A stretch of DNA of 64,000 nt, taken from NCBI GenBank assembly GCA_017416915.1, contig JAFQAN010000023.1:62001-126000 (forward strand), given 5' to 3'. The notes beneath the pieces are model-generated. The model saw nothing but the letters and a program-made list of their open reading frames with translations, was not told the DNA's origin and did not search any database. Shown piece by piece: positions 1-64,000 of the stretch; position 1 is the first letter of the stretch; every line of letters starts with the position of its first letter. The translations under genes were made by a program, and so were the position numbers. Source of the stretch: Alistipes sp. (GTDB taxonomy: Bacteria > Bacteroidota > Bacteroidia > Bacteroidales > Rikenellaceae).

Positions 1-238
1 ATATATTGAAGATATTCGAGCCTATCACATTACCGATAGCCATCTCGCCACTGCCACTGAGCGCCGAGAGGAAGCTCACAACAAATTCGGGCATAGACGT
101 ACCCACAGCAACAATGGTAAGACCCACGATAAACTCGGGTATCTTGAAACGTTCGGCAAGAGCCACCGAGCCGTCGGTAAGCATCGAGGCACCGATGATA
201 ATCAATGCAAGACCAGCTACAAGAAATAGATACTCCAT
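1..238 (-). CDS. Calcium/sodium antiporter, CaCA family (N-terminal part)
   Basis: Only the first 79 residues lie in the window; the gene runs off the left edge. It begins with a hydrophobic helix (about residues 3-20), followed by the alpha-1 repeat of CaCA exchangers: GTSMPE at 46-51 and GNVIGSN at 69-75. These motifs place it in the YrbG-like inner-membrane cation/proton or Ca2+/Na+ exchangers. The start codon at 238 puts the first helix at the N-terminus and leaves a leader of about 40 nt after a TAACTTTG promoter element. The ion specificity cannot be judged from this fragment. Confidence 0.85.
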   Translation of the reverse strand, partial: MEYLFLVAGLALIIIGASMLTDGSVALAERFKIPEFIVGLTIVAVGTSMPEFVVSFLSALSGSGEMAIGNVIGSNIFNI

Positions 239-284
239 AATCTCAGTAACGTTTTTTTTGATGTCAATTATTTTATAATTGCGG

Positions 285-315
285 CAAAGTTACAAAACAA
301 TTCATAAATAGCAAT
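285..315 (-). promoter_or_regulatory. Bacteroidetes-type promoter for the CaCA antiporter
   Basis: Read leftward, TAACTTTG (292-285) matches the -7 consensus TAnnTTTG. A TATTG element about 19 bp upstream matches the -33 box partially. Confidence 0.55.
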
Positions 316-360
316 ACAGAGTGCAATATTTGCCATTTTTGACCCAACAAGAGTACTTAT

Positions 361-398
361 AACAAAAAAAAGAGGGTACGAGACATCTGCTCGTACCC
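361..398 (-). terminator. Intrinsic terminator after mqnD
   Basis: A perfect 9-bp stem, GGGTACGAG/CTCGTACCC (374-382 and 390-398), has a 7-nt loop. On the leftward strand a run of T follows, just beyond the mqnD stop codon. Confidence 0.85.
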
Positions 399-402
399 GC
401 CA

Positions 403-1185
403 TTACATCGTGCCACACACTCTTCTCATCGCTTCGCGACCCTCATCCCCCAGACTAAGAGAGTAGTCATTCACAAAGAGGGCTATATGTCTATCTATGA
501 CATCGTCATCCATCTCCTGAGCGTGGCTACGTATAAACTCTCGCGACACCGACGGATGCGCAAAGGCGTACTCGATACTACGGCGTAACAGAGCCTCAAA
601 CGCCATCACATCCCCCTCATCGAGGTCCCTCGCCGCGACGATAGCACCCAACGGCAGCGGCAACCCTGTGCGCCGCTCCCACTCCACGCCAAGGTCGGCA
701 ACAAGGCTGAGGTTGCGCTCCTGATAGACAAAGCGCCCCTCGTGTATCAGCACACCGCCATCATACTCGCCGCGCTCGACAGCCTCGGCAATTTCGGAGA
801 AGAGCCTCGGCTCACGCTGCTCGATGTGCGGGAATAGCCTCTCGACAAGGGCATTTGCCGTAGTGTGTAGCCCTGGCACGGCGATACGCCTCAGAGGCGT
901 GTTGTCGCCCGTGCGACGTACCAATAGAGGACCATTGCCACGTCCCAACGCCGCGCCACTATCGAGCAGCGTATAGCTCTGCGCAATAGCGGGCAGCAGC
1001 GCTGCACTACACTTCGAGAAGTCGGCATAGCGGCTTAGCGCCCTGTCATTAAGCTGCTCGATATCAAGGTATTCGACATCGAACGACATACCCCCCAAGT
1101 CGATGCGACGATTGATTATCGCATCGAACATAAAGGTATCGTTGGGACAGGGCGATATGGCAAGCTTAAAGCTGCGCTGTGCCAT
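403..1185 (-). CDS. mqnD: 1,4-dihydroxy-6-naphthoate synthase
   Basis: The 260-residue product has the MqnD fold signature SPCPNDTFMFDAI at residues 11-23, and its length fits the family. MqnD converts cyclic dehypoxanthinyl futalosine to 1,4-dihydroxy-6-naphthoate in the futalosine route to menaquinone, in the cytosol. It is the last gene of a leftward set with mqnB (1428-1961) and a small membrane protein between them (5 nt gap), and ends at an intrinsic terminator. mqnC, encoding the preceding step, is 31 kb away at 32101-33195. mqnA and mqnE are not in the window. Confidence 0.93.
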   Translation of the reverse strand: MAQRSFKLAISPCPNDTFMFDAIINRRIDLGGMSFDVEYLDIEQLNDRALSRYADFSKCSAALLPAIAQSYTLLDSGAALGRGNGPLLVRRTGDNTPLRRIAVPGLHTTANALVERLFPHIEQREPRLFSEIAEAVERGEYDGGVLIHEGRFVYQERNLSLVADLGVEWERRTGLPLPLGAIVAARDLDEGDVMAFEALLRRSIEYAFAHPSVSREFIRSHAQEMDDDVIDRHIALFVNDYSLSLGDEGREAMRRVCGTM

Positions 1186-1189
1186 CTGT

Positions 1190-1408
1190 CTATCTGTTAT
1201 TTTTTAGCTTTGCAGCCTCCTGGTCCTCCGCCTTACGACGCGAGAAGCGACCCATAAGCCAACCAGCACCAAATACCGTAGCCATAAGCACCAACCAGCA
1301 AACAGCGCTGATAATCTCCTCCTTGAAGAAGTGCCATACAAGCCACAGACATACGATGGCGAGAACTACGCCACCCAGATATAGCCAAAATACCTTTTTG
1401 CTATCCAT
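1190..1408 (-). CDS. Small two-helix membrane protein
   Basis: The 72-residue product has two hydrophobic helices (about 7-28 and 33-53) and a short charged, Lys/Arg-rich cytoplasmic tail. I do not recognise a family. It lies between mqnB and mqnD with gaps of 19 and 4 nt, so it is almost certainly cotranscribed. Nothing in the sequence ties it to menaquinone chemistry; a membrane-organising role is only a guess. The antisense reading of the same stretch is a shadow. Confidence 0.75.
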   Translation of the reverse strand: MDSKKVFWLYLGGVVLAIVCLWLVWHFFKEEIISAVCWLVLMATVFGAGWLMGRFSRRKAEDQEAAKLKNNR

Positions 1409-1427
1409 ACGTTTTATTTTATAATGG

Positions 1428-1961
1428 TTAATTACCTGTTATGCAACTTATTAGAGCGGATGCCAACACCTCCGTAGCCTCCTCGAAATGCCACTTCTCA
1501 AACTCCTCTCCCACACGGTTGGATATGGCGCGTAGCTCCGTGGCACAGATATTCATCGCAGATGCCACGGCGTAGAGTGCCGCCCCCTCCATATTTTCAA
1601 CCTCGGCATCTGAGGTCGCACAACCCGCCCCGTGTACCGTCGCAGAGCGTACGCTCCGCAGCGTCGATATACGACACGTGGCGTTGTAGGTCTGCCGAAA
1701 GCGCTCGGGCAGCTCCACGCAACACTCACTCGCCACCTCGACAACATCACCCACGGCAATACTATCAGTGTAGCTGCCTGCAACTCCTGCAAGCACCACA
1801 CAGCAACCTCTCTCGCGCACATCATCGCGCTGCGCGAGATGTGCTACGGTCGCCGCCGTCGCCGCCATACCGACGCCCGAAATCAGCACTTCCGCCTCGG
1901 GCGCAAGACGCCGAAATGGAGCAGCCTCCGCCTCCGTAGGGAATATGAATAAATAGTCCAT
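1428..1961 (-). CDS. mqnB: Futalosine hydrolase
   Basis: The 177-residue product belongs to the nucleoside phosphorylase/hydrolase (MTAN-like) fold. ISGVGMAATAAT lies near residues 28-39, and the nucleoside-binding stretch EVENMEGAALYAVA lies in the last third. MqnB removes hypoxanthine from (aminodeoxy)futalosine to give dehypoxanthine futalosine. Pairing with mqnD two genes downstream supports this over a generic 5'-methylthioadenosine nucleosidase. At 177 residues it is somewhat short for the fold, but both signature regions are intact. It appears to be the first gene of the mqnB / membrane protein / mqnD set. Confidence 0.88.
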   Translation of the reverse strand: MDYLFIFPTEAEAAPFRRLAPEAEVLISGVGMAATAATVAHLAQRDDVRERGCCVVLAGVAGSYTDSIAVGDVVEVASECCVELPERFRQTYNATCRISTLRSVRSATVHGAGCATSDAEVENMEGAALYAVASAMNICATELRAISNRVGEEFEKWHFEEATEVLASALISCITGN

Positions 1962-2076
1962 AAGCTCTATACTTTGTGTGCCTTCAACAGCAGTGCTTTT
2001 GGGGAGTTTCGGGAATTTGGGAGCTATTCTCTAATCTCCTTAACTTCCTTAATCTCACTAATCTTCTATCTTTCTC

Positions 2077-2135
2077 GGACGAACGGGGTTGGTGCCGCAG
2101 ATGCGCCCTTATCACGACAAGCTATCACGCCAAGC
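2077..2135 (-). repeat. Truncated copy of the 3'-end palindrome, at the pepP stop
   Basis: This stretch carries the half of the palindrome nearest the gene: GACGAAC, then TTGGTGCCGCAGATGCG, then TTATCACGACAAGC, followed by a second terminal motif TATCACGCCAAGC at 2123-2135. The other arm is missing. The terminal motif overlaps the pepP stop codon (2125-2127). The rest of the gap to mqnB (about 1962-2076) shows only a pyrimidine-rich stretch. Confidence 0.75.
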
Positions 2136-3519
2136 CAATAACAGCCTCCAACTCCTCGACAGTAAGCGGCAAAAGCTTATCGCCAATAAAGCGGCTACCC
2201 TCCTCAGTTACCAAAACATCATCCTCGATACGTATGCCGCCAAAGTCGCGGTAGGCATCTAACGCGTCGTAGTTTACGATGCCCTTATATAGTCCCTCGG
2301 CGCGACTCTTGTCGATAAGCGCAGGGATAAAGTAGATGCCAGGCTCGTCAGACATCACCGTACCAGGCTGCACACGCCACGTAGCACGGTGTACGCACGT
2401 TGCCGACTTAGCAGCGCGCTCCAATACCGACGAGAAGTCGAACGAGCGCTCGCCAATATTCTCCAAGTCGTGAACATCCATACCCATACCGTGTCCAAGA
2501 CCGTGGGGCATAAACATATACATAGCACCAGCCTCAACAGCCTCCTCGGGGGTAGAGCGGATAAGACCTACACCCTTCAAGCCCTCAGCCAATGAGAGGT
2601 ATGCTGCACGGTGGATGTCGGGGTACATAGTGCCAGGCTTAATCATAGCCTTCACGTCGCCGTGTGCGCGCAATACTATATTATATATGTCGCGCTGACG
2701 GTCGCTAAACTTGCCACTTACGGGGTATGTACGTGTATGATCCGAGCAGTAGCCCTCAACCGACTCGCCACCGCCATCGACCAAAAGCAGACGTCCTGCC
2801 TCCAATACGCCGTCGTGGTTGTGGTTGTGCAGCGTCTCGCCATGCTGCGTAACGATTGTCGGGAACGACACGCCCTGACCGTACGCCTTGGCAACGCCCT
2901 CAACAGCACCTGCAATCTCGCGCTCCACAACACCTGGACGACACATACGCATCGCCGTCATATGCATCTGGTAGCCAATCTTAAACGCCTTCTCCAACTC
3001 GACAATCTCCTCTGCCGACTTCTTCTCGCGCATCTCCGCTACCGAGAACATCAAATCGAGCGACTTGCGCTCGTGGAGCATATCGAGACGTATGCCAAGC
3101 AACTCCGAGAGTTCGATTTTAAGCTCTGCACGATAGGGAGGCAGGTAGTGTATAGGGCGGTTAAGGTCTATCGCCTTACGTAGAATAGCACGTACCTCTG
3201 CACGGGCGAACGTCTTCTCTACGCCCACCTCAGCACCCAGCTCACGCAACGTGGGCATAGGACCTGTCCAGATAATATCCTCGACGGTAAAGTCGTCGCC
3301 AAAGAGCATCGCCTCGCCACTTTCAGCGTCGATAAGACCTATGAGCGAAGGTACGTCCAAGCCAAAGAAGTAGCGGAACGTAGAGTCCTGACGATAGTAG
3401 TATGTATTGTTGGGATAGTTGTTGGGTACCTCGGGATTTGCGGGCAGAAGAATAAGACCGCGTCCCACACGACGGCACAACTCGGCACGACGTGCAATAT
3501 AAGTCTCTTTGCTAAACAT
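2125..3519 (-). CDS. pepP: Xaa-Pro aminopeptidase, M24B family
   Basis: The 464-residue product has an N-terminal creatinase-like domain and a C-terminal pita-bread metallopeptidase domain. The five metal ligands can be read as Asp248 (VDGGG), Asp260 (CSDHTRTYP), His343 (HGLGHGMGMDVHD), Glu392 (DEPGIYF) and Glu432 (GIRIEDD). It removes an N-terminal residue ahead of proline, with two divalent metals, probably in the cytosol as no signal peptide is seen. It lies downstream of the U32 gene (96 nt gap). Its last codons and stop overlap the terminal motif of a repeat, so the extreme C-terminus may have been rewritten by that repeat. Confidence 0.92.
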   Translation of the reverse strand: MFSKETYIARRAELCRRVGRGLILLPANPEVPNNYPNNTYYYRQDSTFRYFFGLDVPSLIGLIDAESGEAMLFGDDFTVEDIIWTGPMPTLRELGAEVGVEKTFARAEVRAILRKAIDLNRPIHYLPPYRAELKIELSELLGIRLDMLHERKSLDLMFSVAEMREKKSAEEIVELEKAFKIGYQMHMTAMRMCRPGVVEREIAGAVEGVAKAYGQGVSFPTIVTQHGETLHNHNHDGVLEAGRLLLVDGGGESVEGYCSDHTRTYPVSGKFSDRQRDIYNIVLRAHGDVKAMIKPGTMYPDIHRAAYLSLAEGLKGVGLIRSTPEEAVEAGAMYMFMPHGLGHGMGMDVHDLENIGERSFDFSSVLERAAKSATCVHRATWRVQPGTVMSDEPGIYFIPALIDKSRAEGLYKGIVNYDALDAYRDFGGIRIEDDVLVTEEGSRFIGDKLLPLTVEELEAVIGLA

Positions 3520-3615
3520 AGTTTTATAGTTTTAAGTCTCTTATTTCTGTTGTAGTCTAAACACTCTATTTCAAATCGTTCGTAGATTTGGAGCAGGTCA
3601 ATAAAGTCAATAGCC

Positions 3616-4857
3616 TTAACGAGCAACCTCCTTATAGACCTTATCGCCGCGGCGCACCTCTTGGACGGTTTTGAGCGATATATAGTCGCCCTGCTTGGCA
3701 CTCGTCGTCGGCTTCTCGTCGAGCATTATGCCCTCTGCCTTCTGCTCGACAACACCCGTCTTCTCACCCATAAAGAGCAGGTCGTCGTCCTCCTGCACCT
3801 CACACGCCTCAACCAGCACCTCCGCTACGCCGATGCGCTTGAAGTAGTTGGTAACCTTACCCATATACACCTTCTTCAACGTCGCCGACGAGCCATAGTG
3901 CTGGCTATGCTCGACCATACTCTTTGCAGCATAGTAGCCGCCCCAGAAGTCGCGGTTGAAGACGGTGCGCAGACGCTCTTTGAGTGGTGCTACGCTCTCG
4001 GCGTTGTACTCGCCACGCTCCATAAGCAATAGAGCCTCGTTGTAGCACTCAACGACGCGCTTCACGTACTCGCCACCACGCGCACGACCCTCGATTTTTA
4101 ACACACGCACACCTGCACCGATAAACTTATCGAGGAAGTCGATGGTACACAAATCCTTGGGCGACAGCACATATTGCCCATCAATATCAAGGGCGTGTCC
4201 CGTCTCCTTGTCGGTGATGGTGTATTTACGACGACATATCTGACGGCAGGCACCACGATTTGCCGAGTGGTGCGACTCGTGCTCCGAGAGGTAACACTTG
4301 CCCGATATTGACATACACATAGCGCCGTGGGCAAACATCTCGATACGCACCTTCTCGCCACGTGGACCACAGATATTCTGCTTGTCGATTTGCTCCGAAA
4401 TGGAGGCTATCTGCTCCAAGGATAGCTCACGCGCCAACACCACCACATCTGCCCACTGCGAGAATAGGCGCACAGCCTCGACATTCGAGATGTTGCTCTG
4501 CGTGGAGATGTGTACCTCCATACCCACCTCACGGGCATATAGTATCGCCGCAAGGTCGGTGGCAATTATGGCGTCAATACCCTCCGCTACCGCACAGTCG
4601 ATTATGCGGCGCATAACAGGGAGTTCGTCGTCGTAGATGACGATATTTACGGTGAGGTAGGTCTTAACGCCCGCCGCGTGTGCCACACGCACAATCTCGG
4701 CGAGGTCGTCGAGTGTGAAGTTTACCGACGAAGCAGCGCGCATATTCAGCTGCTCAACGCCGAAATATACCGAATCGGCGCCTGCTGCGATGGCGGCATT
4801 CAACGCCTCGTAAGAGCCTACGGGCGCCATTATCTCTATTTGGTCTCTGCGTATCAT
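3616..4857 (-). CDS. Peptidase U32 family protein (TrhP/RlhA-like)
   Basis: The 413-residue product carries the U32 signature at residues 173-191: EMFAHGAMC, then GKCYLS, with further cysteines downstream (CRQICRR). In Escherichia coli, proteins of this family hydroxylate tRNA uridine-34 (TrhP) or 23S rRNA C2501 (RlhA) with prephenate dependence, so an RNA-modification role is more likely than proteolysis. The assignment to TrhP or RlhA is not resolved here. It ends 3 nt before the polyprenyl synthase start and precedes pepP, forming a leftward three-gene set. Confidence 0.9.
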   Translation of the reverse strand: MIRRDQIEIMAPVGSYEALNAAIAAGADSVYFGVEQLNMRAASSVNFTLDDLAEIVRVAHAAGVKTYLTVNIVIYDDELPVMRRIIDCAVAEGIDAIIATDLAAILYAREVGMEVHISTQSNISNVEAVRLFSQWADVVVLARELSLEQIASISEQIDKQNICGPRGEKVRIEMFAHGAMCMSISGKCYLSEHESHHSANRGACRQICRRKYTITDKETGHALDIDGQYVLSPKDLCTIDFLDKFIGAGVRVLKIEGRARGGEYVKRVVECYNEALLLMERGEYNAESVAPLKERLRTVFNRDFWGGYYAAKSMVEHSQHYGSSATLKKVYMGKVTNYFKRIGVAEVLVEACEVQEDDDLLFMGEKTGVVEQKAEGIMLDEKPTTSAKQGDYISLKTVQEVRRGDKVYKEVAR

Positions 4858-4860
4858 ACT

Positions 4861-5835
4861 CTACTTTTTACGTCCCATAAGGTTGCGCGCAAACTCGGCG
4901 AGCTGCACAGTACAAGAGCGCTCTATCGAGAGGGTATCGAGTACCGACAACGCGCGCTCGAAGCGAAGCTCTATCTGCTGCTCGGTGGCACGCTTAACGT
5001 CGAGTTTGTCGTACAGAGCCTTCACCGTGGCTATCTTCTCCACGTCCGAGAGGTTGGTATTGAGGTGCGTTGTGCGCAACACCTCACGCTGCTCATCCGT
5101 AGCGCGGCTCATCGCCTGCACCATAAGGTATGTCTGCTTGCCTTCGAGGATGTCGCCGCCAATCTTCTTGCCGAGCGCCTCGTCGCCATAGCTGTCAAGC
5201 ATATCGTCCTGCAACTGGAACGCCAAGCCCAGCTCCGTGGCAAAGCGATATATCTTCTTAATGTCGTCGTCCGACGCTCCTGCGATAGTAGCACCTATCA
5301 TCGCCGAGCCAGAGAGTAGCGCCGATGTCTTGCGCTCTATCATCTGCAAATAATCTACCACCGACACCTTCTGTTTCTGCTCGAAGTCCATATCGTACTG
5401 CTGTCCCTCGCACACCTCCAACGCCATATCGTTGAAGATACGCAACACTCGCGGTAGCCTCTCCGCCGATAGCTCGGCGAGGAGCTTGTAGGCGGTGATG
5501 AGCATAGCATCGCCCGAGAGAATCGCCACGTTGCCACCCCACTTTGCAAATACCGAGGGCTTACCACGACGCATCGAGGCGTTATCCATAATGTCATCGT
5601 GCAGCAGCGTGAAGTTGTGGAACACCTCGACAGCCTGCGCAGCAATCATCGCCTCGTCGATATTGCCACCAAAGGCCTCGGCGGTAAGCAGCAGTAGCAC
5701 GGGGCGCAGACGTTTGCCGCCACCCGACATAGAGTAGATTATCGGAGCATAGAGCAGCTCCGGTTCCTCGGGCGTCTGCAACTGACGCAACGTCGCCTCG
5801 AAGAGTTCAAGCATCTGTTCGTTAGTATGGGTCAT
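4861..5835 (-). CDS. Polyprenyl diphosphate synthase (trans-isoprenyl type)
   Basis: The 324-residue product has GGGKRLRP at 38-45, the first aspartate-rich motif DDIMD at 80-84 and the second, DDMLD, at 210-214. It condenses isopentenyl diphosphate with allylic diphosphates in the cytosol. Chain length cannot be fixed from sequence alone; farnesyl/geranylgeranyl or longer (menaquinone side chain) are possible. ispH at 59.9-60.8 kb supplies precursors. It is the first gene of the set with the U32 protein and pepP. Confidence 0.92.
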   Translation of the reverse strand: MTHTNEQMLELFEATLRQLQTPEEPELLYAPIIYSMSGGGKRLRPVLLLLTAEAFGGNIDEAMIAAQAVEVFHNFTLLHDDIMDNASMRRGKPSVFAKWGGNVAILSGDAMLITAYKLLAELSAERLPRVLRIFNDMALEVCEGQQYDMDFEQKQKVSVVDYLQMIERKTSALLSGSAMIGATIAGASDDDIKKIYRFATELGLAFQLQDDMLDSYGDEALGKKIGGDILEGKQTYLMVQAMSRATDEQREVLRTTHLNTNLSDVEKIATVKALYDKLDVKRATEQQIELRFERALSVLDTLSIERSCTVQLAEFARNLMGRKK

Positions 5836-5965
5836 AATATCTCAATTTACCATATCGCCGCCCCGCGGGGCAACACTCAAAGTCCAAAATTAACGGTCGC
5901 GGGCGTGGGCATACACTCGCTCGCGCGCCATTCTTTATACATTATGGCTCAAAATTAGTAATTTT

Positions 5966-5997
5966 TTTGCAGAGATTAAAATAATTTGGTAACTTTG
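5966..5997 (+). promoter_or_regulatory. Bacteroidetes promoter for the ROK kinase
   Basis: TTTG at 5966-5969, 20 bp, then TAACTTTG at 5990-5997 is a full match to the -33/-7 consensus. It leaves a leader of about 25 nt to the ATG at 6030. Confidence 0.85.
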
Positions 5998-6029
5998 ACC
6001 ATTAAAATTCTAAAAAACCGTTTTGTGAT

Positions 6030-7058
6030 ATGATGAAAAAACTTGCTATGGGTATCGATATTGGCGGTACCAATACGGCCTTTGGTCTTGTAGATGAGGA
6101 CGGTAACGTGGTTGCTGAGAGCAAAATTTCGACCGACCAATTTAAGTTCTTCGACGACTACAAACCCTATATCGAGACTCTTGCTGCGGCATTGAAGGAC
6201 CTCATCGCCTCGCAGCCCGACTGCGAGCTTATCGGCGTAGGTGTGGGCGCTCCCAATGCCAATATTCATAGCGGACGTATCGAGACTCCCGCCAACCTTT
6301 GGCGTTTCGAAGACCCCGCAGACCCACGTCCCGAGGGCATCCGCGTATTCAACTTTGTCGATGACCTCAGCAAGCTACTTGGTGGTGCTAAGGTGATGAT
6401 TACCAACGATGCAAATGCTGCGGCTATCGGCGAGATGGTCTTCGGTAATGCTCGCGGTATGAAGGACTTTGCGATGGTTACCCTCGGCACAGGTCTTGGC
6501 TCGGGTATCGTCTGCAACGGCGAGATGGTTTATGGCCACGACGGCTTCGCTGGCGAGTTCGGACACATCGCCGTAGAGTCGCGCGCCACAGGTCGCCAGT
6601 GCGGTTGCGGTCGTCGCGGCTGCTTGGAGACCCACGTATCGGCTACGGGTATCAAGCGCACCGCTTTTGAGCTTATGGCAACTATGACCTGCGAGAGTGA
6701 GCTACGTAGCATACCTTTCGATAAGTTCGAGGCGAAGATGCTCTCGGATGCCGCCGCCAAGAACGACCCCATCGCCTTGGAGGCCTTCGAGCGCACTGGC
6801 AAGGTCCTCGGCTTGGCTCTCGCCGACCTTATGGCTATCACCTCGCCCGAGGCTATCATCCTCTTCGGTGGCTTAGCAAATGCAGGCGACTACATCCTAC
6901 GCCCCACGTACCGCTATATGGAGGAGAATCAGATGACCGTATTCAAGGGTAAAGTTAAGCTGTTGATGAGCGGTATTCAGGATAAGAATGTGGCTATTTT
7001 GGGCGGCGCAGCACTTATCTGGAAGCAGCACTTGGAGGCAGTTATCGAAAACTACTAA
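6030..7058 (+). CDS. ROK family sugar kinase (glucokinase-like)
   Basis: The 342-residue product has the ATP-binding motif DIGGT at 10-14, the catalytic base in NDANAAA (Asp127), GEFGHI at 175-180 and the ROK zinc site CGCGRRGC at 191-198. The family phosphorylates glucose, N-acetylmannosamine or related hexoses in the cytosol. No HTH is present, so it is a kinase and not a ROK repressor. Two ATGs in tandem (6030 and 6033) are possible starts. It is monocistronic, with its own promoter and a terminator at 7101. Substrate is unresolved; glucose is the default guess. Confidence 0.9.
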   Translation: MMKKLAMGIDIGGTNTAFGLVDEDGNVVAESKISTDQFKFFDDYKPYIETLAAALKDLIASQPDCELIGVGVGAPNANIHSGRIETPANLWRFEDPADPRPEGIRVFNFVDDLSKLLGGAKVMITNDANAAAIGEMVFGNARGMKDFAMVTLGTGLGSGIVCNGEMVYGHDGFAGEFGHIAVESRATGRQCGCGRRGCLETHVSATGIKRTAFELMATMTCESELRSIPFDKFEAKMLSDAAAKNDPIALEAFERTGKVLGLALADLMAITSPEAIILFGGLANAGDYILRPTYRYMEENQMTVFKGKVKLLMSGIQDKNVAILGGAALIWKQHLEAVIENY

Positions 7059-7100
7059 TATAGTAGCACACAAAATATTAGGATATACGACCAAACGATG

Positions 7101-7145
7101 ACGGGCGCAAGAGTTTAACTTTTGCGTCCGTTGTTTTTATTCTTT
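7101..7145 (+). terminator. Intrinsic terminator after the ROK kinase
   Basis: ACGGGCGCAA (7101-7110) pairs with TTGCGTCCGT (7122-7131) with one G-T wobble, followed by a T-rich tail. Confidence 0.85.
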
Positions 7146-7261
7146 TTGCAGAGTACCTCCCGAAGCCTCTAAAACGCGCTCTCGTTCGGCAGATTTTCCG
7201 CACGAAACAATCTTTGTGAGTTTCTGCAAAAAAAAGAGTTCCCAAATCACATTTTTTTTCG

Positions 7262-7269
7262 TACCTTTA
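7262..7269 (+). promoter_or_regulatory. Possible -7 element for the dcw cluster
   Basis: TACCTTTA sits 29 nt upstream of the rsmH ATG and resembles TAnnTTTG. No convincing -33 box is seen, so this is tentative. Confidence 0.35.
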
Positions 7270-7297
7270 CGGCGTTATTTTTTACTATGTAAAAACA

Positions 7298-8212
7298 ATG
7301 GCTGAAACCTACCACATACCCGTACTTTTGGATGAGTGCTTGGAGCATCTCGACATCAAGCCCAACGGCACGTATGTCGATTTGACAATGGGCGGTGGCG
7401 GACACACCCGCGAGATACTGCGCCACTTAGGTAGCGAGGGGCGTCTCTTCTCGTTGGACCAAGACCCCGACGCCGAGGCAAATGCCCCCGACGACGAGCG
7501 CTTCGGCTTCGTAGCGAGCAACTTCCGCTTTGTGCGCGGCGCACTGCGTCATCGCGGCGTGGAGGGCGTAGATGGCATCCTCGCCGACTTGGGCGTCTCG
7601 TCGCACCACTTCGACGCCAAGCATCGCGGCTTCTCGTTCCGCGGCGATGCCCCCTTGGATATGCGTATGAACACCCGCGCCAAGCGCACAGCAGCCGACA
7701 TCATAAACAGCTACACCAAGGAGGAGCTATCGCGCATCTTCTCAGAGTATGGCGAGTTAGACACCACGTGGAAGATTGCCAACTGCATAGAGCGCAGCCG
7801 TCTTGTGGCACCCATCACCACCACCGCCGAGCTGGTCGAGGCGGTACGTCCCTGCACACCACCCAAGGACGAGGCCAAGTTTCTCACCAAGCTCTTTCAG
7901 GCACTGCGTATAGAGCTTAACGGCGAGATGGAGGCACTAAAAATGGCTCTCGAACAGAGCCTCAAACTGCTACGCCCTGGGGGTCGCTTGGTAGTAATAT
8001 CGTACCACTCATTGGAGGACCGCATAGTCAAGAACTTTATGCGTAGCGGCAACTCGGAGGGCATCATCACCAAAGACTTCTTTGGTCGCAGTACCACGCC
8101 ACTGCGTGTCATCACCCGCAAGGCGATAGTACCCACTGCGGAGGAGGTCGAGCGCAACCCACGCTCACGCAGTGCCAAGCTACGTGTAGCGGAGAAGATT
8201 GAGGTCGAGTAG
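7298..8212 (+). CDS. rsmH: 16S rRNA (cytosine-1402-N4)-methyltransferase
   Basis: The 304-residue product has HIPVLLDECLEHL near the N-terminus, the SAM-binding DLTMGGGGHT at 28-37, LADLGVSSHHFD, and the C-terminal SYHSLEDRIVKNF. These are all diagnostic of RsmH/MraW. It N4-methylates C1402 of 16S rRNA in the ribosomal P site. It is the first gene of the dcw cluster here; mraZ, which usually precedes it, is absent from the 239-bp gap after the ROK gene. Confidence 0.96.
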   Translation: MAETYHIPVLLDECLEHLDIKPNGTYVDLTMGGGGHTREILRHLGSEGRLFSLDQDPDAEANAPDDERFGFVASNFRFVRGALRHRGVEGVDGILADLGVSSHHFDAKHRGFSFRGDAPLDMRMNTRAKRTAADIINSYTKEELSRIFSEYGELDTTWKIANCIERSRLVAPITTTAELVEAVRPCTPPKDEAKFLTKLFQALRIELNGEMEALKMALEQSLKLLRPGGRLVVISYHSLEDRIVKNFMRSGNSEGIITKDFFGRSTTPLRVITRKAIVPTAEEVERNPRSRSAKLRVAEKIEVE

Positions 8213-8275
8213 GAGGAGAAGGAGAAGGAGGAGAACTTAGTTAAGAATAGTACGCAAAAACCAATATACTCTATT

Positions 8276-8818
8276 ATGGCTGAACGCATACGAGAGGAAT
8301 ACGACCCCGAGGAGGAGATATTCGACCCCGAGGCTGTCGAGCAGCGCCGCAACGAAGATGAGGAGCGCCGCATACAGCGTCGTATCCGCCGTGAGATAAT
8401 ACGTATCAACAGTGGCGAACACGACGAGGAGCTTGACCAGGAGCGCCGTCTGATGGAGGAGGAAGAGAGGGAGCGCGAAGAGCAGGAGCAACGTGCCGAA
8501 AAGAGGCGTAAGTCGATAGTGAGCCAGATATTCACGGGAGGCATACTCACATCCAATGGCGCGGTACAGTACTACCGTGCGCTGATAGCTATCGCGGTGA
8601 TGTGCTTCATAAGCATATTTCTTACCTTTATGTCGCTCAATGCCGACCGCGAGTACCGCCAAAGAGAGGAGTACGCCACCATCCTGCGCGAGAGGGCCGT
8701 TCTTGTCGAGGAGCAACGCTACGGCATATCGTCGAAGAGCGAGGTGGAGCGTATGCTGCGTGAGCGCAATATCGAGATGATAGACCTCTCGGATAAGAGC
8801 CGCCTCATAAAGAGGTAG
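8276..8818 (+). CDS. ftsL: FtsL-like cell division protein
   Basis: The 180-residue product has a long, highly charged cytoplasmic N-terminus (residues 1-95, Glu/Arg-rich, probably helical), one transmembrane helix at about 103-121 and a periplasmic coiled-coil of about 50 residues. Position between rsmH and ftsI, and this topology, identify it as the FtsL equivalent. The charged N-terminal extension is much longer than in E. coli FtsL. It would bridge FtsB/FtsQ and FtsWI in the divisome. Confidence 0.82.
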   Translation: MAERIREEYDPEEEIFDPEAVEQRRNEDEERRIQRRIRREIIRINSGEHDEELDQERRLMEEEEREREEQEQRAEKRRKSIVSQIFTGGILTSNGAVQYYRALIAIAVMCFISIFLTFMSLNADREYRQREEYATILRERAVLVEEQRYGISSKSEVERMLRERNIEMIDLSDKSRLIKR

Positions 8819-8877
8819 AGAACAACGATAATTAGACCCAAAACAGAGATAATTAACCCAAAACAACCACTGCACTT

Positions 8878-11160
8878 ATGGCAAAGAAGAGGAGTAACGG
8901 CGGTGCCAAACAAGATATAGTAAAGCGTGTCCGCACGCTCTATACCATCTTTATCTTGGTGGGTCTGTGCGTCGCTGCGCGCTTGGTATGGGTGCAGTAT
9001 TTCAGCCCGTCGGTAAAGCATAATGCCGAGGTTATGAAGAGCGGCGTACGACGTGAGCAGACCATTGCGGCACACCGTGGAGCGATACTCTCGCGCGAGG
9101 GCGAGCCGTTGGCGCTATCGAGCCTTCGCTACCACGCCACCTTCGACTTCGCCTCGGAGGGTATTCGTAACGCCTCGTCGGAGGATTTCGAGAAGGAGGT
9201 AGGCGAGCTATCACAGCTTCTTGCCGACCACTTTTCGAAGGAGGATGCCGCAAAGAACGACTACGACTACCTCACAGCACAGCAGTATCGCGACATCTTC
9301 TACAAGCAGAGGGAGCTTGGCAAGGGTCGTGCCGTCAAGATATTTCCGCGCTCGGTAACCCTCGATGAGTGGAATATGTTTAAGCGCGAATTTCCCATTC
9401 TCAACCAGAGTTTGGGATATGTCTATGATAGCGAAGACATCGACGAGCGCATATACCCTTCGGGCGACCTTGCACGACAGATTATAGGTCGCAACACCCC
9501 CATCATCGTCGAGGGGGATACGATTCTTGGCTCAGGCATCGAGCTACTCTGCAACGACTACCTCTCGGGACACGACGGCACGGTTGTCGAGCAGCGTATA
9601 GCCCACGGCTTCTGGACTCGCGTCAATGACCCGAAAAACAGCCTCCCTGAGGATGGCAGCAACGTGGTTACGACCATCGACGCAGGCTTGCAGCGTATGG
9701 CAACGGAGCGTCTTCGCGAGAAGCTCACCGCGGAGGAGGCTACCTACGGTGTGGCGATGGTTATGGAGGTGGAGACGGGAAATATCCTCTGTATGGTGAA
9801 CCTCAGCACGGGCAAGGTGCGCGGCACCAACTACAACGAGAGGACATTTAACCACGCCTTGCAGACGGCAATGACGCCTGGCTCTACGTTTAAGCTCGCC
9901 TCGGCAATGGCACTTGCCGAGTTGGCGGGCTTCAACGCCGACACGAAGGTACACATCACGGGCAAGCAGATGAAGGTGGGTCTTACTGATATTACCGACT
10001 CGCACGACCTGACGCGCGAGTTGGGCAAGGAGGTGTGCCTGCGTGATGCCTTTGCGCACTCGTCGAACATCTACTTTGCAAAGGGCGTTTTTGACAACTT
10101 CGGCGATAAACCCGAGGTATATACCCAATATTTGGAGCGCATAGGCTTCTGCTCGACGGTAGGCTTGGACGCCTTTGGCGAGAGGCGCGGAAGTGTGCCG
10201 CAGCCAGGCACTCCCGAGCTTAAACGCCACGGCAGCATAAAGATTTCGTTGCCAAAGATGGGCTACGGCTACATCCTCGAACAGCCAGCAATACATATGC
10301 TCACCTTCTACAATGGCGTGGCTAATGGCGGTAAGATGCTAGCACCGCGCCTTGTGGACCGCATCGAGCGTAACGGCGAGGTTGTCGAGCGAAAGCCTAT
10401 CGTAACGCTCAACGAGAGGCTATGCTCGGAGCAGACCATCGCGACGCTGCACGACTGTTTGGAGGCAGCGGCTTTGCGTGAGCGCTCGTTAGGACGCTTC
10501 AAGACTGCACCCACATCGTTTGGCTGCAAGACAGGTACTGCGCAGATATGGAACACATTTCACTCCGAGGCGACCAAAGACCGCAAGGCTATGCAGAAGA
10601 GGTACCTCAACAAGGACGACGCCTACTACCTCGGCTCGGTAATTACGGTGATGCCGCTCGAAAAGCCGAAATATACGATAATGGTGAGCATCGCGAAGCA
10701 GAAGACCGACACGCACCCCACCTACTTCGGCATAACGCTGACGGGGGATGTTGCCAGCGACATAATGGAGTATATCTACACCAACGACCCCACGATGCAC
10801 TCGACAATAGAGCCAGCAGCGTCGCCCTACTCGCCCAAGAGCATCAAGGCGGGCAATAGCGCCGATGTAGGGTACGTCGTAGAGAGGTTAGCGCCATATA
10901 GCAAGCCCTCGACAGAGGCGTCGGCGTGGAGCAGCGCTAAGCTCGATAGCGGCGGCAACGCCGAGCTTTCTGCCCTCACGTTTGAGGATGGCGTAGTACC
11001 CAACGTCAAGGGTATGGGTCTCTCGGATGCACTCTACCTGCTCGAACACTCGGGGCTGAGCGTCAAGCACACGGGCTACGGACGCGTAACGAAGCAGAGC
11101 GTCGAGGCAGGCACGATGCTCGACGGCACGATAAACGAGATTACACTAACTTTGGAGTAA
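8878..11160 (+). CDS. ftsI: Penicillin-binding protein, septal transpeptidase with PASTA domain
   Basis: The 760-residue product has an N-terminal transmembrane helix (about 22-39), a PBP dimerisation domain, and the transpeptidase motifs STFK (Ser336-Lys339), SSN (395-397) and KTGT (551-554). A C-terminal PASTA-like domain spans about 700-760 (VPNVKGMGLSDALYLLE). It cross-links septal peptidoglycan with FtsW (15353). The PASTA domain is common in Bacteroidetes FtsI and in Gram-positive PBP2x. Start and spacing (59 nt after ftsL) fit the operon. Confidence 0.94.
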   Translation: MAKKRSNGGAKQDIVKRVRTLYTIFILVGLCVAARLVWVQYFSPSVKHNAEVMKSGVRREQTIAAHRGAILSREGEPLALSSLRYHATFDFASEGIRNASSEDFEKEVGELSQLLADHFSKEDAAKNDYDYLTAQQYRDIFYKQRELGKGRAVKIFPRSVTLDEWNMFKREFPILNQSLGYVYDSEDIDERIYPSGDLARQIIGRNTPIIVEGDTILGSGIELLCNDYLSGHDGTVVEQRIAHGFWTRVNDPKNSLPEDGSNVVTTIDAGLQRMATERLREKLTAEEATYGVAMVMEVETGNILCMVNLSTGKVRGTNYNERTFNHALQTAMTPGSTFKLASAMALAELAGFNADTKVHITGKQMKVGLTDITDSHDLTRELGKEVCLRDAFAHSSNIYFAKGVFDNFGDKPEVYTQYLERIGFCSTVGLDAFGERRGSVPQPGTPELKRHGSIKISLPKMGYGYILEQPAIHMLTFYNGVANGGKMLAPRLVDRIERNGEVVERKPIVTLNERLCSEQTIATLHDCLEAAALRERSLGRFKTAPTSFGCKTGTAQIWNTFHSEATKDRKAMQKRYLNKDDAYYLGSVITVMPLEKPKYTIMVSIAKQKTDTHPTYFGITLTGDVASDIMEYIYTNDPTMHSTIEPAASPYSPKSIKAGNSADVGYVVERLAPYSKPSTEASAWSSAKLDSGGNAELSALTFEDGVVPNVKGMGLSDALYLLEHSGLSVKHTGYGRVTKQSVEAGTMLDGTINEITLTLE

Positions 11161-11188
11161 GCAACAAAAACAGATACACACACAACAA

Positions 11189-12652
11189 ATGAAGACTTTA
11201 CAGGAGCTGATTAGCGAACTCAGCATAGATAATATACCACTGCTTAACCCCACAATCACGGCGCTCGAATACGACTCGCGCAAGGTCGAGGCGGGCAACT
11301 GCTTCTTCGCCATTGTGGGTACTGCGAGCGACGGACACAACTACATCGACGCCGCCATAGAGCGTGGCGCCGTAGCGGTAGTATGCCAGCGACTGCCCGA
11401 GAGGTGCAACGACGATGTGGCATATATCGTCGTAGAGGATAGCAATGCAGCAATGGCGATGATGGCTGCCGCCTACTACGACCACCCCTCGAAGGAGTTG
11501 AAGTTGGTGGGCGTAACGGGTACCAATGGCAAGACAACCACAGCGACGCTGCTCTACGATATGGCGATGGCGATGGGCTACCGCGCAGGACTCATCTCAA
11601 CGGTGGTATATCGCATCGGCAGCGAGACGATACCCTCGACACACACCACCCCTGATGCCATACGTCTCAACGCTATGATGCGCCGTATGGTCGATGAGGG
11701 TTGCAACTACTGCTTTATGGAGGTGTCGTCGCACTCGGTGGTACAACACCGCATCGACGCCCTGCACTTTACTGGCGCTCTGTTTACCAACCTCACGCAC
11801 GACCACCTCGACTACCACGGCACCTACAAGGAGTATATACGTGCCAAAAAGCTCTTCTTCGACAGACTCGACAAGGGGGCTTGGGCGGTAACGAACATCG
11901 ACGACCGCAACGGCGAGGTTATGGTGCAGAATACCGCGGCGAAGGTATATCGTCTATCGCTACGCTCGATGGCAGACTTCCGCTGCAAGATTATCGAGAT
12001 GCTCAGCGACGGCATGTTGCTCAGTATCGACAACAACGAGCTGTGGGTGCGCTTCACAGGACGCTTCAACGCCTACAACCTCACGACGGTATATGCCGCC
12101 GCCACGCTACTCGGCATCGAGCCGCGCGAGGTGCTTACCACCCTCTCGATGCTTACCCCCGTGAGTGGTCGTTTCGAGAGCATCGGCGCTGAGGATGGCA
12201 CTATCGCCATTGTCGATTATGCACATACGCCCGACGCCCTACAAAACGTATTGGAGACCATCGACGAGATACGCCGTGCCGACCAGCAGCTTATCGTGGT
12301 ATGCGGCTGCGGTGGCGACCGCGATAGCACCAAACGTCCTGAGATGGCAGCGATAGCTGTGCAACACGCCACAACAGCGATATTCACCTCCGACAACCCA
12401 CGTACGGAGCGTCCTGAGGCTATCCTCGACGATATGATAGCGGGCGTTGGTGGCGCAACAAACTACCTGCGCATCACAGACCGCCGTGAGGCGATACGCA
12501 CCGCAACGATGCTCGCCAAGACGGGCGACATCATCCTCATCGCGGGCAAGGGACACGAGGACTACCAGATTATAGGTACCGAGAAGCGCCACTTCGACGA
12601 CCGCGACGAGGTACGCAAGGCATTTACTGCAACACACCTAAAAAACGCATAA
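11189..12652 (+). CDS. murE: UDP-MurNAc-tripeptide synthetase (diaminopimelate-adding)
   Basis: The 487-residue product is a Mur ligase with ATP-binding GTNGKTT at 111-117, the central HTTPD region, and DNPRTE in the C-terminal domain. The DNPR motif marks meso-diaminopimelate specificity over lysine. It adds DAP to UDP-MurNAc-Ala-Glu in the cytosol. It lies 28 nt after ftsI and 30 nt before mraY. Confidence 0.95.
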   Translation: MKTLQELISELSIDNIPLLNPTITALEYDSRKVEAGNCFFAIVGTASDGHNYIDAAIERGAVAVVCQRLPERCNDDVAYIVVEDSNAAMAMMAAAYYDHPSKELKLVGVTGTNGKTTTATLLYDMAMAMGYRAGLISTVVYRIGSETIPSTHTTPDAIRLNAMMRRMVDEGCNYCFMEVSSHSVVQHRIDALHFTGALFTNLTHDHLDYHGTYKEYIRAKKLFFDRLDKGAWAVTNIDDRNGEVMVQNTAAKVYRLSLRSMADFRCKIIEMLSDGMLLSIDNNELWVRFTGRFNAYNLTTVYAAATLLGIEPREVLTTLSMLTPVSGRFESIGAEDGTIAIVDYAHTPDALQNVLETIDEIRRADQQLIVVCGCGGDRDSTKRPEMAAIAVQHATTAIFTSDNPRTERPEAILDDMIAGVGGATNYLRITDRREAIRTATMLAKTGDIILIAGKGHEDYQIIGTEKRHFDDRDEVRKAFTATHLKNA

Positions 12653-12682
12653 ACCATTAACGACGCTAAACGATAGAAGATT

Positions 12683-13930
12683 ATGTTATACAGCCTTTTT
12701 GAATACCTCAACAAGAACACCGACCTACCAGGAATGCGTATCGGCGAGTATATCTCGTTCCGCTCGGCAGCCGCAATAATCCTCTCGCTCCTTATCTCGA
12801 TTGCTGTCGGCAAGCGCATAATACGCTTTCTGCGCCGCAAGCAGATAGGCGAGGACATCCGCGACTTAGGCTTGGAGGGACAGTTGCAGAAGAAGGGTAC
12901 ACCGACGATGGGAGGTATCATCATCATACTCTCGATTATCATCCCTGTACTGCTCTTTGGCGACCTTAACAACATCTACATACAGCTGATGCTCATATCG
13001 ACCATTTGGCTCGGCTTCATCGGCGGATTGGACGACTACATCAAGGTCTTCCGTCACCGCAAGGAGGGTCTTAAAGGTCGTTTCAAGGTGGTAGGACAGG
13101 TAGGCTTGGGTATCATCGTGGGTAGCACGATGTGGCTCTCGGAGGATGTCGTCATCCGCGACAAGAGCTTCGAGACGTACACCTACACCATCACCGACAA
13201 CACTACGGGCGAGGTGGTGGATAGCTATACCGAGAAGCGAGTGGTAAGCACCACACCCGAAAAATCAACACGCACCTCTATTCCGTTCCTCAAAGACACG
13301 GAGTTGGACTACGCCGCGCTGACGGGCAACAACGAGATTATGGGCTGGCTGCTATATGTCATCGTCGCTATCTTCGTGATTACCGCCGTGTCGAACGGCG
13401 CTAACCTCACGGACGGCATCGACGGTCTGCTGACGGGCGTTAGTGTGCCGATAGTCTTGGTACTCGGTATTTTGGCATACCTCTCGGGGCATATCATCTA
13501 CTCGGACTACCTCAACATAATGTATATCCCCGACAGCGGCGAACTTATCGTCTTCGCCGCCGCCTTTGCGGGTGCGTTGGTGGGCTTCCTATGGTTCAAC
13601 TCCTTCCCCGCGCAGATATTTATGGGCGACACAGGCTCGCTGACCATCGGTGGTCTTATCGCCGTCTTTGCACTCTGCATACGTAAGGAGCTGCTGCTGC
13701 CGTTGCTCTGCGGCGTATTCCTCGTCGAGGCGCTATCGGTGATTATACAGACGAGCTACTTCAAATATACGCGCAAGCGCTATGGCGAGGGACGACGCAT
13801 CTTCCTTATGGCGCCCATACACCACCACTACCAGAAGAAGGGGCTGTTCGAGACGAAGATTATGATGCGCTTCTTCATCGTCTCGCTGCTCTTGGCGGCG
13901 CTGACGCTCGTAACACTCAAAATACAGTAA
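12683..13930 (+). CDS. mraY: Phospho-N-acetylmuramoyl-pentapeptide transferase
   Basis: The 415-residue polytopic membrane protein has the MraY motifs [29 protein letters not shown] and [11 protein letters not shown]. It transfers phospho-MurNAc-pentapeptide to undecaprenyl phosphate to form lipid I. A polar segment of about 60 residues (starting near [10 protein letters not shown]), between membrane helices, makes it longer than E. coli MraY (360), a feature I associate with Bacteroidetes. Its neighbours are murE and murD. Confidence 0.96.
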
Positions 13931-13951
13931 CCGAAAAACCAAACAACAGAT

Positions 13952-15319
13952 ATGAAAAAACGCATTGTAGTACTCGGCGGCGGCATCTCGGGCTACGGCT
14001 CGGCGATACTCGCCAAGAAGAAGGGTATCGACACCTTCCTCTCGGATATGGGCAAGATTGCCGATAGGTTCAAGGCACGTCTCGACGAGTGGGGCGTGGA
14101 GTACGAGGAGGGGCAGCACACCGAGGAGAAGATTCTCTCAGCTACCGAAGTCGTAAAGTCGCCAGGTATTCCCGACACGGCACCTATCGTCCGCAAAATC
14201 CGCGAGAAGGGCATACCCGTAATATCGGAGATAGAGTTTGCGGGGCGCTACAAGGGCGTTGCCAAGACCATCTGCATAACAGGCTCTAACGGTAAGACAA
14301 CGACCACGTCGCTCATCTACAAGATTATGTGCGACGCAGGACGCTCGGTGGCACTCGGCGGCAACATCGGCGAGAGCTTTGCCTACTCGGTAGCCACGGG
14401 CAAGTACTTCTGGCACGTCTTGGAGCTAAGCTCGTTCCAGCTCGACGGTATGTTTAAGTTTCGTGCCGATGTGGGCGTGTTGATGAACATCACCCCCGAC
14501 CACCTCGACCGCTACGACTACAAGATGGAGAACTATGCCCGCTCGAAGATGCGTATCACGCAGAATCAAACCTCGGCAGATGCCTTCATCTACTCGGCAG
14601 ACGACGCCGAGACACAGCGTATGCTCGACACTATGGACGATACGTTGCGCGCACGACAGCTACCCTTCTCTATCAACACCGCCATCGCAAGTGGTGCGGG
14701 AGATGCCATATTGGAGGGACACACCTTCACCGCCACGGTGGGTAGCCGCTCGGTATCAATCGACACGCGCAAGATGAAGATTGAGGGTATGCACAACATC
14801 TACAACGCTATGGCGGCAGCCCTTGCGACGTTGGCAGCGGGTGTTGAGCCTCGACAGATAAAGCGCTCGATATACGACTTTTCGCCCGTAGAACACCGCT
14901 TGGAGCCTGCTGGCGAGAGAGACGGCATCGTGTGGGTGAACGACTCTAAGGCGACGAATGTCGATTCGGTATGGTACGCCTTGGAGAGTATGAAACGCCC
15001 TACGGTGTGGATTGCTGGCGGCACGGATAAGGGCAACGACTATACGCCCCTCAAAGAGTTCGCGCGCAAGAAGGTAAAGGCGCTTATATGTATGGGTGTC
15101 GATAACGAGAAACTGCTCCGCGAGTTCGACGGCGTAGTACCCATCATCCGCGACTGCTCATCGTTAGACGAGGCTATGCGCGCGGCGAGAGAGTGCGCCA
15201 AGAGCGGGGATACGGTACTGCTGTCGCCCGCCTGTGCCAGCTTCGACCTCTTCCGCAACTACGAGGAGCGAGGCAGACTCTTTAAGGCGTGGGTCAAGGA
15301 GAATATTTTGGATAAGTAA
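13952..15319 (+). CDS. murD: UDP-N-acetylmuramoyl-L-alanine--D-glutamate ligase
   Basis: The 455-residue Mur ligase has an N-terminal Rossmann-like UDP-binding domain (VLGGGISGYGSA), ATP-binding GSNGKTTTTS at 111-120, ELSSFQLDG and the C-terminal LLSPACASFDLFRNYEERG. These are MurD hallmarks. It adds D-glutamate to UDP-MurNAc-alanine. It lies 21 nt after mraY and 33 nt before ftsW. Confidence 0.96.
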   Translation: MKKRIVVLGGGISGYGSAILAKKKGIDTFLSDMGKIADRFKARLDEWGVEYEEGQHTEEKILSATEVVKSPGIPDTAPIVRKIREKGIPVISEIEFAGRYKGVAKTICITGSNGKTTTTSLIYKIMCDAGRSVALGGNIGESFAYSVATGKYFWHVLELSSFQLDGMFKFRADVGVLMNITPDHLDRYDYKMENYARSKMRITQNQTSADAFIYSADDAETQRMLDTMDDTLRARQLPFSINTAIASGAGDAILEGHTFTATVGSRSVSIDTRKMKIEGMHNIYNAMAAALATLAAGVEPRQIKRSIYDFSPVEHRLEPAGERDGIVWVNDSKATNVDSVWYALESMKRPTVWIAGGTDKGNDYTPLKEFARKKVKALICMGVDNEKLLREFDGVVPIIRDCSSLDEAMRAARECAKSGDTVLLSPACASFDLFRNYEERGRLFKAWVKENILDK

Positions 15320-15352
15320 TTTGTGGACGAGATAAACGAACGATAGTTAGTT

Positions 15353-16633
15353 ATGGGCAAGAAGAGGGAGGCTGCGGCAGGTGACAATGCCGCTCAGGAG
15401 CTACTCAACGAGCGTAAACGGCGCTTCATCGAGGGCGACCGCACACTGTGGATAATATTCACCGTGCTGTTAGTCATATCTATCTTGGTGGTCTATTCCT
15501 CGACAGCAAAGATGGCCTACGAGCGCTCGTCAAGTATGACTACGACCGACTCACTGCGCCAGCAGATAATGCTCGTAGTGATGGCGATACCTACCATCTT
15601 CATATTCCACAAAATCGACCATAAGGTCTTCTTCCGTGCCACACCGCTGCTCTACTACCTCTTCGTCATACTCACCGTGGCGACCTACTTCATAGGCTCG
15701 ACAACAAACGGCGCGGCACGATGGATAGCCATAGGTCCTATTCAGTTCCAGCCGTCGGAGGGTTTGAAGATTCTCACGATACTTATGCTTGCACGACGTA
15801 TGGAGTCGCGACAAGATACCATCAATACCATCAACCTGCTACCTACATCGTGGCACCTAAGAGATGCCAAGCAGAAGAGGATACTTACGGAGAACACCAT
15901 CCCGCTACTCGGCCCCGTAATCTTGTCGTGCGCCGTGATACTTCCTGCACACACCTCCTCGACGGTGCTTATCTTCATCGTCTCGATTGTTATGCTCTAC
16001 ATAGGACGTGTGCGCCTCGGCGAGATAGTAAAATTTGCCTTCGTGATGGGAGCCTGCGGCATCGTGCTGCTCTCAGCACTATCGTTTGTGGGCGTAGGTC
16101 GCGGCGACACCGCTGGCGGACGTCTCTCGGTGTGGGTAAACGAGTGGGTAGGCTCTGGCGAGGTGGATGCCTCGTACGAGCTGTCGGATACACAGCGAGC
16201 GATGATTGCCATACACAATGGCGGACTGGTGGGTGAGGGTGCAGGACATAGCACCTCGCGCGCGGTTGTTATACACCCCGAGAGCGACTACGCCTACGCC
16301 TTCTTCGTGTCGGAGTACGGACTGATAATGGCGCTGATACTCATACTTCTATACCTGTGGATATTCTTCCGCTCGATAGAGATATGCCGACAATGTTCGC
16401 GCGCCTTCCCAGCGCTTATGAGCGTAGGTCTCGGACTGCTGATAACGTGTCAGGCACTGCTACACATCCTCGTACAGGTAAACTTTATACCCGAGACGGG
16501 GCAGACCCTTCCGCTTATCTCACGCGGCGGAACATCACTGCTGTTTACTACGGCAGCTATCGGTATGATACTTAGCGTGAGCCGCACAAACCAACTGCAA
16601 CGAATAGAGAATGAGCGAAATAAGACTCGATAA
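15353..16633 (+). CDS. ftsW: Septal peptidoglycan polymerase FtsW
   Basis: The 426-residue SEDS protein has about ten transmembrane helices, an NGAARWI motif in the first third and the C-terminal GQTLPLISRGGTSLL signature. It polymerises lipid II at the septum with FtsI. Its 3' end overlaps the next gene by 23 nt in another frame, so the two are translationally coupled. In most Bacteroidales dcw clusters murG follows; here it does not. Confidence 0.95.
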   Translation: MGKKREAAAGDNAAQELLNERKRRFIEGDRTLWIIFTVLLVISILVVYSSTAKMAYERSSSMTTTDSLRQQIMLVVMAIPTIFIFHKIDHKVFFRATPLLYYLFVILTVATYFIGSTTNGAARWIAIGPIQFQPSEGLKILTILMLARRMESRQDTINTINLLPTSWHLRDAKQKRILTENTIPLLGPVILSCAVILPAHTSSTVLIFIVSIVMLYIGRVRLGEIVKFAFVMGACGIVLLSALSFVGVGRGDTAGGRLSVWVNEWVGSGEVDASYELSDTQRAMIAIHNGGLVGEGAGHSTSRAVVIHPESDYAYAFFVSEYGLIMALILILLYLWIFFRSIEICRQCSRAFPALMSVGLGLLITCQALLHILVQVNFIPETGQTLPLISRGGTSLLFTTAAIGMILSVSRTNQLQRIENERNKTR

Positions 16634-17033
16634 ATACCTATGGGCGGTACGCATCTTCAAGACGCGTAGCGACGCGGCAGATGCCATACGCCAAAACCGC
16701 GTCTTAGTAAATGACGCCTATGCCAAGCCCTCGCGCGATGTGAAGGTTGGCGATTGCATCAGTGTACGCCGCGAGAGGGTAACATACAGCTACAAGGTCT
16801 TGGACTTAGTGTCGAGCCGTCAGCCAGCGAAGAATGTGCCTATGTACTGCCTCAACTGCACACCGCAGGAGGAGTTAGACAAGCTGAACGTGCCGCACGA
16901 GACCATCTTCGTCTTCCGCGACCGTGGCACGGGACGCCCGACGAAGAAGGAGCGACGCGACATCGACGCACTGATGGACGGCTTCTACATCGAGGAGGGG
17001 GCCTTCGACGAGGACGACGAGGACGACATTTAG
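16611..17033 (+). CDS. S4 domain RNA-binding protein (Hsp15/RqcP-like)
   Basis: The 140-residue product starts with an S4 RNA-binding domain (RLDKYLWAVRIFKTRS at 5-20, then a VNDAYAKPSRDVKVGD loop). A basic segment (GRPTKKERRDID) and a very acidic tail (about the last 20 residues) follow. Hsp15 and RqcP bind stalled 50S subunits carrying nascent chain-tRNA, so a ribosome-rescue role is a reasonable inference. It overlaps ftsW by 23 nt and precedes leuS by 57 nt, linking division to translation genes. Confidence 0.88.
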   Translation: MSEIRLDKYLWAVRIFKTRSDAADAIRQNRVLVNDAYAKPSRDVKVGDCISVRRERVTYSYKVLDLVSSRQPAKNVPMYCLNCTPQEELDKLNVPHETIFVFRDRGTGRPTKKERRDIDALMDGFYIEEGAFDEDDEDDI

Positions 17034-17090
17034 TATCGCTCGTGAGGCAAAATGCAAAGTGATTAGAGACAAAATATAAATAATAGTGTT

Positions 17091-19847
17091 ATGGAGTACA
17101 ATTTCAAGGCCATAGAGGAGAAATGGCAAAAGAGGTGGCAGGACGACGGCACCTATCGTGTCGATGTTGATGAGTCTCGCCCCAAGTTCTACGTATTGGA
17201 TATGTTCCCCTATCCGTCGGGTGCAGGACTTCACGTCGGACACCCACTGGGATACATCGCCTCGGATATATATTCGCGCTATAAGCGTCAGATGGGCTTC
17301 AACGTACTGCATCCTATGGGCTACGACGCATTTGGTCTGCCCGCCGAGCAGTATGCCATACAGACGGGTCAGCACCCCGCCGTTACCACCGACCAAAATA
17401 TCGCTCGTTACCGTTCGCAGCTCGACAAGATAGGCTTCTCGTTCGACTGGTCGCGTGAGGTGCGCACCTGCGAGCCAGAGTACTACCACTGGACACAGTG
17501 GGCGTTCTTGCAGATGTTCGACCACTGGTACAACAACCTTACCGAGCGTGCCGAGCCTATCACGGCGCTTGTTGCCCACTTCGAGAAGGAGGGTACTGCC
17601 AACCTCGATGCCGCCGAGAGCATAGCGTTGAGCTTCACTGCCGAGCAGTGGCGCTCGATGAGCGAGGCAGAGAAGGAGGGTGTATTGCAGAACTACCGCC
17701 TTGCCTTCCGCGCCGACACGATGGTAAACTGGTGTCCTGCGTTGGGTACAGTACTCGCCAACGACGAGGTTAAGGAGGGTCTGTCGGTACGTGGCGGTCA
17801 TCCCGTTGAGCAGAAGCGTATGAAGCAGTGGTTGCTGCGCGTTACGGCGTATGCACAGCGTATGCTGGATGGCTTGGAGAGCTTGGAGTGGAGCGACTCG
17901 CTCAAAGAGATACAGCGCAACTGGATAGGTCGCTCGGTGGGCGCTCAGGTCTTCTTCGATGTTGCCGACTCGGACCGCAAGTTGGAGATTTTCACCACAC
18001 GCCCCGACACAATCTATGGCGTTACGTTTATGGTCATCGCCCCCGAACACGAGTGGGTCGAGGAGCTTACCACCGACGAAAACCGTGCTGCCGTAGAGCA
18101 GTATATCGCCGATACGAAGCGCCGCTCAGAGCGTGAGCGCATCGCCGACACGAAGCGTGTAAGTGGTGTTAAGACAGGCTCGTATGCCATCAACCCCTTC
18201 TCGGGCAAGCGTATTCCTATCTACGTGTCGGACTACGTGTTGGCAGGTTACGGCACAGGTGCTATTATGGCAGTGCCTGCGCACGACTCACGCGACTACG
18301 CCTTTGCGCGCCACTTCTCTATCGACATCGTCCCCGTTGTCGAGGGTGGCGATATAGAGAAGGAGTCGTACGATGCTAAGGAGGGCAAGCTCATTAACTC
18401 GGATATCATCAACGGTATGGACGTGAAGGAGGCTATCGACTTTATGTTCGCGGAGGTTGAGCGTCGTGGTCTGGGCAAGCGCTTAGTAAACTACCGTCTG
18501 CGTGATGCCATCTTCTCGCGCCAGCGCTACTGGGGCGAACCCTTCCCCATCTTCTATAAGGACGACGTGGCATACCCGCTCAGCGAGGATAAGCTGCCAT
18601 TGACGCTGCCCCCTATCGAGAACTTCGGTCCTACGGCAGAGGGAGAGCCACCCTTGGCACGTGTCGAGGGCTGGCATAACAGCGATGGCCACCCCTTCGA
18701 ACTCTCTACGATGCCTGGCTTCGCTGGCTCGTCGGCATACTACCTCCGATATATGGACCCGCACAATGGCGAGGCGCTGGTAGGCAAGCGCGCTAACGAG
18801 TATTGGCGCAATGTCGATTTGTATGTAGGTGGTATCGAGCATGCTACGGGACACCTTATGTACTCGCGCTTCTGGAATATGTTCCTCTACGACTTGGGTT
18901 ATGTCTGCGAGGCAGAGCCATTCAAGAAGCTCGTTAATCAGGGTATGATTCAGGGTCGCTCGAACTTCGTATATCGCATCGTCGGCACCAATAAGTTTGT
19001 GTCGCTCGGCTTGAAGGGCGAGTACGAGACGCAGGAGATACACGTCGATGTGAACATCGTCAAGAACGATGTTTTGGACCTCGACGCCTTCCGTGCTTGG
19101 CGTCCCGAGTTCCACGACGCCGAGTTCGTGTTGGAGGATGGCAAGTACATCTGCGGCTGGGCTATCGAGAAGATGTCGAAGTCGATGTTCAACGTCGTAA
19201 ACCCCGACTATATCGTCGAGGCGTATGGCGCCGACACGCTGCGTATGTACGAGATGTTCCTCGGACCGTTGGAGCAGTCTAAGCCGTGGGATACCAACGG
19301 TATCGACGGTGTTCATAAGTTCCTGCGCCGCCTATGGTCGAAGTTCTACTCGCGCGATGGCGAGTTACTCCTCAACGACGAGAAGGCTACACCCGCCGAG
19401 CTTAAAACGCTGCACAAGACCATCAAGAAGGTGCGCGAGGATATCGAGAACTTCTCGTTCAACACCTCGGTAGCCGCCTTTATGATATGCCTCAACGAGC
19501 TTGGCGACTGCTCAAAGCGCGAGATATTGGAGCCTCTTGTGGCACTTATAGCACCCTTTGCTCCGCACCTCGCCGAGGAGCTGTGGCACACGTTGGGTAA
19601 TACGACGACGGTATGCGACGCCCCCTACCCCGTATGCAAGGAGGAGTACTTGGTGGAGAACTCGTTTGAGTACCCCGTGATGATTAATGGCAAGCTGCGC
19701 TTCAAGCAGGAGTATGCCCTCGACCTCACGCAGGACGACATCGCGAAGCATATCGTAACCACGGAGGGGGCGAAGAAGTGGTTGGCAGATAAGCAGCCCA
19801 AGAAGATTATCGTTGTCAAGGGCAAGATTATCAATATTGTGATGTAG
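17091..19847 (+). CDS. leuS: Leucyl-tRNA synthetase
   Basis: The 918-residue class I synthetase has the HIGH-type motif HVGHPLGY, the WCP zinc/insertion region ([15 protein letters not shown]), the CP1 editing domain with [10 protein letters not shown], and KMSKS at 694-698. It charges tRNA-Leu and edits mischarged isoleucine/norvaline. It appears to be the last gene of the 12.6-kb rightward unit begun by rsmH, and is followed at once by a strong terminator. Confidence 0.97.
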
Positions 19848-19867
19848 TAAATGCTACATAATAAAAT

Positions 19868-19908
19868 AGAAGAGTGGTTAAAAGGCAATAACTTTTAACC
19901 ACTCTTCT
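19868..19908 (+). terminator. Strong hairpin terminator, probably bidirectional
   Basis: A perfect 17-bp stem (19868-19884 and 19892-19908) has a 7-nt loop. It lies 20 nt after the leuS stop and 28 nt before the stop of the convergent lipoprotein gene. T/A-rich flanks on both sides allow use from either direction. Confidence 0.85.
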
Positions 19909-19936
19909 ATTTATAGCCTCTAATTTAATTTTAAGG

Positions 19937-20632
19937 CTAACAATCTATTTTATGATCGAAAAATGTTCCTTCAATGGTCATACGCCCCTTGCTAAGTTCT
20001 GGATAATAGGTTCTATAATAAGCTCCGCTACCATCAGAACACTCCCAGACCTCTTCTCCATCAACATTATCTCCCTTAAACTCAATCTCGAAAGACCAAA
20101 TCTCACGACCATTGTTACCATCGCGTCTATCTATAACTCGAAGGTATCCGCCAACCGTATCGAAATAATAGCAAGAGGGTCCGTGTATGGGGTTGCCTGA
20201 TATGCTATGGCAATAATCTCCACTATTCTCAATGTATGCCACAGATATAGATACGTAATGCTCCCAGCCACTCGATGTAGCAAAATAATACTTTCTGTTT
20301 AGCTCAAACTCTTCCTCTAAATTGGCTTTGATAACTAACATTAGAGATGAATTGGGATCATCTGGTGACGGAATCTCTCGTTCAAAGCTAAATTCATATC
20401 CGTCATCACGTAAATACGAATAGAAATAAGGATCACTAAAGCCAAGTGAGTAAGTCGGAGCCCATCCAGCAGTAAACAATGCGTTATCCAAGCCTAAGCC
20501 ATCACAAGTTACATCTAATTCTACGCGGACCTTTGACTTTCCCCATTCGGGATTAGACAACATTTCACAAGAGCTAAAAACCAGTATCGCGACAAGCGCC
20601 ATGCTAAGTTTTATGAAATTACAAATTCTCAT
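19937..20632 (-). CDS. Uncharacterised lipoprotein
   Basis: The 231-residue product has an SPII signal with lipobox VFSSC (Cys near residue 22), so it is probably anchored in the outer membrane. The rest is rich in aromatic residues and beta-prone, with four scattered cysteines in the last two-thirds. I do not recognise the family. The gene is clearly AT-richer than its neighbours and stands alone between two terminators with its own strong promoter, which suggests an acquired gene. Confidence 0.75.
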   Translation of the reverse strand: MRICNFIKLSMALVAILVFSSCEMLSNPEWGKSKVRVELDVTCDGLGLDNALFTAGWAPTYSLGFSDPYFYSYLRDDGYEFSFEREIPSPDDPNSSLMLVIKANLEEEFELNRKYYFATSSGWEHYVSISVAYIENSGDYCHSISGNPIHGPSCYYFDTVGGYLRVIDRRDGNNGREIWSFEIEFKGDNVDGEEVWECSDGSGAYYRTYYPELSKGRMTIEGTFFDHKIDC

Positions 20633-20663
20633 AATTTTAATAATTTATAGCTAAGCGACTATA

Positions 20664-20695
20664 CAAAGCTATCAATTAAATTTTTAATATACAAA
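20664..20695 (-). promoter_or_regulatory. Bacteroidetes promoter for the lipoprotein
   Basis: On the leftward strand TTTG (20695-20692), 20 bp, then TAGCTTTG (20671-20664) matches the consensus fully. It leaves a leader of about 25 nt. Confidence 0.85.
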
Positions 20696-20945
20696 TATTT
20701 ATCTACTTTTATTGTCGATTACTATCTATATTTTGAATCTCTGATATAAAAATAAGATGGCTAAATCAGACATAATGTTTAAGCTAAGTCTTTATATATC
20801 AATGATTTAATTATTAGGTGGATTAAATGAAGGATTATATATTATAGCAAAGGGACCTCATTGCATTTTGACCCATTTACGATATTTTTCGGAGTGAAGC
20901 AAAATTTAACATTGGAAATCAACACCTTAATTTACAACAAAACAA
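20696..20945. other. AT-rich intergenic stretch, no gene seen
   Basis: About 250 bp of AT-rich DNA lies between the lipoprotein promoter and the terminator of the transglutaminase-like gene. I find no ORF, repeat or clear promoter in it. Confidence 0.6.
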
Positions 20946-20983
20946 AGCGGGGATGGCTAAAATGTTGATTAGCCATCCCCGCT
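20946..20983 (-). terminator. Intrinsic terminator after the transglutaminase-like gene
   Basis: A perfect 15-bp stem AGCGGGGATGGCTAA (20946-20960) pairs with 20969-20983 around an 8-nt loop. Leftward it is followed by a T-rich stretch (CTTTGTTTTGTT). Confidence 0.85.
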
Positions 20984-21004
20984 TCGCTGTGAATGTAAAC
21001 AGCA

Positions 21005-22240
21005 CTACTCGCTGAGGAAAATCTCCACCGTTGCGGTATCTTCGCCGAGATATACTGCTTGCTTGCAAAGCTCGCCCTGAGCGTTGTAGTAGCGCAACTC
21101 ATACTCGGTATTCTTGGGGAGCAACACCGAGAACATATCGTTCATATCTCTAAGCTCGCCAGCGGTAAGACCACCGCCCATCTGCTCCGTGCCACGGAAG
21201 ACATCGACACCCATAGCCACCCTATCGCCCGAGTGCTGGGTCTTGCCGCGCTCCTTATAGCCCGCGATACGCAGGAAGGTGTGCGTACCAGCCTCCAAAT
21301 GGCGAGTATATTGCTCATAGGCAAGGTCGATATATCGCTGCGTAACATTCTCTGCCCCTATCCACTTAGGAAGCGCCTCGATAGGTCCCTCCTCCGTCTC
21401 ATCAGCCCACACCATAGGGAACCAGTCGTCAGCCTCGCCAAAGCGTGTAGCATAGATAGCGTAGGTGCGGTCATCCGCCTTAGCCTTCGAGGCGTCGGGC
21501 ATAAACCACAGATGGTCGAGCTTCGAGGGGAAGTAGTACTCCGTAACACGCCACGCACCATCCAACCACACCTCTGTCCAGCTGTGGTTACCACGTTTGT
21601 CGTGCCACGATGCCGTACCCACGAAGCGGGCGGGGATGCCGACAGCACGGTAGGCATCGACTAAGAGTATCGAGAGTCCCGTACACGATGCCATACCCTG
21701 ACGCATCGACTCGCGGGGACTCTGGTTGGTCTTCTCGCGCAAGGTGTTGTAATCGACACCCGTCAGGCGCGGGATATTGGCATTAACGGCACATATCGCC
21801 GACTCCATAGTTTTGCAGGTATCGACAGCGGGAGCGAAGAGTTCGTGCAGCTCCTTGCGCCACGAATCACGCACCTCATCGACAACATAGTAGGGCAACA
21901 CGTCATTCAGATATACATCGTCGGGCAACGCCTGTGTCCACTCGTAGTTCTGCTTGGCAAGTGCGGCGTACTCGACATTCTCGCTGAGCAATGAAAGATT
22001 CATTGTGTCGCGATCTGCCACAGGCATATTAATAATAAGGTATGCCATATCGCGGCGCGATGCCTCGGGTGTCGCCTCCATAAGTTTTTTAAGCTCCTCG
22101 CCACGCGACGACTTGTCGATGGCGGCATCCAATGCCTCGCGGTACTCATCAGGAACACCTTCCGAATAGTTACTCTTGGGCGCACAGCCGACAACAACGA
22201 CGGCTGCGAACAACGCAAACAGTTTACACAAATCTCTCAT
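21005..22240 (-). CDS. Transglutaminase-like domain lipoprotein
   Basis: With the start at 22240 the product is 411 residues and begins with an SPII signal (lipobox VVVGC, Cys19). A longer reading upstream overlaps cutC and would bury the signal. The transglutaminase-core triad region is visible: Cys186 in MASCTGLS, and His219 in NHSWTEVW, with a likely Asp further on. Bacterial members are often proteases or peptidoglycan/peptide hydrolases; substrate is unknown. It follows cutC by 10 nt and ends at a strong terminator. Confidence 0.85.
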   Translation of the reverse strand: MRDLCKLFALFAAVVVVGCAPKSNYSEGVPDEYREALDAAIDKSSRGEELKKLMEATPEASRRDMAYLIINMPVADRDTMNLSLLSENVEYAALAKQNYEWTQALPDDVYLNDVLPYYVVDEVRDSWRKELHELFAPAVDTCKTMESAICAVNANIPRLTGVDYNTLREKTNQSPRESMRQGMASCTGLSILLVDAYRAVGIPARFVGTASWHDKRGNHSWTEVWLDGAWRVTEYYFPSKLDHLWFMPDASKAKADDRTYAIYATRFGEADDWFPMVWADETEEGPIEALPKWIGAENVTQRYIDLAYEQYTRHLEAGTHTFLRIAGYKERGKTQHSGDRVAMGVDVFRGTEQMGGGLTAGELRDMNDMFSVLLPKNTEYELRYYNAQGELCKQAVYLGEDTATVEIFLSE

Positions 22241-22250
22241 AATATAGGGT

Positions 22251-22994
22251 TTAATGTTTAATCGCTTTGAGAATATCTCGAACCTCCTCTTCATCGACCT
22301 TGCGTAGTGCATACTCATCGACAGCCGCCGAGCCACCCATCGAGATATGTGGATTACGGTAGCGCATAGCGCCCTCCACCATCTTCTTGGCGCTGAAATG
22401 CAGGGCATCGACACCCGTCGAGGCTAAGGGCAGAGCATTGGCAGCCACAACGCCGCTACCCGCCATTATCTCGATACGCCCCGCAGCCACCGCCACGGCG
22501 CGCGCTATCTGCTCGATGCCCTCCATCGCCTTATCGCGACCTCCCGAGGTGAGGATGCGTGTGCAGCCCGCCTCGATAATGTCGCGCACCGCCTGCTCGT
22601 AGTCCTCCGCCATATCGACAGCACGGTGGAAGGTTGTCTCCATACCCTCCGAAGCCTCCACAAGGCGGCGTGTACGCTCCATATCTACCCTGCCATCGGC
22701 TGTAAGCACACCAAAAACGACACCCGTAGCTCCCGCCTCACGTGCGCGAGCAATGTCGAGAAGCATCGTCTCAAACTCATCGTCATCGTAGAGGAAGTCG
22801 CCGCCGCGCGGACGTATCATCACGCTGAGAGCCAAGCCCTCGATTTGGGCAACACGCTCGATAGTTGCCAACGAGGGGGTAACACCACCCTCGGCGGGCG
22901 AAGCGCACAGCTCCACGCGATCAACGCCCAAACGCTTTGCTACACGGCACGCCTCGACCGAGTAGGCACAAAGTTCACAAGTTATCTTTCTCAT
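22251..22994 (-). CDS. cutC: CutC family protein
   Basis: From the ATG at 22994 the product is 247 residues, a TIM-barrel of the CutC family, with ELCAS (residues about 26-30), MIRPRGGDF, FHRAVDM and RILTSGG. CutC was named for copper homeostasis in E. coli, but a direct metal role is doubtful, so the name should be taken as family only. The start chosen lies 7 nt after the regulator stop; a 14-codon longer reading would overlap that gene. It shares a transcript with the regulator upstream and the lipoprotein downstream. Confidence 0.88.
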   Translation of the reverse strand: MRKITCELCAYSVEACRVAKRLGVDRVELCASPAEGGVTPSLATIERVAQIEGLALSVMIRPRGGDFLYDDDEFETMLLDIARAREAGATGVVFGVLTADGRVDMERTRRLVEASEGMETTFHRAVDMAEDYEQAVRDIIEAGCTRILTSGGRDKAMEGIEQIARAVAVAAGRIEIMAGSGVVAANALPLASTGVDALHFSAKKMVEGAMRYRNPHISMGGSAAVDEYALRKVDEEEVRDILKAIKH

Positions 22995-23001
22995 ATATAG
23001 G

Positions 23002-23568
23002 TTATTCGCTATCAATAAGTTTGTTAAGCACAGCATATACGGTCAAACCCGCCACGGAGCGTATGCCCGTCTTATGCACTATGTTTTTGCGGTGCGATAT
23101 GACGGTGTGGGGCGATATGTTAAGCTCCGAGGCTATCTCCTTGTTGGTCATACCTCGCGCCACGAGTATCAACACGTCGCGCTCACGCTCCGATAGTTCG
23201 TGGCTCTCGTTGTGGCTACTCTCGGCAGGCGCCTCGACAGCCTCACGCACGGTGCGCACTATATCCTCCTCGGCATCGTAAATCGAAAACGACGCAGCGA
23301 AGCGACGCGCCTGCTCGCCCTCGGCAAGGGTCGCTTGGATGGCTACTGTGGGGATGTCGGCAAGGTCGCTGCACGACACCACAGCGTCGATAGCTGATGC
23401 CGCTACAAGCACCACATCCACCTCGACACTGCGCAGACGCAGCATAAGCTCGGGGATGTTGTGCGCAAGCAGCACCACCTCGGCACAAGCATTTGTGGAG
23501 AGGATGGCGCGCACCCCCTCGGCAATTACCGACGATGGGTAAACGATGGCTACACGGTAACGACTCAT
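23002..23568 (-). CDS. LuxR-type regulator with degenerate receiver
   Basis: The 188-residue product has an N-terminal receiver-like fold (1-110) and a C-terminal LuxR HTH (LSERERDVLILVARGMTNKE, then HTVISHRKNI). The usual acidic pocket is replaced (YPSS where DD is expected), and the phospho-acceptor position reads VVLVAAS with no Asp. It therefore probably does not respond to phosphorylation. It follows the hemerythrin-domain gene by 1 nt, implying the two act together in sensing nitric oxide, oxygen or iron-sulfur damage. Confidence 0.87.
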   Translation of the reverse strand: MSRYRVAIVYPSSVIAEGVRAILSTNACAEVVLLAHNIPELMLRLRSVEVDVVLVAASAIDAVVSCSDLADIPTVAIQATLAEGEQARRFAASFSIYDAEEDIVRTVREAVEAPAESSHNESHELSERERDVLILVARGMTNKEIASELNISPHTVISHRKNIVHKTGIRSVAGLTVYAVLNKLIDSE

Positions 23569-23569
23569 A

Positions 23570-24271
23570 CTATTTTGAACTTATAAATTTCTCAATCATA
23601 GGACGCAACAAGTACATCTCTACGTCGTTGTGGCGACGTAGGTCGTCGCGCAGGGCGTAGATGTCGCTGAGCATAGCACAACGCAGCGCCGTGGAGGCCC
23701 TCTCGGGCAAACACTTGAAGATTAGAGAGGCTATGTCGTTTGTGCGGTCGTCGATGTCGGTGTGTGGCACTACAATATCATCGAAGCGGCTGAGCGACGC
23801 GCTGTTACCGCCCTCGATGACGCTAAACAAGTCGCGCTCCTCCTCTTCGAGGTGTGCCTCCACGAAGCGCACATACTCCTGATAGAAGCGGCTGAGAGTA
23901 CTCTTCGAGAGGTCGTCGCACGATGCCAATATCTCGTCGAGGTGTTCGGCGGCATGGGGCAACATCTCGTTGATATAGTAGCGGTGTGAGGCACGTAGAA
24001 AGTGTACTACTTGCGGTAGCATATACTCCTCGAAAAGCTCGGCGTTGGGGCGGTAGTTTCCGTTTATGCAGAGGCGACACAACTCCAAGAAGAGCGTGTC
24101 GGAGAAGCCGTCGCGGCGACATATCTGCTCGACGGTCATATCTCCAAAGGGGAGTTTAATCTCCAAACGTGCAAATATCGAGAGAAGTGAAGGGTCTGCG
24201 TCAATCAGCTCGAAGATGGTCATCTCGGGCGATAGTGTCGGCATCGGCTTCACATAGGCATCGTTGTTCAT
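23570..24271 (-). CDS. Hemerythrin-domain protein (RIC/YtfE-like)
   Basis: The 233-residue product has an N-terminal DUF542-like segment (MTIFELIDADPSLLSIFARL) and a helical hemerythrin domain. Candidate diiron ligands lie in SHRYYINEMLPHAAEH, AHLEEEERDLF and RRHNDVEMYL. Related proteins repair iron-sulfur clusters after nitric oxide or oxidative stress. Cotranscription with a pseudo-receiver LuxR regulator suggests a paired sensor/regulator. It is expressed from its own promoter at 24318-24349. Confidence 0.85.
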   Translation of the reverse strand: MNNDAYVKPMPTLSPEMTIFELIDADPSLLSIFARLEIKLPFGDMTVEQICRRDGFSDTLFLELCRLCINGNYRPNAELFEEYMLPQVVHFLRASHRYYINEMLPHAAEHLDEILASCDDLSKSTLSRFYQEYVRFVEAHLEEEERDLFSVIEGGNSASLSRFDDIVVPHTDIDDRTNDIASLIFKCLPERASTALRCAMLSDIYALRDDLRRHNDVEMYLLRPMIEKFISSK

Positions 24272-24317
24272 AGCGCGTGAAAGTTTATCGTAATAGGCGT
24301 ATTTATCTATTTATTTG

Positions 24318-24349
24318 CAAATATACAAAATATTTCTAAAATTGGCAAT
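24318..24349 (-). promoter_or_regulatory. Promoter for the hemerythrin/regulator operon
   Basis: Leftward ATTG (24349-24346), 20 bp, then TATATTTG (24325-24318), about 45 nt ahead of the ATG at 24271. Confidence 0.7.
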
Positions 24350-24397
24350 CCCTATATTATGGGATGCGAAATATTGTAAATTCCCAACATTTTGTGA

Positions 24398-24557
24398 TTG
24401 TGTAGTTTAGAAAAAGCCGCCATCTTTGCAATGTGAAAAAAGCCCCTAAAAAAGCCGTGACGGTTGGGGTTATTTGTAAATAGTTCGATCTTTTTAGTTT
24501 TTATTGGGTGTTTCTCCTTCGGGAGATTAAGCCAATCCTTCGGGGTTGGCTTTTTTG
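24398..24557 (+). ncRNA. Candidate small RNA with two UUCG hairpins
   Basis: A promoter-like ATTG, 20 bp, then CATCTTTG (24421-24428) would start a transcript near 24435. It would end at a textbook terminator: stem 24529-24538 with 24543-24552, loop TTCG, then a T6 run. A second hairpin TCTCC-TTCG-GGAGA (24513-24526) sits just ahead. The predicted RNA is about 120 nt, with AAGCCCC pairing with GGGGTT near its 5' end. There is no ORF. No known RNA family is recognised. Confidence 0.5.
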
Positions 24558-24574
24558 TTTTGGCTGTGTGAGGA

Positions 24575-24686
24575 GGCGAGACAACGGGACTACGGGACTA
24601 CGAGACTGCGGGACCTCGGGACCGCGGGACCACAGAAAAACACAGGCGTTCTCAGACGTTCTCAGGCATTCCCAGTTGTGCGTGGT
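24575..24686 (-). repeat. 8-bp and 10-bp repeat cassette (copy 1)
   Basis: On the plus strand, (GGGACTAC / GAGACTGC)-type 8-bp units run to about 24640. They are followed by AGAAAAACACAGGCG, three units of TTCTCAGRC/TTCCCAG type and GTGCGTGG, leading into the first palindrome. The same order recurs at 53.7 and 62.9 kb. Confidence 0.8.
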
Positions 24687-24811
24687 AGCTTGGCGTCAGA
24701 GTGGTGCATCGCAAAAGAGAGCGCCACGGGATTGCACTAAAACGTACAGCCCGTGGCGCTTTACCTTTTGGGATGCGCCGCTGATGCGCCGCTATCACCA
24801 CGCTCCCAAGC
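24687..24811 (-). repeat. 3'-end palindrome, copy C of the gcvH locus
   Basis: An imperfect palindrome of about 125 bp. The inner stem GCGCCACGGG pairs with CCCGTGGCGC around a loop containing ACTAAAACGTAC. Compared with the copies at 33.2 and 63.0 kb, the inner stem differs on both arms in a compensating way while the loop is conserved. The right end (TATCACCACG) carries a short insertion relative to the other copies. Confidence 0.85.
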
Positions 24812-24817
24812 GAGACG

Positions 24818-24949
24818 AATTTGTTGTTAGAAGGGCGTCAGATACAACGCTCGGCGAATTTCGAGCCGATGGGCTGTACTAAGGCGTACTGCCCATTGGC
24901 GAGATAATTCGTTAGCGGCAGTAGATGACCCCTTATCACAACACAATTT
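24818..24949 (-). repeat. 3'-end palindrome, copy B of the gcvH locus
   Basis: An imperfect palindrome of about 132 bp, with ends AATTTGTTGTTAG and TTATCACAACACAATTT and apex ATGGGCTGTAC-TAAGGC-GTACTGCCCAT. It shares its last 5 bp with the first 5 bp of copy A. A left-half copy of this subtype recurs at 41762. Confidence 0.85.
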
Positions 24950-25075
24950 GTTGTTAGAAGCCGTAAGATGTGGTGCCAAGTCGAAGTTTGGCTGGATATG
25001 GGGGTGTACTTGGCGTACATCCCCATTCAGACGAACAAGCTTGGTGCCGCAGATTGCGGCTTATCACAACAAATT
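24945..25075 (-). repeat. 3'-end palindrome, copy A, overlapping the gcvH stop
   Basis: An imperfect palindrome of about 131 bp, ends AATTTGTTGTTAG / TTATCACAACAAATT and apex GGGGGTGTAC-TTGGC-GTACATCCCC. Its outermost bases overlap the gcvH stop codon (25074-25076). Its inner 80 bp is nearly identical to the yidD copy at 53.9 kb, but the outer stem is different and still pairs. Confidence 0.88.
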
Positions 25076-25454
25076 AGCCGATTAAAGCCTCATAACCTGC
25101 CGCATCCAACAAGTCATCAAGCTCTGCGGGGTTAGCCATCTTAATCTTAACCAACCAGCCCTCGCCATAGGGATCCTTGTTTACGAGCGACGAGTCAGCC
25201 TCAACAGCCTCGTTGAACTCGATAACCTCACCACCTACGGGTGTAAATGCGTCTGATACAGTCTTAACAGCCTCGATAGAGCCGAATACCTCGTTAGCTT
25301 CGAGAGTCTCACCTACGGTGGGAACATCAACGAAAACGATATCGCCAAGCTCTGACTGAGCATAGTCGGTAATGCCGATAACGGCAACATCACCCTCTAC
25401 ACGAACCCACTCGTGGTCCTGAGAGTACTTCAAATTAGCAGGTACATTAGCCAT
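25074..25454 (-). CDS. gcvH: Glycine cleavage system H protein
   Basis: The 126-residue product has the lipoyl-lysine motif with Lys64 in [14 protein letters not shown], and the fold signatures [10 protein letters not shown] and [12 protein letters not shown]. It carries the methylamine intermediate between the P, T and L proteins. gcvP and gcvT are not in the window. Lipoate attachment would need a separate ligase; birA nearby is for biotin. It is monocistronic, with its own promoter and three palindromes at its 3' end in place of a normal terminator. Confidence 0.96.
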
Positions 25455-25564
25455 AATTCTAATAGTATTAGATTGTTATTATTGTTAATTATTCTGTTCG
25501 TACGTCTATCCCATTTTAGCTCTGTGCCACCCTTCTCAACAGGGTTAAGCCACTTTCGCAACTA

Positions 25565-25594
25565 CAAATATACGTTTATTTTCGCTCTTACAAA
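25565..25594 (-). promoter_or_regulatory. Promoter for gcvH
   Basis: Leftward TTTG (25594-25591), 18 bp, then TATATTTG (25572-25565). The leader would be about 105 nt. Confidence 0.65.
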
Positions 25595-25629
25595 AATTTC
25601 GAACAACTTTTTTTCTCTTCGCGCACTCT

Positions 25630-26244
25630 TTATCGGATAAAGTTTGTAGATATACGCTCCTCAGCCTTGGGTGGCTGGGTGCTGTCAGCGGCTATTTTAC
25701 GTAGCATCCACGCCATATTTCGCGCCAACGTGCGCATCGTCTGCATACCCTCCGCATCTTCGCGCGCCTCGCCCTGCGCAGCACCGTGTACGCTGTTCCA
25801 ATACTGCGACGATACGATGGGCATATTGTTGATTGTAAAGTACTTGTTTAGTCTATCGAAGGTTGCCGACGCACCACCACGTCGGCACACTGCCACCGAC
25901 GCTGCGGGCTTATATTGCAGATGGCGACCCGAAGCATAGAAGAGCCTATCGAGCAGGGCGCAGAGCGCTCCGTTAGGTCCAGCATAATATACGGGCGAGC
26001 CTACCACGAGGGCGTCGCACTCCTTGACCTTCGCCTCCAAGATGGTGTATAGCGGGTCGTTCATAGCGCAACGTCCCGTCTGCGCGCAGCTATTGCAGGC
26101 TATACATCCCGAGATAGGGCGTATGCCGATATGGACAATCTCCGCCGCTATGCCCTCCGCTTGCAGGGTTGTGGCAATTTCGTTAAGTGCCTCGTAGGTG
26201 TTGCCCGAGGCGTGGGGGCTTCCGTTGATAAGTAGTACTTTCAT
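25630..26244 (-). CDS. Flavodoxin-like NAD(P)H-dependent FMN reductase family protein
   Basis: From the ATG at 26244 the product is 204 residues and opens with the flavodoxin-like MKVLLINGSPHASGNTYEAL. A cysteine cluster (CIACNSCAQTGRC) lies at about residues 45-57, followed by GSPVYYAGPNGALCALLDRL, which contacts FMN. This is the iron-sulfur flavoprotein/NADPH-dependent reductase superfamily. An upstream-extended reading lacks sense because it overlaps birA. It follows birA by 10 nt. Substrate is unknown. Confidence 0.85.
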   Translation of the reverse strand: MKVLLINGSPHASGNTYEALNEIATTLQAEGIAAEIVHIGIRPISGCIACNSCAQTGRCAMNDPLYTILEAKVKECDALVVGSPVYYAGPNGALCALLDRLFYASGRHLQYKPAASVAVCRRGGASATFDRLNKYFTINNMPIVSSQYWNSVHGAAQGEAREDAEGMQTMRTLARNMAWMLRKIAADSTQPPKAEERISTNFIR

Positions 26245-26254
26245 AGTTCTATCT

Positions 26255-26983
26255 CTATTGTTTATGAGGCAGTTGAAACTCCACCTCCTTAAAGGCATAC
26301 TCACGTATCGTGCCGTCGGCATGCTCTAAGCGTAGCTCGCCCGAGGGACGCACACCGCGTATTATCGCCTCGAAACACTCGCCCGAGGGGTAGGCGTAGG
26401 TGTGTCGTTCGTCAAGATGGTACATCTTAGCTTGGTAGCGTTGCTCGATATAGTCGCTGTTGCCCGCTTCGAGCTGCGCGTATAGCCCTTTAAGGTGTGC
26501 AAGATAGTTATCGAGTAGCTCCTCTCGGTCGAAGGTGCGCCCCGTGAGGCTATACATTGAGGCGGGGTTGGGCAGCGAGCTGTCAAAAGCCCTCTGATTG
26601 ACATTGAGACCTATACCCACAATCGTACGCGAAAGCCTATCACCCGCGAGCGAGTGTTCGATAAGCACCCCTGCGAGCTTGCTATCTGCGGCGTAGAGGT
26701 CGTTGGTCCACTTTATACGGCACTCGATGCCGTAGTCTGCCATACACTCCACCAGCGCGAGGGCTACCACCTCTGAGAGCAGGAACTGCGAAGTGATGGG
26801 CAGGAAGTGTGGATGAAGCACCACCGAGAAGGTGAGGTTCTGCCCCTCGCCGCTCAGCCACGTGTGTCCACGCTGCCCACGACCAGCACTCTGCGTCTCC
26901 GCCCACACCACGTCGAAGTGGTTGAGGGCGTCGCTACGAGCGTCGTCGTTAGTCGATGTAGTAGTGGCTTTATGGTATATCAT
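26255..26983 (-). CDS. birA: Biotin--[acetyl-CoA-carboxylase] ligase, class I
   Basis: From the ATG at 26983 the product is 242 residues: TSTNDDA near the start, the biotinyl-AMP loop GRGQRG at 34-39, KWTNDLY, and KLAGVLIE in the catalytic core, then a C-terminal SH3-like domain. No N-terminal HTH is present, so it is an enzyme only, without repressor function. It attaches biotin to carboxylase carrier proteins. It lies in a divergent pair with the glutaminyl cyclase gene. Confidence 0.93.
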   Translation of the reverse strand: MIYHKATTTSTNDDARSDALNHFDVVWAETQSAGRGQRGHTWLSGEGQNLTFSVVLHPHFLPITSQFLLSEVVALALVECMADYGIECRIKWTNDLYAADSKLAGVLIEHSLAGDRLSRTIVGIGLNVNQRAFDSSLPNPASMYSLTGRTFDREELLDNYLAHLKGLYAQLEAGNSDYIEQRYQAKMYHLDERHTYAYPSGECFEAIIRGVRPSGELRLEHADGTIREYAFKEVEFQLPHKQ

Positions 26984-27008
26984 TGTTAAAACTTTATTAA
27001 ATATTAGC

Positions 27009-27046
27009 CAAAGATACAAAAAATCCTGTAAAAAGGGTTATCTTTG
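27009..27046. promoter_or_regulatory. Divergent promoter region birA / glutaminyl cyclase
   Basis: TATCTTTG faces left at 27016-27009 and right at 27039-27046, only 22 bp apart. The two transcripts would start back-to-back. Neither has a clear TTTG -33 box, so polymerase may compete for the shared 38 bp. Confidence 0.6.
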
Positions 27047-27069
27047 CAAGTGTATATATAAATATTTGT

Positions 27070-27888
27070 ATGAGGACAAGAAAGACGATAACTATATTTG
27101 TGCTGCTCACGCTCTTTACGCTCGGTGCCTGTGGTAGCAAGGGCGGTAGCAAGAGAGCTGATAGCGACACCTCGAATAGTAGCCAGCCCACAAAGCAGTA
27201 TGCCGAGCAGTGGTCGTGGCGCGTAGTGAAGGAGTACCCACACTCGACAAATAGCTACACGCAGGGCTTACAGTTTGTCGATGGCGAGATGTGGGAGGGT
27301 ACAGGACAGCACGGCGAGTCGCACCTGCAACGCATAGACCTCGCCACAGGCAAGGTGGACATTGTGGCATCGTTGCCCGCTAAGGAGTTTGGCGAGGGCA
27401 TACTACTATACAAGGAGCGCATCTATCAACTCACGTGGCTCTCGGAGGTTGCACACGTCTATAACCGTGAGGGCGAGGAGCTTAACACCCTTCATTTCGA
27501 GGGCGAAGGCTGGGGACTAACCTCCGATGGCGAGACGATATATATGTCGGACGGCACATCGACACTTCGTTGCGTAAATCCCGACACGTTTAAGCCCGAG
27601 AGGTCGATATTCGTAACGCTCGACGGACATCCGCTCGACCTACTCAACGAGTTGGAGTGGATAGAGGGCAAGATATGGGCAAACGTCTATATGACCTCGT
27701 CGATAGTTGTCATCAACCCCACCACGGGCGTTGTAGAGGCATTCCTCGACCTCCCCGAGTTGGACAATAGCAAGCATAACCCCAAGGCGGACGTGCTGAA
27801 CGGCATCGCCTACGATAAGGCTACGGGACGCATATACGTTACGGGAAAAAATTGGGATAAGCTCTACGAAATTGAAGTAATAAAGTAA
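27070..27888 (+). CDS. Glutaminyl-peptide cyclotransferase (plant-type fold), lipoprotein
   Basis: The 272-residue product has an SPII signal (lipobox LGAC, Cys about 21). A beta-propeller of the glutamine cyclotransferase family follows: YPHSTNSYTQGLQF, GTGQHGESHLQRIDL, FEGEGWGLTSDGETIYMSDG and LNGIAYDKATGRIYVTGKNW. It would convert N-terminal glutamine to pyroglutamate on exported proteins, which in Bacteroidetes fits the mature N-termini of many periplasmic proteins. It is followed by a homocysteine methyltransferase gene 11 nt downstream. Confidence 0.9.
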   Translation: MRTRKTITIFVLLTLFTLGACGSKGGSKRADSDTSNSSQPTKQYAEQWSWRVVKEYPHSTNSYTQGLQFVDGEMWEGTGQHGESHLQRIDLATGKVDIVASLPAKEFGEGILLYKERIYQLTWLSEVAHVYNREGEELNTLHFEGEGWGLTSDGETIYMSDGTSTLRCVNPDTFKPERSIFVTLDGHPLDLLNELEWIEGKIWANVYMTSSIVVINPTTGVVEAFLDLPELDNSKHNPKADVLNGIAYDKATGRIYVTGKNWDKLYEIEVIK

Positions 27889-27899
27889 TACAGCATACA

Positions 27900-28829
27900 A
27901 TGAGCATACGGCAGAAAATCAACGATATACTACAACGCCACATCGTCGTAGCGGATGCTGCGGTGGGTACAGCTCTCATAGGCACACGCCGCGACCTCTG
28001 CGCCGACGAGCTGTCTATAACCGACCACGAGCGCGTCGTAGCCCTCCACGAGGCGGCGATACGTGCTGGTGCGCGCATAATCACCACCAATACCTTCCTC
28101 TCGGATAGCCTCTCGTTAGTTGCCAGCGGCGCTACACACCCCACCGAGGAGGTTGTTGCCAAGTCGGTAGCTGCCGCTAAGCAGGCACGCGAGAGTGTTG
28201 CAAAGGAGGCTACGGCAGCTGGCAAGACCCCAAAGGAGGTATTCATTGCTGGCTCGATAGGTCCGTCGGTGCGCAACATTTCGCTTGCCACGGACATCTC
28301 AGAAGAGGCTCTTAGAGAGTCGTACCGCGCACTTATCAAGGCACTTAGCGCTGAGGGCGTCGATATTTTCCTTATCGAGAGTATCACCGACATACGCAAT
28401 GCGGAGATTGCCGCCGAGGAGTGCCGCGCCATAGCCCCTGAGACGCCGATAATCTTTTCGGCAGTACTCTCGAAGATTGGCGGGCTGCTACTGTCGGGAC
28501 GCACCATCGAGAAGTATGTCGAGGATGTCGAGAAGTTCGACCCCATAGCCATAGGCTTCAACTGCTCGACAGGTGTGCAGAGCGTCGTGGATAACCTCTC
28601 GCTGTTGGTGCGATATACCAAGCGCCACACCTACTGCTCGCCCTCGGCGGGCATCCCCAACGCTAAGGGAGAGTACCCCGAGAGCGCAAAGCGCCATACC
28701 GAGGCACTGCGTAAAGCTGCCGAGAGCGGTCTGCTGAGCATCGTCGGCGGCTGCTGCGGCACCACCGAGAAGCATACGCTCGGCGTAGCGCAGATGGCGC
28801 GCCACTACAAACCACGTAAAACCGAGTAA
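27900..28829 (+). CDS. Homocysteine S-methyltransferase family protein (stand-alone domain)
   Basis: The 309-residue barrel has the zinc ligands of the Hcy-binding domain: a Cys in GFNCSTG and the paired Cys in GGCCGTT near the C-terminus. TTNTF and GPSVRNISLATDI fit the N-terminal Hcy domain of MetH. No folate or cobalamin domain is attached. It may transfer a methyl group from S-methylmethionine or S-adenosylmethionine to homocysteine, or be one part of a split methionine synthase. Neighbours do not decide this. Confidence 0.87.
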   Translation: MSIRQKINDILQRHIVVADAAVGTALIGTRRDLCADELSITDHERVVALHEAAIRAGARIITTNTFLSDSLSLVASGATHPTEEVVAKSVAAAKQARESVAKEATAAGKTPKEVFIAGSIGPSVRNISLATDISEEALRESYRALIKALSAEGVDIFLIESITDIRNAEIAAEECRAIAPETPIIFSAVLSKIGGLLLSGRTIEKYVEDVEKFDPIAIGFNCSTGVQSVVDNLSLLVRYTKRHTYCSPSAGIPNAKGEYPESAKRHTEALRKAAESGLLSIVGGCCGTTEKHTLGVAQMARHYKPRKTE

Positions 28830-28830
28830 G

Positions 28831-29937
28831 ATGAATAGCAAAGAGTTCCGTCGCCACCTACACCGCAACCCCGAACTCTCGTTCAAGGAGTTCGACACAC
28901 AGCGTTTCATCCTCGACGCACTACGTGCCGAGGGCATAGAGTGTCGCGCTATCGCCACCACAGGCGTCATAGCGAAAATCGAGGGCAACCGCGGCAACCT
29001 CAGCCGCGCCGTGGTGCTACGCGCCGACATCGACGCGCTGCCCGTCAAGGAGCTTAACGACATAGATTTTAAGTCTGAGCGAGAGGGTGTTATGCACGCC
29101 TGTGGCCACGACATCCACGCCGCCGTACTCTTTGGGGTGCTACAACAGCTCAACCGTGAGCGTAACTTTGAGGGGACACTATTCGGCATCTTCCAGCCAG
29201 GCGAGGAGCTAAACCCAGGAGGTGCTGTCAAGGTGCTTGCAGAAGAGCCGTTCGAGGGCTATACCGTTGCTGCGGTCATCGGCGAACACGTCGATTCGCA
29301 CTTGGAGATTGGCGAGGTGGGCATCTGCCCAGGACGCTTTATGGCCGCAAACGACGAGTTGCGCCTCTACGTTACGGGACGTGGTGGACACGCTGCACGT
29401 CGCGCGGAGATTAACGACACGGTAACGGCGATGTGCGAGATGGTGGTGATGACCACCTCGCTGAATGCCCATGAGAGCGTGGTATCTATCGGGCGTGTCA
29501 TAGCCGACGGCGCCACCAACGTCATCCCCGACAAGGTAACTGCCGAGGGTACGATGCGCACCTTCGATGCGGAGCGTAGGGAGCATATACATACACTACT
29601 TAGAAACAATGCCAAGAGTATCGCCGAGCGCTACGGCGTCGAGGTGGAGGTAGATATTAACCACGGCTACCCCTGCGTCGTAAACGACGTGATGTTGTCG
29701 TACGAGGCGATGATTGTCGCACAGGACGAGGGCATCGCCGTACGCCAGATTGAGCCACTCGCCACCGCCGAAGACTTCGGATACTACACAGAGCGATACC
29801 CGTCGCTGTTCTATCGTCTCGGCGTAGGCAGCGCAGCAGGTGGCGCACACACCGCCACATTCCTCCCCGACGAGGAGGCTATCGCCGTGGGCGAGAGGAT
29901 GATGCGCCGCTTGGCACTACACATTTTGAATAAATAG
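28831..29937 (+). CDS. M20 family metallopeptidase/amidohydrolase
   Basis: The 368-residue product has the M20 metal-site motifs RADIDALPV, HACGHDIHA, FQPGEE and EHVD, plus a dimerisation insert (GRGGHAARRAEINDT). It resembles N-acyl-amino-acid amidohydrolases (hippurate hydrolase/IAA-amino acid hydrolase type). It starts 1 nt after the previous stop and ends 3 nt before RNase R, so these genes are translationally packed. The precise acyl substrate is unknown. Confidence 0.9.
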   Translation: MNSKEFRRHLHRNPELSFKEFDTQRFILDALRAEGIECRAIATTGVIAKIEGNRGNLSRAVVLRADIDALPVKELNDIDFKSEREGVMHACGHDIHAAVLFGVLQQLNRERNFEGTLFGIFQPGEELNPGGAVKVLAEEPFEGYTVAAVIGEHVDSHLEIGEVGICPGRFMAANDELRLYVTGRGGHAARRAEINDTVTAMCEMVVMTTSLNAHESVVSIGRVIADGATNVIPDKVTAEGTMRTFDAERREHIHTLLRNNAKSIAERYGVEVEVDINHGYPCVVNDVMLSYEAMIVAQDEGIAVRQIEPLATAEDFGYYTERYPSLFYRLGVGSAAGGAHTATFLPDEEAIAVGERMMRRLALHILNK

Positions 29938-29940
29938 AGA

Positions 29941-32094
29941 ATGGCAAAACGAGATAAACATAGGGGCAGAAGCCGCGACGAGAGGGTATCGTTCATCGTC
30001 GATATGTTTCGGGAGTTTCCCGACAATAAGTTTTCACTCAAACACCTCGCAGCCGCTTCGGGAGGTGCTGACCGCGATGGTCGCAATATGACCTTCGCCA
30101 TCGTGCGGCAGCTTATCGAGGAGGGCTACGTCGAGGAGGTGTCGCGCAGCAAATACCGTCTGTCGCGCCACGCCCTGCCATCGTACGAGGGCCGCGTAGC
30201 AAGCGTTACGCCTGGGGCGCTGTATGTTCACGTCGAGGCGTTGGAGAGCGACGTGTTTGTGTCGCGCCGCAATGCTTGTGGTGCGTTGGAGGATGACAAG
30301 GTGCGCATCGTCGTAGCACGACGCTCACGCGATGGCGAGTTGGAGGGTACCATAACCGAGGTTATGGAGCGTAGCCGCCGACCCTACGTTGGCACGGTGG
30401 AGCTATCGGCAAACGCTATCTTCGTGACGCCCGATAGCCGACGCATCGGCATCGACATATACCTGCCACGCAAGAAGTATCCCGATATTGAGGAGGGCGA
30501 CAAGGTGTCGGTACGTGTAGTTGAGTGGGCGGAGGGCGAACGTCTGCCCGAGGGCGAGCTTATAGAGCGTCTGGGCAAGGCGGGAGAGAACGATACCGAG
30601 ATGCACGCCATACTCGCCGAGTTCGACCTACCCTACCACTTCGAGAGGGATGTTCTACGCGCCGCAGAGCGTATCGAGGGTACCATAAGCAAGGAGGAGA
30701 TAGCTCGTCGCCGCGATATGCGCGACCGCGTAACATTTACCATAGACCCCGCCGATGCCAAAGATTTCGACGACGCACTGTCGCTGACACCCCTGCAAGA
30801 GGGCGTCTGGGAGGTGGGCGTACATATCGCCGACGTTACGCACTACGTAACACCTGGCTCTATCATCGACAACGAAGCTGTGGAGCGCGCCACATCGGTA
30901 TATTTAGTCGATCGCACCGTGCCGATGCTCCCCGAGAGGCTTTGCAACGAGCTTTGCTCACTACGTCCGCACGAGGATAAGCTCTGCTTCTCGGCAGTCT
31001 TCATCATCAACGAAAACCTCGACATCCTCGATGAGTGGTTCGGTCGCACGGTGATACACTCCGACCGCCGCTTTGCCTACGAGGAGGCGCAGGAGGTCAT
31101 CGAGAGCGGCAAGGGCGACTACGCCACCGAGATAACGACACTCAACCGCCTCGCACAGGGGCTGCGCAAGGAGCGCTTCAAGCACGGCGCGATAGCCTTC
31201 GCCCGCGACGAGGTGCGCTTCAAGCTCGACGAGAAGGGACGCCCCATAGGCGTATATACCAAGGTACAGAAGGAGGCAAATATGCTTATCGAGGAGTTTA
31301 TGTTGTTGGCAAACAGGCGTGTAGCCGAGTTCTGCGCACACCGCATCGTAAACGGCCGCAAAGTGCCTCGCCCGATGGTCTATCGTGTTCACGACGAGCC
31401 GAGTGAGGATAAGCTCGGACGTTTCCGCGACTTTGCGCTGCGCTTTGGACACTACTTCAAGGCGACGAAGGGTCGCGCCGTGGCTAAGGAGATGAACAAG
31501 CTGCTTGGCAGTATCGCTGGCAAGGCTGAGGCAAATGCCATCACCACACTCGCCGTGCGCAGTATGGCGAAGGCGACATACACCACCGATAACATCGGAC
31601 ACTACGGCTTAGCATTCCCCTACTATACGCACTTCACCTCGCCCATACGTCGCTACCCCGATATGATGGTACACCGCCTGCTTGCGGCATACCTCGCGGG
31701 CGATAAGCAGAGCGATAAGAGGCAGTTGGAGGCGCTGGCAGTACACTCCTCAGAGCGAGAGATTGTCGCCTCGGAGGCGGAGCGCGCAAGCATCAAGTAT
31801 AAGATGGCTGAGTTTATGAAGGAGCATATCGGCGAGGAGTTTGACGGCGTAGTCTCGGGAATGACCGAGTGGGGCGTATATGTCGAATTGAACGATACAC
31901 ACGTCGAGGGTATGGCATTCCTGCGCGACATCGACGACGAGGACTACTACTACTTCGACGAGGCGCGATACGAGGTCGTAGGTCGCTCATCGGGCGTACG
32001 CCTGACGCTCGGCTCGGAGGTGAGAATACGTGTTAAGAGCGTCGATCTCAACCGCCGCACACTCGATTTCAAGCTACTAATAAACGAAAGATAA
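29941..32094 (+). CDS. rnr: Ribonuclease R
   Basis: The 717-residue product has an N-terminal winged-helix-like region, cold-shock domains, the RNB catalytic domain (DPADAKDFDDALSL at about 270-283, supplying the magnesium-binding aspartates) and a C-terminal S1 domain (GVVSGMTEWGVYVELNDTHVEGM). It degrades structured RNA 3' to 5' processively. The order CSD-RNB-S1 and the length fit RNase R/VacB rather than RNase II. Next is mqnC, 6 nt on. Confidence 0.95.
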   Translation: MAKRDKHRGRSRDERVSFIVDMFREFPDNKFSLKHLAAASGGADRDGRNMTFAIVRQLIEEGYVEEVSRSKYRLSRHALPSYEGRVASVTPGALYVHVEALESDVFVSRRNACGALEDDKVRIVVARRSRDGELEGTITEVMERSRRPYVGTVELSANAIFVTPDSRRIGIDIYLPRKKYPDIEEGDKVSVRVVEWAEGERLPEGELIERLGKAGENDTEMHAILAEFDLPYHFERDVLRAAERIEGTISKEEIARRRDMRDRVTFTIDPADAKDFDDALSLTPLQEGVWEVGVHIADVTHYVTPGSIIDNEAVERATSVYLVDRTVPMLPERLCNELCSLRPHEDKLCFSAVFIINENLDILDEWFGRTVIHSDRRFAYEEAQEVIESGKGDYATEITTLNRLAQGLRKERFKHGAIAFARDEVRFKLDEKGRPIGVYTKVQKEANMLIEEFMLLANRRVAEFCAHRIVNGRKVPRPMVYRVHDEPSEDKLGRFRDFALRFGHYFKATKGRAVAKEMNKLLGSIAGKAEANAITTLAVRSMAKATYTTDNIGHYGLAFPYYTHFTSPIRRYPDMMVHRLLAAYLAGDKQSDKRQLEALAVHSSEREIVASEAERASIKYKMAEFMKEHIGEEFDGVVSGMTEWGVYVELNDTHVEGMAFLRDIDDEDYYYFDEARYEVVGRSSGVRLTLGSEVRIRVKSVDLNRRTLDFKLLINER

Positions 32095-32100
32095 GATACT

Positions 32101-33195
32101 ATGGGTCATATAGATAGTATTTTAGAGAAGGCTCTATGCCGCGAGCCACTTAGCCGTAGCGAGGCATACGACCTCTACGCCAACGCGCCATTGCAGGTGC
32201 TATGTAGCGTCGCCGACACATTGCGCCGTAGCGCCGTGGATGATCCGAGTGTGGTAACGTGGCAAATCGACCGCAACGTCAATATTACCAACGTCTGCAT
32301 CTCGGGTTGCAAGTTCTGCAACTTCCACTGCAAGCCCCACCAAGAGGATAGGGCATATATTACCACTATGGCGGAGTATCGCCAGAAGATAGACGAGGCG
32401 CTGCGCCTCGGTGCCGACCAGTTGCTGTTGCAGGGCGGTCTGCACCCGCGCCTCGGCATCGACTTCTACGAGACGCTATTGAGCCAGATTAAGAGAGAGT
32501 ACCCCACACTGCGTCTCAATGCGTTAGGCGCTCCCGAAGTGTCGCACATAGCCAAGATTAGCGGCATTACGACTATCGAGACGCTACAACGCTTGAAGGC
32601 GGCGGGCTTAGACACGCTGCCTGGCGCAGGTGCCGAGATTCTCAACGAGGAGGTGCGCAAGCGCATATCGCCTGCCAAGCCCTCGGCGCACGAGTGGATA
32701 CGTGTTATGCACGAGGCACATACGCTCGATATACCCACCACCGCGACGATGATGTACTCGCACGTCGAGACCCCGCAGCAGCGTATCGACCACCTCATAA
32801 CGCTCCGCGACCTGCAAGCGTTGAAGCCCGAGGCGTCGCGTGGCTTCACCGCCTTCATCCCGTGGGTCTTCTGCCCTCAGGGTACGCAGTTGGAGAGGGA
32901 GGGCGTCGCCCCGCGCTTCTCGGCGACGGAGTATCTGCGCATTATCGCTATGAGCCGCATCGTGCTGCACAACATACGCAATATTCAGGCGTCGTGGCTC
33001 ACCGTAGGCAAGGAGGTGGCGCAGATAGCGCTTCATAGCGGCGCAAACGATATGGGCTCGATAATGATTGAGGAGAATGTGGTGTCGTCAGCAGGTGCTT
33101 CGACACGCTTCGATAGGGAGGCTATGCAGCAGACGATACGTCGTGCAGGCTTCACGCCACGCCTCAGAGACCAACTATACAACTATCGAGAGTAG
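32101..33195 (+). CDS. mqnC: Cyclic dehypoxanthinyl futalosine synthase (radical SAM)
   Basis: The 364-residue product has the radical SAM cluster CxxxCxxC at Cys66, Cys70 and Cys73. It then shows MqnC features: QGGLHPRLGIDFY, LPGAGAEIL, GFTAFIPWVF, NIQASWLTVGK and NDMGSIMIEENVVS. It cyclises dehypoxanthine futalosine, the step between MqnB and MqnD. It is closest to MqnC; MqnE, a related radical enzyme, lacks the cyclic-product context. It converges on tpiA with a repeat between. Confidence 0.94.
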   Translation: MGHIDSILEKALCREPLSRSEAYDLYANAPLQVLCSVADTLRRSAVDDPSVVTWQIDRNVNITNVCISGCKFCNFHCKPHQEDRAYITTMAEYRQKIDEALRLGADQLLLQGGLHPRLGIDFYETLLSQIKREYPTLRLNALGAPEVSHIAKISGITTIETLQRLKAAGLDTLPGAGAEILNEEVRKRISPAKPSAHEWIRVMHEAHTLDIPTTATMMYSHVETPQQRIDHLITLRDLQALKPEASRGFTAFIPWVFCPQGTQLEREGVAPRFSATEYLRIIAMSRIVLHNIRNIQASWLTVGKEVAQIALHSGANDMGSIMIEENVVSSAGASTRFDREAMQQTIRRAGFTPRLRDQLYNYRE

Positions 33196-33236
33196 TACGC
33201 TGCACTACGCAGCGGGACGACGTGGCAGCTTGGCGC

Positions 33237-33342
33237 AGTGTTCTATCGCAAAAGAGAGTGCCGTGGGATAGTACTAAAACGTACAGCCCACGGCACTCTA
33301 CTTTTTGGGATAGGGCGCTGATGCGCCGCTATCACGCCAAGC
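33237..33342 (-). repeat. 3'-end palindrome at the tpiA end
   Basis: A palindrome of about 106 bp, ends AGCTTGGCGCAGTG / TATCACGCCAAGC. The inner 13-bp perfect stem AGAGTGCCGTGGG (33255-33267) pairs with 33287-33299 around a loop with GTACTAAAACGTAC. It ends 6 nt beyond the tpiA stop. The inner 58 bp matches the copy at 63.0 kb. Confidence 0.88.
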
Positions 33343-33348
33343 AATTTT

Positions 33349-34098
33349 TTATGCCGTCGCAATCGCCAAGAAATCCTCCGCCTTCAACGCCGCGCCACCA
33401 ATCAAACCGCCATCAACATCTGCCTTGGCAAATATCTCGGCTGCATTTGAGGGCTTGCACGAGCCACCATAGAGGATAGAGCAGTCGTCGGCAGCTGCGC
33501 CAAACTTCGAGCGCAACACCTCGCGGATGTATGCGTGAATCTCCTGCGCCTGGTCGGCTGTTGCGGTCTTGCCCGTGCCGATAGCCCATACAGGCTCATA
33601 GGCGATGACGAGGTTGCGGAACTGCTCGTCGCTGAGGTTGAACACCACCTCCTCAATCTGCGCCTTTACCACGTCGAAGTGGCGGTTTGCCTCACGCTCA
33701 TCGAGGTTTTCGCCCACGCAGTAGATAGGTGTGAGGTTGTTGGCATACGCCTGCGCCATCTTCTTATTGAGTGTCTCCGAGGTCTCGCCATAGTACTGAC
33801 GGCGCTCCGAGTGTCCGAGGATGACATACTTGCAGCCCAGTGCGGCAATCATCGACGCTGCCACCTCGCCCGTGTAGGCACCCTTAGCCTCGGTAGCGCA
33901 GTCCTGCGCACCTACGGCGATGCCGCTATCTTTCAAAGTCTCTACAACACTATGCAAGTGCGTGAAAGGGGGACAAACGATAAGGTTTGCGCACTCGCCT
34001 GCTGCGCTCTTGCCCGCTGCTACACCCTTAGCCAACTCCACGCCCTCGGCGGGGAGAGTGTTCATCTTCCAGTTACCTGCAACAATCTTCTTTCTCAT
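33349..34098 (-). CDS. tpiA: Triosephosphate isomerase
   Basis: The 249-residue TIM barrel has catalytic Lys11 (GNWKMN), His96 (GHSERR) and Glu168 (YEPVWAIGTG), plus ILYGGSCKPSNA for phosphate binding. It interconverts dihydroxyacetone phosphate and glyceraldehyde-3-phosphate. It follows lysS by 19 nt and is the last gene of that transcript. Its 3' end meets a palindrome element in place of a U-tailed terminator. Confidence 0.97.
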   Translation of the reverse strand: MRKKIVAGNWKMNTLPAEGVELAKGVAAGKSAAGECANLIVCPPFTHLHSVVETLKDSGIAVGAQDCATEAKGAYTGEVAASMIAALGCKYVILGHSERRQYYGETSETLNKKMAQAYANNLTPIYCVGENLDEREANRHFDVVKAQIEEVVFNLSDEQFRNLVIAYEPVWAIGTGKTATADQAQEIHAYIREVLRSKFGAAADDCSILYGGSCKPSNAAEIFAKADVDGGLIGGAALKAEDFLAIATA

Positions 34099-34117
34099 AC
34101 TTCTTATATCTTAAATG

Positions 34118-35848
34118 TTATGCTTTGTGATTCTCTATCCACTCCTTTATTGCGGCGGTGGGCAGTCCGAGCTTGTTCTTCTTGTTGAAGCCACAGAGGT
34201 CGTTGAAGAGCTTCATACCACCCGTTGCTGCGGTGTTCGCAAATGCCTCCAATGTTATATAGCCCATCTTCTGCACCACGGCAACCCACTCGGCAGGCAC
34301 TCCCGCCTCGGTATATACCTCCTCGGCGTCGGCAACCACCTTCTTCTCGGGGCGCATCGTGGGGAAGAATAGCACATCCTGAATAGATGTCTCGCCCGTC
34401 ATAAACATCGTCAGACGGTCGATGCCGATACCCATACCCGAGCAAGAGGGCATACCGTACTCCAATGCTCGCACGAAGTCCATATCTATAACCATCGCCT
34501 CGTCGTCGCCCTTCTCCGATAGGCGCATCTGCTCCTGGAAGCGCTCCAACTGGTCGATAGGGTCGTTCAGCTCCGAGTAGGCGTTGCACAGCTCCTTGCC
34601 GTTTACAAATAGCTCGAAACGCTCGGTGAGCTCCTCGTTGTCGCGGTGGCGCTTACACAGCGGCGACATCTCGATAGGATAGTCCGTTACGAAGGTGGGC
34701 TGTACGAGATGCTCCTCGCAGTACTGACCGAAGATGGCGTCGATAAGTTTACCCTTACCCATCGTGTCGTCAATCTCGACGCCGAGACGCTTGCACGCCT
34801 CACGCAGCTCCTCCTCCGACTGCCCCGTGATGTCGTAGCCCGTCTTCTCCTTGATGGCGTCGGTCATCGTAACGCGCCTAAATGGCGCCTTGAACGATAT
34901 TGTTCGACCATCGAGGACCACATCCGTAGTGCCGTTTACCGCCATTGCCACGCGTTCGAGCATCTGCTCGGTAAACTCCTGCATCCATATATAGTCCTTG
35001 TACGCCACATATATCTCCATACAGGTAAACTCGGGGTTGTGTGTGCGGTCCATACCCTCGTTGCGGAAGTTCTTGCCAAACTCATATACGCCGTCGAAGC
35101 CTCCCACGATAAGGCGCTTCAAGTATAGCTCGGTGGCTATACGCATATAGAAGTCGATGTCGAGGGCGTTGTGGTGCGTGATGAAGGGGCGCGCCGACGC
35201 TCCGCCAGGTATAGGCTGCAAGATGGGGGTCTCCACCTCCAAGTAGCCGCGCTCGTTGAAGAAGTCGCGCATCGTCTGCATAATCTTGGCGCGCTTAACG
35301 AAGGTCTCCTTGACGTGGGGGTTTACCACGAGGTCGAGGTAACGCTGACGATAGCGCACCTCGGGGTCGGTCAGCGCATCGAACGTCTGACCATCCTTCT
35401 GCTTCACTACGGGCAGGGGACGCACCGACTTAGACAGCACGGTGAACTTGCGGCAGTGTACCGACAGCTCGCCCGTGTTTGTGAGAAAGGCGAAGCCCTC
35501 GACGCCGATAAAGTCGCCGATGTCGAGCAGCTTCTTGAATACGGTGTTGTAGAGCGTGGGGGCGCCCTCGGGACAGATGTCATCGCGGCGAATATATACC
35601 TGAATACGTCCTGTCGAGTCCTGCAACTCGAAGAACGATGCCGACCCCATAATACGTCGGCTCATTATACGTCCTGCGATAGCTACCTCGGAGAAGTTGC
35701 CCTTTTCGGGGTCGTAGCCCTCGGCAATCTCCTTGGCGGTTGCTGTAACCTCGTAACGCGCTGCGGGATAAGGGTTTATACCCAACTCGCGCAATGCTGC
35801 CAGCGATTGGCGGCGCAACTGTTCTTGTTCACTGAGTTCGATGCTCAT
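34118..35848 (-). CDS. lysS: Lysyl-tRNA synthetase, class II
   Basis: The 576-residue product has an N-terminal OB-fold anticodon-binding domain and the class II motifs (motif 2 FRNEGMDRTHNPEFTCMEIY; motif 3 GMGIGIDRLTMFMT). A C-terminal extension of about 75 residues follows motif 3 (AEEVYTEAGVPAEWV onward), longer than in E. coli LysS. It charges tRNA-Lys. It is the first gene of a lysS-tpiA operon driven by a strong promoter at 35882. Confidence 0.96.
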   Translation of the reverse strand: MSIELSEQEQLRRQSLAALRELGINPYPAARYEVTATAKEIAEGYDPEKGNFSEVAIAGRIMSRRIMGSASFFELQDSTGRIQVYIRRDDICPEGAPTLYNTVFKKLLDIGDFIGVEGFAFLTNTGELSVHCRKFTVLSKSVRPLPVVKQKDGQTFDALTDPEVRYRQRYLDLVVNPHVKETFVKRAKIMQTMRDFFNERGYLEVETPILQPIPGGASARPFITHHNALDIDFYMRIATELYLKRLIVGGFDGVYEFGKNFRNEGMDRTHNPEFTCMEIYVAYKDYIWMQEFTEQMLERVAMAVNGTTDVVLDGRTISFKAPFRRVTMTDAIKEKTGYDITGQSEEELREACKRLGVEIDDTMGKGKLIDAIFGQYCEEHLVQPTFVTDYPIEMSPLCKRHRDNEELTERFELFVNGKELCNAYSELNDPIDQLERFQEQMRLSEKGDDEAMVIDMDFVRALEYGMPSCSGMGIGIDRLTMFMTGETSIQDVLFFPTMRPEKKVVADAEEVYTEAGVPAEWVAVVQKMGYITLEAFANTAATGGMKLFNDLCGFNKKNKLGLPTAAIKEWIENHKA

Positions 35849-35881
35849 AATATCTTGTTTTTAGTTATCTCTTCTTTGGGG

Positions 35882-35913
35882 CAAAGATACAAAAAAAATG
35901 CGAAAAGAGCAAA
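35882..35913 (-). promoter_or_regulatory. Strong promoter for lysS-tpiA
   Basis: Leftward TTTG (35913-35910), 20 bp, then TATCTTTG (35889-35882) is a full consensus match. The leader is about 27 nt. Confidence 0.88.
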
Positions 35914-35944
35914 GTGGAATGTCGAGTACTTTTTCGGTGGGTGC

Positions 35945-36245
35945 AGGGGAGAGTGTGGACTGGGAATGACTGGGAACGGCTGGGAACGGCTGAGAAAGAC
36001 TGAGAATGACTGGGAATGACTGGGAATGACTGAGAACACCTGTGTTTTTCAAGGGGTCTCGCAGTCCCGTTGTCCCGAGGTCTCGCAGTCTCGTGGTCTC
36101 GCGGTCCCGCAGTCCCGAGGTCTCGTTGTCTTGTCGTCTCGTTGGCGCGCCTCTCAGCCATTCTCAGTCTTTCTCAGCCATTCTCAGTCTTTCTCAGCAA
36201 ATCGCGCGCCACCCAGTCAATCGCGCGCCCCTCAGCCGTTCCTAC
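35945..36245 (+). repeat. Repeat cassette in opposite orientation, no palindrome attached
   Basis: An array of 10-bp units (GACTGGGAAT, GGCTGGGAAC, GACTGAGAAT) runs from 35956 to 36036. It is followed by CACCTGTGTTTTTC and an array of 8-bp units (GTCTCGCA, GTCCCGAG) to about 36145. GGCGCGCC follows, and then the 10-bp array again in inverted orientation (CAGCCATTCT, CAGTCTTTCT). The whole is a large inverted repeat around the 8-bp array. Confidence 0.8.
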
Positions 36246-36254
36246 AGCAACCCG

Positions 36255-36296
36255 CTAAACAAAAAAAATCGGAGCCTCCCAAACGAGAGGCTCCGA
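36255..36296 (-). terminator. Intrinsic terminator after the Fn3 lipoprotein
   Basis: A perfect 10-bp stem TCGGAGCCTC (36269-36278) pairs with 36287-36296, loop of 8. Leftward it is followed by a run of eight T. Confidence 0.85.
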
Positions 36297-36318
36297 AAGA
36301 TAGGAATATCAATACTTA

Positions 36319-38490
36319 TTACAACGCGCAAGACACTACGCCTACGTATGTAACTCCATTTATCACAATATTAACATCAGCCGTAATGGTTTGTGTTCCA
36401 AAATCAGCAGAGAGTCCAATTGTTCCACTTGCAGATGTTACTTCGGTTGCACTACCAAGAACAAAATTACCAACCTGACCCGTTGCTGGCGCACCTACTA
36501 CAGCACTAAATGTGCCACTTGGAACCATACCATTGAAGTTGAATTTACAAGTAATGCTTTCTCCATTGTCAGCTGTAAAGGTTGCGTTCTTTGTTAAGTA
36601 ATTATAGCTTATTCCCGATACAGTTGCCCCAGTATCGCCGCCGCCTGATGCTACATCGGTTGTAGCGGGAGTCGTAGCAGCGTCAGAGTCTGTATATTGG
36701 AGACCATCGCCCTTAGCAACAACGCTAATCGTGTACTCAGTCTCAGCGTCGAGACCCTCGAAGGTGTATGTCGTAACAGTATTAGCTACGGTTGCCGACT
36801 TATCGCCACAAGTTACGTAGTAGTTAGCTGCATTAGTAACAGCACCCCAATTTACCGTAACAGTAGAATCGGTTACCCCAGTACCTGTAATAGCAGGAGT
36901 AGCAAGCTTCTCAGCCTCACCATAAGGTACGTCAAACTCTATAACACCCTCAGCAGACTCATTGTAGAGGATTGAACCCTCCTCGGGAAGTGCCCTGACA
37001 GTAACCTTGTAGTGCGCACCCTCGGTAAGACCATCAAGAGTAATTGAGGTAGCCTTGTATTCACTATCAACAACACCGTTGCTACACCATACGTAGTAGC
37101 TATCAGCATTATCGATAGCTGCCCACGAGATAGTAGCCGATGTACCATCAATCGCAACAGCGGGTGCAGGTGTAGCAAGCGTAGCCTTCATAGGATCGAG
37201 CTGCTCATCGACAACCTCGCTATAACCGATATCATAGGTAATCTTGAAGTCGGCACTATAACCCAACTCGAAGAAGAGCTTGATAACATAACGACCATTC
37301 TCATCCAACTCAACAGTAAGCTTTGTCGTCTCGGTGTTTACAATTTCGCCATACGATGTTACCTCGTTACCGTCAAACATATAACGGTTGATGCGGAAAT
37401 AGCCTGATGCGGGCGTTCCAGACTCACTCCAAGAGTATTCACCAGTCTTGATAGAGTTGTGAGTGTAGTAGTTAAGATAAGAACCATCCGCCTCATACTC
37501 AGTGCCTGTGTCGAAGTCGTCAGCATTTAGCTTGATTACTAAATACTCGTTGTTGTCGTTGTATAGGTAGAAGCCACCATTATATCTTGTAGTATAGTAG
37601 ATATCGGTGAACAGGTAGTCGGCAACAACCACGGGAGCCTCGCTAACCTCAACGTCGGCACCCATCATATTTACCTTGAACTTAGCAACCTCGCCCTTGT
37701 TGAAGGTAAACGAGCCACCGTTCTTGGTCAAATCAAAGGTCTTAGCATAGGTTGTACCCTCCTCATCGCCATCAGCATAGGTGTTTACCGTAACCTTCAT
37801 AGAGGTAGGCTTCTCTGCCTCGCAAGCAAACCAAAATACGTTATCGACAACATTCGAGGGGTCGAGAGTGTAGTTGTGCGAGTTGATAGTAATAATCACA
37901 TTTCTGATACGCTCGCCCTCTGCCAAACGCTCATCCATACGGTTAAGGGTCATACAGCCATAAGCGGCATAATGCTCCATCAACACGGGGAGATTGGTAG
38001 AGCCATCCATAGTGCACTCGCCATAGACGATATGCGCCGCGGGGTCGCACGAATCGGCAAGAGGCACCTGCTTTGTAGGCACAGCGATAGTGAAACCGTT
38101 GTAGGTTGCAAGGGCGCTCGATGCGGGCGAACAGATACGGAACGTACCACCAGTATAGTTGCTAGAGGCGCCATTGATAGTGATTGTAGGACGGATAAGC
38201 GAGCCAGTGAACTCGGCATTAGGCTCGATATTGCCCTGAGAGCTATACACGCCATCTGTCGAACGCATAGTGTAGTTAAACTTCTCGTAACCACCAAATA
38301 CTGAGGTGTAGGCTGTGCCTGCGTCGTTCAAACCATTGAACTGAGAACGAGTCTCGTCGAACGACATAGAGATTTCAAACACAGTGGTAGTACCAACACT
38401 ATCCACAACAAACTGCTCCTGCTCAGTAGAACAAGAGGTAATACCTATTGCAGCTACTGCAACAAGCATCATCTTAAAAATGTTCTTCAT
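36319..38490 (-). CDS. Fibronectin type III repeat lipoprotein
   Basis: From the ATG at 38490 the product is 723 residues with an SPII signal (lipobox GITSC). The N-terminal half looks like a Bacteroidetes fimbrillin-like/adhesin region (TFRICSPASSALATY; NYTLDPSNVVDNVFWFACE). Two Fn3 domains follow at about 430-525 and 535-620 (ATISWAAIDNADSYYVWCSN; TVTVNWGAVTNAANYYVTCG), and a C-terminal beta domain. It is probably surface exposed. A 46-residue peptide gene immediately upstream shares its transcript. Ligand is unknown. Confidence 0.82.
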   Translation of the reverse strand: MKNIFKMMLVAVAAIGITSCSTEQEQFVVDSVGTTTVFEISMSFDETRSQFNGLNDAGTAYTSVFGGYEKFNYTMRSTDGVYSSQGNIEPNAEFTGSLIRPTITINGASSNYTGGTFRICSPASSALATYNGFTIAVPTKQVPLADSCDPAAHIVYGECTMDGSTNLPVLMEHYAAYGCMTLNRMDERLAEGERIRNVIITINSHNYTLDPSNVVDNVFWFACEAEKPTSMKVTVNTYADGDEEGTTYAKTFDLTKNGGSFTFNKGEVAKFKVNMMGADVEVSEAPVVVADYLFTDIYYTTRYNGGFYLYNDNNEYLVIKLNADDFDTGTEYEADGSYLNYYTHNSIKTGEYSWSESGTPASGYFRINRYMFDGNEVTSYGEIVNTETTKLTVELDENGRYVIKLFFELGYSADFKITYDIGYSEVVDEQLDPMKATLATPAPAVAIDGTSATISWAAIDNADSYYVWCSNGVVDSEYKATSITLDGLTEGAHYKVTVRALPEEGSILYNESAEGVIEFDVPYGEAEKLATPAITGTGVTDSTVTVNWGAVTNAANYYVTCGDKSATVANTVTTYTFEGLDAETEYTISVVAKGDGLQYTDSDAATTPATTDVASGGGDTGATVSGISYNYLTKNATFTADNGESITCKFNFNGMVPSGTFSAVVGAPATGQVGNFVLGSATEVTSASGTIGLSADFGTQTITADVNIVINGVTYVGVVSCAL

Positions 38491-38506
38491 AGTTGCAATA
38501 GACATT

Positions 38507-38647
38507 TTAGAACTCCTCCTCGTAATCGTTTACGGGAGCATCAGCAATAGATGCCGACACGCCGAAGCCATTCTCGGCAACAACAGCGGCAACCTCCAAC
38601 TCAGGGGCAGTGTAGGCAGGCTGAATTAGGTTAATGTTTTTCTTCAT
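38507..38647 (-). CDS. 46-residue peptide preceding the Fn3 lipoprotein
   Basis: A short ORF starts at 38647 and stops at 38507, 16 nt before the lipoprotein ATG. It encodes MKKNINLIQPAYTAPELEVA, then an Ala/Val-rich part, GFGVSASIADAPVND, ending YEEEF. It has no signal peptide or membrane helix, an acidic tail and no cysteines. Similar short acidic-tailed peptides are familiar upstream of surface-protein operons in Bacteroidales. The reading frame, GC-rich codons and leader position support translation. Function is unknown. Confidence 0.65.
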   Translation of the reverse strand: MKKNINLIQPAYTAPELEVAAVVAENGFGVSASIADAPVNDYEEEF

Positions 38648-38788
38648 TGTAACGCGTTTTAAGTATTTATATTTTATTAATTCTCAATGTATTACACATC
38701 CATCACACTCAACGTATGAGGCATTTGACACAAAACTATGGATACACACCATCTCATACCAACCCATAACTCTGAGACAAAATCGTTG

Positions 38789-38818
38789 CAAAGGTATATA
38801 TATTTTTTCCAATTCAAA
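38789..38818 (-). promoter_or_regulatory. Promoter for the peptide / Fn3 lipoprotein operon
   Basis: Leftward TTTG (38818-38815), 18 bp, then TACCTTTG (38796-38789). The leader to the peptide start is about 135 nt. The remaining gap to 39071 holds a G9 run (38866-38874) and the hexosaminidase -7 element. Confidence 0.7.
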
Positions 38819-39042
38819 CACAATTTTGGCACTTTTTACCATATTTTCTAAAATATTTTTCGGTTGGGGGGGGGTAATTCGTTGATTTTCAAACATTTAA
38901 CAAATATGGTCCGCAGGTACAGGAATTACACACCACTCGGAATTGGTGTTTTGGGAGGTATCAAGAGTTATAGCGGGGCGTTCTATAAATAAAAATCGGC
39001 AGTTTATGGGACTATTTACAGCGCTATGTCGCGCGAATTTCT

Positions 39043-39050
39043 TATATTTG
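39043..39050 (+). promoter_or_regulatory. -7 element for the hexosaminidase gene
   Basis: TATATTTG sits 22 nt upstream of the chosen ATG (39072); no clear -33 box is seen. Confidence 0.55.
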
Positions 39051-39071
39051 CGAAAAATTAAAAGTAGTGTT

Positions 39072-41120
39072 ATGAGGAGAGTTTACGCGCTTATATTAAT
39101 AATAGGTATGGCTGCCACGGCAGCTGCACAACAGAGATTGGCATCGGTAACACCCCTACCGACAAAGGTGGAGTTTAGCGACACCCCCGCAACACTCGAC
39201 GTCGAGCGAGGGCTAAGGCTATACATTGAGGGTGCGGCAGAGGAGTCGGAGCGCTTGGCACGTGCGGCAGACGCCACGGGCATAGCTCTCAAACGTGTAA
39301 ATCGCCCCGCCAAGGAGCGATACCTCAACCTCCGCGTAACCGATAGCGCCGAGCAGGGCGCCGAGGGCTACACGCTCGACGTTACAGAGCGCGGCGTAAC
39401 GATAACAGCCTCAACGCCTGCGGGCATCTTCTACGGCTTGCAGAGCCTACGACAGATGAACGACGGCGAGGTGGAGTGCTGCACGATAACCGACGCCCCG
39501 CGCTTCGCATACCGCGGCATACTCATAGATATTTCGCGCCACTTCCGCACCAAGGAGTTCCTGATGCGACAGATAGATATGATGGCGCAGTTGAAGATGA
39601 ACCGCCTGCACCTGCACCTCACAGATGCGGCAGGCTGGCGCATAGAGGTAGATAGCTATCCTCGCCTCACGTCGTACGCCGCGTGGCGCACACCCTCAAC
39701 GTGGAAGGAGTGGTGGTATGGCGAGCGCCAGCACGTCGAGGAGGGTACTCCTGGCGCCTACGGCGGCTACCTGACAAAGGCGGAGGCGCGCGAGCTGGTG
39801 GAGTATGCCGCCGACCGCTACATAACGATAATTCCCGAGATTGAGCTCCCAGGACACTCCGACGAGGTGTTGGCGGCGTACCCCGAGCTGAAATGTACCA
39901 ACAACCCCAAGTTTCAGGGCGACCTCTGCATAGGCAAGGAGGCTACATTCGAGATGATGCAGAGCATCCTCGACGAGATAATCGAGATATTCCCCTCGGA
40001 GTATATCCACATCGGCGGCGACGAGGCGAGCAAGGAGAGCTGGAAGCTCTGCTCGGACTGCCAGCGACGTATGCAGGAGGAGGGGTTGGAGAGTGTCGAT
40101 GAGCTGCAAAGCTATATGATACACCGCATCGAGGAGTACCTCAACGCGCGCGGACGACAGATTATCGGCTGGGACGAGATACTGCAAGGCGGTCTTGCGC
40201 CCAACGCTACGGTGATGTCGTGGCGCGGCGAGGAGGGCGGCATAGCCGCTGCCGAGGCGGGACACGACGCTATAATGTCGCCACACGGCTACTGCTATAT
40301 CGACGCACCGCAGGATGCACCCTACTCGCAGCCCGAATCTATCGGCGGCTACCTGCCGTTGGAGCAGGTCTATTCGTATGACCCCGCGCCCGAGAGTATG
40401 GACGAGGCGACACGCCGCCATATCCTCGGCGTACAGGCTAACCTATGGGCAGAGTTTATCGTAACGGACGAGCATTACGAACATATGTTGTGGCCACGCG
40501 CCATTGCCATAGCCGAGATAGGCTGGACACCACAGCAACGCAGAGAGTATAGCGACTTCCGCCGTCGCACACTGCGCATCGTGGAGCAGATGCAGCAGGC
40601 GGGATACACGCCCTTCGACCTCAAAAACGAGATTGGCAACCGCCCCGAGACACTGACACCTATCGACCACCTCGCCTTAGGCAAGAGCGTTACCTACAAC
40701 TACCCCTCTCGCTACTATGCGCCCAAATATGCGGCGGCGGGCGACGCCACACTGACGGACGGTCTGCGCGGCGGCTGGACATACGCCGACAAGCGCTGGC
40801 AGGGCTTCTTGGGACGTGGCGGCGTAGATGTTACGATAGATATGGGCGAGGTAACGCCGATAAGGAGCATCAGCGCCGACTTTATGCAGATATGCGGTCC
40901 AGGCGTATATATGCCGTGTATGGTGGAGATTGCCGTGTCGAACGACGGCGAGCAGTGGCAGCCACTGGCGTGTATCGAACACGAGATTGTGGTGGACGAG
41001 CTACCCTCGTTCAAGAGTTTCGGCTGGGAGGGCGAGACCTCGGCGCGCTACATACGCTACGTGGGACACCGCAGCAAGTATAGCGGCTTCCTGTTTGTCG
41101 ATGAGATAGTTGTGCATTAG
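39072..41120 (+). CDS. Beta-N-acetylhexosaminidase, GH20
   Basis: From the ATG at 39072 the product is 682 residues with a cleavable SPI signal (MRRVYALILIIGMAATAAAQ). A GH20b N-terminal domain follows, then the (beta/alpha)8 domain with catalytic Asp317-Glu318 in HIGGDEASKE, and a C-terminal discoidin/CBM32-like domain (about 560-682). It releases terminal GlcNAc/GalNAc from glycans, probably in the periplasm or on the surface. A reading starting 43 codons earlier lies ahead of the -7 element and lacks a signal. The gene ends at a shared bidirectional terminator. Confidence 0.92.
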   Translation: MRRVYALILIIGMAATAAAQQRLASVTPLPTKVEFSDTPATLDVERGLRLYIEGAAEESERLARAADATGIALKRVNRPAKERYLNLRVTDSAEQGAEGYTLDVTERGVTITASTPAGIFYGLQSLRQMNDGEVECCTITDAPRFAYRGILIDISRHFRTKEFLMRQIDMMAQLKMNRLHLHLTDAAGWRIEVDSYPRLTSYAAWRTPSTWKEWWYGERQHVEEGTPGAYGGYLTKAEARELVEYAADRYITIIPEIELPGHSDEVLAAYPELKCTNNPKFQGDLCIGKEATFEMMQSILDEIIEIFPSEYIHIGGDEASKESWKLCSDCQRRMQEEGLESVDELQSYMIHRIEEYLNARGRQIIGWDEILQGGLAPNATVMSWRGEEGGIAAAEAGHDAIMSPHGYCYIDAPQDAPYSQPESIGGYLPLEQVYSYDPAPESMDEATRRHILGVQANLWAEFIVTDEHYEHMLWPRAIAIAEIGWTPQQRREYSDFRRRTLRIVEQMQQAGYTPFDLKNEIGNRPETLTPIDHLALGKSVTYNYPSRYYAPKYAAAGDATLTDGLRGGWTYADKRWQGFLGRGGVDVTIDMGEVTPIRSISADFMQICGPGVYMPCMVEIAVSNDGEQWQPLACIEHEIVVDELPSFKSFGWEGETSARYIRYVGHRSKYSGFLFVDEIVVH

Positions 41121-41150
41121 CGGCACGATAGCGGCACACGGATAAAATGT

Positions 41151-41180
41151 AGGAGGGTTGCTCTTTCGGGCAACCCTCCT
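41151..41180. terminator. Bidirectional terminator between GH20 and HMA genes
   Basis: A perfect 11-bp stem AGGAGGGTTGC (41151-41161) pairs with 41170-41180. TGTTTT follows rightward and ACATTTTAT leftward. It lies between two convergent genes. Confidence 0.8.
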
Positions 41181-41207
41181 GCTGTTTTCGCCACCTGCAA
41201 CACGCTA

Positions 41208-41636
41208 TTAGTGAGCGTGGTTGTGTGAATGACCGTGAGCGTGGCTGTGAGCGTGGTTATGCTCCTCGCCGCAGCAGTCGTCGGTGCAAGCCTTCTTCTG
41301 GGCAGAGGTGTGGTCGTGGTCGCAGTCGCCACAACACTCGCCCTTGACGTTGGCAACAATCTTAATCTTGTCGAAAGCCTTGATAAGGGTCTCGGCATTG
41401 GTCTTCGTTGCGTCGTAGGTTACGGTAACGGTCTTGGTATCTACATCCACCTGAACATCCTTAACACCCTTCTCATAGGGGATGGTGTTGGTAACCTTCT
41501 TTGCACAACCAGCACAGTCGATGTCGGTGATAAACTCGGTTGTGGTAAATGTCTTAGTAGCCTTCTTGGGACTCTGTGCGTTTGCAGCACCTACGGCAAC
41601 GAGTGCCACGAGGCACATCAAAATAATCTTCTTCAT
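41208..41636 (-). CDS. Secreted HMA-domain protein with Cys/His-rich tail
   Basis: From the ATG at 41636 the product is 142 residues, with an SPI signal (MKKIILMCLVALVAVGAANA). An HMA ferredoxin-like domain follows with CxxC (DIDCAGCAKK), and then a tail containing CCGDCDHDH, CTDDCCGEEH and a His-Ala/His-Ser repeat at the C-terminus. It probably binds and hands over soft or borderline metals (Cu, Zn, Ni) in the periplasm. It sits downstream of a TonB receptor and a His-rich protein, consistent with a metal-handling set. Confidence 0.85.
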   Translation of the reverse strand: MKKIILMCLVALVAVGAANAQSPKKATKTFTTTEFITDIDCAGCAKKVTNTIPYEKGVKDVQVDVDTKTVTVTYDATKTNAETLIKAFDKIKIVANVKGECCGDCDHDHTSAQKKACTDDCCGEEHNHAHSHAHGHSHNHAH

Positions 41637-41725
41637 ACGATGTATTGTTTTATAAATTAACGTTTTAGTCTGTTTTTTATTATCTAACGGGCGTAACTGC
41701 ACTATTAACACCCATTTTTTGCGGA

Positions 41726-41822
41726 GCGGTGGCAGCTGTGAGGCTGGTCGCAGTCGCCACGATTTTGTTGTCAGAAGGCATTAGATACAACGCTCGGCGA
41801 ATTTCGAGTCGATGGGCTGTAC
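41726..41822 (-). repeat. Partial palindrome arms at the TonB receptor end
   Basis: 41726-41760 repeats the stretch GTGGCAGCTGTGAGGCTGGT seen at 41850-41869. 41762-41822 is a left-arm-only copy of the gcvH copy-B subtype (ATTTTGTTGTCAGAAGG ... GATGGGCTGTAC). No matching right arm follows either. Confidence 0.75.
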
Positions 41823-41833
41823 TCATTACCTTC

Positions 41834-41962
41834 ATTTTGTTGTCAGAATGGTGGCAGCTGTGAGGCTGGTCGCAGTCGTTGAAAGCGGAGCATACTTTGA
41901 CGTATGTGAGCATTTCAACGGCAAGCCAGACGCCGCAGATGCCCCATTATCACAACAAAATT
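41834..41962 (-). repeat. 3'-end palindrome overlapping the TonB receptor stop
   Basis: About 129 bp, ends ATTTTGTTGTCAG / TTATCACAACAAAAT. The middle stem is GTTGAAA ... TTTCAAC and the apex is CATAC-TTTGAC-GTATG. The terminal bases overlap the receptor stop codon (41961-41963). The inner sequence differs from all other copies, yet the fold is kept. Confidence 0.85.
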
Positions 41963-44339
41963 AGTAGAGGTTAAGGCGCAAACCTATATAGAACTTACGT
42001 CCCATAAGCGGTCCCCACACCATCGAAGAGTTAAAGCCTGGCTCGTAGGCGTTGGCACCCTCCATAATGATAGGCTTATTGCCGCGCTCGTTGCGACCCT
42101 GTATATAGTTAGCGATATTCTCACAGCCGACATATAGCGTGAGGTTGCTTATCTTGTAGCTCACCTGCGCGAAGAACATCGGGTATATAGGCGACATCTG
42201 CGGCGTGTTGATGGCGGCGTCGAGGTTGCCGTCGAGCTGCGGCAGGCGCACAGGACCATTGAGCTGCGCCGTGGCATCGAAGACCCAGCGACGTACGGCG
42301 TACTGTATGTTGATAAGACCCTTATATCGCGAGGTGAGGGGTCGCTCAACGAGATACTGCTTGCCATCGCGCTCCAACGTCATCTTGGCGTTGGTATAAC
42401 GGAATGTTGCGAAGAGGTCGAAGCCGCGGAAGGGCGTCCAGTTGAAGTCAATCTGGTAGTTGTCGGTAAACGACTTACCCTTTGTATTGTAGATAAGTAT
42501 CGAGTTATCCGCCGTCTCCTGATCGAAGACCATCGTGTTGAAGAACTGCGAGCGGAAGTAGTCGAAGCTGATTGTCGCCTGGTCGTCCTGCGCCAAACGG
42601 AAGGTCTGCGAGAGGCTACCACCCACCGTCAGCGCCTGCTCCATATCGTCGCCCATAGCTACGAAGTCATCCTTGAAGCGTATCTCGCGCGAAGTGGTCA
42701 TCATCCATATATTGTCCGTAACGAGGTTTTGACGTCGCGAGCCGAGACCTGCCGAGGCACGTAGCGTCGTACGCGGCGTGATGCTCCAACGTATGTGCGA
42801 ACGCGGCGTGATGAGGAAGCGGCTGTTGGCATCCTTGTTTTGAATGTAGTAGTCGCCGCACACCGCCGAGTAGTCGCCACGAAGACCCACCACCAGCGAG
42901 AACTTCTCCTCGATGTTGTAGGTATATTCGGCGAAGATGCCAGGCTCGATGATGGTGGCATCGCCCGCCCAAAGGGTGTTTATCGTATTGCTCCACAAGG
43001 GGTTCTCCTGCACATAGTCGTTGCCCGCCATACGAGCGTATAACGACGCGCCGACATTGAGCGACGAGCGCTGCGAGAAGTAGTGAGCATAAGTGCCGCT
43101 AAAACGGAAGGTGTTCTCCTTGACATCTACCGTGTTAAGACCAAAATATGAGTCGGTGAGGTAGTTGTCGTAGTCGAAAATCATCGCAAAGTTATTCTGC
43201 ACGGCATCCGCCATATCGCCCGTGAAGGTGCGCTCGGGACCGATAGGCAAGCCGAGCTTGGCGTATGCGTTGATGTTGCGGTTGTGAATCTTCGAGCCGT
43301 AGAGGGTGTTGAGCGGGTCGGCAAGCATCTGCTCATACATATCCTTCTTATAGCCCACCTCGCCGCCTACACGGTTTTCGTTCACCACCTTCCAGCCCCA
43401 GCGTAGCTGAGTGCCGTTTGGCGTCTGCCACAGCCACTTGTTAGCCACATTAATCTGGTTTGCCTTGGGCATATCCACGAAGCCATCCTCGTTCATATCG
43501 TGCGTGGCGGTGTCGAGCGAGCCGTGCGCCATAATCACCGTCGAGAGGCTCTTATCCTTGGTTAGGGGTATTGCCGACGAGAGGTTTATCTCGGGGCGCA
43601 GCTCCGAGTCGAAGTAGAGGTTGAGGAAGAAGCGCTCGTCGTCGGTAGGCTTGCGGTGTTCGAGGTTAATCTGTCCCGTGATAGCCTCGTGGCCCGCCGT
43701 AACAGACGCCACGCCCTTGGATACCTGTATGGAGTTGAGCCACATACCAGGAGTGTAGCTCAGACCATAGGCAGCGCCCGCACCCTGCATAATGGGGCGA
43801 TTCTCGTCGAGAATCTGCGTGTAGGTACCCGCCAAGCCGAGCATCTTAATCTGTCGTGCGCCCGAGATAGCGTCGCTATAACCTACGGTTACCGATGCCG
43901 AGTTCTCGAACGACTCGGCAAGTGAGCAACACGCCATCTTACAGAGACCCGCGAACGAGATTTGCTCCTGACGTGTGATGCCACTCTGCTTGGCGTAGTT
44001 GCCACGCTGCGCACTCTCGATAACCACAGCGTCGATATCCACCGCCGAGGCGTCCAGCTCGATAGTGAGGTCCGTTGCATCACGGTCGATGTCGAGGCTC
44101 TTGGCGTCGTAACCGAGGTACTCGACAACGAGGGTGTCGAAGCCCGCCACACGGCGCAGTGTGAAGCTACCGTCGGTAGATGTTGTAGCACCTGCGGTGG
44201 TGTTTTGCCAGTAGATGGTGGCACCGACAAGGGGCTGCTCGGTGTCGGCATCAACCACACGACCCGTAAAGTTCTTCTGTGCCATTGCCACCAGAGGCAA
44301 CGACAACATTGCGATAAGAATTATTAGTGATTTTTTCAT
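41961..44339 (-). CDS. TonB-dependent outer-membrane receptor, probably metal-linked
   Basis: The 792-residue product has a signal peptide (MKKSLIILIAMLSLPLVAMA), a carboxypeptidase-regulatory-like domain (about 25-105: FTGRVVDADTEQPLVGATIY), a plug domain and a 22-strand barrel ending in Tyr (GLRLNLY). The plug carries a Cys cluster, CKMACCSLAESFENSASV. I associate this plug type with Bacteroidetes receptors near heavy-metal genes, and the flanking His-rich and HMA genes support a metal or metal-chelate cargo. No B12 riboswitch is visible upstream. Confidence 0.88.
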   Translation of the reverse strand: MKKSLIILIAMLSLPLVAMAQKNFTGRVVDADTEQPLVGATIYWQNTTAGATTSTDGSFTLRRVAGFDTLVVEYLGYDAKSLDIDRDATDLTIELDASAVDIDAVVIESAQRGNYAKQSGITRQEQISFAGLCKMACCSLAESFENSASVTVGYSDAISGARQIKMLGLAGTYTQILDENRPIMQGAGAAYGLSYTPGMWLNSIQVSKGVASVTAGHEAITGQINLEHRKPTDDERFFLNLYFDSELRPEINLSSAIPLTKDKSLSTVIMAHGSLDTATHDMNEDGFVDMPKANQINVANKWLWQTPNGTQLRWGWKVVNENRVGGEVGYKKDMYEQMLADPLNTLYGSKIHNRNINAYAKLGLPIGPERTFTGDMADAVQNNFAMIFDYDNYLTDSYFGLNTVDVKENTFRFSGTYAHYFSQRSSLNVGASLYARMAGNDYVQENPLWSNTINTLWAGDATIIEPGIFAEYTYNIEEKFSLVVGLRGDYSAVCGDYYIQNKDANSRFLITPRSHIRWSITPRTTLRASAGLGSRRQNLVTDNIWMMTTSREIRFKDDFVAMGDDMEQALTVGGSLSQTFRLAQDDQATISFDYFRSQFFNTMVFDQETADNSILIYNTKGKSFTDNYQIDFNWTPFRGFDLFATFRYTNAKMTLERDGKQYLVERPLTSRYKGLINIQYAVRRWVFDATAQLNGPVRLPQLDGNLDAAINTPQMSPIYPMFFAQVSYKISNLTLYVGCENIANYIQGRNERGNKPIIMEGANAYEPGFNSSMVWGPLMGRKFYIGLRLNLY

Positions 44340-44418
44340 ATATGTCTGCTTTGTTAAGGGTTATTAGTCGATAGAGCTGAATAGCGGGCATAACGATAAC
44401 GTAGCCTTTATCCAGCCT

Positions 44419-44444
44419 CCCGATGCAGACGACAGCATCGGCGT
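44419..44444 (+). terminator. Terminator-like hairpin between His-rich and receptor genes
   Basis: CCGATGC and GCATCGG (7 bp, loop AGACGACA) are followed by CGTTTTT on the plus strand. No plus-strand gene needs it, so it could stop antisense transcription or shape the receptor leader when read leftward. Confidence 0.4.
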
Positions 44445-44446
44445 TT

Positions 44447-44878
44447 TTAAGCCAAAGCAGGGGGTGCGCGAAGTGTTGCGCACGATACGAGTGCCGCCCT
44501 TAGCGGCTCTTGTTCATCGCCGTAGAGGATGGCGACAGGCTCCGTATCGGGGGCGAAGATTTCGCCCACAAGGTTGGGGACTACCGCCGGCGAGAGTAAC
44601 AGCACAACAGCCTGTGCTGCACGTGAGTCGCTACGCTGCGCTGCGGCGATATAGTCTGTATGGTTATCACCTAAGATGGGGTGATGGTGGTTGCAACAAT
44701 CATCGGCAATGGTTACGCCGTGACACGAGCAGCTATGGTCGTGATGCTCGACATGGTGGGTGTGATGCGAGTGGTGTGAGTGGTGGTCGCAAAGGAGCAG
44801 CGATGCCGACGAGAGCGTAGTGGCAACGACATATATTGCCACCATCATAAACGCATATATTCTCGCTCTTAGCCCCAT
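44447..44878 (-). CDS. Histidine-rich exported protein
   Basis: The 143-residue product has an N-terminal hydrophobic helix (about 8-28). A dense metal-binding stretch follows: CDHHSHHSHHTHHVEHHDHS, then CSCHG and CCNHHHP. The rest is ordinary and Ala/Val-rich, with no recognised fold. It is a probable periplasmic metal buffer (Zn, Ni, Co or Cu). Order in the leftward set: PqqD-like gene, this gene, TonB receptor, HMA protein. A C9 run lies 26 nt upstream of its start. Confidence 0.75.
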   Translation of the reverse strand: MGLRARIYAFMMVAIYVVATTLSSASLLLCDHHSHHSHHTHHVEHHDHSCSCHGVTIADDCCNHHHPILGDNHTDYIAAAQRSDSRAAQAVVLLLSPAVVPNLVGEIFAPDTEPVAILYGDEQEPLRAALVSCATLRAPPALA

Positions 44879-44903
44879 TCTGCTACACGCTTATTAAAAA
44901 ATT

Positions 44904-44912
44904 CCCCCCCCC
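44904..44912. repeat. Nine-base C run
   Basis: C9 on the plus strand lies between the PqqD-like gene and the His-rich gene. It is the complement-class twin of the G9 run at 38866-38874. Slippage could change spacing of the His-rich gene leader. Confidence 0.6.
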
Positions 44913-44960
44913 GCTTGCTCGCTTCTTTTAATCATCGTAGCGTATGCTACTCTATACCGT

Positions 44961-45227
44961 TTACTCGATTAAGCCGCACTCTTCGAGACGCTCAATCCAA
45001 CGTGCAGCGTCGCGCTGTGCCACCTCATCGTCGATGCCATAATGCTCTGCCAAAAGGTCAGCAACGTGGTTTACGTCGAACTCCTTGCCCTCGACAGCGC
45101 GCCAAAGGTAGAGTGCGCTCTCGTTGAGCGAGATGATACGTGTAAGGTCGCTACCGAGCTTACCCTGCATAATTACCACATACTCGCCCGCCATCTCGCG
45201 GACCTTGTACTGCTGCTTAATCTTCAT
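44961..45227 (-). CDS. PqqD-like (RiPP recognition element) small protein
   Basis: The 88-residue product fits the PqqD fold: a beta N-terminus (VREMAGEYVVIMQGK), LNESALYLWRAVEGKEF and a helical C-terminus (LLAEHYGIDDEVAQRDAARWIERLEECGLIE). PqqD domains bind leader peptides for RiPP-modifying enzymes. No radical SAM enzyme or precursor peptide is next to it, so its partner is unknown. Some stand-alone Bacteroidetes members travel with membrane or transport genes. It has a strong promoter and heads the leftward metal-linked set. Confidence 0.82.
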   Translation of the reverse strand: MKIKQQYKVREMAGEYVVIMQGKLGSDLTRIISLNESALYLWRAVEGKEFDVNHVADLLAEHYGIDDEVAQRDAARWIERLEECGLIE

Positions 45228-45268
45228 TTATAAAACGGTTAAAATATCCTTGTTTATATATGGTGCGA

Positions 45269-45316
45269 CAAAGGTAGTAAAAAATATCGATATGCAACAA
45301 AAAAATTGTATCTTTG
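45269..45316. promoter_or_regulatory. Divergent promoters for the PqqD-like gene and recQ
   Basis: Leftward: TTTG (45301-45298), 21 bp, TACCTTTG (45276-45269), a full match. Rightward: TATCTTTG (45309-45316), with no clear -33 box, ending only 4 nt before the recQ ATG. Confidence 0.7.
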
Positions 45317-45320
45317 TGGT

Positions 45321-47273
45321 ATGAAACTTTCCGAGCGACATAGCGCACACACCTTAACAACGCCTATCGACGAGGTGTTGCGTAAGTGGTGGGGCTACAC
45401 CGACTTCCGCCCTATGCAGCGCGAGATTATCGAGTCGATACTCGATGGTCGCGACACCTTAGCACTTATGCCCACAGGTGGCGGCAAGTCGCTCACATAT
45501 CAGATACCAGCACTCGCTGTCGAGGGTCTTACAATCGTTGTAACGCCACTTATTGCGCTGATGAAGGACCAGGTCGATCGTCTGCGCTCGTTGGGCATCC
45601 CTGCCGTGGCGGTACACTCGGGTATGGACTCCCGAAAAATCGAGCTTGCGTTGGATAACTGCACCTACGGCGATACGAAGTTGCTCTACATCGCCCCTGA
45701 GCGTCTTGCCACGGAGGCCTTTCGCGCCCGCCTTACGCGTATGAAGGTGAGCTTCGTGGCGGTGGACGAGGCGCACTGCATATCGCAGTGGGGCTACGAC
45801 TTCCGACCGTCGTACCTGCGCATAGGCGAGCTGCGCCGACAGCTACCCGACGCCACATTTCTTGCGCTAACAGCCTCAGCCACAGCAACCGTGGCGGAGG
45901 ATATTATGTATCGTCTTGGCTTTAACGAGTCGCACATCATACGCACCAGCTTCGCACGCCCCAACCTATCATACGCGGTACGCGCCACGGAGGATAAATA
46001 TGAGCAGCTACTGCGCGTGGTACGCAACGTCGAGGGTTCGGGCATCGTCTATATCCGCACTCGCGAGGGTGCCGAGCAGCTTGCCGAACTACTGCGTAAC
46101 GACGGCGTAAATGCCAGCTTCTACCACGCAGGGCTTCCCGCTATGGAGCGCTCCATACGTCAGGACGAGTGGCAACAGAACAGGGTGCGTGTGATGGTGG
46201 CTACAAACGCCTTTGGTATGGGTATCGACAAGGCGGATGTGCGCTTCGTGGTACACTACTCGCTATGCGACTCGTTAGAGGCATACTATCAGGAGGCGGG
46301 ACGTGCTGGGCGTGATGGCAAGCGCAGCTATGCCGTGCTGTTGGTCGCCCCCGACGACGCACTACGCATAAAACGCAACTTCGACAACGAGTTTCCGCCA
46401 ATAGCCCAGATACAGCACATCTACGAGCGCGTTGCCAACACCCTGCAAGTGGCCATCGGCGATGGCTGCGGCGCATCGTTCAACTTCAACATACACGAGT
46501 TTTGCCACCGCGAACGCCTCTACCACGGCACGGTGGAGAGCGCACTGAAACTGCTCGAACAGAATGGCTATATGACACTTATCGAGGAACACGACAACCC
46601 CGCGAAGCTGATGTTCACGTGCAGTCGCGACTCGCTATACCACCTCAACGCTGGGGGCAACGATATGGATAAGTTGCTACGCACACTACTGCGTATGTAT
46701 GACGGCCTCTTCTCGACGTTCCGCTCTATCGACGAGCTGCAAATTGCCGCCTACGCTGAGCTATCTGCCGAGCGCGTTCACGAGCTGCTGAGCATATTGT
46801 GGCGCACACACTCCATTCGCTACATACCCTCGTCGCGCTCGCCGATGATACACTTCAACACCGAGCGCCTACCCACCGCCGATATATTCATATCGCCCGA
46901 CACCTATCGTCGCCGCATAGAGAACCTCCGTGAGCGCTTCGACAATATGTTGCGCTACGCCACGAACAACGAGCAGTGCCGTAGCACAATCATCGAGCAG
47001 TACTTCGGCGATGAGCAGGCTAAGGCGTGCGGCGTGTGCGACATCTGTCTGCGTAAGCGCCGCGAGAAGCAGCCTGCGTCGAAGAGTGCGACAAGCATAC
47101 AGCAGCGAGAACAGCAGATTGTCGCAATACTTGCCGAGGGCGAGTTACCAATCAAGGAGTTGGTGGCAAGGATGGGCGGCGAGCCAGAGCTATTAGTCAA
47201 AATAATTGATAAAATGGTCTCTGATGGCAAAATTTCGCTGCTACAAAGTGGTAAACTCGGAATAAATGAGTAA
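45321..47273 (+). CDS. recQ: RecQ family DNA helicase
   Basis: From the ATG at 45321 the product is 650 residues. It has FRPMQREII, Walker A PTGGGKS (51-57), Walker B DEAH at 149-152 (DEAHCISQWG YDFRPSY), motif VI-type QEAGRAGRDG, and the RecQ-C zinc site ending CGVCDIC. No HRDC domain is apparent after the winged helix. It is a 3'-5' helicase for fork repair and recombination. The promoter -7 element ends 4 nt from the ATG, so the mRNA may be leaderless. Confidence 0.93.
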   Translation: MKLSERHSAHTLTTPIDEVLRKWWGYTDFRPMQREIIESILDGRDTLALMPTGGGKSLTYQIPALAVEGLTIVVTPLIALMKDQVDRLRSLGIPAVAVHSGMDSRKIELALDNCTYGDTKLLYIAPERLATEAFRARLTRMKVSFVAVDEAHCISQWGYDFRPSYLRIGELRRQLPDATFLALTASATATVAEDIMYRLGFNESHIIRTSFARPNLSYAVRATEDKYEQLLRVVRNVEGSGIVYIRTREGAEQLAELLRNDGVNASFYHAGLPAMERSIRQDEWQQNRVRVMVATNAFGMGIDKADVRFVVHYSLCDSLEAYYQEAGRAGRDGKRSYAVLLVAPDDALRIKRNFDNEFPPIAQIQHIYERVANTLQVAIGDGCGASFNFNIHEFCHRERLYHGTVESALKLLEQNGYMTLIEEHDNPAKLMFTCSRDSLYHLNAGGNDMDKLLRTLLRMYDGLFSTFRSIDELQIAAYAELSAERVHELLSILWRTHSIRYIPSSRSPMIHFNTERLPTADIFISPDTYRRRIENLRERFDNMLRYATNNEQCRSTIIEQYFGDEQAKACGVCDICLRKRREKQPASKSATSIQQREQQIVAILAEGELPIKELVARMGGEPELLVKIIDKMVSDGKISLLQSGKLGINE

Positions 47274-47318
47274 CTTTGTCGGCTGAGCCTCGGCTCCGTA
47301 AACAACCATAAAGCATAG

Positions 47319-47951
47319 ATGAGCTACCAGCCAACCATAGATAACGATACCGTAGCCGCGATGGAGGCTATACGCTTCGGCGGAGAGATTGTCGTAGTGG
47401 ATAGCGACGAGCGTGTTGAGCAGGCGTGCCGCGAACTCGCCCGCCACGACATCATCGGCTTCGACACCGAGACACGGCCCTCATTCAAGGTGGGGGTGTC
47501 GCACAAGGTGTCGCTACTGCAACTATCCACCGCCGACAGGTGCTATCTGTTTCGCCTAAATAGGGTGCGTCTGAGCAACCAGATACTCAAAATCCTCGGC
47601 TCACGACGCATCGTCAAGGTAGGTGCGGACGTTGCTGGCGACATACGCTCGCTACACGCCCTGCGCGACTTCAAGGAGCAGAGCTTCATCGACCTGCAAC
47701 ACGAGGCACCACGCTGGGGTATCGCGGATAAGAGCCTGCGTAAGCTCTCGGCAATAGTCCTCGGCAAGCGCGTGTCGAAGGCACAGCGGCTGAGCAACTG
47801 GGAGGCAGGGACGCTCACACCACAGCAGTTGGAGTATGCCGCCACGGATGCCTGGGTGTGCATCAAGATATGGGAGGCACTTCAACAGCAGACACCCACA
47901 ACAGAGGGGGCTGCAACAGAGGGGGCAGCGACCTTAAAAACGACAAAATAG
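47319..47951 (+). CDS. 3'-5' exonuclease, RNase D-like DEDD fold
   Basis: The 210-residue single-domain protein has FDTETRPSF (Exo I, Asp and Glu), KVGADVAGDIRSL (Exo II) and YAATDAWVCIKIWE (Exo III, DEDDy Tyr). It lacks the HRDC domains of RNase D, so it resembles the short 3'-5' exonucleases common in Bacteroidetes. DNA or RNA substrate is not decided. It lies between recQ and a methyltransferase gene. Confidence 0.88.
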   Translation: MSYQPTIDNDTVAAMEAIRFGGEIVVVDSDERVEQACRELARHDIIGFDTETRPSFKVGVSHKVSLLQLSTADRCYLFRLNRVRLSNQILKILGSRRIVKVGADVAGDIRSLHALRDFKEQSFIDLQHEAPRWGIADKSLRKLSAIVLGKRVSKAQRLSNWEAGTLTPQQLEYAATDAWVCIKIWEALQQQTPTTEGAATEGAATLKTTK

Positions 47952-47962
47952 AGAAGCAATAT

Positions 47963-49174
47963 ATGAGAACAAGTGAGATACGAAGCATCGTGCATCTTCG
48001 TCGCGGCAAAGAGGAGTCGCTCGAACGTCGCCACCCGTGGGTATTCTCGGGTGCTATCGAGCGTATCACGGAGGGTAGCAAACCCCTTGCCGAGGGCGAT
48101 ATTGTCGATGTTGTTACGCGACAAGGCGAGTTTATCGCACGTGGACACTACCAGATAGGCTCTATCGCGGTGCGTGTGCTGAGCTTCGAGCAGGAGGAGA
48201 TTGATAGCGCGTGGTGGCTACGCCGTGTTGTAGCAGCCAAGCAGCTACGCGAGACCCTCGGTCTGAGCAACAACGACACCACGACGTGCTACCGTCTTAT
48301 CCACGGCGAGGGCGATATGCTACCTGGTCTGGTGGTCGATGTCTATGGCAAGGTTGCCGTGGTGCAGTGCCACTCGGTGGGTATGTACCACTCGCGCTCA
48401 CTCATTGCCGAGGCCATACGCGAAGCCTATGGCGACCAGATTGAGGCTATCTACGACAAGAGTTCGCAGACGCTGCCCTACAAGGCGGAGCTGGGAGCTA
48501 TCGACGGCTACCTATGGGGACGTGCCGCCGAGAAGGACAACATCGTATTGGAGAATGGCCTACGCTTTAAGGTTAATTGGGAGGAGGGTCAGAAGACGGG
48601 CTTCTTCATCGACCAACGCGTAAACCGCGATATGGTGCGCCAGCTTGCTGCGGGACGCAAGGTGCTAAACACCTTCTGCTATACGGGAGGCTTCTCGGTT
48701 GCGGCACTTGCGGGTGGCGCCCGCGAGGTGGTATCTATCGACCTCTCGGAGCGCGCCGTGAAGCTCGCCGACGAGAACGTACGCCTCAACTTCGGCGACG
48801 ACACGCCACATAGCGCCATCGCTACAAATGCCGTGGAGTATTTGAAGGATATAGACGACAGCTACGACCTGATTATCCTCGACCCTCCCGCCTTCGCCAA
48901 ACATCACAAGGTGCTGGGTAATGCGCTGCAAGGATACAAGAAGATTAACGTGCGCGCGCTGCAAAAGATACGCCCTGGCGGACTGCTCTTCACCTTCTCT
49001 TGCTCGCAGGCAGTAAGCCGCGACCTCTTCCGCACGACGCTCTTTACCGCCGCCGCCATCGCGCGACGCAAGGTACGTGTAGTGGCGCAGCTAACGCAGC
49101 CCGCCGACCACCCGATAAATATATACCACCCCGAGGGAGAGTACCTCAAAGGCTTGGTGCTGTATGTAGAATAG
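47963..49174 (+). CDS. Class I SAM-dependent rRNA methyltransferase (RlmI-like)
   Basis: From the ATG at 47963 the product is 403 residues. An N-terminal PUA domain (RRHPWVFSGAIERI) precedes the RlmI-type catalytic domain: GLVVDVYG, GQKTGFFIDQR, VLNTFCYTGGFSVAAL (SAM site), and LDPPAFAKHH. RlmI makes m5C1962 in 23S rRNA. The family includes related enzymes, so the exact base is not certain. The start chosen is 11 nt after the exonuclease stop; a longer reading overlaps that gene. Confidence 0.92.
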   Translation: MRTSEIRSIVHLRRGKEESLERRHPWVFSGAIERITEGSKPLAEGDIVDVVTRQGEFIARGHYQIGSIAVRVLSFEQEEIDSAWWLRRVVAAKQLRETLGLSNNDTTTCYRLIHGEGDMLPGLVVDVYGKVAVVQCHSVGMYHSRSLIAEAIREAYGDQIEAIYDKSSQTLPYKAELGAIDGYLWGRAAEKDNIVLENGLRFKVNWEEGQKTGFFIDQRVNRDMVRQLAAGRKVLNTFCYTGGFSVAALAGGAREVVSIDLSERAVKLADENVRLNFGDDTPHSAIATNAVEYLKDIDDSYDLIILDPPAFAKHHKVLGNALQGYKKINVRALQKIRPGGLLFTFSCSQAVSRDLFRTTLFTAAAIARRKVRVVAQLTQPADHPINIYHPEGEYLKGLVLYVE

Positions 49175-49196
49175 AGATAAAACAAAAGTATAGACA

Positions 49197-49475
49197 ATGA
49201 GACAGAGAGTATTACTTCTTGGCGTCGCCACGCTGCTTTGCGCCTGCGCAAACAAGAAAGGCGACATTACCATCGACGAGCAGAACGCAATGTCGATAGC
49301 TTACGACCAGAGCTACGAGCTAAGCCAAAACATCGTGAACGCAACCACCTACGATGAGTTCAAGGCGGCACGTGCTGCCCTCAACGACTACGAGGCAGCT
49401 TTCCGCACACAGATTGGCGGTGAGGAGTATCAGATATTCCTCGAAGAGTGTAATATGATGCTTAACGAATTGTAA
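49197..49475 (+). CDS. Small lipoprotein
   Basis: The 92-residue product has an SPII signal (lipobox LLCAC, Cys17) and a helical mature part of about 75 residues (YDQSYELSQNIVNATTYDEF). Family not recognised. It is the first of three closely packed genes (gaps of 11 and 1 nt) that all encode small helical envelope proteins. Confidence 0.75.
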   Translation: MRQRVLLLGVATLLCACANKKGDITIDEQNAMSIAYDQSYELSQNIVNATTYDEFKAARAALNDYEAAFRTQIGGEEYQIFLEECNMMLNEL

Positions 49476-49486
49476 GAAGGGACGTT

Positions 49487-50212
49487 ATGAAGAAGTTATT
49501 TGCAAAAATAGCAGCCTACGCAGTAGTCGTTATACTGCTTCTTCTCGCCACTAAGTGCGACCACGGCGTAAAGATTACCACCCCACAGCGCGATGCTAAG
49601 CGTATCGCCGAGCTTGCCGAGCTTGTTGAGAGCGAAGCGGACTTGCGCGCTGTCGAGAAACTTGCCACGAAGTATGAGCTTGCCTATCGCAAGAGCATAA
49701 GCGGCGCTGCGGCAATGAAGTTTAAGCGTTTAGCAGAGCCTGCACTTATCGCTGCTGGCGATCGTCGCGACGCCTTCCGTGAGACAGAAGACTACCTCTT
49801 GGCACAGCAGACGCAACTCAACGACAAGCTAAGCCTGCTGGATGCCGCTTGGCAGCTGCCGCTCACCACCGCCGAGGAGCAGCTGAGCGAGATACAGGCC
49901 AACAACAACGCCATCGCCGAGATGGAGGCTACCTTAGCCGAGCTAACCTCTAAAAAGGAGCAACTTGGCTTCGAGGTTGTCGATAAGGGCTACCCCGAGG
50001 AGTTGCTTGCCGAAATTGGCAAGGTGGAGGATGAAATCTCTGCCAACGAGAAGCGTATCAGCGAGTTGCAGCGCGCCAATACCGTTATTGAGTACGCCTA
50101 CAAGTTGCAGCAGGGCGCAGATATTTACAGCTTTGCCGTAACAGTGGAGTGTGCCGAGGAGGAAGCAACCGAAGAGGTTGAGACGGAGGTTGAGACAGAT
50201 TACGTAGAGTAA
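49487..50212 (+). CDS. Coiled-coil membrane-anchored protein
   Basis: The 241-residue product has an N-terminal hydrophobic helix (about 8-22) ending in LATKC, a poor lipobox because of Lys before Cys, so a membrane anchor is likelier. Most of the rest is charged coiled-coil (about 95-205), and the tail is very acidic (EEEATEEVETEVETDYVE). The early part (RIAELAELVESEADLRAVEK) resembles the middle of its upstream neighbour. Family not recognised. Confidence 0.7.
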   Translation: MKKLFAKIAAYAVVVILLLLATKCDHGVKITTPQRDAKRIAELAELVESEADLRAVEKLATKYELAYRKSISGAAAMKFKRLAEPALIAAGDRRDAFRETEDYLLAQQTQLNDKLSLLDAAWQLPLTTAEEQLSEIQANNNAIAEMEATLAELTSKKEQLGFEVVDKGYPEELLAEIGKVEDEISANEKRISELQRANTVIEYAYKLQQGADIYSFAVTVECAEEEATEEVETEVETDYVE

Positions 50213-50213
50213 T

Positions 50214-50612
50214 ATGAAGAGATTGATATGGGCGATGTTGCTCGTCGTGGGCTGCAACGCCACACCATCAAACGATAATGCCACAGACGACTCTGTGGCA
50301 TTATCGTATATCGACCCCGAGGAGGTTGCTACGCGGTATGATTCGCTCTTCACGGCGCTTGAAGGTCGTTACGAGCGACTGCGCGAGGAGCGCATTGCGG
50401 CGTACGCAGCTACACGTAGCGAGGTGCGCGATAGCCTGCTGCGCGCCAATGATGCGGCGTGTAATGCGCTGAGTGAGGAGCTTGCCGCAACGGATAGGGA
50501 GTGGCTTGCAGTGTCGCGCGAGCTGTTGGAGCGTTGCGATAGCAGCTTCACGGAGCTATGCGCGCTACGCGGCATCGACTCTGCGACGTTGGCAAAGAGG
50601 GTAAGGCGATAG
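50214..50612 (+). CDS. Small lipoprotein with internal hairpin in its gene
   Basis: The 132-residue product has an SPII signal (lipobox VVGC, Cys14) and a Glu/Arg-rich helical mature part (YERLREERIAAYAATRSEVR). It starts 1 nt after the preceding stop. Codons 20-31 (50272-50307) form a perfect 16-bp inverted repeat with loop CGAC. The 3' end overlaps the convergent lipoprotein reading frame by 65 nt. Confidence 0.7.
   Translation: MKRLIWAMLLVVGCNATPSNDNATDDSVALSYIDPEEVATRYDSLFTALEGRYERLREERIAAYAATRSEVRDSLLRANDAACNALSEELAATDREWLAVSRELLERCDSSFTELCALRGIDSATLAKRVRR
50272..50307. repeat. Perfect 16-bp inverted repeat inside a coding region
   Basis: ACGATAATGCCACAGA (50272-50287) pairs perfectly with 50292-50307 across CGAC. 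It lacks a U run, so it is not an ordinary terminator. Confidence 0.8.
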
Positions 50613-52452
50613 CGCAAATAGGAGCGGGGCGCGATAGGCGTTCCCAGGCGTTCTCAGTCGTGCGAGGCTGCATAGATACACTTGCCGACCTATTAGAAAG
50701 TGATGCCGAAGAGACGCTATTAGAGACTTTGACAAGATCTATTTTGCCCGCATATAGAACTATTGGAGGCGTTTTTACTAAGAAGTTTAGCGATGGCTTA
50801 TTTTCATCATATTCAAACACCTCTGCTGAAAGGCCTGTATATTCAATTCCGTCAATCTCATTTACTGCAATGTTGCAAGTAATATTACCACTTGCATCCA
50901 TAGAGAATCGGTATGGCGTTACGTCGTCGTCCCACACAATGTTCTCAATACCAGCCTCCCAATATGTGTGAGCATATCGCCAAACCATATAAACTCCGTC
51001 TGCATCATCATCCAAAAAGGTTGTTTCGACTAAGCATAGATTATCATCCTCGTCAAGCAAAGCGACCACAGGAGCATTTGGCAGCTGAGCGCTAAGACCT
51101 GTAACCTCAAACCACTCTCCTTCGGCATTATAATCAATTGTTACAGTAAAGTCTTGCTCACTATCGTCGAGATCTTCGAGAGTGATTCCGTTCTCATCAT
51201 ACACCAACGCTTGATATGTCGTAGCAATATATGTACCTATCCAACGCTGGTATTTATTAGGGAGCGTAGATGACGGCTCGGTAACAGTAACCGATATTGC
51301 CTCACTTCTCTCAGACCCGTTTTCCGCATAGAACGAATATTCACCCGTCTTCGTGGGGGTAAAAGGATTGCTAACCTCAGCGTACGGATCAAGATTGTAT
51401 ATCACGCTCGACGCCGTTACATCTTTACCCGCCTGAGTAACAGTAAACTCTACGCTCTCGCCAAGCTCGATAACGTCACTATCAGCCGACAGAGTTATAG
51501 GCTCTGTAATTTCGGGCGCCTGTATAGGAGGTGTTATCTCGCCTGTCTCGTCGATGTAGCTTATCTCGACAAGTATCATTTCTTCTCTTTCATCATTTTC
51601 ACAATTGATTAAGCATACCTTAGGATAACCGTCGTCGTCAAATGACCATCTAAGCGTCCCTCTAAACGTTCCACTATCATTTTGCGAACTATCGTATCTT
51701 TCTGTAAAAGAGGTAATATAGTTCTTAGACCTCTGTCCTGTAAGACCAGTAGGCAACAATCCAAGCGACAGAGTCTCTATTTCCCAAAGGTAGCCTAAAA
51801 GAAAATCAGCAATATCGATATTTACAAGATTGGCGTTGTTTGTATCATATTGCAGAGTTGTCATATATCGATTAAACTCGTTAGCAACATAACTATATTT
51901 TTCCTCGATACTCATCAAATTTCCATCGCGCCATCTATAAGTGGTTGTAGATTCTAGTCCAACTCCCCATACACTACCTACAAGATAACCATTCGCATCG
52001 TATGTATATGCAGAGTCACCCAACAACTCTACATAACCTTTGTCGTTCAAATAGATATTTTCTCGCCAAGTATAATCATTATCCACATCAACCTGAGTAA
52101 ACTTAATTAAGCCTAAATCCTGCGCCACATAGTCAAACTTGTCTAATACCCACCAATCACTACCATATTCATTAGTATAAATGGTTGTTCGCTCCTCTAC
52201 TCGATTCTTATCATCGTAGTTAAAGTAAAAAGTGATTTGTTCGTCATCAATGAAGTAGGCATCATCCGAAGTAACCTGTATCTTAGAGACCATTCGCTGC
52301 TCAACGCTCTCTACGGGAGGCTCGGGTGTTGGCTTATCATCGGGATTTGGCTCGGGATTGATAGTCGAATCGGGAGCATCAGGCGTACAAGCAGCAAAAA
52401 CAAGTGCAAAAGAGACGCCTATCGTCTTAATAGTTCTACTTAACATCTTCAT
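50548..52452 (-). CDS. DUF4595-like lipoprotein with aberrant C-terminus
   Basis: The 634-residue product has an SPII signal (lipobox VFAAC), a Pro-rich spacer and YD-like repeats (FNYDDKNRVEER; YTYDANGYLVGS; TTYRWRDGNLMSIEE). A bacterial Ig/PKD-like region is at about 310-400, and a C-terminal beta domain ends near VLYAGKIDLVKV. The last 50 or so residues are Ser/Arg-rich and unlike the rest. They are encoded by a repeat-cassette fragment and then by the antisense of the neighbouring gene. The natural stop was probably lost. The gene is AT-rich compared with neighbours. Confidence 0.72.
   Translation of the reverse strand: MKMLSRTIKTIGVSFALVFAACTPDAPDSTINPEPNPDDKPTPEPPVESVEQRMVSKIQVTSDDAYFIDDEQITFYFNYDDKNRVEERTTIYTNEYGSDWWVLDKFDYVAQDLGLIKFTQVDVDNDYTWRENIYLNDKGYVELLGDSAYTYDANGYLVGSVWGVGLESTTTYRWRDGNLMSIEEKYSYVANEFNRYMTTLQYDTNNANLVNIDIADFLLGYLWEIETLSLGLLPTGLTGQRSKNYITSFTERYDSSQNDSGTFRGTLRWSFDDDGYPKVCLINCENDEREEMILVEISYIDETGEITPPIQAPEITEPITLSADSDVIELGESVEFTVTQAGKDVTASSVIYNLDPYAEVSNPFTPTKTGEYSFYAENGSERSEAISVTVTEPSSTLPNKYQRWIGTYIATTYQALVYDENGITLEDLDDSEQDFTVTIDYNAEGEWFEVTGLSAQLPNAPVVALLDEDDNLCLVETTFLDDDADGVYMVWRYAHTYWEAGIENIVWDDDVTPYRFSMDASGNITCNIAVNEIDGIEYTGLSAEVFEYDENKPSLNFLVKTPPIVLYAGKIDLVKVSNSVSSASLSNRSASVSMQPRTTENAWERLSRPAPICAIALPSLPTSQSRCRVARIAP
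50633..50672 (-). repeat. Fragment of the repeat cassette inside the lipoprotein 3' end
   Basis: GGCGTTCCCAGGCGTTCTCAG then TCGTGCG matches the cassette section that precedes the palindromes at 24.7 and 63.0 kb. No palindrome follows here. Confidence 0.7.
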
Positions 52453-52541
52453 AATATATAGATTAATTGTCTCTGCGTTATATAAAAGGGTTGTTCATAA
52501 CAAAGTTGAATAACCCCACTCGAATAATTCAAAATTGGATG

Positions 52542-52925
52542 CTATCGCGTAAATACATACCACACGTAATCTCCCACGTAGTAGTTGAAGCCATTAAGCT
52601 CAATACGTTTAGCAGATACAGAGATGTCATACTCGCCACAGAGCTGGCACGAGGTCTCCAACACCTTTAAGTATCTGTTATCCTTGTGATAGTCATAGGT
52701 GAAATTCTCAACACGGCTATCGCCATTTGTAAACGAATAGGCAACCGAGCCGGTAGAGTCCTTATTGAAGGTTACCACAATCTTTGTGCCTGCATCGTTG
52801 GTCTGATTCCACGAGCCTACGATATTGCCACTCTCAAAAGTCTCCTCCTTGTCGCAAGAGATGGTCAATGCACCTGCCATAACAACAGCTGCCAACACCA
52901 TAAAATAGTGTAAAAATTTCTTCAT
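52542..52925 (-). CDS. Lipocalin-like small lipoprotein
   Basis: The 127-residue product has an SPII signal (lipobox LTISC, Cys24). A beta-rich domain opens with GNIVGSWNQTND and then TKIVVTFNKDSTGSVAYSF, typical of Bacteroidetes lipocalin-like lipoproteins. Ligand unknown. It lies downstream of the small HTH gene and upstream of the large lipoprotein in an AT-rich section. A TATCTTTG element (53014-53007) about 80 nt upstream may drive it. Confidence 0.75.
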   Translation of the reverse strand: MKKFLHYFMVLAAVVMAGALTISCDKEETFESGNIVGSWNQTNDAGTKIVVTFNKDSTGSVAYSFTNGDSRVENFTYDYHKDNRYLKVLETSCQLCGEYDISVSAKRIELNGFNYYVGDYVWYVFTR

Positions 52926-53038
52926 AAGTAGTTGATTTAATTGTTTATAAATTGTTGTATCGCGTATTCAACTCACAATATGTTACACACAAAACATTTG
53001 CTTACACAAAGATAAACACTATAACCTCCATAAACGAC

Positions 53039-53069
53039 AAAACAGTGTAGCCATAAGCTCCACTGTTTT
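53039..53069 (-). terminator. Hairpin after the HTH gene
   Basis: AAAACAGTG (53039-53047) pairs with CACTGTTTT (53061-53069). Inner AGC/GCT pairs also form. The U run is inside the stem, so it is a weak terminator candidate 5 nt past the stop. Confidence 0.5.
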
Positions 53070-53073
53070 GTTG

Positions 53074-53301
53074 CTATTTTTGCATCATCCCCCTCTCAAA
53101 ATCTCGGGATAAATCTTCAAAAAAGTTGTGGTTGAGCGTGATAGATATGCGCATAAGCAACTCTGTGTCTATACTATCTTTTGCAAAGATTTTATAGACA
53201 TTCGTGCGGTCGCAAGAGAGGTGTCGTGCAAACCAAACAACACTCCTCTCTTGTCTATCGAGTTCGGCACGGATAGCTTCGCCAATGGATATACGCTTCA
53301 T
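53074..53301 (-). CDS. Small HTH DNA-binding protein (XRE-like)
   Basis: The 75-residue product is almost entirely a helix-turn-helix: SVVWFARHLSCDRTNVYKIF at about 20-39, then SIDTELLMRISITLNHNFFE. Similar small regulators occur across Bacteroidales, usually alone. It could control the nearby lipoprotein. No other domain is present. Confidence 0.8.
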   Translation of the reverse strand: MKRISIGEAIRAELDRQERSVVWFARHLSCDRTNVYKIFAKDSIDTELLMRISITLNHNFFEDLSRDFERGMMQK

Positions 53302-53426
53302 ACGGACGAGTGTGGGTTGCAGGTCAAAAAGATATTTTCAGCATTGTTTGTGATGTTTAACAAAGGATTAACACTCACTACCCACAAACCACAAAAAAAA
53401 GAAACGCGGTACTTTCGTGTACTCGC
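53302..53426. other. Leader region of the HTH gene
   Basis: About 125 bp with TATCTTTTTG-like sequence leftward near 53329 and no ORF. Confidence 0.4.
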
Positions 53427-53540
53427 ATCCCAAGGTGTCTGGCATAACCTAACGGCAGAATAACCGAAAGCCCGCGCTATTGCGCGAGCATATCAGCAAT
53501 ATTCCTACCGTTATCCATCAAGCTGCCAGACTTTTGGGAT
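53427..53540. repeat. Second type of palindrome
   Basis: About 114 bp. Left arm ATCCCAAGGTGTCTGGCA, with TAACGGCAGAA, is answered by TGCCAGACTTTTGGGAT at the right end and TTCCTACCGTTA inside. The apex GCGC-TATT-GCGC is perfect. The sequence is unrelated to the stop-codon palindromes. A TATCTTTG element facing it lies at 53636-53629. Confidence 0.75.
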
Positions 53541-53725
53541 TGTAGAATATAGCTAAAATGCTAATCAGTATGTGTCAATAACTTATAAATGCATCATAGG
53601 CATATTACATTTATCACTAATGTTTAGACAAAGATACGCATTTTTTTTGAAAGAATAACTATTTTGTGAGTTTGTAGAAAAAAGCGCCACAAACAATAGG
53701 ATGATAGTCCGCACTTAGGGATGAG
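53541..53725. other. AT-rich spacer
   Basis: No ORF. It holds one leftward promoter-like TATCTTTG (53636-53629) without a convincing -33 box. Confidence 0.5.
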
Positions 53726-53727
53726 GC

Positions 53728-53821
53728 AATTACGGGACGACGGGACTGCGAGACCCGCTAAAAACACAGGCATTCTCAGTCGTTCCCAATCATTCTCAGC
53801 TGTGCGTGGCCGTGCGTGGCC
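53728..53821 (-). repeat. Repeat cassette (copy at the yidD end)
   Basis: 8-bp units (GGGACGAC, GGGACTGC, GAGACCCG), then AAAAACACAGGCATTCTCAG, CGTTCCCAAT, CATTCTCAG and GTGCGTGGCC twice, leading directly into the palindrome. Confidence 0.8.
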
Positions 53822-53949
53822 GCTTGGTGTGAGAGTGGTGCAGATGTGGTGCCAAGTCGAAGTTTGGCTGGATGGGGGTGTACTTGCGCGTACATCCCCA
53901 TTCAGACGAACGAGCTTGGTGCCGCAGATGCGCCGCTATCACGCCAAGC
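53822..53949 (-). repeat. 3'-end palindrome at the yidD end
   Basis: About 128 bp, ends GCTTGGTGTGAG / CTATCACGCCAAGC, and apex GGGGGTGTAC-TTGCGC-GTACATCCCC. It ends 11 nt from the yidD stop, which is the end of a roughly ten-gene operon. Confidence 0.88.
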
Positions 53950-53960
53950 TCAACAATAGA

Positions 53961-54221
53961 TTACGGCACGGGATCATACCCCGACCCACCCCACGGATGA
54001 CATCGGAGTAGGCGACGTATCGTTAGATATAGACCCTTTATTGGACCGTGCTTGCGCAACGCCTCGATAGCATACTGCGAACAGGTAGGCGTAAAACGAC
54101 ACGAGGGCGGCTTCAACGGCGATATACACAGCTGATAGAAGCGAACAAGCAGTATTAAGGGATAGGCAACAACACGCTTAATAGCGCGATAGCAACTCTG
54201 CCAAAACTCGCTCGACGGCAT
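53961..54221 (-). CDS. yidD: Membrane protein insertion efficiency factor
   Basis: From the ATG at 54221 the product is 86 residues and fits Yid[40 protein letters not shown], then [17 protein letters not shown] with the conserved cysteines. A longer reading (to 54482) is only rnpA out of frame. It overlaps the 3' end of rnpA by 44 nt, the classical arrangement, and helps membrane insertion near YidC. Confidence 0.93.
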
Positions 54222-54552
54222 TTTCGATAGTCTTATATGGTAGGACCTCCTTAGACGAGTAGATGAACGCCACATCCATAGAGATACCACGCTCCGCAAC
54301 ACGCTCCTGCAACGACTGCTTATGCAGACGGTACGCCTCCTTGGTGCGGCGGCGTAGCACGTTGCGCCTATTTGCGCGCTTGTGGTATCGCTTTGGTACC
54401 GAACACAACACCTCAACAGATGGGGCGCCCTGCTCGACATAGACGATATATCGGAATGGGTAGGCAAAGCCCGCATCGCCATCGGTAAAGAGGCGACGGA
54501 TGGCCGTGAGCGAACGTAGGCGCTCGGCAGAGGGCAACCCGTTGGGCTTCAT
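54178..54552 (-). CDS. rnpA: Ribonuclease P protein component
   Basis: The 124-residue basic protein has the RNR motif region [20 protein letters not shown] and KEAYRL. It binds RNase P RNA for 5' tRNA maturation. rpmH, its usual neighbour, is not present; instead hemD precedes it by 2 nt and yidD overlaps its end. Confidence 0.94.
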
Positions 54553-54554
54553 CG

Positions 54555-55412
54555 TTATAGACTCTTCTTAGTGGTGCGTGTGCGTGTCTTCTTCTGCAAC
54601 TTGGTCTGCTGCGCGCGGATAAACTCCTCCTTTTCGAGGTTCTCCTTAATCTCCACATCTGCAATAGCCTCTCCCTCAGCAACCCGACGGCAGTATATAT
54701 CAAGCGCCTTAGCCATAGAGGGGGCTACGGGCGAGGGTGCTGACGCCTTAACCTTGAAGCCAGCATTGATGGCGGCACTCAGCGTCGCCTCACCGAAGGT
54801 GGCGACAACGGGGAGCTTCTCGACATCGAAGTTATCGACCAACGCCTTAACATCCGAGGGCGAATAGAGGGCGATGATGTCGTAATCAGAGGGGTTAAGC
54901 TCCTTAACATCAGCGGCTACGGTACGTGCAAAGACCACGGGGGTACATTTGAGCTTCAACTTCGAAAGGGTCTCGGGAAGTTCGGGCTTGTAAGGCTCCG
55001 TGAGAGCTAACATAAACTTCTCGTCCTTATGCTTCACGATAAGCTCCAAGAGTGAGTTGAACGTGCCATCGGCAAACGAAATCTTACGCTTGCGATATAC
55101 GATATACTTCTGCAAATAGAGCGCAACAGCCTCCGTATTACAGATATACTTCATTGTCTCGGGGACCGTAATACGAGCCTCCTCGCAGATGCGGAAGAAG
55201 CTGTCGATGGTCGTACGCGACGAGAAAATCATCGTCGTATGGTCCAAAATTTCGGTACGCTGAGCGCGGAACTCTTTGAGCGTTACACCTACAACACGTA
55301 TCAGAGGCTTATAGTCTATCTCGACGCCATACTTCTCGGGAAGCTCGTGAAAGGGAGACTTTTCAATAACAGCCGGGCGGGGCTGCGACACTAAAATTTT
55401 AGTTACTTCCAA
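54555..55412 (-). CDS. hemD: Uroporphyrinogen-III synthase (HemD-like)
   Basis: The 285-residue product fits the HemD fold: KILVSQPRPA at the start, a region IFSSRTTIDSFF, and YDIIALYSPSDVKALVDNF, followed by VATFGEATLSAAINAG. A basic and charged tail (KTRTRTTKKSL) is appended. HemD closes and inverts the D ring of hydroxymethylbilane. Sequence conservation is low in this family, but the position between DUF4271 and rnpA is one I recognise from Bacteroidetes. No other hem gene is here. Confidence 0.85.
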   Translation of the reverse strand: MEVTKILVSQPRPAVIEKSPFHELPEKYGVEIDYKPLIRVVGVTLKEFRAQRTEILDHTTMIFSSRTTIDSFFRICEEARITVPETMKYICNTEAVALYLQKYIVYRKRKISFADGTFNSLLELIVKHKDEKFMLALTEPYKPELPETLSKLKLKCTPVVFARTVAADVKELNPSDYDIIALYSPSDVKALVDNFDVEKLPVVATFGEATLSAAINAGFKVKASAPSPVAPSMAKALDIYCRRVAEGEAIADVEIKENLEKEEFIRAQQTKLQKKTRTRTTKKSL

Positions 55413-55551
55413 TGCTTTCTATGTTTTATTCTATTATTCGCTCACAACGCAGAGGCTATGCCACTTACATCACGACAAGCAACACGCAAGCCCTCATGCA
55501 ACCTACACACACTTCGCTACCACCTACTAATCAACTACTTACGCCGCATCT

Positions 55552-56448
55552 CTATCCCACTTGCTGAGGCAACAACGTTATCAAAAAGCTCAAAGGCAGC
55601 AAAATTGCGCCGCAAAGGTACAAAATCAAATACAAAAATGGAATTTTTTTCTCAATAAAGAACACAAAAATATCCTTTAAGTATATAATTAGCAGTAAAG
55701 AACAGCCCACAATAAGGATATGTGTCCACATCGCAAAGCTATCAGCGGGGGCTACCAGCCAACACGCGACAAGCGGGAAGAGTGCCACCACGCTACGCAC
55801 AAAGTTCATCACCGAGAGACTTGCCAACTCATTGATTGTTGTGGACATAGTGAGCCACTCGACAATCTTATGAAGGGCATATTGCCACGCTATGACCACA
55901 ACGACCAAAAGTAGCGCTATGAGCGGGGCGTAGCTAACAACCCCACTACCGAGCTGCTCGGCGACATCTGCCGAGAGGAGACAATCGACGCTGCGCACAC
56001 CAACGAGCGCCACGGCGACAATGCCTATAAGTATTGCGAAGCTCTTGAAGTACGACAGAGGCAGCTCGCCGCGCTCATTTGCCAAGCGTTGCTCATCGCG
56101 TCCACCCGCCAGACCGAGGACCATAGCCGAGGCGAAGCCCCACGACCGCCACAACATAGCCACATAGGCGATAAAGGTCAGCATCACAAGAAGTTGCGAT
56201 AGCCAGCCACCGATCAGAAGAGGCGTCGTAGCGTCGCTTAGCACCGTAGCGCTATCCACAAGTGAGCCACTACCGAGCTGCGACCCCGCACCAAAGAGCT
56301 GGTCGCTACTACCCTCCATATAGCCTCCCGAGGCTGCCACCTCGCCCGAAGAGAGCTGCGAGCCACGACCAAAGAGTGCCGAGGAGCTTGCCACGTGGTA
56401 GCCCATAGACCTATATAGCTCTACTAACTCGCTACTCATCGTCGCCAC
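55552..56448 (-). CDS. DUF4271 membrane protein
   Basis: The 298-residue product has a polar N-terminus of about 75 residues with GRGSQLSSGE and GAGSQLGSGS repeats. Six to seven transmembrane helices follow. The repeated motif (FGRGSQLSSG, FGAGSQLGSG) appears twice within 30 residues. DUF4271 is usually next to hemD in Bacteroidetes; its function is unknown. It overlaps the histidine kinase gene by 17 nt. The 139-bp gap to hemD holds no ORF I trust. Confidence 0.82.
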   Translation of the reverse strand: MATMSSELVELYRSMGYHVASSSALFGRGSQLSSGEVAASGGYMEGSSDQLFGAGSQLGSGSLVDSATVLSDATTPLLIGGWLSQLLVMLTFIAYVAMLWRSWGFASAMVLGLAGGRDEQRLANERGELPLSYFKSFAILIGIVAVALVGVRSVDCLLSADVAEQLGSGVVSYAPLIALLLVVVVIAWQYALHKIVEWLTMSTTINELASLSVMNFVRSVVALFPLVACWLVAPADSFAMWTHILIVGCSLLLIIYLKDIFVFFIEKKIPFLYLILYLCGAILLPLSFLITLLPQQVG

Positions 56449-57664
56449 GTTTTAGTGTTACACGTATTGTTGTACCCTTGCCCATCTCGGAGCGGACGAC
56501 GGCAATCTTACCCTTGTGGTACTCCTCGATGATACGGCGCGAGAGCGATAGTCCCAGACCCCAGCCGCGCGTCTTTGTGGTAAAGCCTGGCTCAAAGATG
56601 CGTGTCCAATTGCTCTTGGCGATGCCCTTGCCCGTATCGCTAACCTCGACATATACTGTCTTGCCGCTCTCGCCTACCACCACATCAATAGAGCCTTGAC
56701 CCTGCAACGCGTCGAGTGAGTTTTTCATCAAATTCTCGATGACCCACTCGAAGAGTGCCGCATTTATCGCAACGCTGATGGGAGCCATCGCCAGACCATT
56801 GTACGTGAGTGTTACGTTGCGCGGTATGCGACGACGGAAGTACATCACCGTATCGCCCACCACCTCGTTGATATTCATCAGCGTAAGCTGTGTCTCAGAG
56901 CCAATCTTCGAGAAGCGATCGACAATCTTCATCAAGTGCGCCAGGTCCTTCGACATCTCATCTACGGCCATCTTATCGACGGGCTGACTACGCAGATACT
57001 CCAACCAGCCAAGCAGCGACGATGTGGGGGTGCCGAGCTGGTGTGCTGTCTCCTTTGCCAAGCCCACCCAGACGCGATTCTGCTCGTTCTGCTTGGTCGA
57101 AGATATGGCGATATAGACAAAAATGGCGAAGATGATGATGATGACAAGCTGCACATAGGGGAATAGCGCAAGCGCCTCGCTATGGGCGCTCGACACAAGA
57201 TTTGAGTAGTCCGTCGTGCCGAAGTAGATGGTAAATGTCGGATGCATCATACCCTTATTTACCGATATGGGCTTGTTATGCTCACTCATACGCAGTATCT
57301 CGCTACGTAGGAGGTCGCGATTCTCGACAATCTCGTCGGGGAGGTTTGTTACCCACACGTTCAGTCGCTCGTCGGCGATGATAAGAGGCACGTTGGTATG
57401 CTCGGCGAGCTTATCGAGCAACTCGGGGTTATAGACCATCTGTCCGCCGATGTTCGTCGAGCGCAGAATATCCTCCCACATCTCGACATTGTTGCGCTCC
57501 GTCTCGCGTAGCTGGCGTATAGCCTCCTCGTCCTCGTGCTTCATACTCGTCGATACACTCCACGTATAGCACACCGACAGCACCGCAAGGATGACACCTA
57601 CGATGATGACGATGGTACGTCCACGTGTCGATAGTATGCGACTATGTATGCTCGGTAACTTCAT
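56432..57664 (-). CDS. Sensor histidine kinase
   Basis: The 410-residue product has two membrane helices (about 17-38 and 168-188) enclosing a 130-residue extracytoplasmic sensor. The phospho-acceptor His208 lies in KETAHQLGTPTSSLLGW, a variant H-box, and the ATPase has an N box (NLMKNSLDAL), DTGKGI and GLGLSLSRRI. No response regulator is adjacent, so it is an orphan. It lies in the middle of an operon with envelope genes, suggesting an envelope signal. Confidence 0.9.
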   Translation of the reverse strand: MKLPSIHSRILSTRGRTIVIIVGVILAVLSVCYTWSVSTSMKHEDEEAIRQLRETERNNVEMWEDILRSTNIGGQMVYNPELLDKLAEHTNVPLIIADERLNVWVTNLPDEIVENRDLLRSEILRMSEHNKPISVNKGMMHPTFTIYFGTTDYSNLVSSAHSEALALFPYVQLVIIIIFAIFVYIAISSTKQNEQNRVWVGLAKETAHQLGTPTSSLLGWLEYLRSQPVDKMAVDEMSKDLAHLMKIVDRFSKIGSETQLTLMNINEVVGDTVMYFRRRIPRNVTLTYNGLAMAPISVAINAALFEWVIENLMKNSLDALQGQGSIDVVVGESGKTVYVEVSDTGKGIAKSNWTRIFEPGFTTKTRGWGLGLSLSRRIIEEYHKGKIAVVRSEMGKGTTIRVTLKRGDDE

Positions 57665-57675
57665 CCTTTCAGGGC

Positions 57676-59379
57676 TTAGTGCATTTCGAGATTCTGCTCG
57701 CGTAGTATGCGGCGGTACTCCTCGTCGTTGAGTAGCAACTCGACTGCCTGCTCTATGGTGGGGTCGGTTACTGCGGCGTGCTCCACAGCACCCTCGTTAT
57801 AGGCGTAGCGCAGCAGCAGCTCCGAGGTGAGCATCTGCTCAATCTCGTTGCGGTAGCTCTCCATATTCGACATCTTATCGTCCTTGACCAGCGAGCGGAA
57901 GCGGTCGAGGGTCTCGCCCAACGCCTCATCATAGCGGTCGTTCTCAACAGCCTTCTCCAAGCTACGTAGCGCAATACGTGTCTCCGACTCGTAGGGTACA
58001 TCCTTCTGCTCGATGAAGCGGACGAAGTCGTCATACTCCTCGTCGGTAAGGGCGAAACTACGCACGTCAATCATGCGGTCGTGGTTACGGCGCATATACC
58101 CATCAGCCCAATCCTCCATAAAGCCCAAGGCGTAGAGCGTGAAGGCGAAGCGGCTGACATACTGAGGCTCAATCTTAACATCTGGAACGATGCCACCACC
58201 ATCATATACCTTGCGACCGCCACGCGTCCTATACTCCTTAATCAACGAGTCGGGGACCGACTGTACGCTGCCGTCGCCATTACGCTTCGAGTAGTTGAGT
58301 GCCTGTATGCAGCGTCCCGAGGGTATGTAGTACTTCGCAGTAGTGTATTTGAGGTAGGTGTTATAGCCCAAGTGGCGCGTACCCTGCACCAAACCCTTGC
58401 CATAGGTGCGCTGACCCATAACCACGGCACGGTCTTTATCCTGCAATGCGCCCGCCAAAATCTCGGCTGCCGACGCCGACGAGCCATTTACAAGCACCAC
58501 GATAGGTATATTCTCGGCAAGTGGAGCATGAGACGTGTCGAAGTGGCGTAGCGACGACGAGTCGCGACCCATAATCGACACCACCCTCTCGCCACGCGGC
58601 ACAAAGAGCGACACTATATCTACCGCCTCCTGCATCACGCCACCACCATTGGAGCGGTAGTCGAGGACGATACCTCGAAGCGAGTCCTGCTGCATAAGCG
58701 TTTCGAGGGCGCGACGCACCTCACCATAGCTGCCATCTATAAAGTCGTTGTGGCATATATAGCCGATGCCATCACGCAAGATGCCCGCGTAAGGCACGCT
58801 GGGGATAGATATACGGCGACGCACAAGGCGCAACGTATCGAGCGAAGCATCCAAGTTACGCTCCACGACAACCTCAACCTCTGTCTCAGGGTCGCCTTTG
58901 AGGCGGCTGCTGATGTCCGAGACATCTACACCACGCATACTCTCGCCGTCAATAGCGATAATCTTATCGCCAATGCGCACACCCGCCTCATCTGCGGGCG
59001 AGCCTTTGTAGGGCTGCGCAAAGATGACGTAGTCGCCCTTCTTGCGTATAAGCGAGCCTACACCAGCATACTTGCCCGTGGTGTGCATCTCGAACGACTT
59101 CATAGACTCCTCCGAGAGGTACTCCGAATAGGGGTCGGTGGCATTAACCATCCCCAGAGCCGCCTTGTCGAGCAGCGCATCTGCCGACACCTCATCGACA
59201 TAGCCCGTCTCAAACTCCCGCATTATGTTCGCCAATATCTCGGTGGCACGACCAAGCTCGAAATCTGCCGCCACACGCCTCTGCTGCGCACTGAGGGGCA
59301 GAGCGACCGACAGCAGCACGACCGCAACTGCCACAAAGCGACACGAGGCAGTGTATATGTTTGATTTTCTACTCTTCAT
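57676..59379 (-). CDS. S41 family C-terminal processing peptidase
   Basis: The 567-residue product has a signal peptide, a PDZ domain (about 95-175) and the S41 catalytic region with NGSSASAAEILAGAL (Ser nucleophile) and GQRTYGKGLVQ (Lys). A 120-residue C-terminal helical extension follows. It cleaves periplasmic proteins or tails, like CtpA/Prc. It overlaps the preceding membrane-protein gene by 11 nt and is followed by the histidine kinase 11 nt on. Confidence 0.92.
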   Translation of the reverse strand: MKSRKSNIYTASCRFVAVAVVLLSVALPLSAQQRRVAADFELGRATEILANIMREFETGYVDEVSADALLDKAALGMVNATDPYSEYLSEESMKSFEMHTTGKYAGVGSLIRKKGDYVIFAQPYKGSPADEAGVRIGDKIIAIDGESMRGVDVSDISSRLKGDPETEVEVVVERNLDASLDTLRLVRRRISIPSVPYAGILRDGIGYICHNDFIDGSYGEVRRALETLMQQDSLRGIVLDYRSNGGGVMQEAVDIVSLFVPRGERVVSIMGRDSSSLRHFDTSHAPLAENIPIVVLVNGSSASAAEILAGALQDKDRAVVMGQRTYGKGLVQGTRHLGYNTYLKYTTAKYYIPSGRCIQALNYSKRNGDGSVQSVPDSLIKEYRTRGGRKVYDGGGIVPDVKIEPQYVSRFAFTLYALGFMEDWADGYMRRNHDRMIDVRSFALTDEEYDDFVRFIEQKDVPYESETRIALRSLEKAVENDRYDEALGETLDRFRSLVKDDKMSNMESYRNEIEQMLTSELLLRYAYNEGAVEHAAVTDPTIEQAVELLLNDEEYRRILREQNLEMH

Positions 59380-59854
59380 AACGACTATTGTGTTTGTAGG
59401 CTTTCAGCTGGTAGGCAACACGCGCCACCGTACGGCGCAAACCTACAAGCTCGATGCCATTCGCCGTGGTATGCACCTCGATAGTATCCTCGCCCATAAG
59501 TAGCAATCGGCGCAACGGACTCTCGGCTCGATAGAGCTTGACGCCATCACGCTCGCCCACCGCCTTAAAGCCATAGAGCTGCATGGCGTTGAATAGGCGC
59601 ACATCATCCTTCTCGGCATCAAAACCCTCGATATGGCTACGCATAAAGCCAAAGAGAGGATAGAGTGCCGCCAAGACGACAAAGGCGATAACCATCCATA
59701 CGCCCATCGACGTTTGCAGTTGTGCCTCAATCTGTCGCCACGGATGCACCGACAATTCCGACATATCTGCAAGATAGACTATCCATACCAAGCCTACATA
59801 CAGAACGCACAGAAGCACCAAATATTTTAGCGAACGAACAATGTGTTTTTTCAT
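59369..59854 (-). CDS. Two-helix membrane protein, unknown function
   Basis: The 161-residue product has hydrophobic helices at about 8-28 and 51-71, then a soluble C-terminal domain of about 85 residues (GFKAVGERDGVKLYRAESPL) with no known motif. Family not recognised. It sits between ispH and the S41 protease in the same operon and overlaps the latter by 11 nt. Confidence 0.75.
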   Translation of the reverse strand: MKKHIVRSLKYLVLLCVLYVGLVWIVYLADMSELSVHPWRQIEAQLQTSMGVWMVIAFVVLAALYPLFGFMRSHIEGFDAEKDDVRLFNAMQLYGFKAVGERDGVKLYRAESPLRRLLLMGEDTIEVHTTANGIELVGLRRTVARVAYQLKAYKHNSRYEE

Positions 59855-59900
59855 ATCCTCGAAATATTAAGGGTGTTATACTCTATTTTGGGAGGCTATC

Positions 59901-60773
59901 TTACTGCTTATCGTTATGAATAGCCGTAATAGCCTCTGCGACCTCCTCCATAAGCCAGCGCGGCGTAGATGTGGCACCACAGATGCCCACACTCTCCACA
60001 TCCTCGAACCACGAAGCATCCAACTCCGATGCCTCCTCGATATTATATGCGCGGGGGTTGGCACGGCGACATACATCGTAGAGTACACGACCATTCGACG
60101 ACTTACGACCACATACAAATACCACTACATCGACACTCTCGGCAAACTCCATAAGCCCCTTCTCGCGTCCCGCCACACGCCTACATATCGTGTCGTCGAG
60201 CGTAACACGCTCCTCACCCGCACGACGCACTATCTCCTCGCCCAAGCGGTTGAAGAGGTCGATACTCTGCGTCGTCTGCGAGAGAAAGTAGATGGGACGC
60301 GTGAAGTCGATAAGCGAGAGGTCTGCCTCGCTCTCTATAACCGTAACGTCGTCATCGACCTGTCCCGTGAGACCTACCACCTCGGCGTGTCCTCGCTTGC
60401 CTAAGAGTACAACGCTGCCGCCCACCTTCTGCATCGCCATATAGGCGTCGCGCACCTTGCGTTGCAGGCGCGCCACAACAGGACACGTAGCGTCGATAAC
60501 CGAGATGCCTAACTCCTTAGCACGGCTGTATGTACGCGGCGGCTCGCCGTGAGCGCGTATGAGCATCGTGCGTCCCGCCAACTGCGGCATATCGTCGTGC
60601 GTAACGGTGCGTAGCCCCAAGCGCTCCAAGCGCTGCACCTCGACACGGTTGTGGACAATATCGCCCAACGACGACACCTCTCCAACACGTTGCAGTGCCG
60701 CCTCCGCCTCGCCTATGGCGCGTACTACACCGAAGCAAAAGCCCGAATTATCATCTATCGTAACTCGCATCAT
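59901..60773 (-). CDS. ispH: 4-hydroxy-3-methylbut-2-enyl diphosphate reductase
   Basis: The 290-residue product has the three iron-sulfur cysteines Cys13 (SGFCFGV), Cys97 (DATCPVV) and Cys197 (DDTICRR), plus GHAEVVGLTGQ and GATSTPRWLMEEV. It makes IPP and DMAPP in the last step of the MEP pathway, feeding the polyprenyl synthase at 4.9 kb. It overlaps cmk by one base. Confidence 0.96.
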   Translation of the reverse strand: MMRVTIDDNSGFCFGVVRAIGEAEAALQRVGEVSSLGDIVHNRVEVQRLERLGLRTVTHDDMPQLAGRTMLIRAHGEPPRTYSRAKELGISVIDATCPVVARLQRKVRDAYMAMQKVGGSVVLLGKRGHAEVVGLTGQVDDDVTVIESEADLSLIDFTRPIYFLSQTTQSIDLFNRLGEEIVRRAGEERVTLDDTICRRVAGREKGLMEFAESVDVVVFVCGRKSSNGRVLYDVCRRANPRAYNIEEASELDASWFEDVESVGICGATSTPRWLMEEVAEAITAIHNDKQ

Positions 60774-61468
60774 TAACGGCTTATTACCTCGTTATAACGC
60801 TCCATAAACCACGCCATCTGCTCCTCGACACTCATCTGCGAGTTATCCAAGACAATGGCATCATCGGCCTTACGCAACGGCGATATGGCACGTGTCATAT
60901 CCGCCTCATCGCGCGACACTACATTCTCGTAAATCTGCTCCAAGGTTACCTTATCGCCCTTGGCGGTAAGCTCCTTAAAGCGGCGCTCGGCACGTACCAT
61001 CGGGTCGGCGGTCATATATATCTTCAACTCAGCCTCGGGGAAGACCACCGTACCAATATCGCGGCCATCCATCACCACGCCACGCTTCAAGCCCATCTGC
61101 TGCTGCATAGCTACCAACTTACGGCGTACCGCCGCGATAGAGCTGACGGCACTCACACAGTTGCTGACCTCGATGGTGCGTATCTTGCCCTCGACCAGGT
61201 CGCCATTGACATATATGTCGCTGGCGCCGCGCTGCGGATTGAATCGAAAATCTATGTTTATATGGTCGAGCATCGCCTCAACGGCTGCCTCATCAACCAT
61301 ACCCGAGCAAATTGCACCATGCTCCAAAGCGTAGAGCGTTACGGCACGATACATCGCCCCCGTGTCGATAAAGATATAACCTAAGCGGGCTGCTATCGCC
61401 TTGGCGAACGTACTCTTACCACACGACGAATGACCGTCGATAGCGATTATAATTCTCTTGTTGTCCAT
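60773..61468 (-). CDS. cmk: Cytidylate kinase
   Basis: The 231-residue product has the P-loop DGHSSCGKST (11-20), FIDTGAMYRAVTLYAL, the CMP-binding RDIGTVVFPEA and a lid region with DEADMTR. It phosphorylates CMP and dCMP. It overlaps ispH by one base; cmk-ispH adjacency is common in Bacteroidetes. Confidence 0.95.
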   Translation of the reverse strand: MDNKRIIIAIDGHSSCGKSTFAKAIAARLGYIFIDTGAMYRAVTLYALEHGAICSGMVDEAAVEAMLDHINIDFRFNPQRGASDIYVNGDLVEGKIRTIEVSNCVSAVSSIAAVRRKLVAMQQQMGLKRGVVMDGRDIGTVVFPEAELKIYMTADPMVRAERRFKELTAKGDKVTLEQIYENVVSRDEADMTRAISPLRKADDAIVLDNSQMSVEEQMAWFMERYNEVISR

Positions 61469-61475
61469 TATGTCG

Positions 61476-62279
61476 TTAGATTAATACCGAGAGGAGTGTA
61501 TAGAGTCCCAAAACTCCAATGACAACCCCCGCAACGTGGTTTATCGTGAGCATATGTCGCGGACGGAAGCCACGGCGGAAGAGGTTGATAAGGAATGTGA
61601 GCGCCGCCCACCATATCACAGCACCAAGCAGGAAGCCCGCGATGATAAGTGCGTTACGCACCATATTGCTAATCTTCGATGGTGTAGTATGCACTACTGT
61701 AACCATCTTCGTATCTGGCTCTTCGACCGTCTGGGGGGCATCCTCACCATAGTTAAGCAGCGCCTCATCGCCACCACTAATCTCCGTCTTCTCGGCGGGA
61801 GGTACCACAGCTTCGGTCTGCACCTCGGTAACGACATCGCCCGATAGGTCGATGTTGAACATAGTGAAGAATGCCAAGATATAGGGGATGATAACTACGA
61901 AGTTGGCGAGTGTAAAGCCAAACATCGAGACGAAGTCCTGCCAAAGGTTGGTCTTGCCAGCGCGATTTTTGCGAATCTGCGGCACAGGGTTTTTGAAGAA
62001 GATAAAGACGCCGACGATGACTACAAACACTCCACCACATATCTGTATGACGGTATTGTACTCGTCGATATAGCTCTTCAACAGGGCATATACTGTAAAA
62101 GAGAGTATGGCGAGGATGGTATCGGCACACGCCACACCCAAACCCGACATCAACCCCGATATATGACCCTTACTCAGAGTGCGTTGTATGCACAGCACCG
62201 CCACAGGACCCACGGTCACCGACGAGGCCAAACCTACGCATATTCCTCCGAAGAGTATCTGTAAAATCTCTACAAACAT
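61476..62279 (-). CDS. LysE family transporter with an acidic insert
   Basis: The 267-residue product has the LysE N-terminus (GGICVGLASSVTVGPVAVLC), with helices near 5-28, 42-68, 76-96, 122-141, 208-232 and 245-265. Unlike common LysE proteins, an insert of about 65 residues (142-206) rich in Glu and Thr lies between helices 4 and 5. Members export amino acids or metabolites. It appears to head the long leftward operon; a TATCTTTG element (62351-62344) is 65 nt upstream. Confidence 0.82.
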   Translation of the reverse strand: MFVEILQILFGGICVGLASSVTVGPVAVLCIQRTLSKGHISGLMSGLGVACADTILAILSFTVYALLKSYIDEYNTVIQICGGVFVVIVGVFIFFKNPVPQIRKNRAGKTNLWQDFVSMFGFTLANFVVIIPYILAFFTMFNIDLSGDVVTEVQTEAVVPPAEKTEISGGDEALLNYGEDAPQTVEEPDTKMVTVVHTTPSKISNMVRNALIIAGFLLGAVIWWAALTFLINLFRRGFRPRHMLTINHVAGVVIGVLGLYTLLSVLI

Positions 62280-62343
62280 CGTTTTACTATTATGTCATTC
62301 GCAACGCTCAAAACAACATCAGCGGCACACGACATACTCGGTG

Positions 62344-62351
62344 CAAAGATA
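62344..62351 (-). promoter_or_regulatory. -7 element for the lysE-like/cmk/ispH operon
   Basis: TATCTTTG read leftward; no clear -33 box is seen. Confidence 0.5.
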
Positions 62352-62392
62352 CAATCTTTTTGGCAGAAAATTACTATGTCCGTTGCGATTAT

Positions 62393-62423
62393 TTTGCCAT
62401 ACACAATATTTTGTGTAACTTTA
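62393..62423 (+). promoter_or_regulatory. Promoter for the DUF3467 gene
   Basis: TTTG (62393-62396), 19 bp, then TAACTTTA (62416-62423), one mismatch from consensus; leader about 28 nt. Confidence 0.65.
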
Positions 62424-62457
62424 CGCTATAATTTGAAAACTAATAAAATTTTTAGCT

Positions 62458-62760
62458 ATGAACGAGGTTAAGAAACCAGGTATAGAGATACAACTCGACG
62501 AGCAAGTTGCACAGGGCAACTACTGCAATTTGGCAATTATTGCACACTCCTCATCGGAGTTTATCATCGACTTCGCCACGATGCTTCCAGGCTTACCTAA
62601 GGCACGTGTCAAGAGCCGTGTGGTACTTACCCCCGAGCATGCAAAGCGACTGCTTATGTCGTTGCAGGAGAATATCACGCGCTACGAGAGCGCCATTGGC
62701 AAGATTACGATTCCCTCGAAGCAGATTATCGACCCCTTCGGCTCGAAAGGTCAGGCATAG
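62458..62760 (+). CDS. DUF3467 protein
   Basis: The 100-residue product has EIQLDEQVAQGNYCNLAIIA, SSEFIIDFATMLPGLPKARV, SRVVLTPEHAKRLLMSLQ and ENITRYESAIGKI. This is a compact alpha/beta unit typical of DUF3467, a family widespread in Bacteroidetes with no known role. No neighbour in the same direction follows. It converges on the gene at 63135 with a repeat cassette between. Confidence 0.85.
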   Translation: MNEVKKPGIEIQLDEQVAQGNYCNLAIIAHSSSEFIIDFATMLPGLPKARVKSRVVLTPEHAKRLLMSLQENITRYESAIGKITIPSKQIIDPFGSKGQA

Positions 62761-62839
62761 TCTCCAATACTAAACCACTTAGAAATTAGAGAGTTATCGC
62801 GGGTGCAAGACGCACACCGCAGATGAGTTGTATATAAGC

Positions 62840-63002
62840 GGCTGGGAAGGGCTGCGTGGCGCGCGATTGGCTGAGAACGCCTGGGAATGACTGGGAGGCG
62901 CGCCAACGAGACTGCGGGACTGCGAGACTACGGGACTACTGAAAAACCCAGGCGTTCTCAGGCGTTCTCGGGCATTCTCAGTCGTGCGTGGCTGTGCGTG
63001 GC
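62840..63002 (-). repeat. Repeat cassette (copy at 62.9 kb)
   Basis: 10-bp units (GGCTGAGAAC, GCCTGGGAAT, GACTGGGAGG), GCGCGCC, then 8-bp units (GAGACTGC, GGGACTGC, GAGACTAC, GGGACTAC). TGAAAAACCCAGGCG, TTCTCAGGC and similar units, and GTGCGTGGC twice lead into the palindrome. The 10-bp units occur in both orientations around the 8-bp array. Confidence 0.82.
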
Positions 63003-63133
63003 AGCTTGGCGTCAGAGTGGTGCAGATGTGTTCTATCGCAAAAGAGAGTGCCGTGGGATAGTACTAAAACGTACAGCCCACGGCACTCTACTTTTTGGGA
63101 TAGGACGCAGATGCGTCGCTATCACGACAAGCT
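63003..63133 (-). repeat. 3'-end palindrome at the 63.1 kb gene
   Basis: About 131 bp, ends AGCTTGGCGTCAGAG / CTATCACGACAAGCT. The inner 13-bp stem (63055-63067 with 63087-63099) and loop are identical to the tpiA copy. It ends 1 nt before the stop codon of the leftward gene. Confidence 0.9.
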
Positions 63134-63134
63134 A

Positions 63135-64000
63135 CTACTTGCGAATAGGCACTCTAAACACCCTATCAAGTACTAACAACTCGCCTTCGACAAGCTGTGG
63201 AGCCTTAACCTCGGGCTGCTCGACAACTGCGGGCTGCTCAGCAACTTGTGCCATAGTAGTATCGAGCGAAGGTGCTACAACCTCCTCCTCGTTATATACT
63301 ACCGACAGAGGCATTGCTGACATCTTCTTGGAATAGAGCTCATCATACAGCTTCAAGAGATCATCAATAGGAGACTTCTCATCTGCCGTAGGATAGATAA
63401 GCATACGTGCAGGACGGCTCATAAGACCATTAGGATCGAGAGCATAAACGCCGAGCGTATATTCGGTCTGCCACTCTGCTACACCGAAGAAGTAGGGCTT
63501 ATCAAGCACGGTATAGGTTGTCCAGCTATATGCGCTTATGAACTGAGGATCGGGGAACTCGGTAGCACTCATTCTATTACCAACGTCGTATCCGTAGTAG
63601 AGAGCCTTTGCTCCGTCGAAGTTATCATACTTGCATACTGCGATAGCCTTTCCTGCCGTTGCTGCTGGCTCGTTGAATACCTGTCCAGCCTCGTCATCGC
63701 CCGAATAGTAACCCACAAGCTCGATGCTTGGCTCCAACGATGACATAGACTTAGTCTTAGCCAAATTGGGGAAGGTGTGAGCCTTAACAACATGACCCGT
63801 CTTCACATCAAGAGCAAAGACATAACCCATAATATCTGAGTCGGGCAGCGCACTTGCACGAATACCTGTCAGATTATCGGCATAGGCGATATTGCTCAGA
63901 TAGCTCGCCATAGATACGAAGGTGGTATTCTGTGAGCAGTAGAACTCATAATTCTCAGTGATGTACTCGTTCCACTCGGCAATCAGCGCCTCCTCGTCAT
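63135..64000 (-). CDS. Uncharacterised protein (C-terminal part)
   Basis: The frame stays open to the right edge, so at least 288 residues are seen and the start lies outside. An internal Met at 63911 need not be the start. The visible part is beta-rich with many aromatics (SAYSWTTYTVLDKPYFFGVA, TEYTLGVYALDPNGLMSRPA). It has a Pro/Glu/Val-rich linker (EQPAVVEQPEVKAPQ) and a short basic end (VFRVPIRK). I do not recognise the family. An extracytoplasmic location is likely but the N-terminus is not available. Confidence 0.7.
   Translation of the reverse strand, partial: DEEALIAEWNEYITENYEFYCSQNTTFVSMASYLSNIAYADNLTGIRASALPDSDIMGYVFALDVKTGHVVKAHTFPNLAKTKSMSSLEPSIELVGYYSGDDEAGQVFNEPAATAGKAIAVCKYDNFDGAKALYYGYDVGNRMSATEFPDPQFISAYSWTTYTVLDKPYFFGVAEWQTEYTLGVYALDPNGLMSRPARMLIYPTADEKSPIDDLLKLYDELYSKKMSAMPLSVVYNEEEVVAPSLDTTMAQVAEQPAVVEQPEVKAPQLVEGELLVLDRVFRVPIRK

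What the first reader, a model, noticed from the sequence alone, without database searches (positions are those of the whole stretch)
24687..63133. Family of about 105-132-bp palindromes with compensating stem changes
Seven full copies (24687, 24818, 24945, 33237, 41834, 53822, 63003) and partial ones (2077, 41726/41762) share one design. The outer stem is either TTGTTGT/ACAACAA or GCTTGGCGT/ACGCCAAGC. An asymmetric internal loop has YAGA or similar on one side and TATCAC on the other. A long middle stem follows, with an apex in which GTAC pairs with GTAC across a short A-rich loop. Stem bases differ between copies on both arms together: GTGCCGTGGG/CCCACGGCAC against GCGCCACGGG/CCCGTGGCGC. Pairing is thus maintained although sequence is not, as in structural RNA or a protein-bound cruciform. 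I know of no named family that matches.
Basis: partly seen in the sequence, partly recalled or inferred. Interest (0 to 1): 0.88.

Follow-up and report, generated by a model that had tools for sequence, protein, structure and literature searches.

The report
Mobile hairpins behind stop codons
A gut bacterium's genome holds well over a hundred copies of a 130-base DNA hairpin whose two arms change together, nearly all pointing the same way along each stretch of chromosome and mostly sitting just after a gene's stop codon; it likely spreads as a small mobile element, predicted to move as single-stranded DNA, and the same hairpin design occurs in two distant bacterial phyla.

Summary
All seven copies fold as described. 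The genome gives 141 exact-pattern matches (about 138 distinct), and a model built from it finds the same architecture in Desulfobacterota and Phascolarctobacterium. Covariation is strong (27 of 36 pairs change on both sides). On one strand G·U outnumbers A·C about 15:1, on the other it does not, so one single strand is the selected fold.

New facts: 101 of 130 array-end Alistipes-type copies end within 15 nt of a facing gene's stop codon (random points about 6%); 48 of 48 distinct copies on six contigs of three species lie on the C-rich strand; close relatives have 141 versus 3 matches; orthologous gene ends occur with and without the element; apex loops differ between copies whose arms are identical.

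Best reading: a non-autonomous mobile hairpin that works like REP/REPIN elements. No GTAG foot was seen and no Y1 transposase was detected in the genome, so I file it as a new variant, not a member. The mover is unknown. The strand lock is absent in Desulfobacterota, where the hairpin sits in longer palindromes. An RNA function is not excluded.

The parts
24687..24804 (+). hairpin element, distal copy of a three-copy array behind gcvH; 3' outer arm decayed
   Evidence: fold; R1 E 3.7e-15
24818..24944 (+). hairpin element, middle copy of the array
   Evidence: fold; R1 E 3.6e-17
24945..25075 (+). hairpin element, copy next to gcvH; its 3' end meets the gcvH stop codon
   Evidence: fold; R1 E 3e-18; gcvH end
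33219..33343 (+). hairpin element, 6 nt before the stop codon of the facing triosephosphate isomerase gene
   Evidence: R1 E 3.4e-18; gene
41762..41823 (+). partial element, 5' half up to the apex
   Evidence: sequence read
41834..41961 (+). hairpin element with variant apex (ATAC...GTAT), abutting the stop of a facing TonB-linked outer-membrane protein gene
   Evidence: R1 E 4.3e-12; gene
53821..53950 (+). hairpin element
   Evidence: R1 E 1.5e-22, (in the training set)
63003..63133 (+). hairpin element abutting the stop of a facing gene
   Evidence: R1 E 2.9e-31, (training set)
2069..2123 (+). decayed partial element followed by a repeated 13-nt 3' end
   Evidence: by eye; R1 E 0.43
25074..25454 (-). 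gcvH, the gene behind whose stop codon the array lies
   Evidence: NCBIfam; translation

Best explanation
The palindromes are copies of one dispersed hairpin element of about 130 nt, kept by selection for folding on one strand, which likely spreads as a non-autonomous mobile element and is predicted to move as single-stranded DNA, probably at the replication fork, into the 3' ends of genes. Shown by calls: the common architecture (outer stem, GTNAGA/TATCAC loop, 9-bp stem, GA/GA loop, variable rod, GTACT-N3-4-CGTAC apex), covariation, one-strand wobble pairing, patchy copy number within one genus, orthologous gene ends with and without the element, position at stop codons, orientation tied to GC skew in three Alistipes-type species, and the same design in two other phyla. 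Inferred: that the moving form is the single + strand, that it joins the strand made opposite the lagging-strand template (if the G-rich strand is the leading strand), that it does so between stop codon and terminator, and that it needs an enzyme supplied in trans. Untested: which enzyme.
For: 141 matches in G000 against 3 in G008, whose gcvH region is about 87% identical, and 24 of 37 same-genus genomes without any. Six gene ends compared with G008: G008 shows no element; four keep the stop position, in two the element's own end supplies an earlier stop. Near-identical cores at different places: 34 type-4 pairs identical over 80 nt, 24 of them with different loops. One-strand fold: G.U 694 against A.C 45 on +, 170 against 315 on -; + more stable in 91% of 162. 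48 of 48 distinct copies on the C-rich strand, 94 of 97 listed copies on the majority strand of their contig (hand count). Stop codon within 15 nt in 101 of 130, random points 5.7-6.7%. REPs are reported downstream of coding regions and to supply stop codons (passages of PMC3733652), so a hairpin at gene ends fits mobile-element behaviour.
Against: No mover found: no Y1_Tnp and no RVT_1 hit in the own genome, no recurrent neighbouring gene. IS200/IS605 acts on the lagging-strand template (passage of PMC6006769), whereas the folding strand here is the opposite one by GC skew. The lock to skew is absent in Desulfobacterota, 9 of 17, so it is not a property of the hairpin as such. Translation-GTPase genes as leading-strand markers agree mostly in G000 but mostly not in G007. 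At gcvH six of seven close relatives carry an element, which fits long persistence as well as re-insertion. Type-1 copies have a constant loop. No insertion with both flanks aligned was obtained, so target duplication was not properly tested in Alistipes.
Confidence: 0.58

Rival explanations
1. The element is a structured RNA or protein-bound RNA rod, transcribed from the + strand, and the copies are kept for that function.
For: Strong covariation and strand-specific G.U pairing are what a structured RNA shows; the architecture is shared across phyla.
Against: About half of the Alistipes-type copies have no upstream gene on the same strand; a TTTG-N17-22-TANNTTTG promoter upstream in 1 of 175; 24 of 37 same-genus genomes have no copy; no Rfam match.
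Confidence: 0.2
2. It is an ordinary inverted-repeat MITE moved by a double-strand DDE-type transposase of an insertion sequence with the same ends.
For: In Desulfobacterota the hairpin lies inside a dispersed repeat of about 190 bp with long inverted ends; the end motif gives 46, 54 and 28 hits in three genomes, many as pairs about 171 bp apart.
Against: No inward-facing pair at insertion-sequence spacing seen in the listing (G002 and G004 are fragmentary), no shared neighbouring gene, no target duplication seen by eye in 16 aligned copies; a double-strand mechanism does not explain the strand lock or one-strand wobble pairs in Alistipes.
Confidence: 0.12
3. The hairpins are a 3'-end device of the genes they abut, acting in the mRNA as terminator or stabiliser.
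For: They begin at the stop codon of a gene in most Alistipes-type copies, and the site persists at gcvH.
Against: The mRNA carries the strand that folds less well; a T-run follows in gene sense in only 9 of 175 (AAAA control 13); lagging-side genes almost never have one (1 of 370 against 31 of 450); G008 does without.
Confidence: 0.07

Closest known systems
REP / REPIN elements with RAYT (TnpA-REP) Y1 transposases
   Same: Dispersed high-copy hairpins mostly downstream of genes, whose ends can supply stop codons (passages of PMC3733652); thought to be handled as single-stranded DNA by a partner in trans (passages of PMC6006769).
   Different: One rod of about 130 nt with two fixed internal loops and a fixed apex frame instead of a 20-40 bp REP; no GTAG foot in the flank profiles; no Y1_Tnp hit in the own genome; orientation tied to GC skew; same design in three phyla.
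TnpA-REP subclass 2.6 (RAYT group 5) of Bacteroidetes and class 3, with 'atypical secondary structures'
   Same: Atypical structures with copies elsewhere in the genome are reported there (passages of PMC6006769).
   Different: Those structures were not available to compare; a class-3 foot CnGA is reported, while here it is NAGA with variable first base (alignment frame).
MITEs, ERIC and similar 100-190 bp palindromes
   Same: Small, non-coding, dispersed, inverted ends; ERIC is a 127-bp unit (abstract start of PMC2759123).
   Different: Defined by covarying structure rather than sequence; no autonomous partner or target duplication found.
Integron attC sites
   Same: Imperfect hairpin active as one single strand, two stems split by an unpaired region, low sequence conservation (recalled).
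   Different: Copies lie back to back at 125-128 bp without cassettes and the stem bases next to the loop are GT/AC, not the recalled AAC/GTT; no integron integrase was searched for.

Membership tests
REP/REPIN with RAYT | Y1 (HUH) transposase gene of the RAYT kind in the genome | tested here: not met
   PF01797 no hit at E<=1e-3 in G000, 92.8% complete; signature scan of 2.97 Mb of fetched DNA, 0 hits. Other carriers were not searched.
REP/REPIN with RAYT | GTAG (or CGTC) tetranucleotide at the foot of the hairpin | tested here: not met
   5' flank profiles of 96 other and 43 own copies show no such foot.
REP/REPIN with RAYT | dispersed copies at gene 3' ends | tested here: met
   101 of 130 array-end copies within 15 nt of a facing stop.
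IS200/IS605-type single-strand transposition | active strand on the lagging-strand template | tested here: inconclusive
   Folding strand is the C-rich one in 48 of 48, which by the usual skew rule is the other strand; leading-strand marker genes are mixed.
MITE of a DDE insertion sequence | autonomous element with the same ends | tested here: not met
   No inward pair at insertion-sequence spacing in the hits (three genomes, two of them fragmentary); not tested for Alistipes.
MITE of a DDE insertion sequence | target-site duplication | tested here: inconclusive
   None seen by eye in 16 Desulfobacterota copies; in Alistipes only one flank could be aligned.
Retron or group II intron derived element | reverse transcriptase in the genome | tested here: not met
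   RVT_1 no hit in G000, G015, G021, G025, G026.
Known Rfam RNA family | covariance-model match | tested here: not met
   No gathering-level match in the window; weak hits in 7 loci only, one (mir-26, E 0.46) on a hairpin by chance.
Intrinsic terminator | T-run after the hairpin in gene sense | tested here: not met
   TTTT within 25 nt in 9 of 175, AAAA control 13 of 175.
Integron attC site | integron integrase and gene cassettes between sites | not tested
   Integrase not searched; back-to-back spacing without cassettes seen.

The most novel reading that the evidence does not exclude
A genomic parasite that is nothing but one single-stranded hairpin: it propagates without an HUH transposase or reverse transcriptase by being built into the nascent lagging strand at gene ends, its tip re-made at each move, in bacteria that lack the palindrome nuclease SbcCD, and it has crossed phyla as a structure rather than as a sequence.
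Probability: 0.25. Interest if true: 0.88.

Novelty: new variant of a known kind. Interest (0 to 1): 0.7.

Why it matters
If right, it adds a REP-like kind of element defined by structure instead of sequence, seen in Bacteroidota, Desulfobacterota and Negativicutes, with a tie to chromosome polarity that makes the path of insertion testable. It also offers a natural test of how long palindromes persist where SbcD is not detected, and asks which enzyme moves a hairpin where no Y1 transposase is seen. I found no description of it in seven full-text searches of a library that lacks most subscription papers.

Tried and rejected
Tested and dropped: Rfam; a shared neighbouring gene (the ten proteins scanned beside distant copies are housekeeping, regulatory or of unknown function); Y1 transposase; reverse transcriptase; an autonomous element with the Desulfobacterota ends; viral contigs (0; 24 loose-pattern hits, none of which folds as the element and R1 finds 0 of 24; this also serves as a negative control for the distant hits); plasmids (no match). 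The Photobacterium hit L136 is taken as chance (fold -27.6; not found by R1). Polarity of tandem arrays (stop-proximal copy newest): of 10 arrays scored at both ends 7 favour it, 2 tie, 1 is against, and 6 could not be scored; dimers of fixed type order recur, so no claim is made. Strand lock as a property of the hairpin itself: no, Desulfobacterota 9 of 17. The broad search of 394 further Bacteroidota (none) scored only 8 candidates per genome and is weak evidence. A first search for empty sites among all loci was too noisy to use.

Corrections made on checking: one search printed 59 of 59 copies on the C-rich strand, but its pattern counted some copies twice; the recount by 3' end is 48 of 48. 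The loop statistics were recounted by genome coordinate. The promoter and T-run counts (164 rows, some double; TTTT 11, AAAA 43) were recounted one per copy (175). 141 are pattern matches; at least three listed ones are double rows of one copy. My note said 47 for G007; the hand recount is 48.

Rows dropped: one search left out 5 Alistipes-type copies inside an ORF (4 own, 1 other) and copies without a gene on both sides; searches left out 13 copies with under 400 bases of 3' sequence and counted array-end copies only; one search holds only copies with exact GTNAGA, apex and TATCAC motifs, so constancy of those motifs there is by construction.
Full report
What is there. The window lies in a 1.97-Mb metagenome-assembled genome of 42 contigs. 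The seven palindromes fold as one hairpin of about 130 nt: outer stem of 8-10 bp, a 3x3 loop inside GTNAGA/TATCAC, a 9-bp stem, in most types a GA/GA loop, a rod of variable sequence and an apex GTACT-N3-4-CGTAC. At least six rod types combine with several outer stems.

More than chance? The pattern of one half with the apex gives 141 matches in the own genome and 0 when read backwards (about 138 distinct). A covariance model from 27 own copies finds the seven window copies. On 75 copies of other Alistipes-type MAGs aligned by that model 90.9% of cells pair, 27 of 36 pairs change on both sides, and the covariation score is 0.452 against 0.152 +/- 0.006 in shuffles and at most 0.096 in slid controls. 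That alignment was fitted to the model; the earlier MAFFT alignment of own copies, not fitted, gave 22 of 36 pairs with double changes.

Which strand folds? In 162 distinct copies the + strand (5' GTNAGA ... TATCAC 3') has 694 G.U pairs and 45 embedded A.C mismatches; the - strand 170 and 315. The + strand is the more stable in 91% (own 93%, other Alistipes-type 89%, Desulfobacterota/Negativicutes 15 of 15), by 11.7 kcal/mol on average with RNA energies. The + strand lies in an A- and C-rich strand, so composition alone would favour A.C. Hence one single strand, as RNA or DNA, is likely the selected form.

Where does it lie? In Alistipes-type loci the gene beyond the 3' end is on the other strand, its 3' end toward the element, in 99 of 104 copies with genes on both sides; the upstream gene is on either strand about equally. 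The end of TATCAC lies within 15 nt of that gene's stop codon in 30 of 38 own and 71 of 92 other array-end copies (in 10 of these 101 the gene's frame runs into the element and stops in TATCAC itself); random points of the same loci give 6.7% and 5.7%; the 5' side lies as near to a same-strand stop in 1 of 50 and 2 of 95. The outer arm can itself supply TAA or TAG. At six gene ends compared with G008, four keep the stop position and two end a few codons early on a stop supplied by the element. REP ends are reported to do the same (passage of PMC3733652), so this feature alone is not new.

Orientation. Within contigs the strand is nearly uniform: 94 of 97 listed own copies and 46 of 48 in G007 have the majority strand of their contig (hand counts, whose lists are cut). 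On six contigs of three species all 48 distinct copies found lie on the C-rich strand. Third-position and intergenic skews agree except for the intergenic skew of G000:C20 (-0.009 against +0.030 overall) and the minus-strand genes of G007:C40 (+0.005). Genes read from the G-rich strand have an element within 40 nt of their end in 31 of 450 cases, the others in 1 of 370 (p 1.3e-7). If the G-rich strand is the leading strand, as is usual (recalled), the folding strand is the leading template and lagging product. Translation-GTPase genes as markers agree mostly in G000 and mostly not in G007. So the tie to skew is shown; the words leading and lagging are inferred.

Is it mobile? Among 37 same-genus genomes the matches run from 0 (24 genomes) to 141; 24 genomes of other families have none. 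G008, with about 87% DNA identity at gcvH, has 3. Behind gcvH, six of seven close relatives carry what reads as an element starting 0-6 nt after the same stop, with differing rods (three are of one related type, one of them decayed); G008 and the 19 more distant relatives have none by eye. The site has thus been occupied for long while the sequence turned over, or is a hot spot. In the own genome 13 type-4 copies differ by 0.8% in the 80 nt around the apex but by 54% in the loop; of 34 pairs with identical 80 nt, 24 have different loops; type 2, 18 of 21; type 5, 2 of 3; type 3 has no identical pairs. Type 1 is the exception, with one constant loop in 22 copies. Free loops beside constrained arms would give part of this; wholly different loops on identical arms suggest, without proof, that tips are re-made.

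Other phyla. Pattern hits in Syntrophobacterales and other Desulfobacterota and in a Phascolarctobacterium fold into the same architecture with different sequence, and R1 recovers several of them (best E 5e-9 and 4e-8). In Desulfobacterota the hairpin is the core of a palindrome of about 190 bp with long inverted ends. There the strand is not tied to skew (9 of 17 in CP070843.1) and stop codons are not preferred (1 of 19 distant copies within 15 nt, that one in Phascolarctobacterium). The core design is shared; the lock belongs to the Alistipes-type setting.

What moves it? Not found. Y1_Tnp and RVT_1 give no hit in the own genome. RAYT subclass 2.6 of Bacteroidetes is reported to be flanked by atypical structures with copies elsewhere in the genome (passages of PMC6006769), so a RAYT missed in this 92.8% complete assembly, or lost, is the first thing to look for in other carriers. 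A permissive background is visible: SbcD above its cut-off is absent in 24 of 24 same-genus genomes and in 4 of 4 distant bearers, present in 7 of 15 genomes of other families of the order. Non-carriers of the genus lack it too, so it does not explain the patchiness.

Judgement. It works like a REP/REPIN-type passenger hairpin placed at gene ends, but two defining tests of that family were not met (Y1 partner, GTAG foot), so I file it as a new variant. The RNA reading stays open, chiefly because one-strand G.U pairing is what a structured RNA shows. Papers: passages were read of PMC6006769 and PMC3733652; all others were seen as search listings with the start of the abstract.

Noticed in passing
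window 62906-63000, 53740-53820, 24570-24685; loci: In the own species a region of short repeats (TTCTCAG and GGGACTACG units) precedes most copies and seems to be part of the repeated unit; in other species the flank differs.
   Followed up: partly
window 35955-36212 and 62865-62977: Inverted arms made of TTCTCAG units, 31-61 nt, possibly bidirectional terminators.
   Followed up: no
G008 gene ends; flanks of L072, L153, L157: Gene ends of this group carry hairpins built of about 9-bp repeats such as TTTAGGGAG.
   Followed up: no
24 same-genus genomes and G001-G004: No SbcD hit above the family cut-off, although 7 of 15 genomes of other families of the order have one.
   Followed up: partly
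L003, L004, L009, L022, window 2077-2125: The last 13 nt of the element are repeated once beyond its 3' end (CTATCACRCCAAG twice).
   Followed up: no
G000 C2, C5, C7, C10, C11, C17, C19, C20: Tandem dimers recur with the type-4 copy stop-proximal and a type 2, 3, 5 or 6 copy distal.
   Followed up: partly
L066:4583, L115:3273, L146:5223, L147:3644, L154:3376: Loop variant GTCAAA/TTTTCAC or close to it in place of GTCAGA/TATCAC: the G.A mismatch becomes a pair by changes on both sides.
   Followed up: no
L129, L071:6647: Phascolarctobacterium holds further tandem or variant hairpins beside the exact matches.
   Followed up: no
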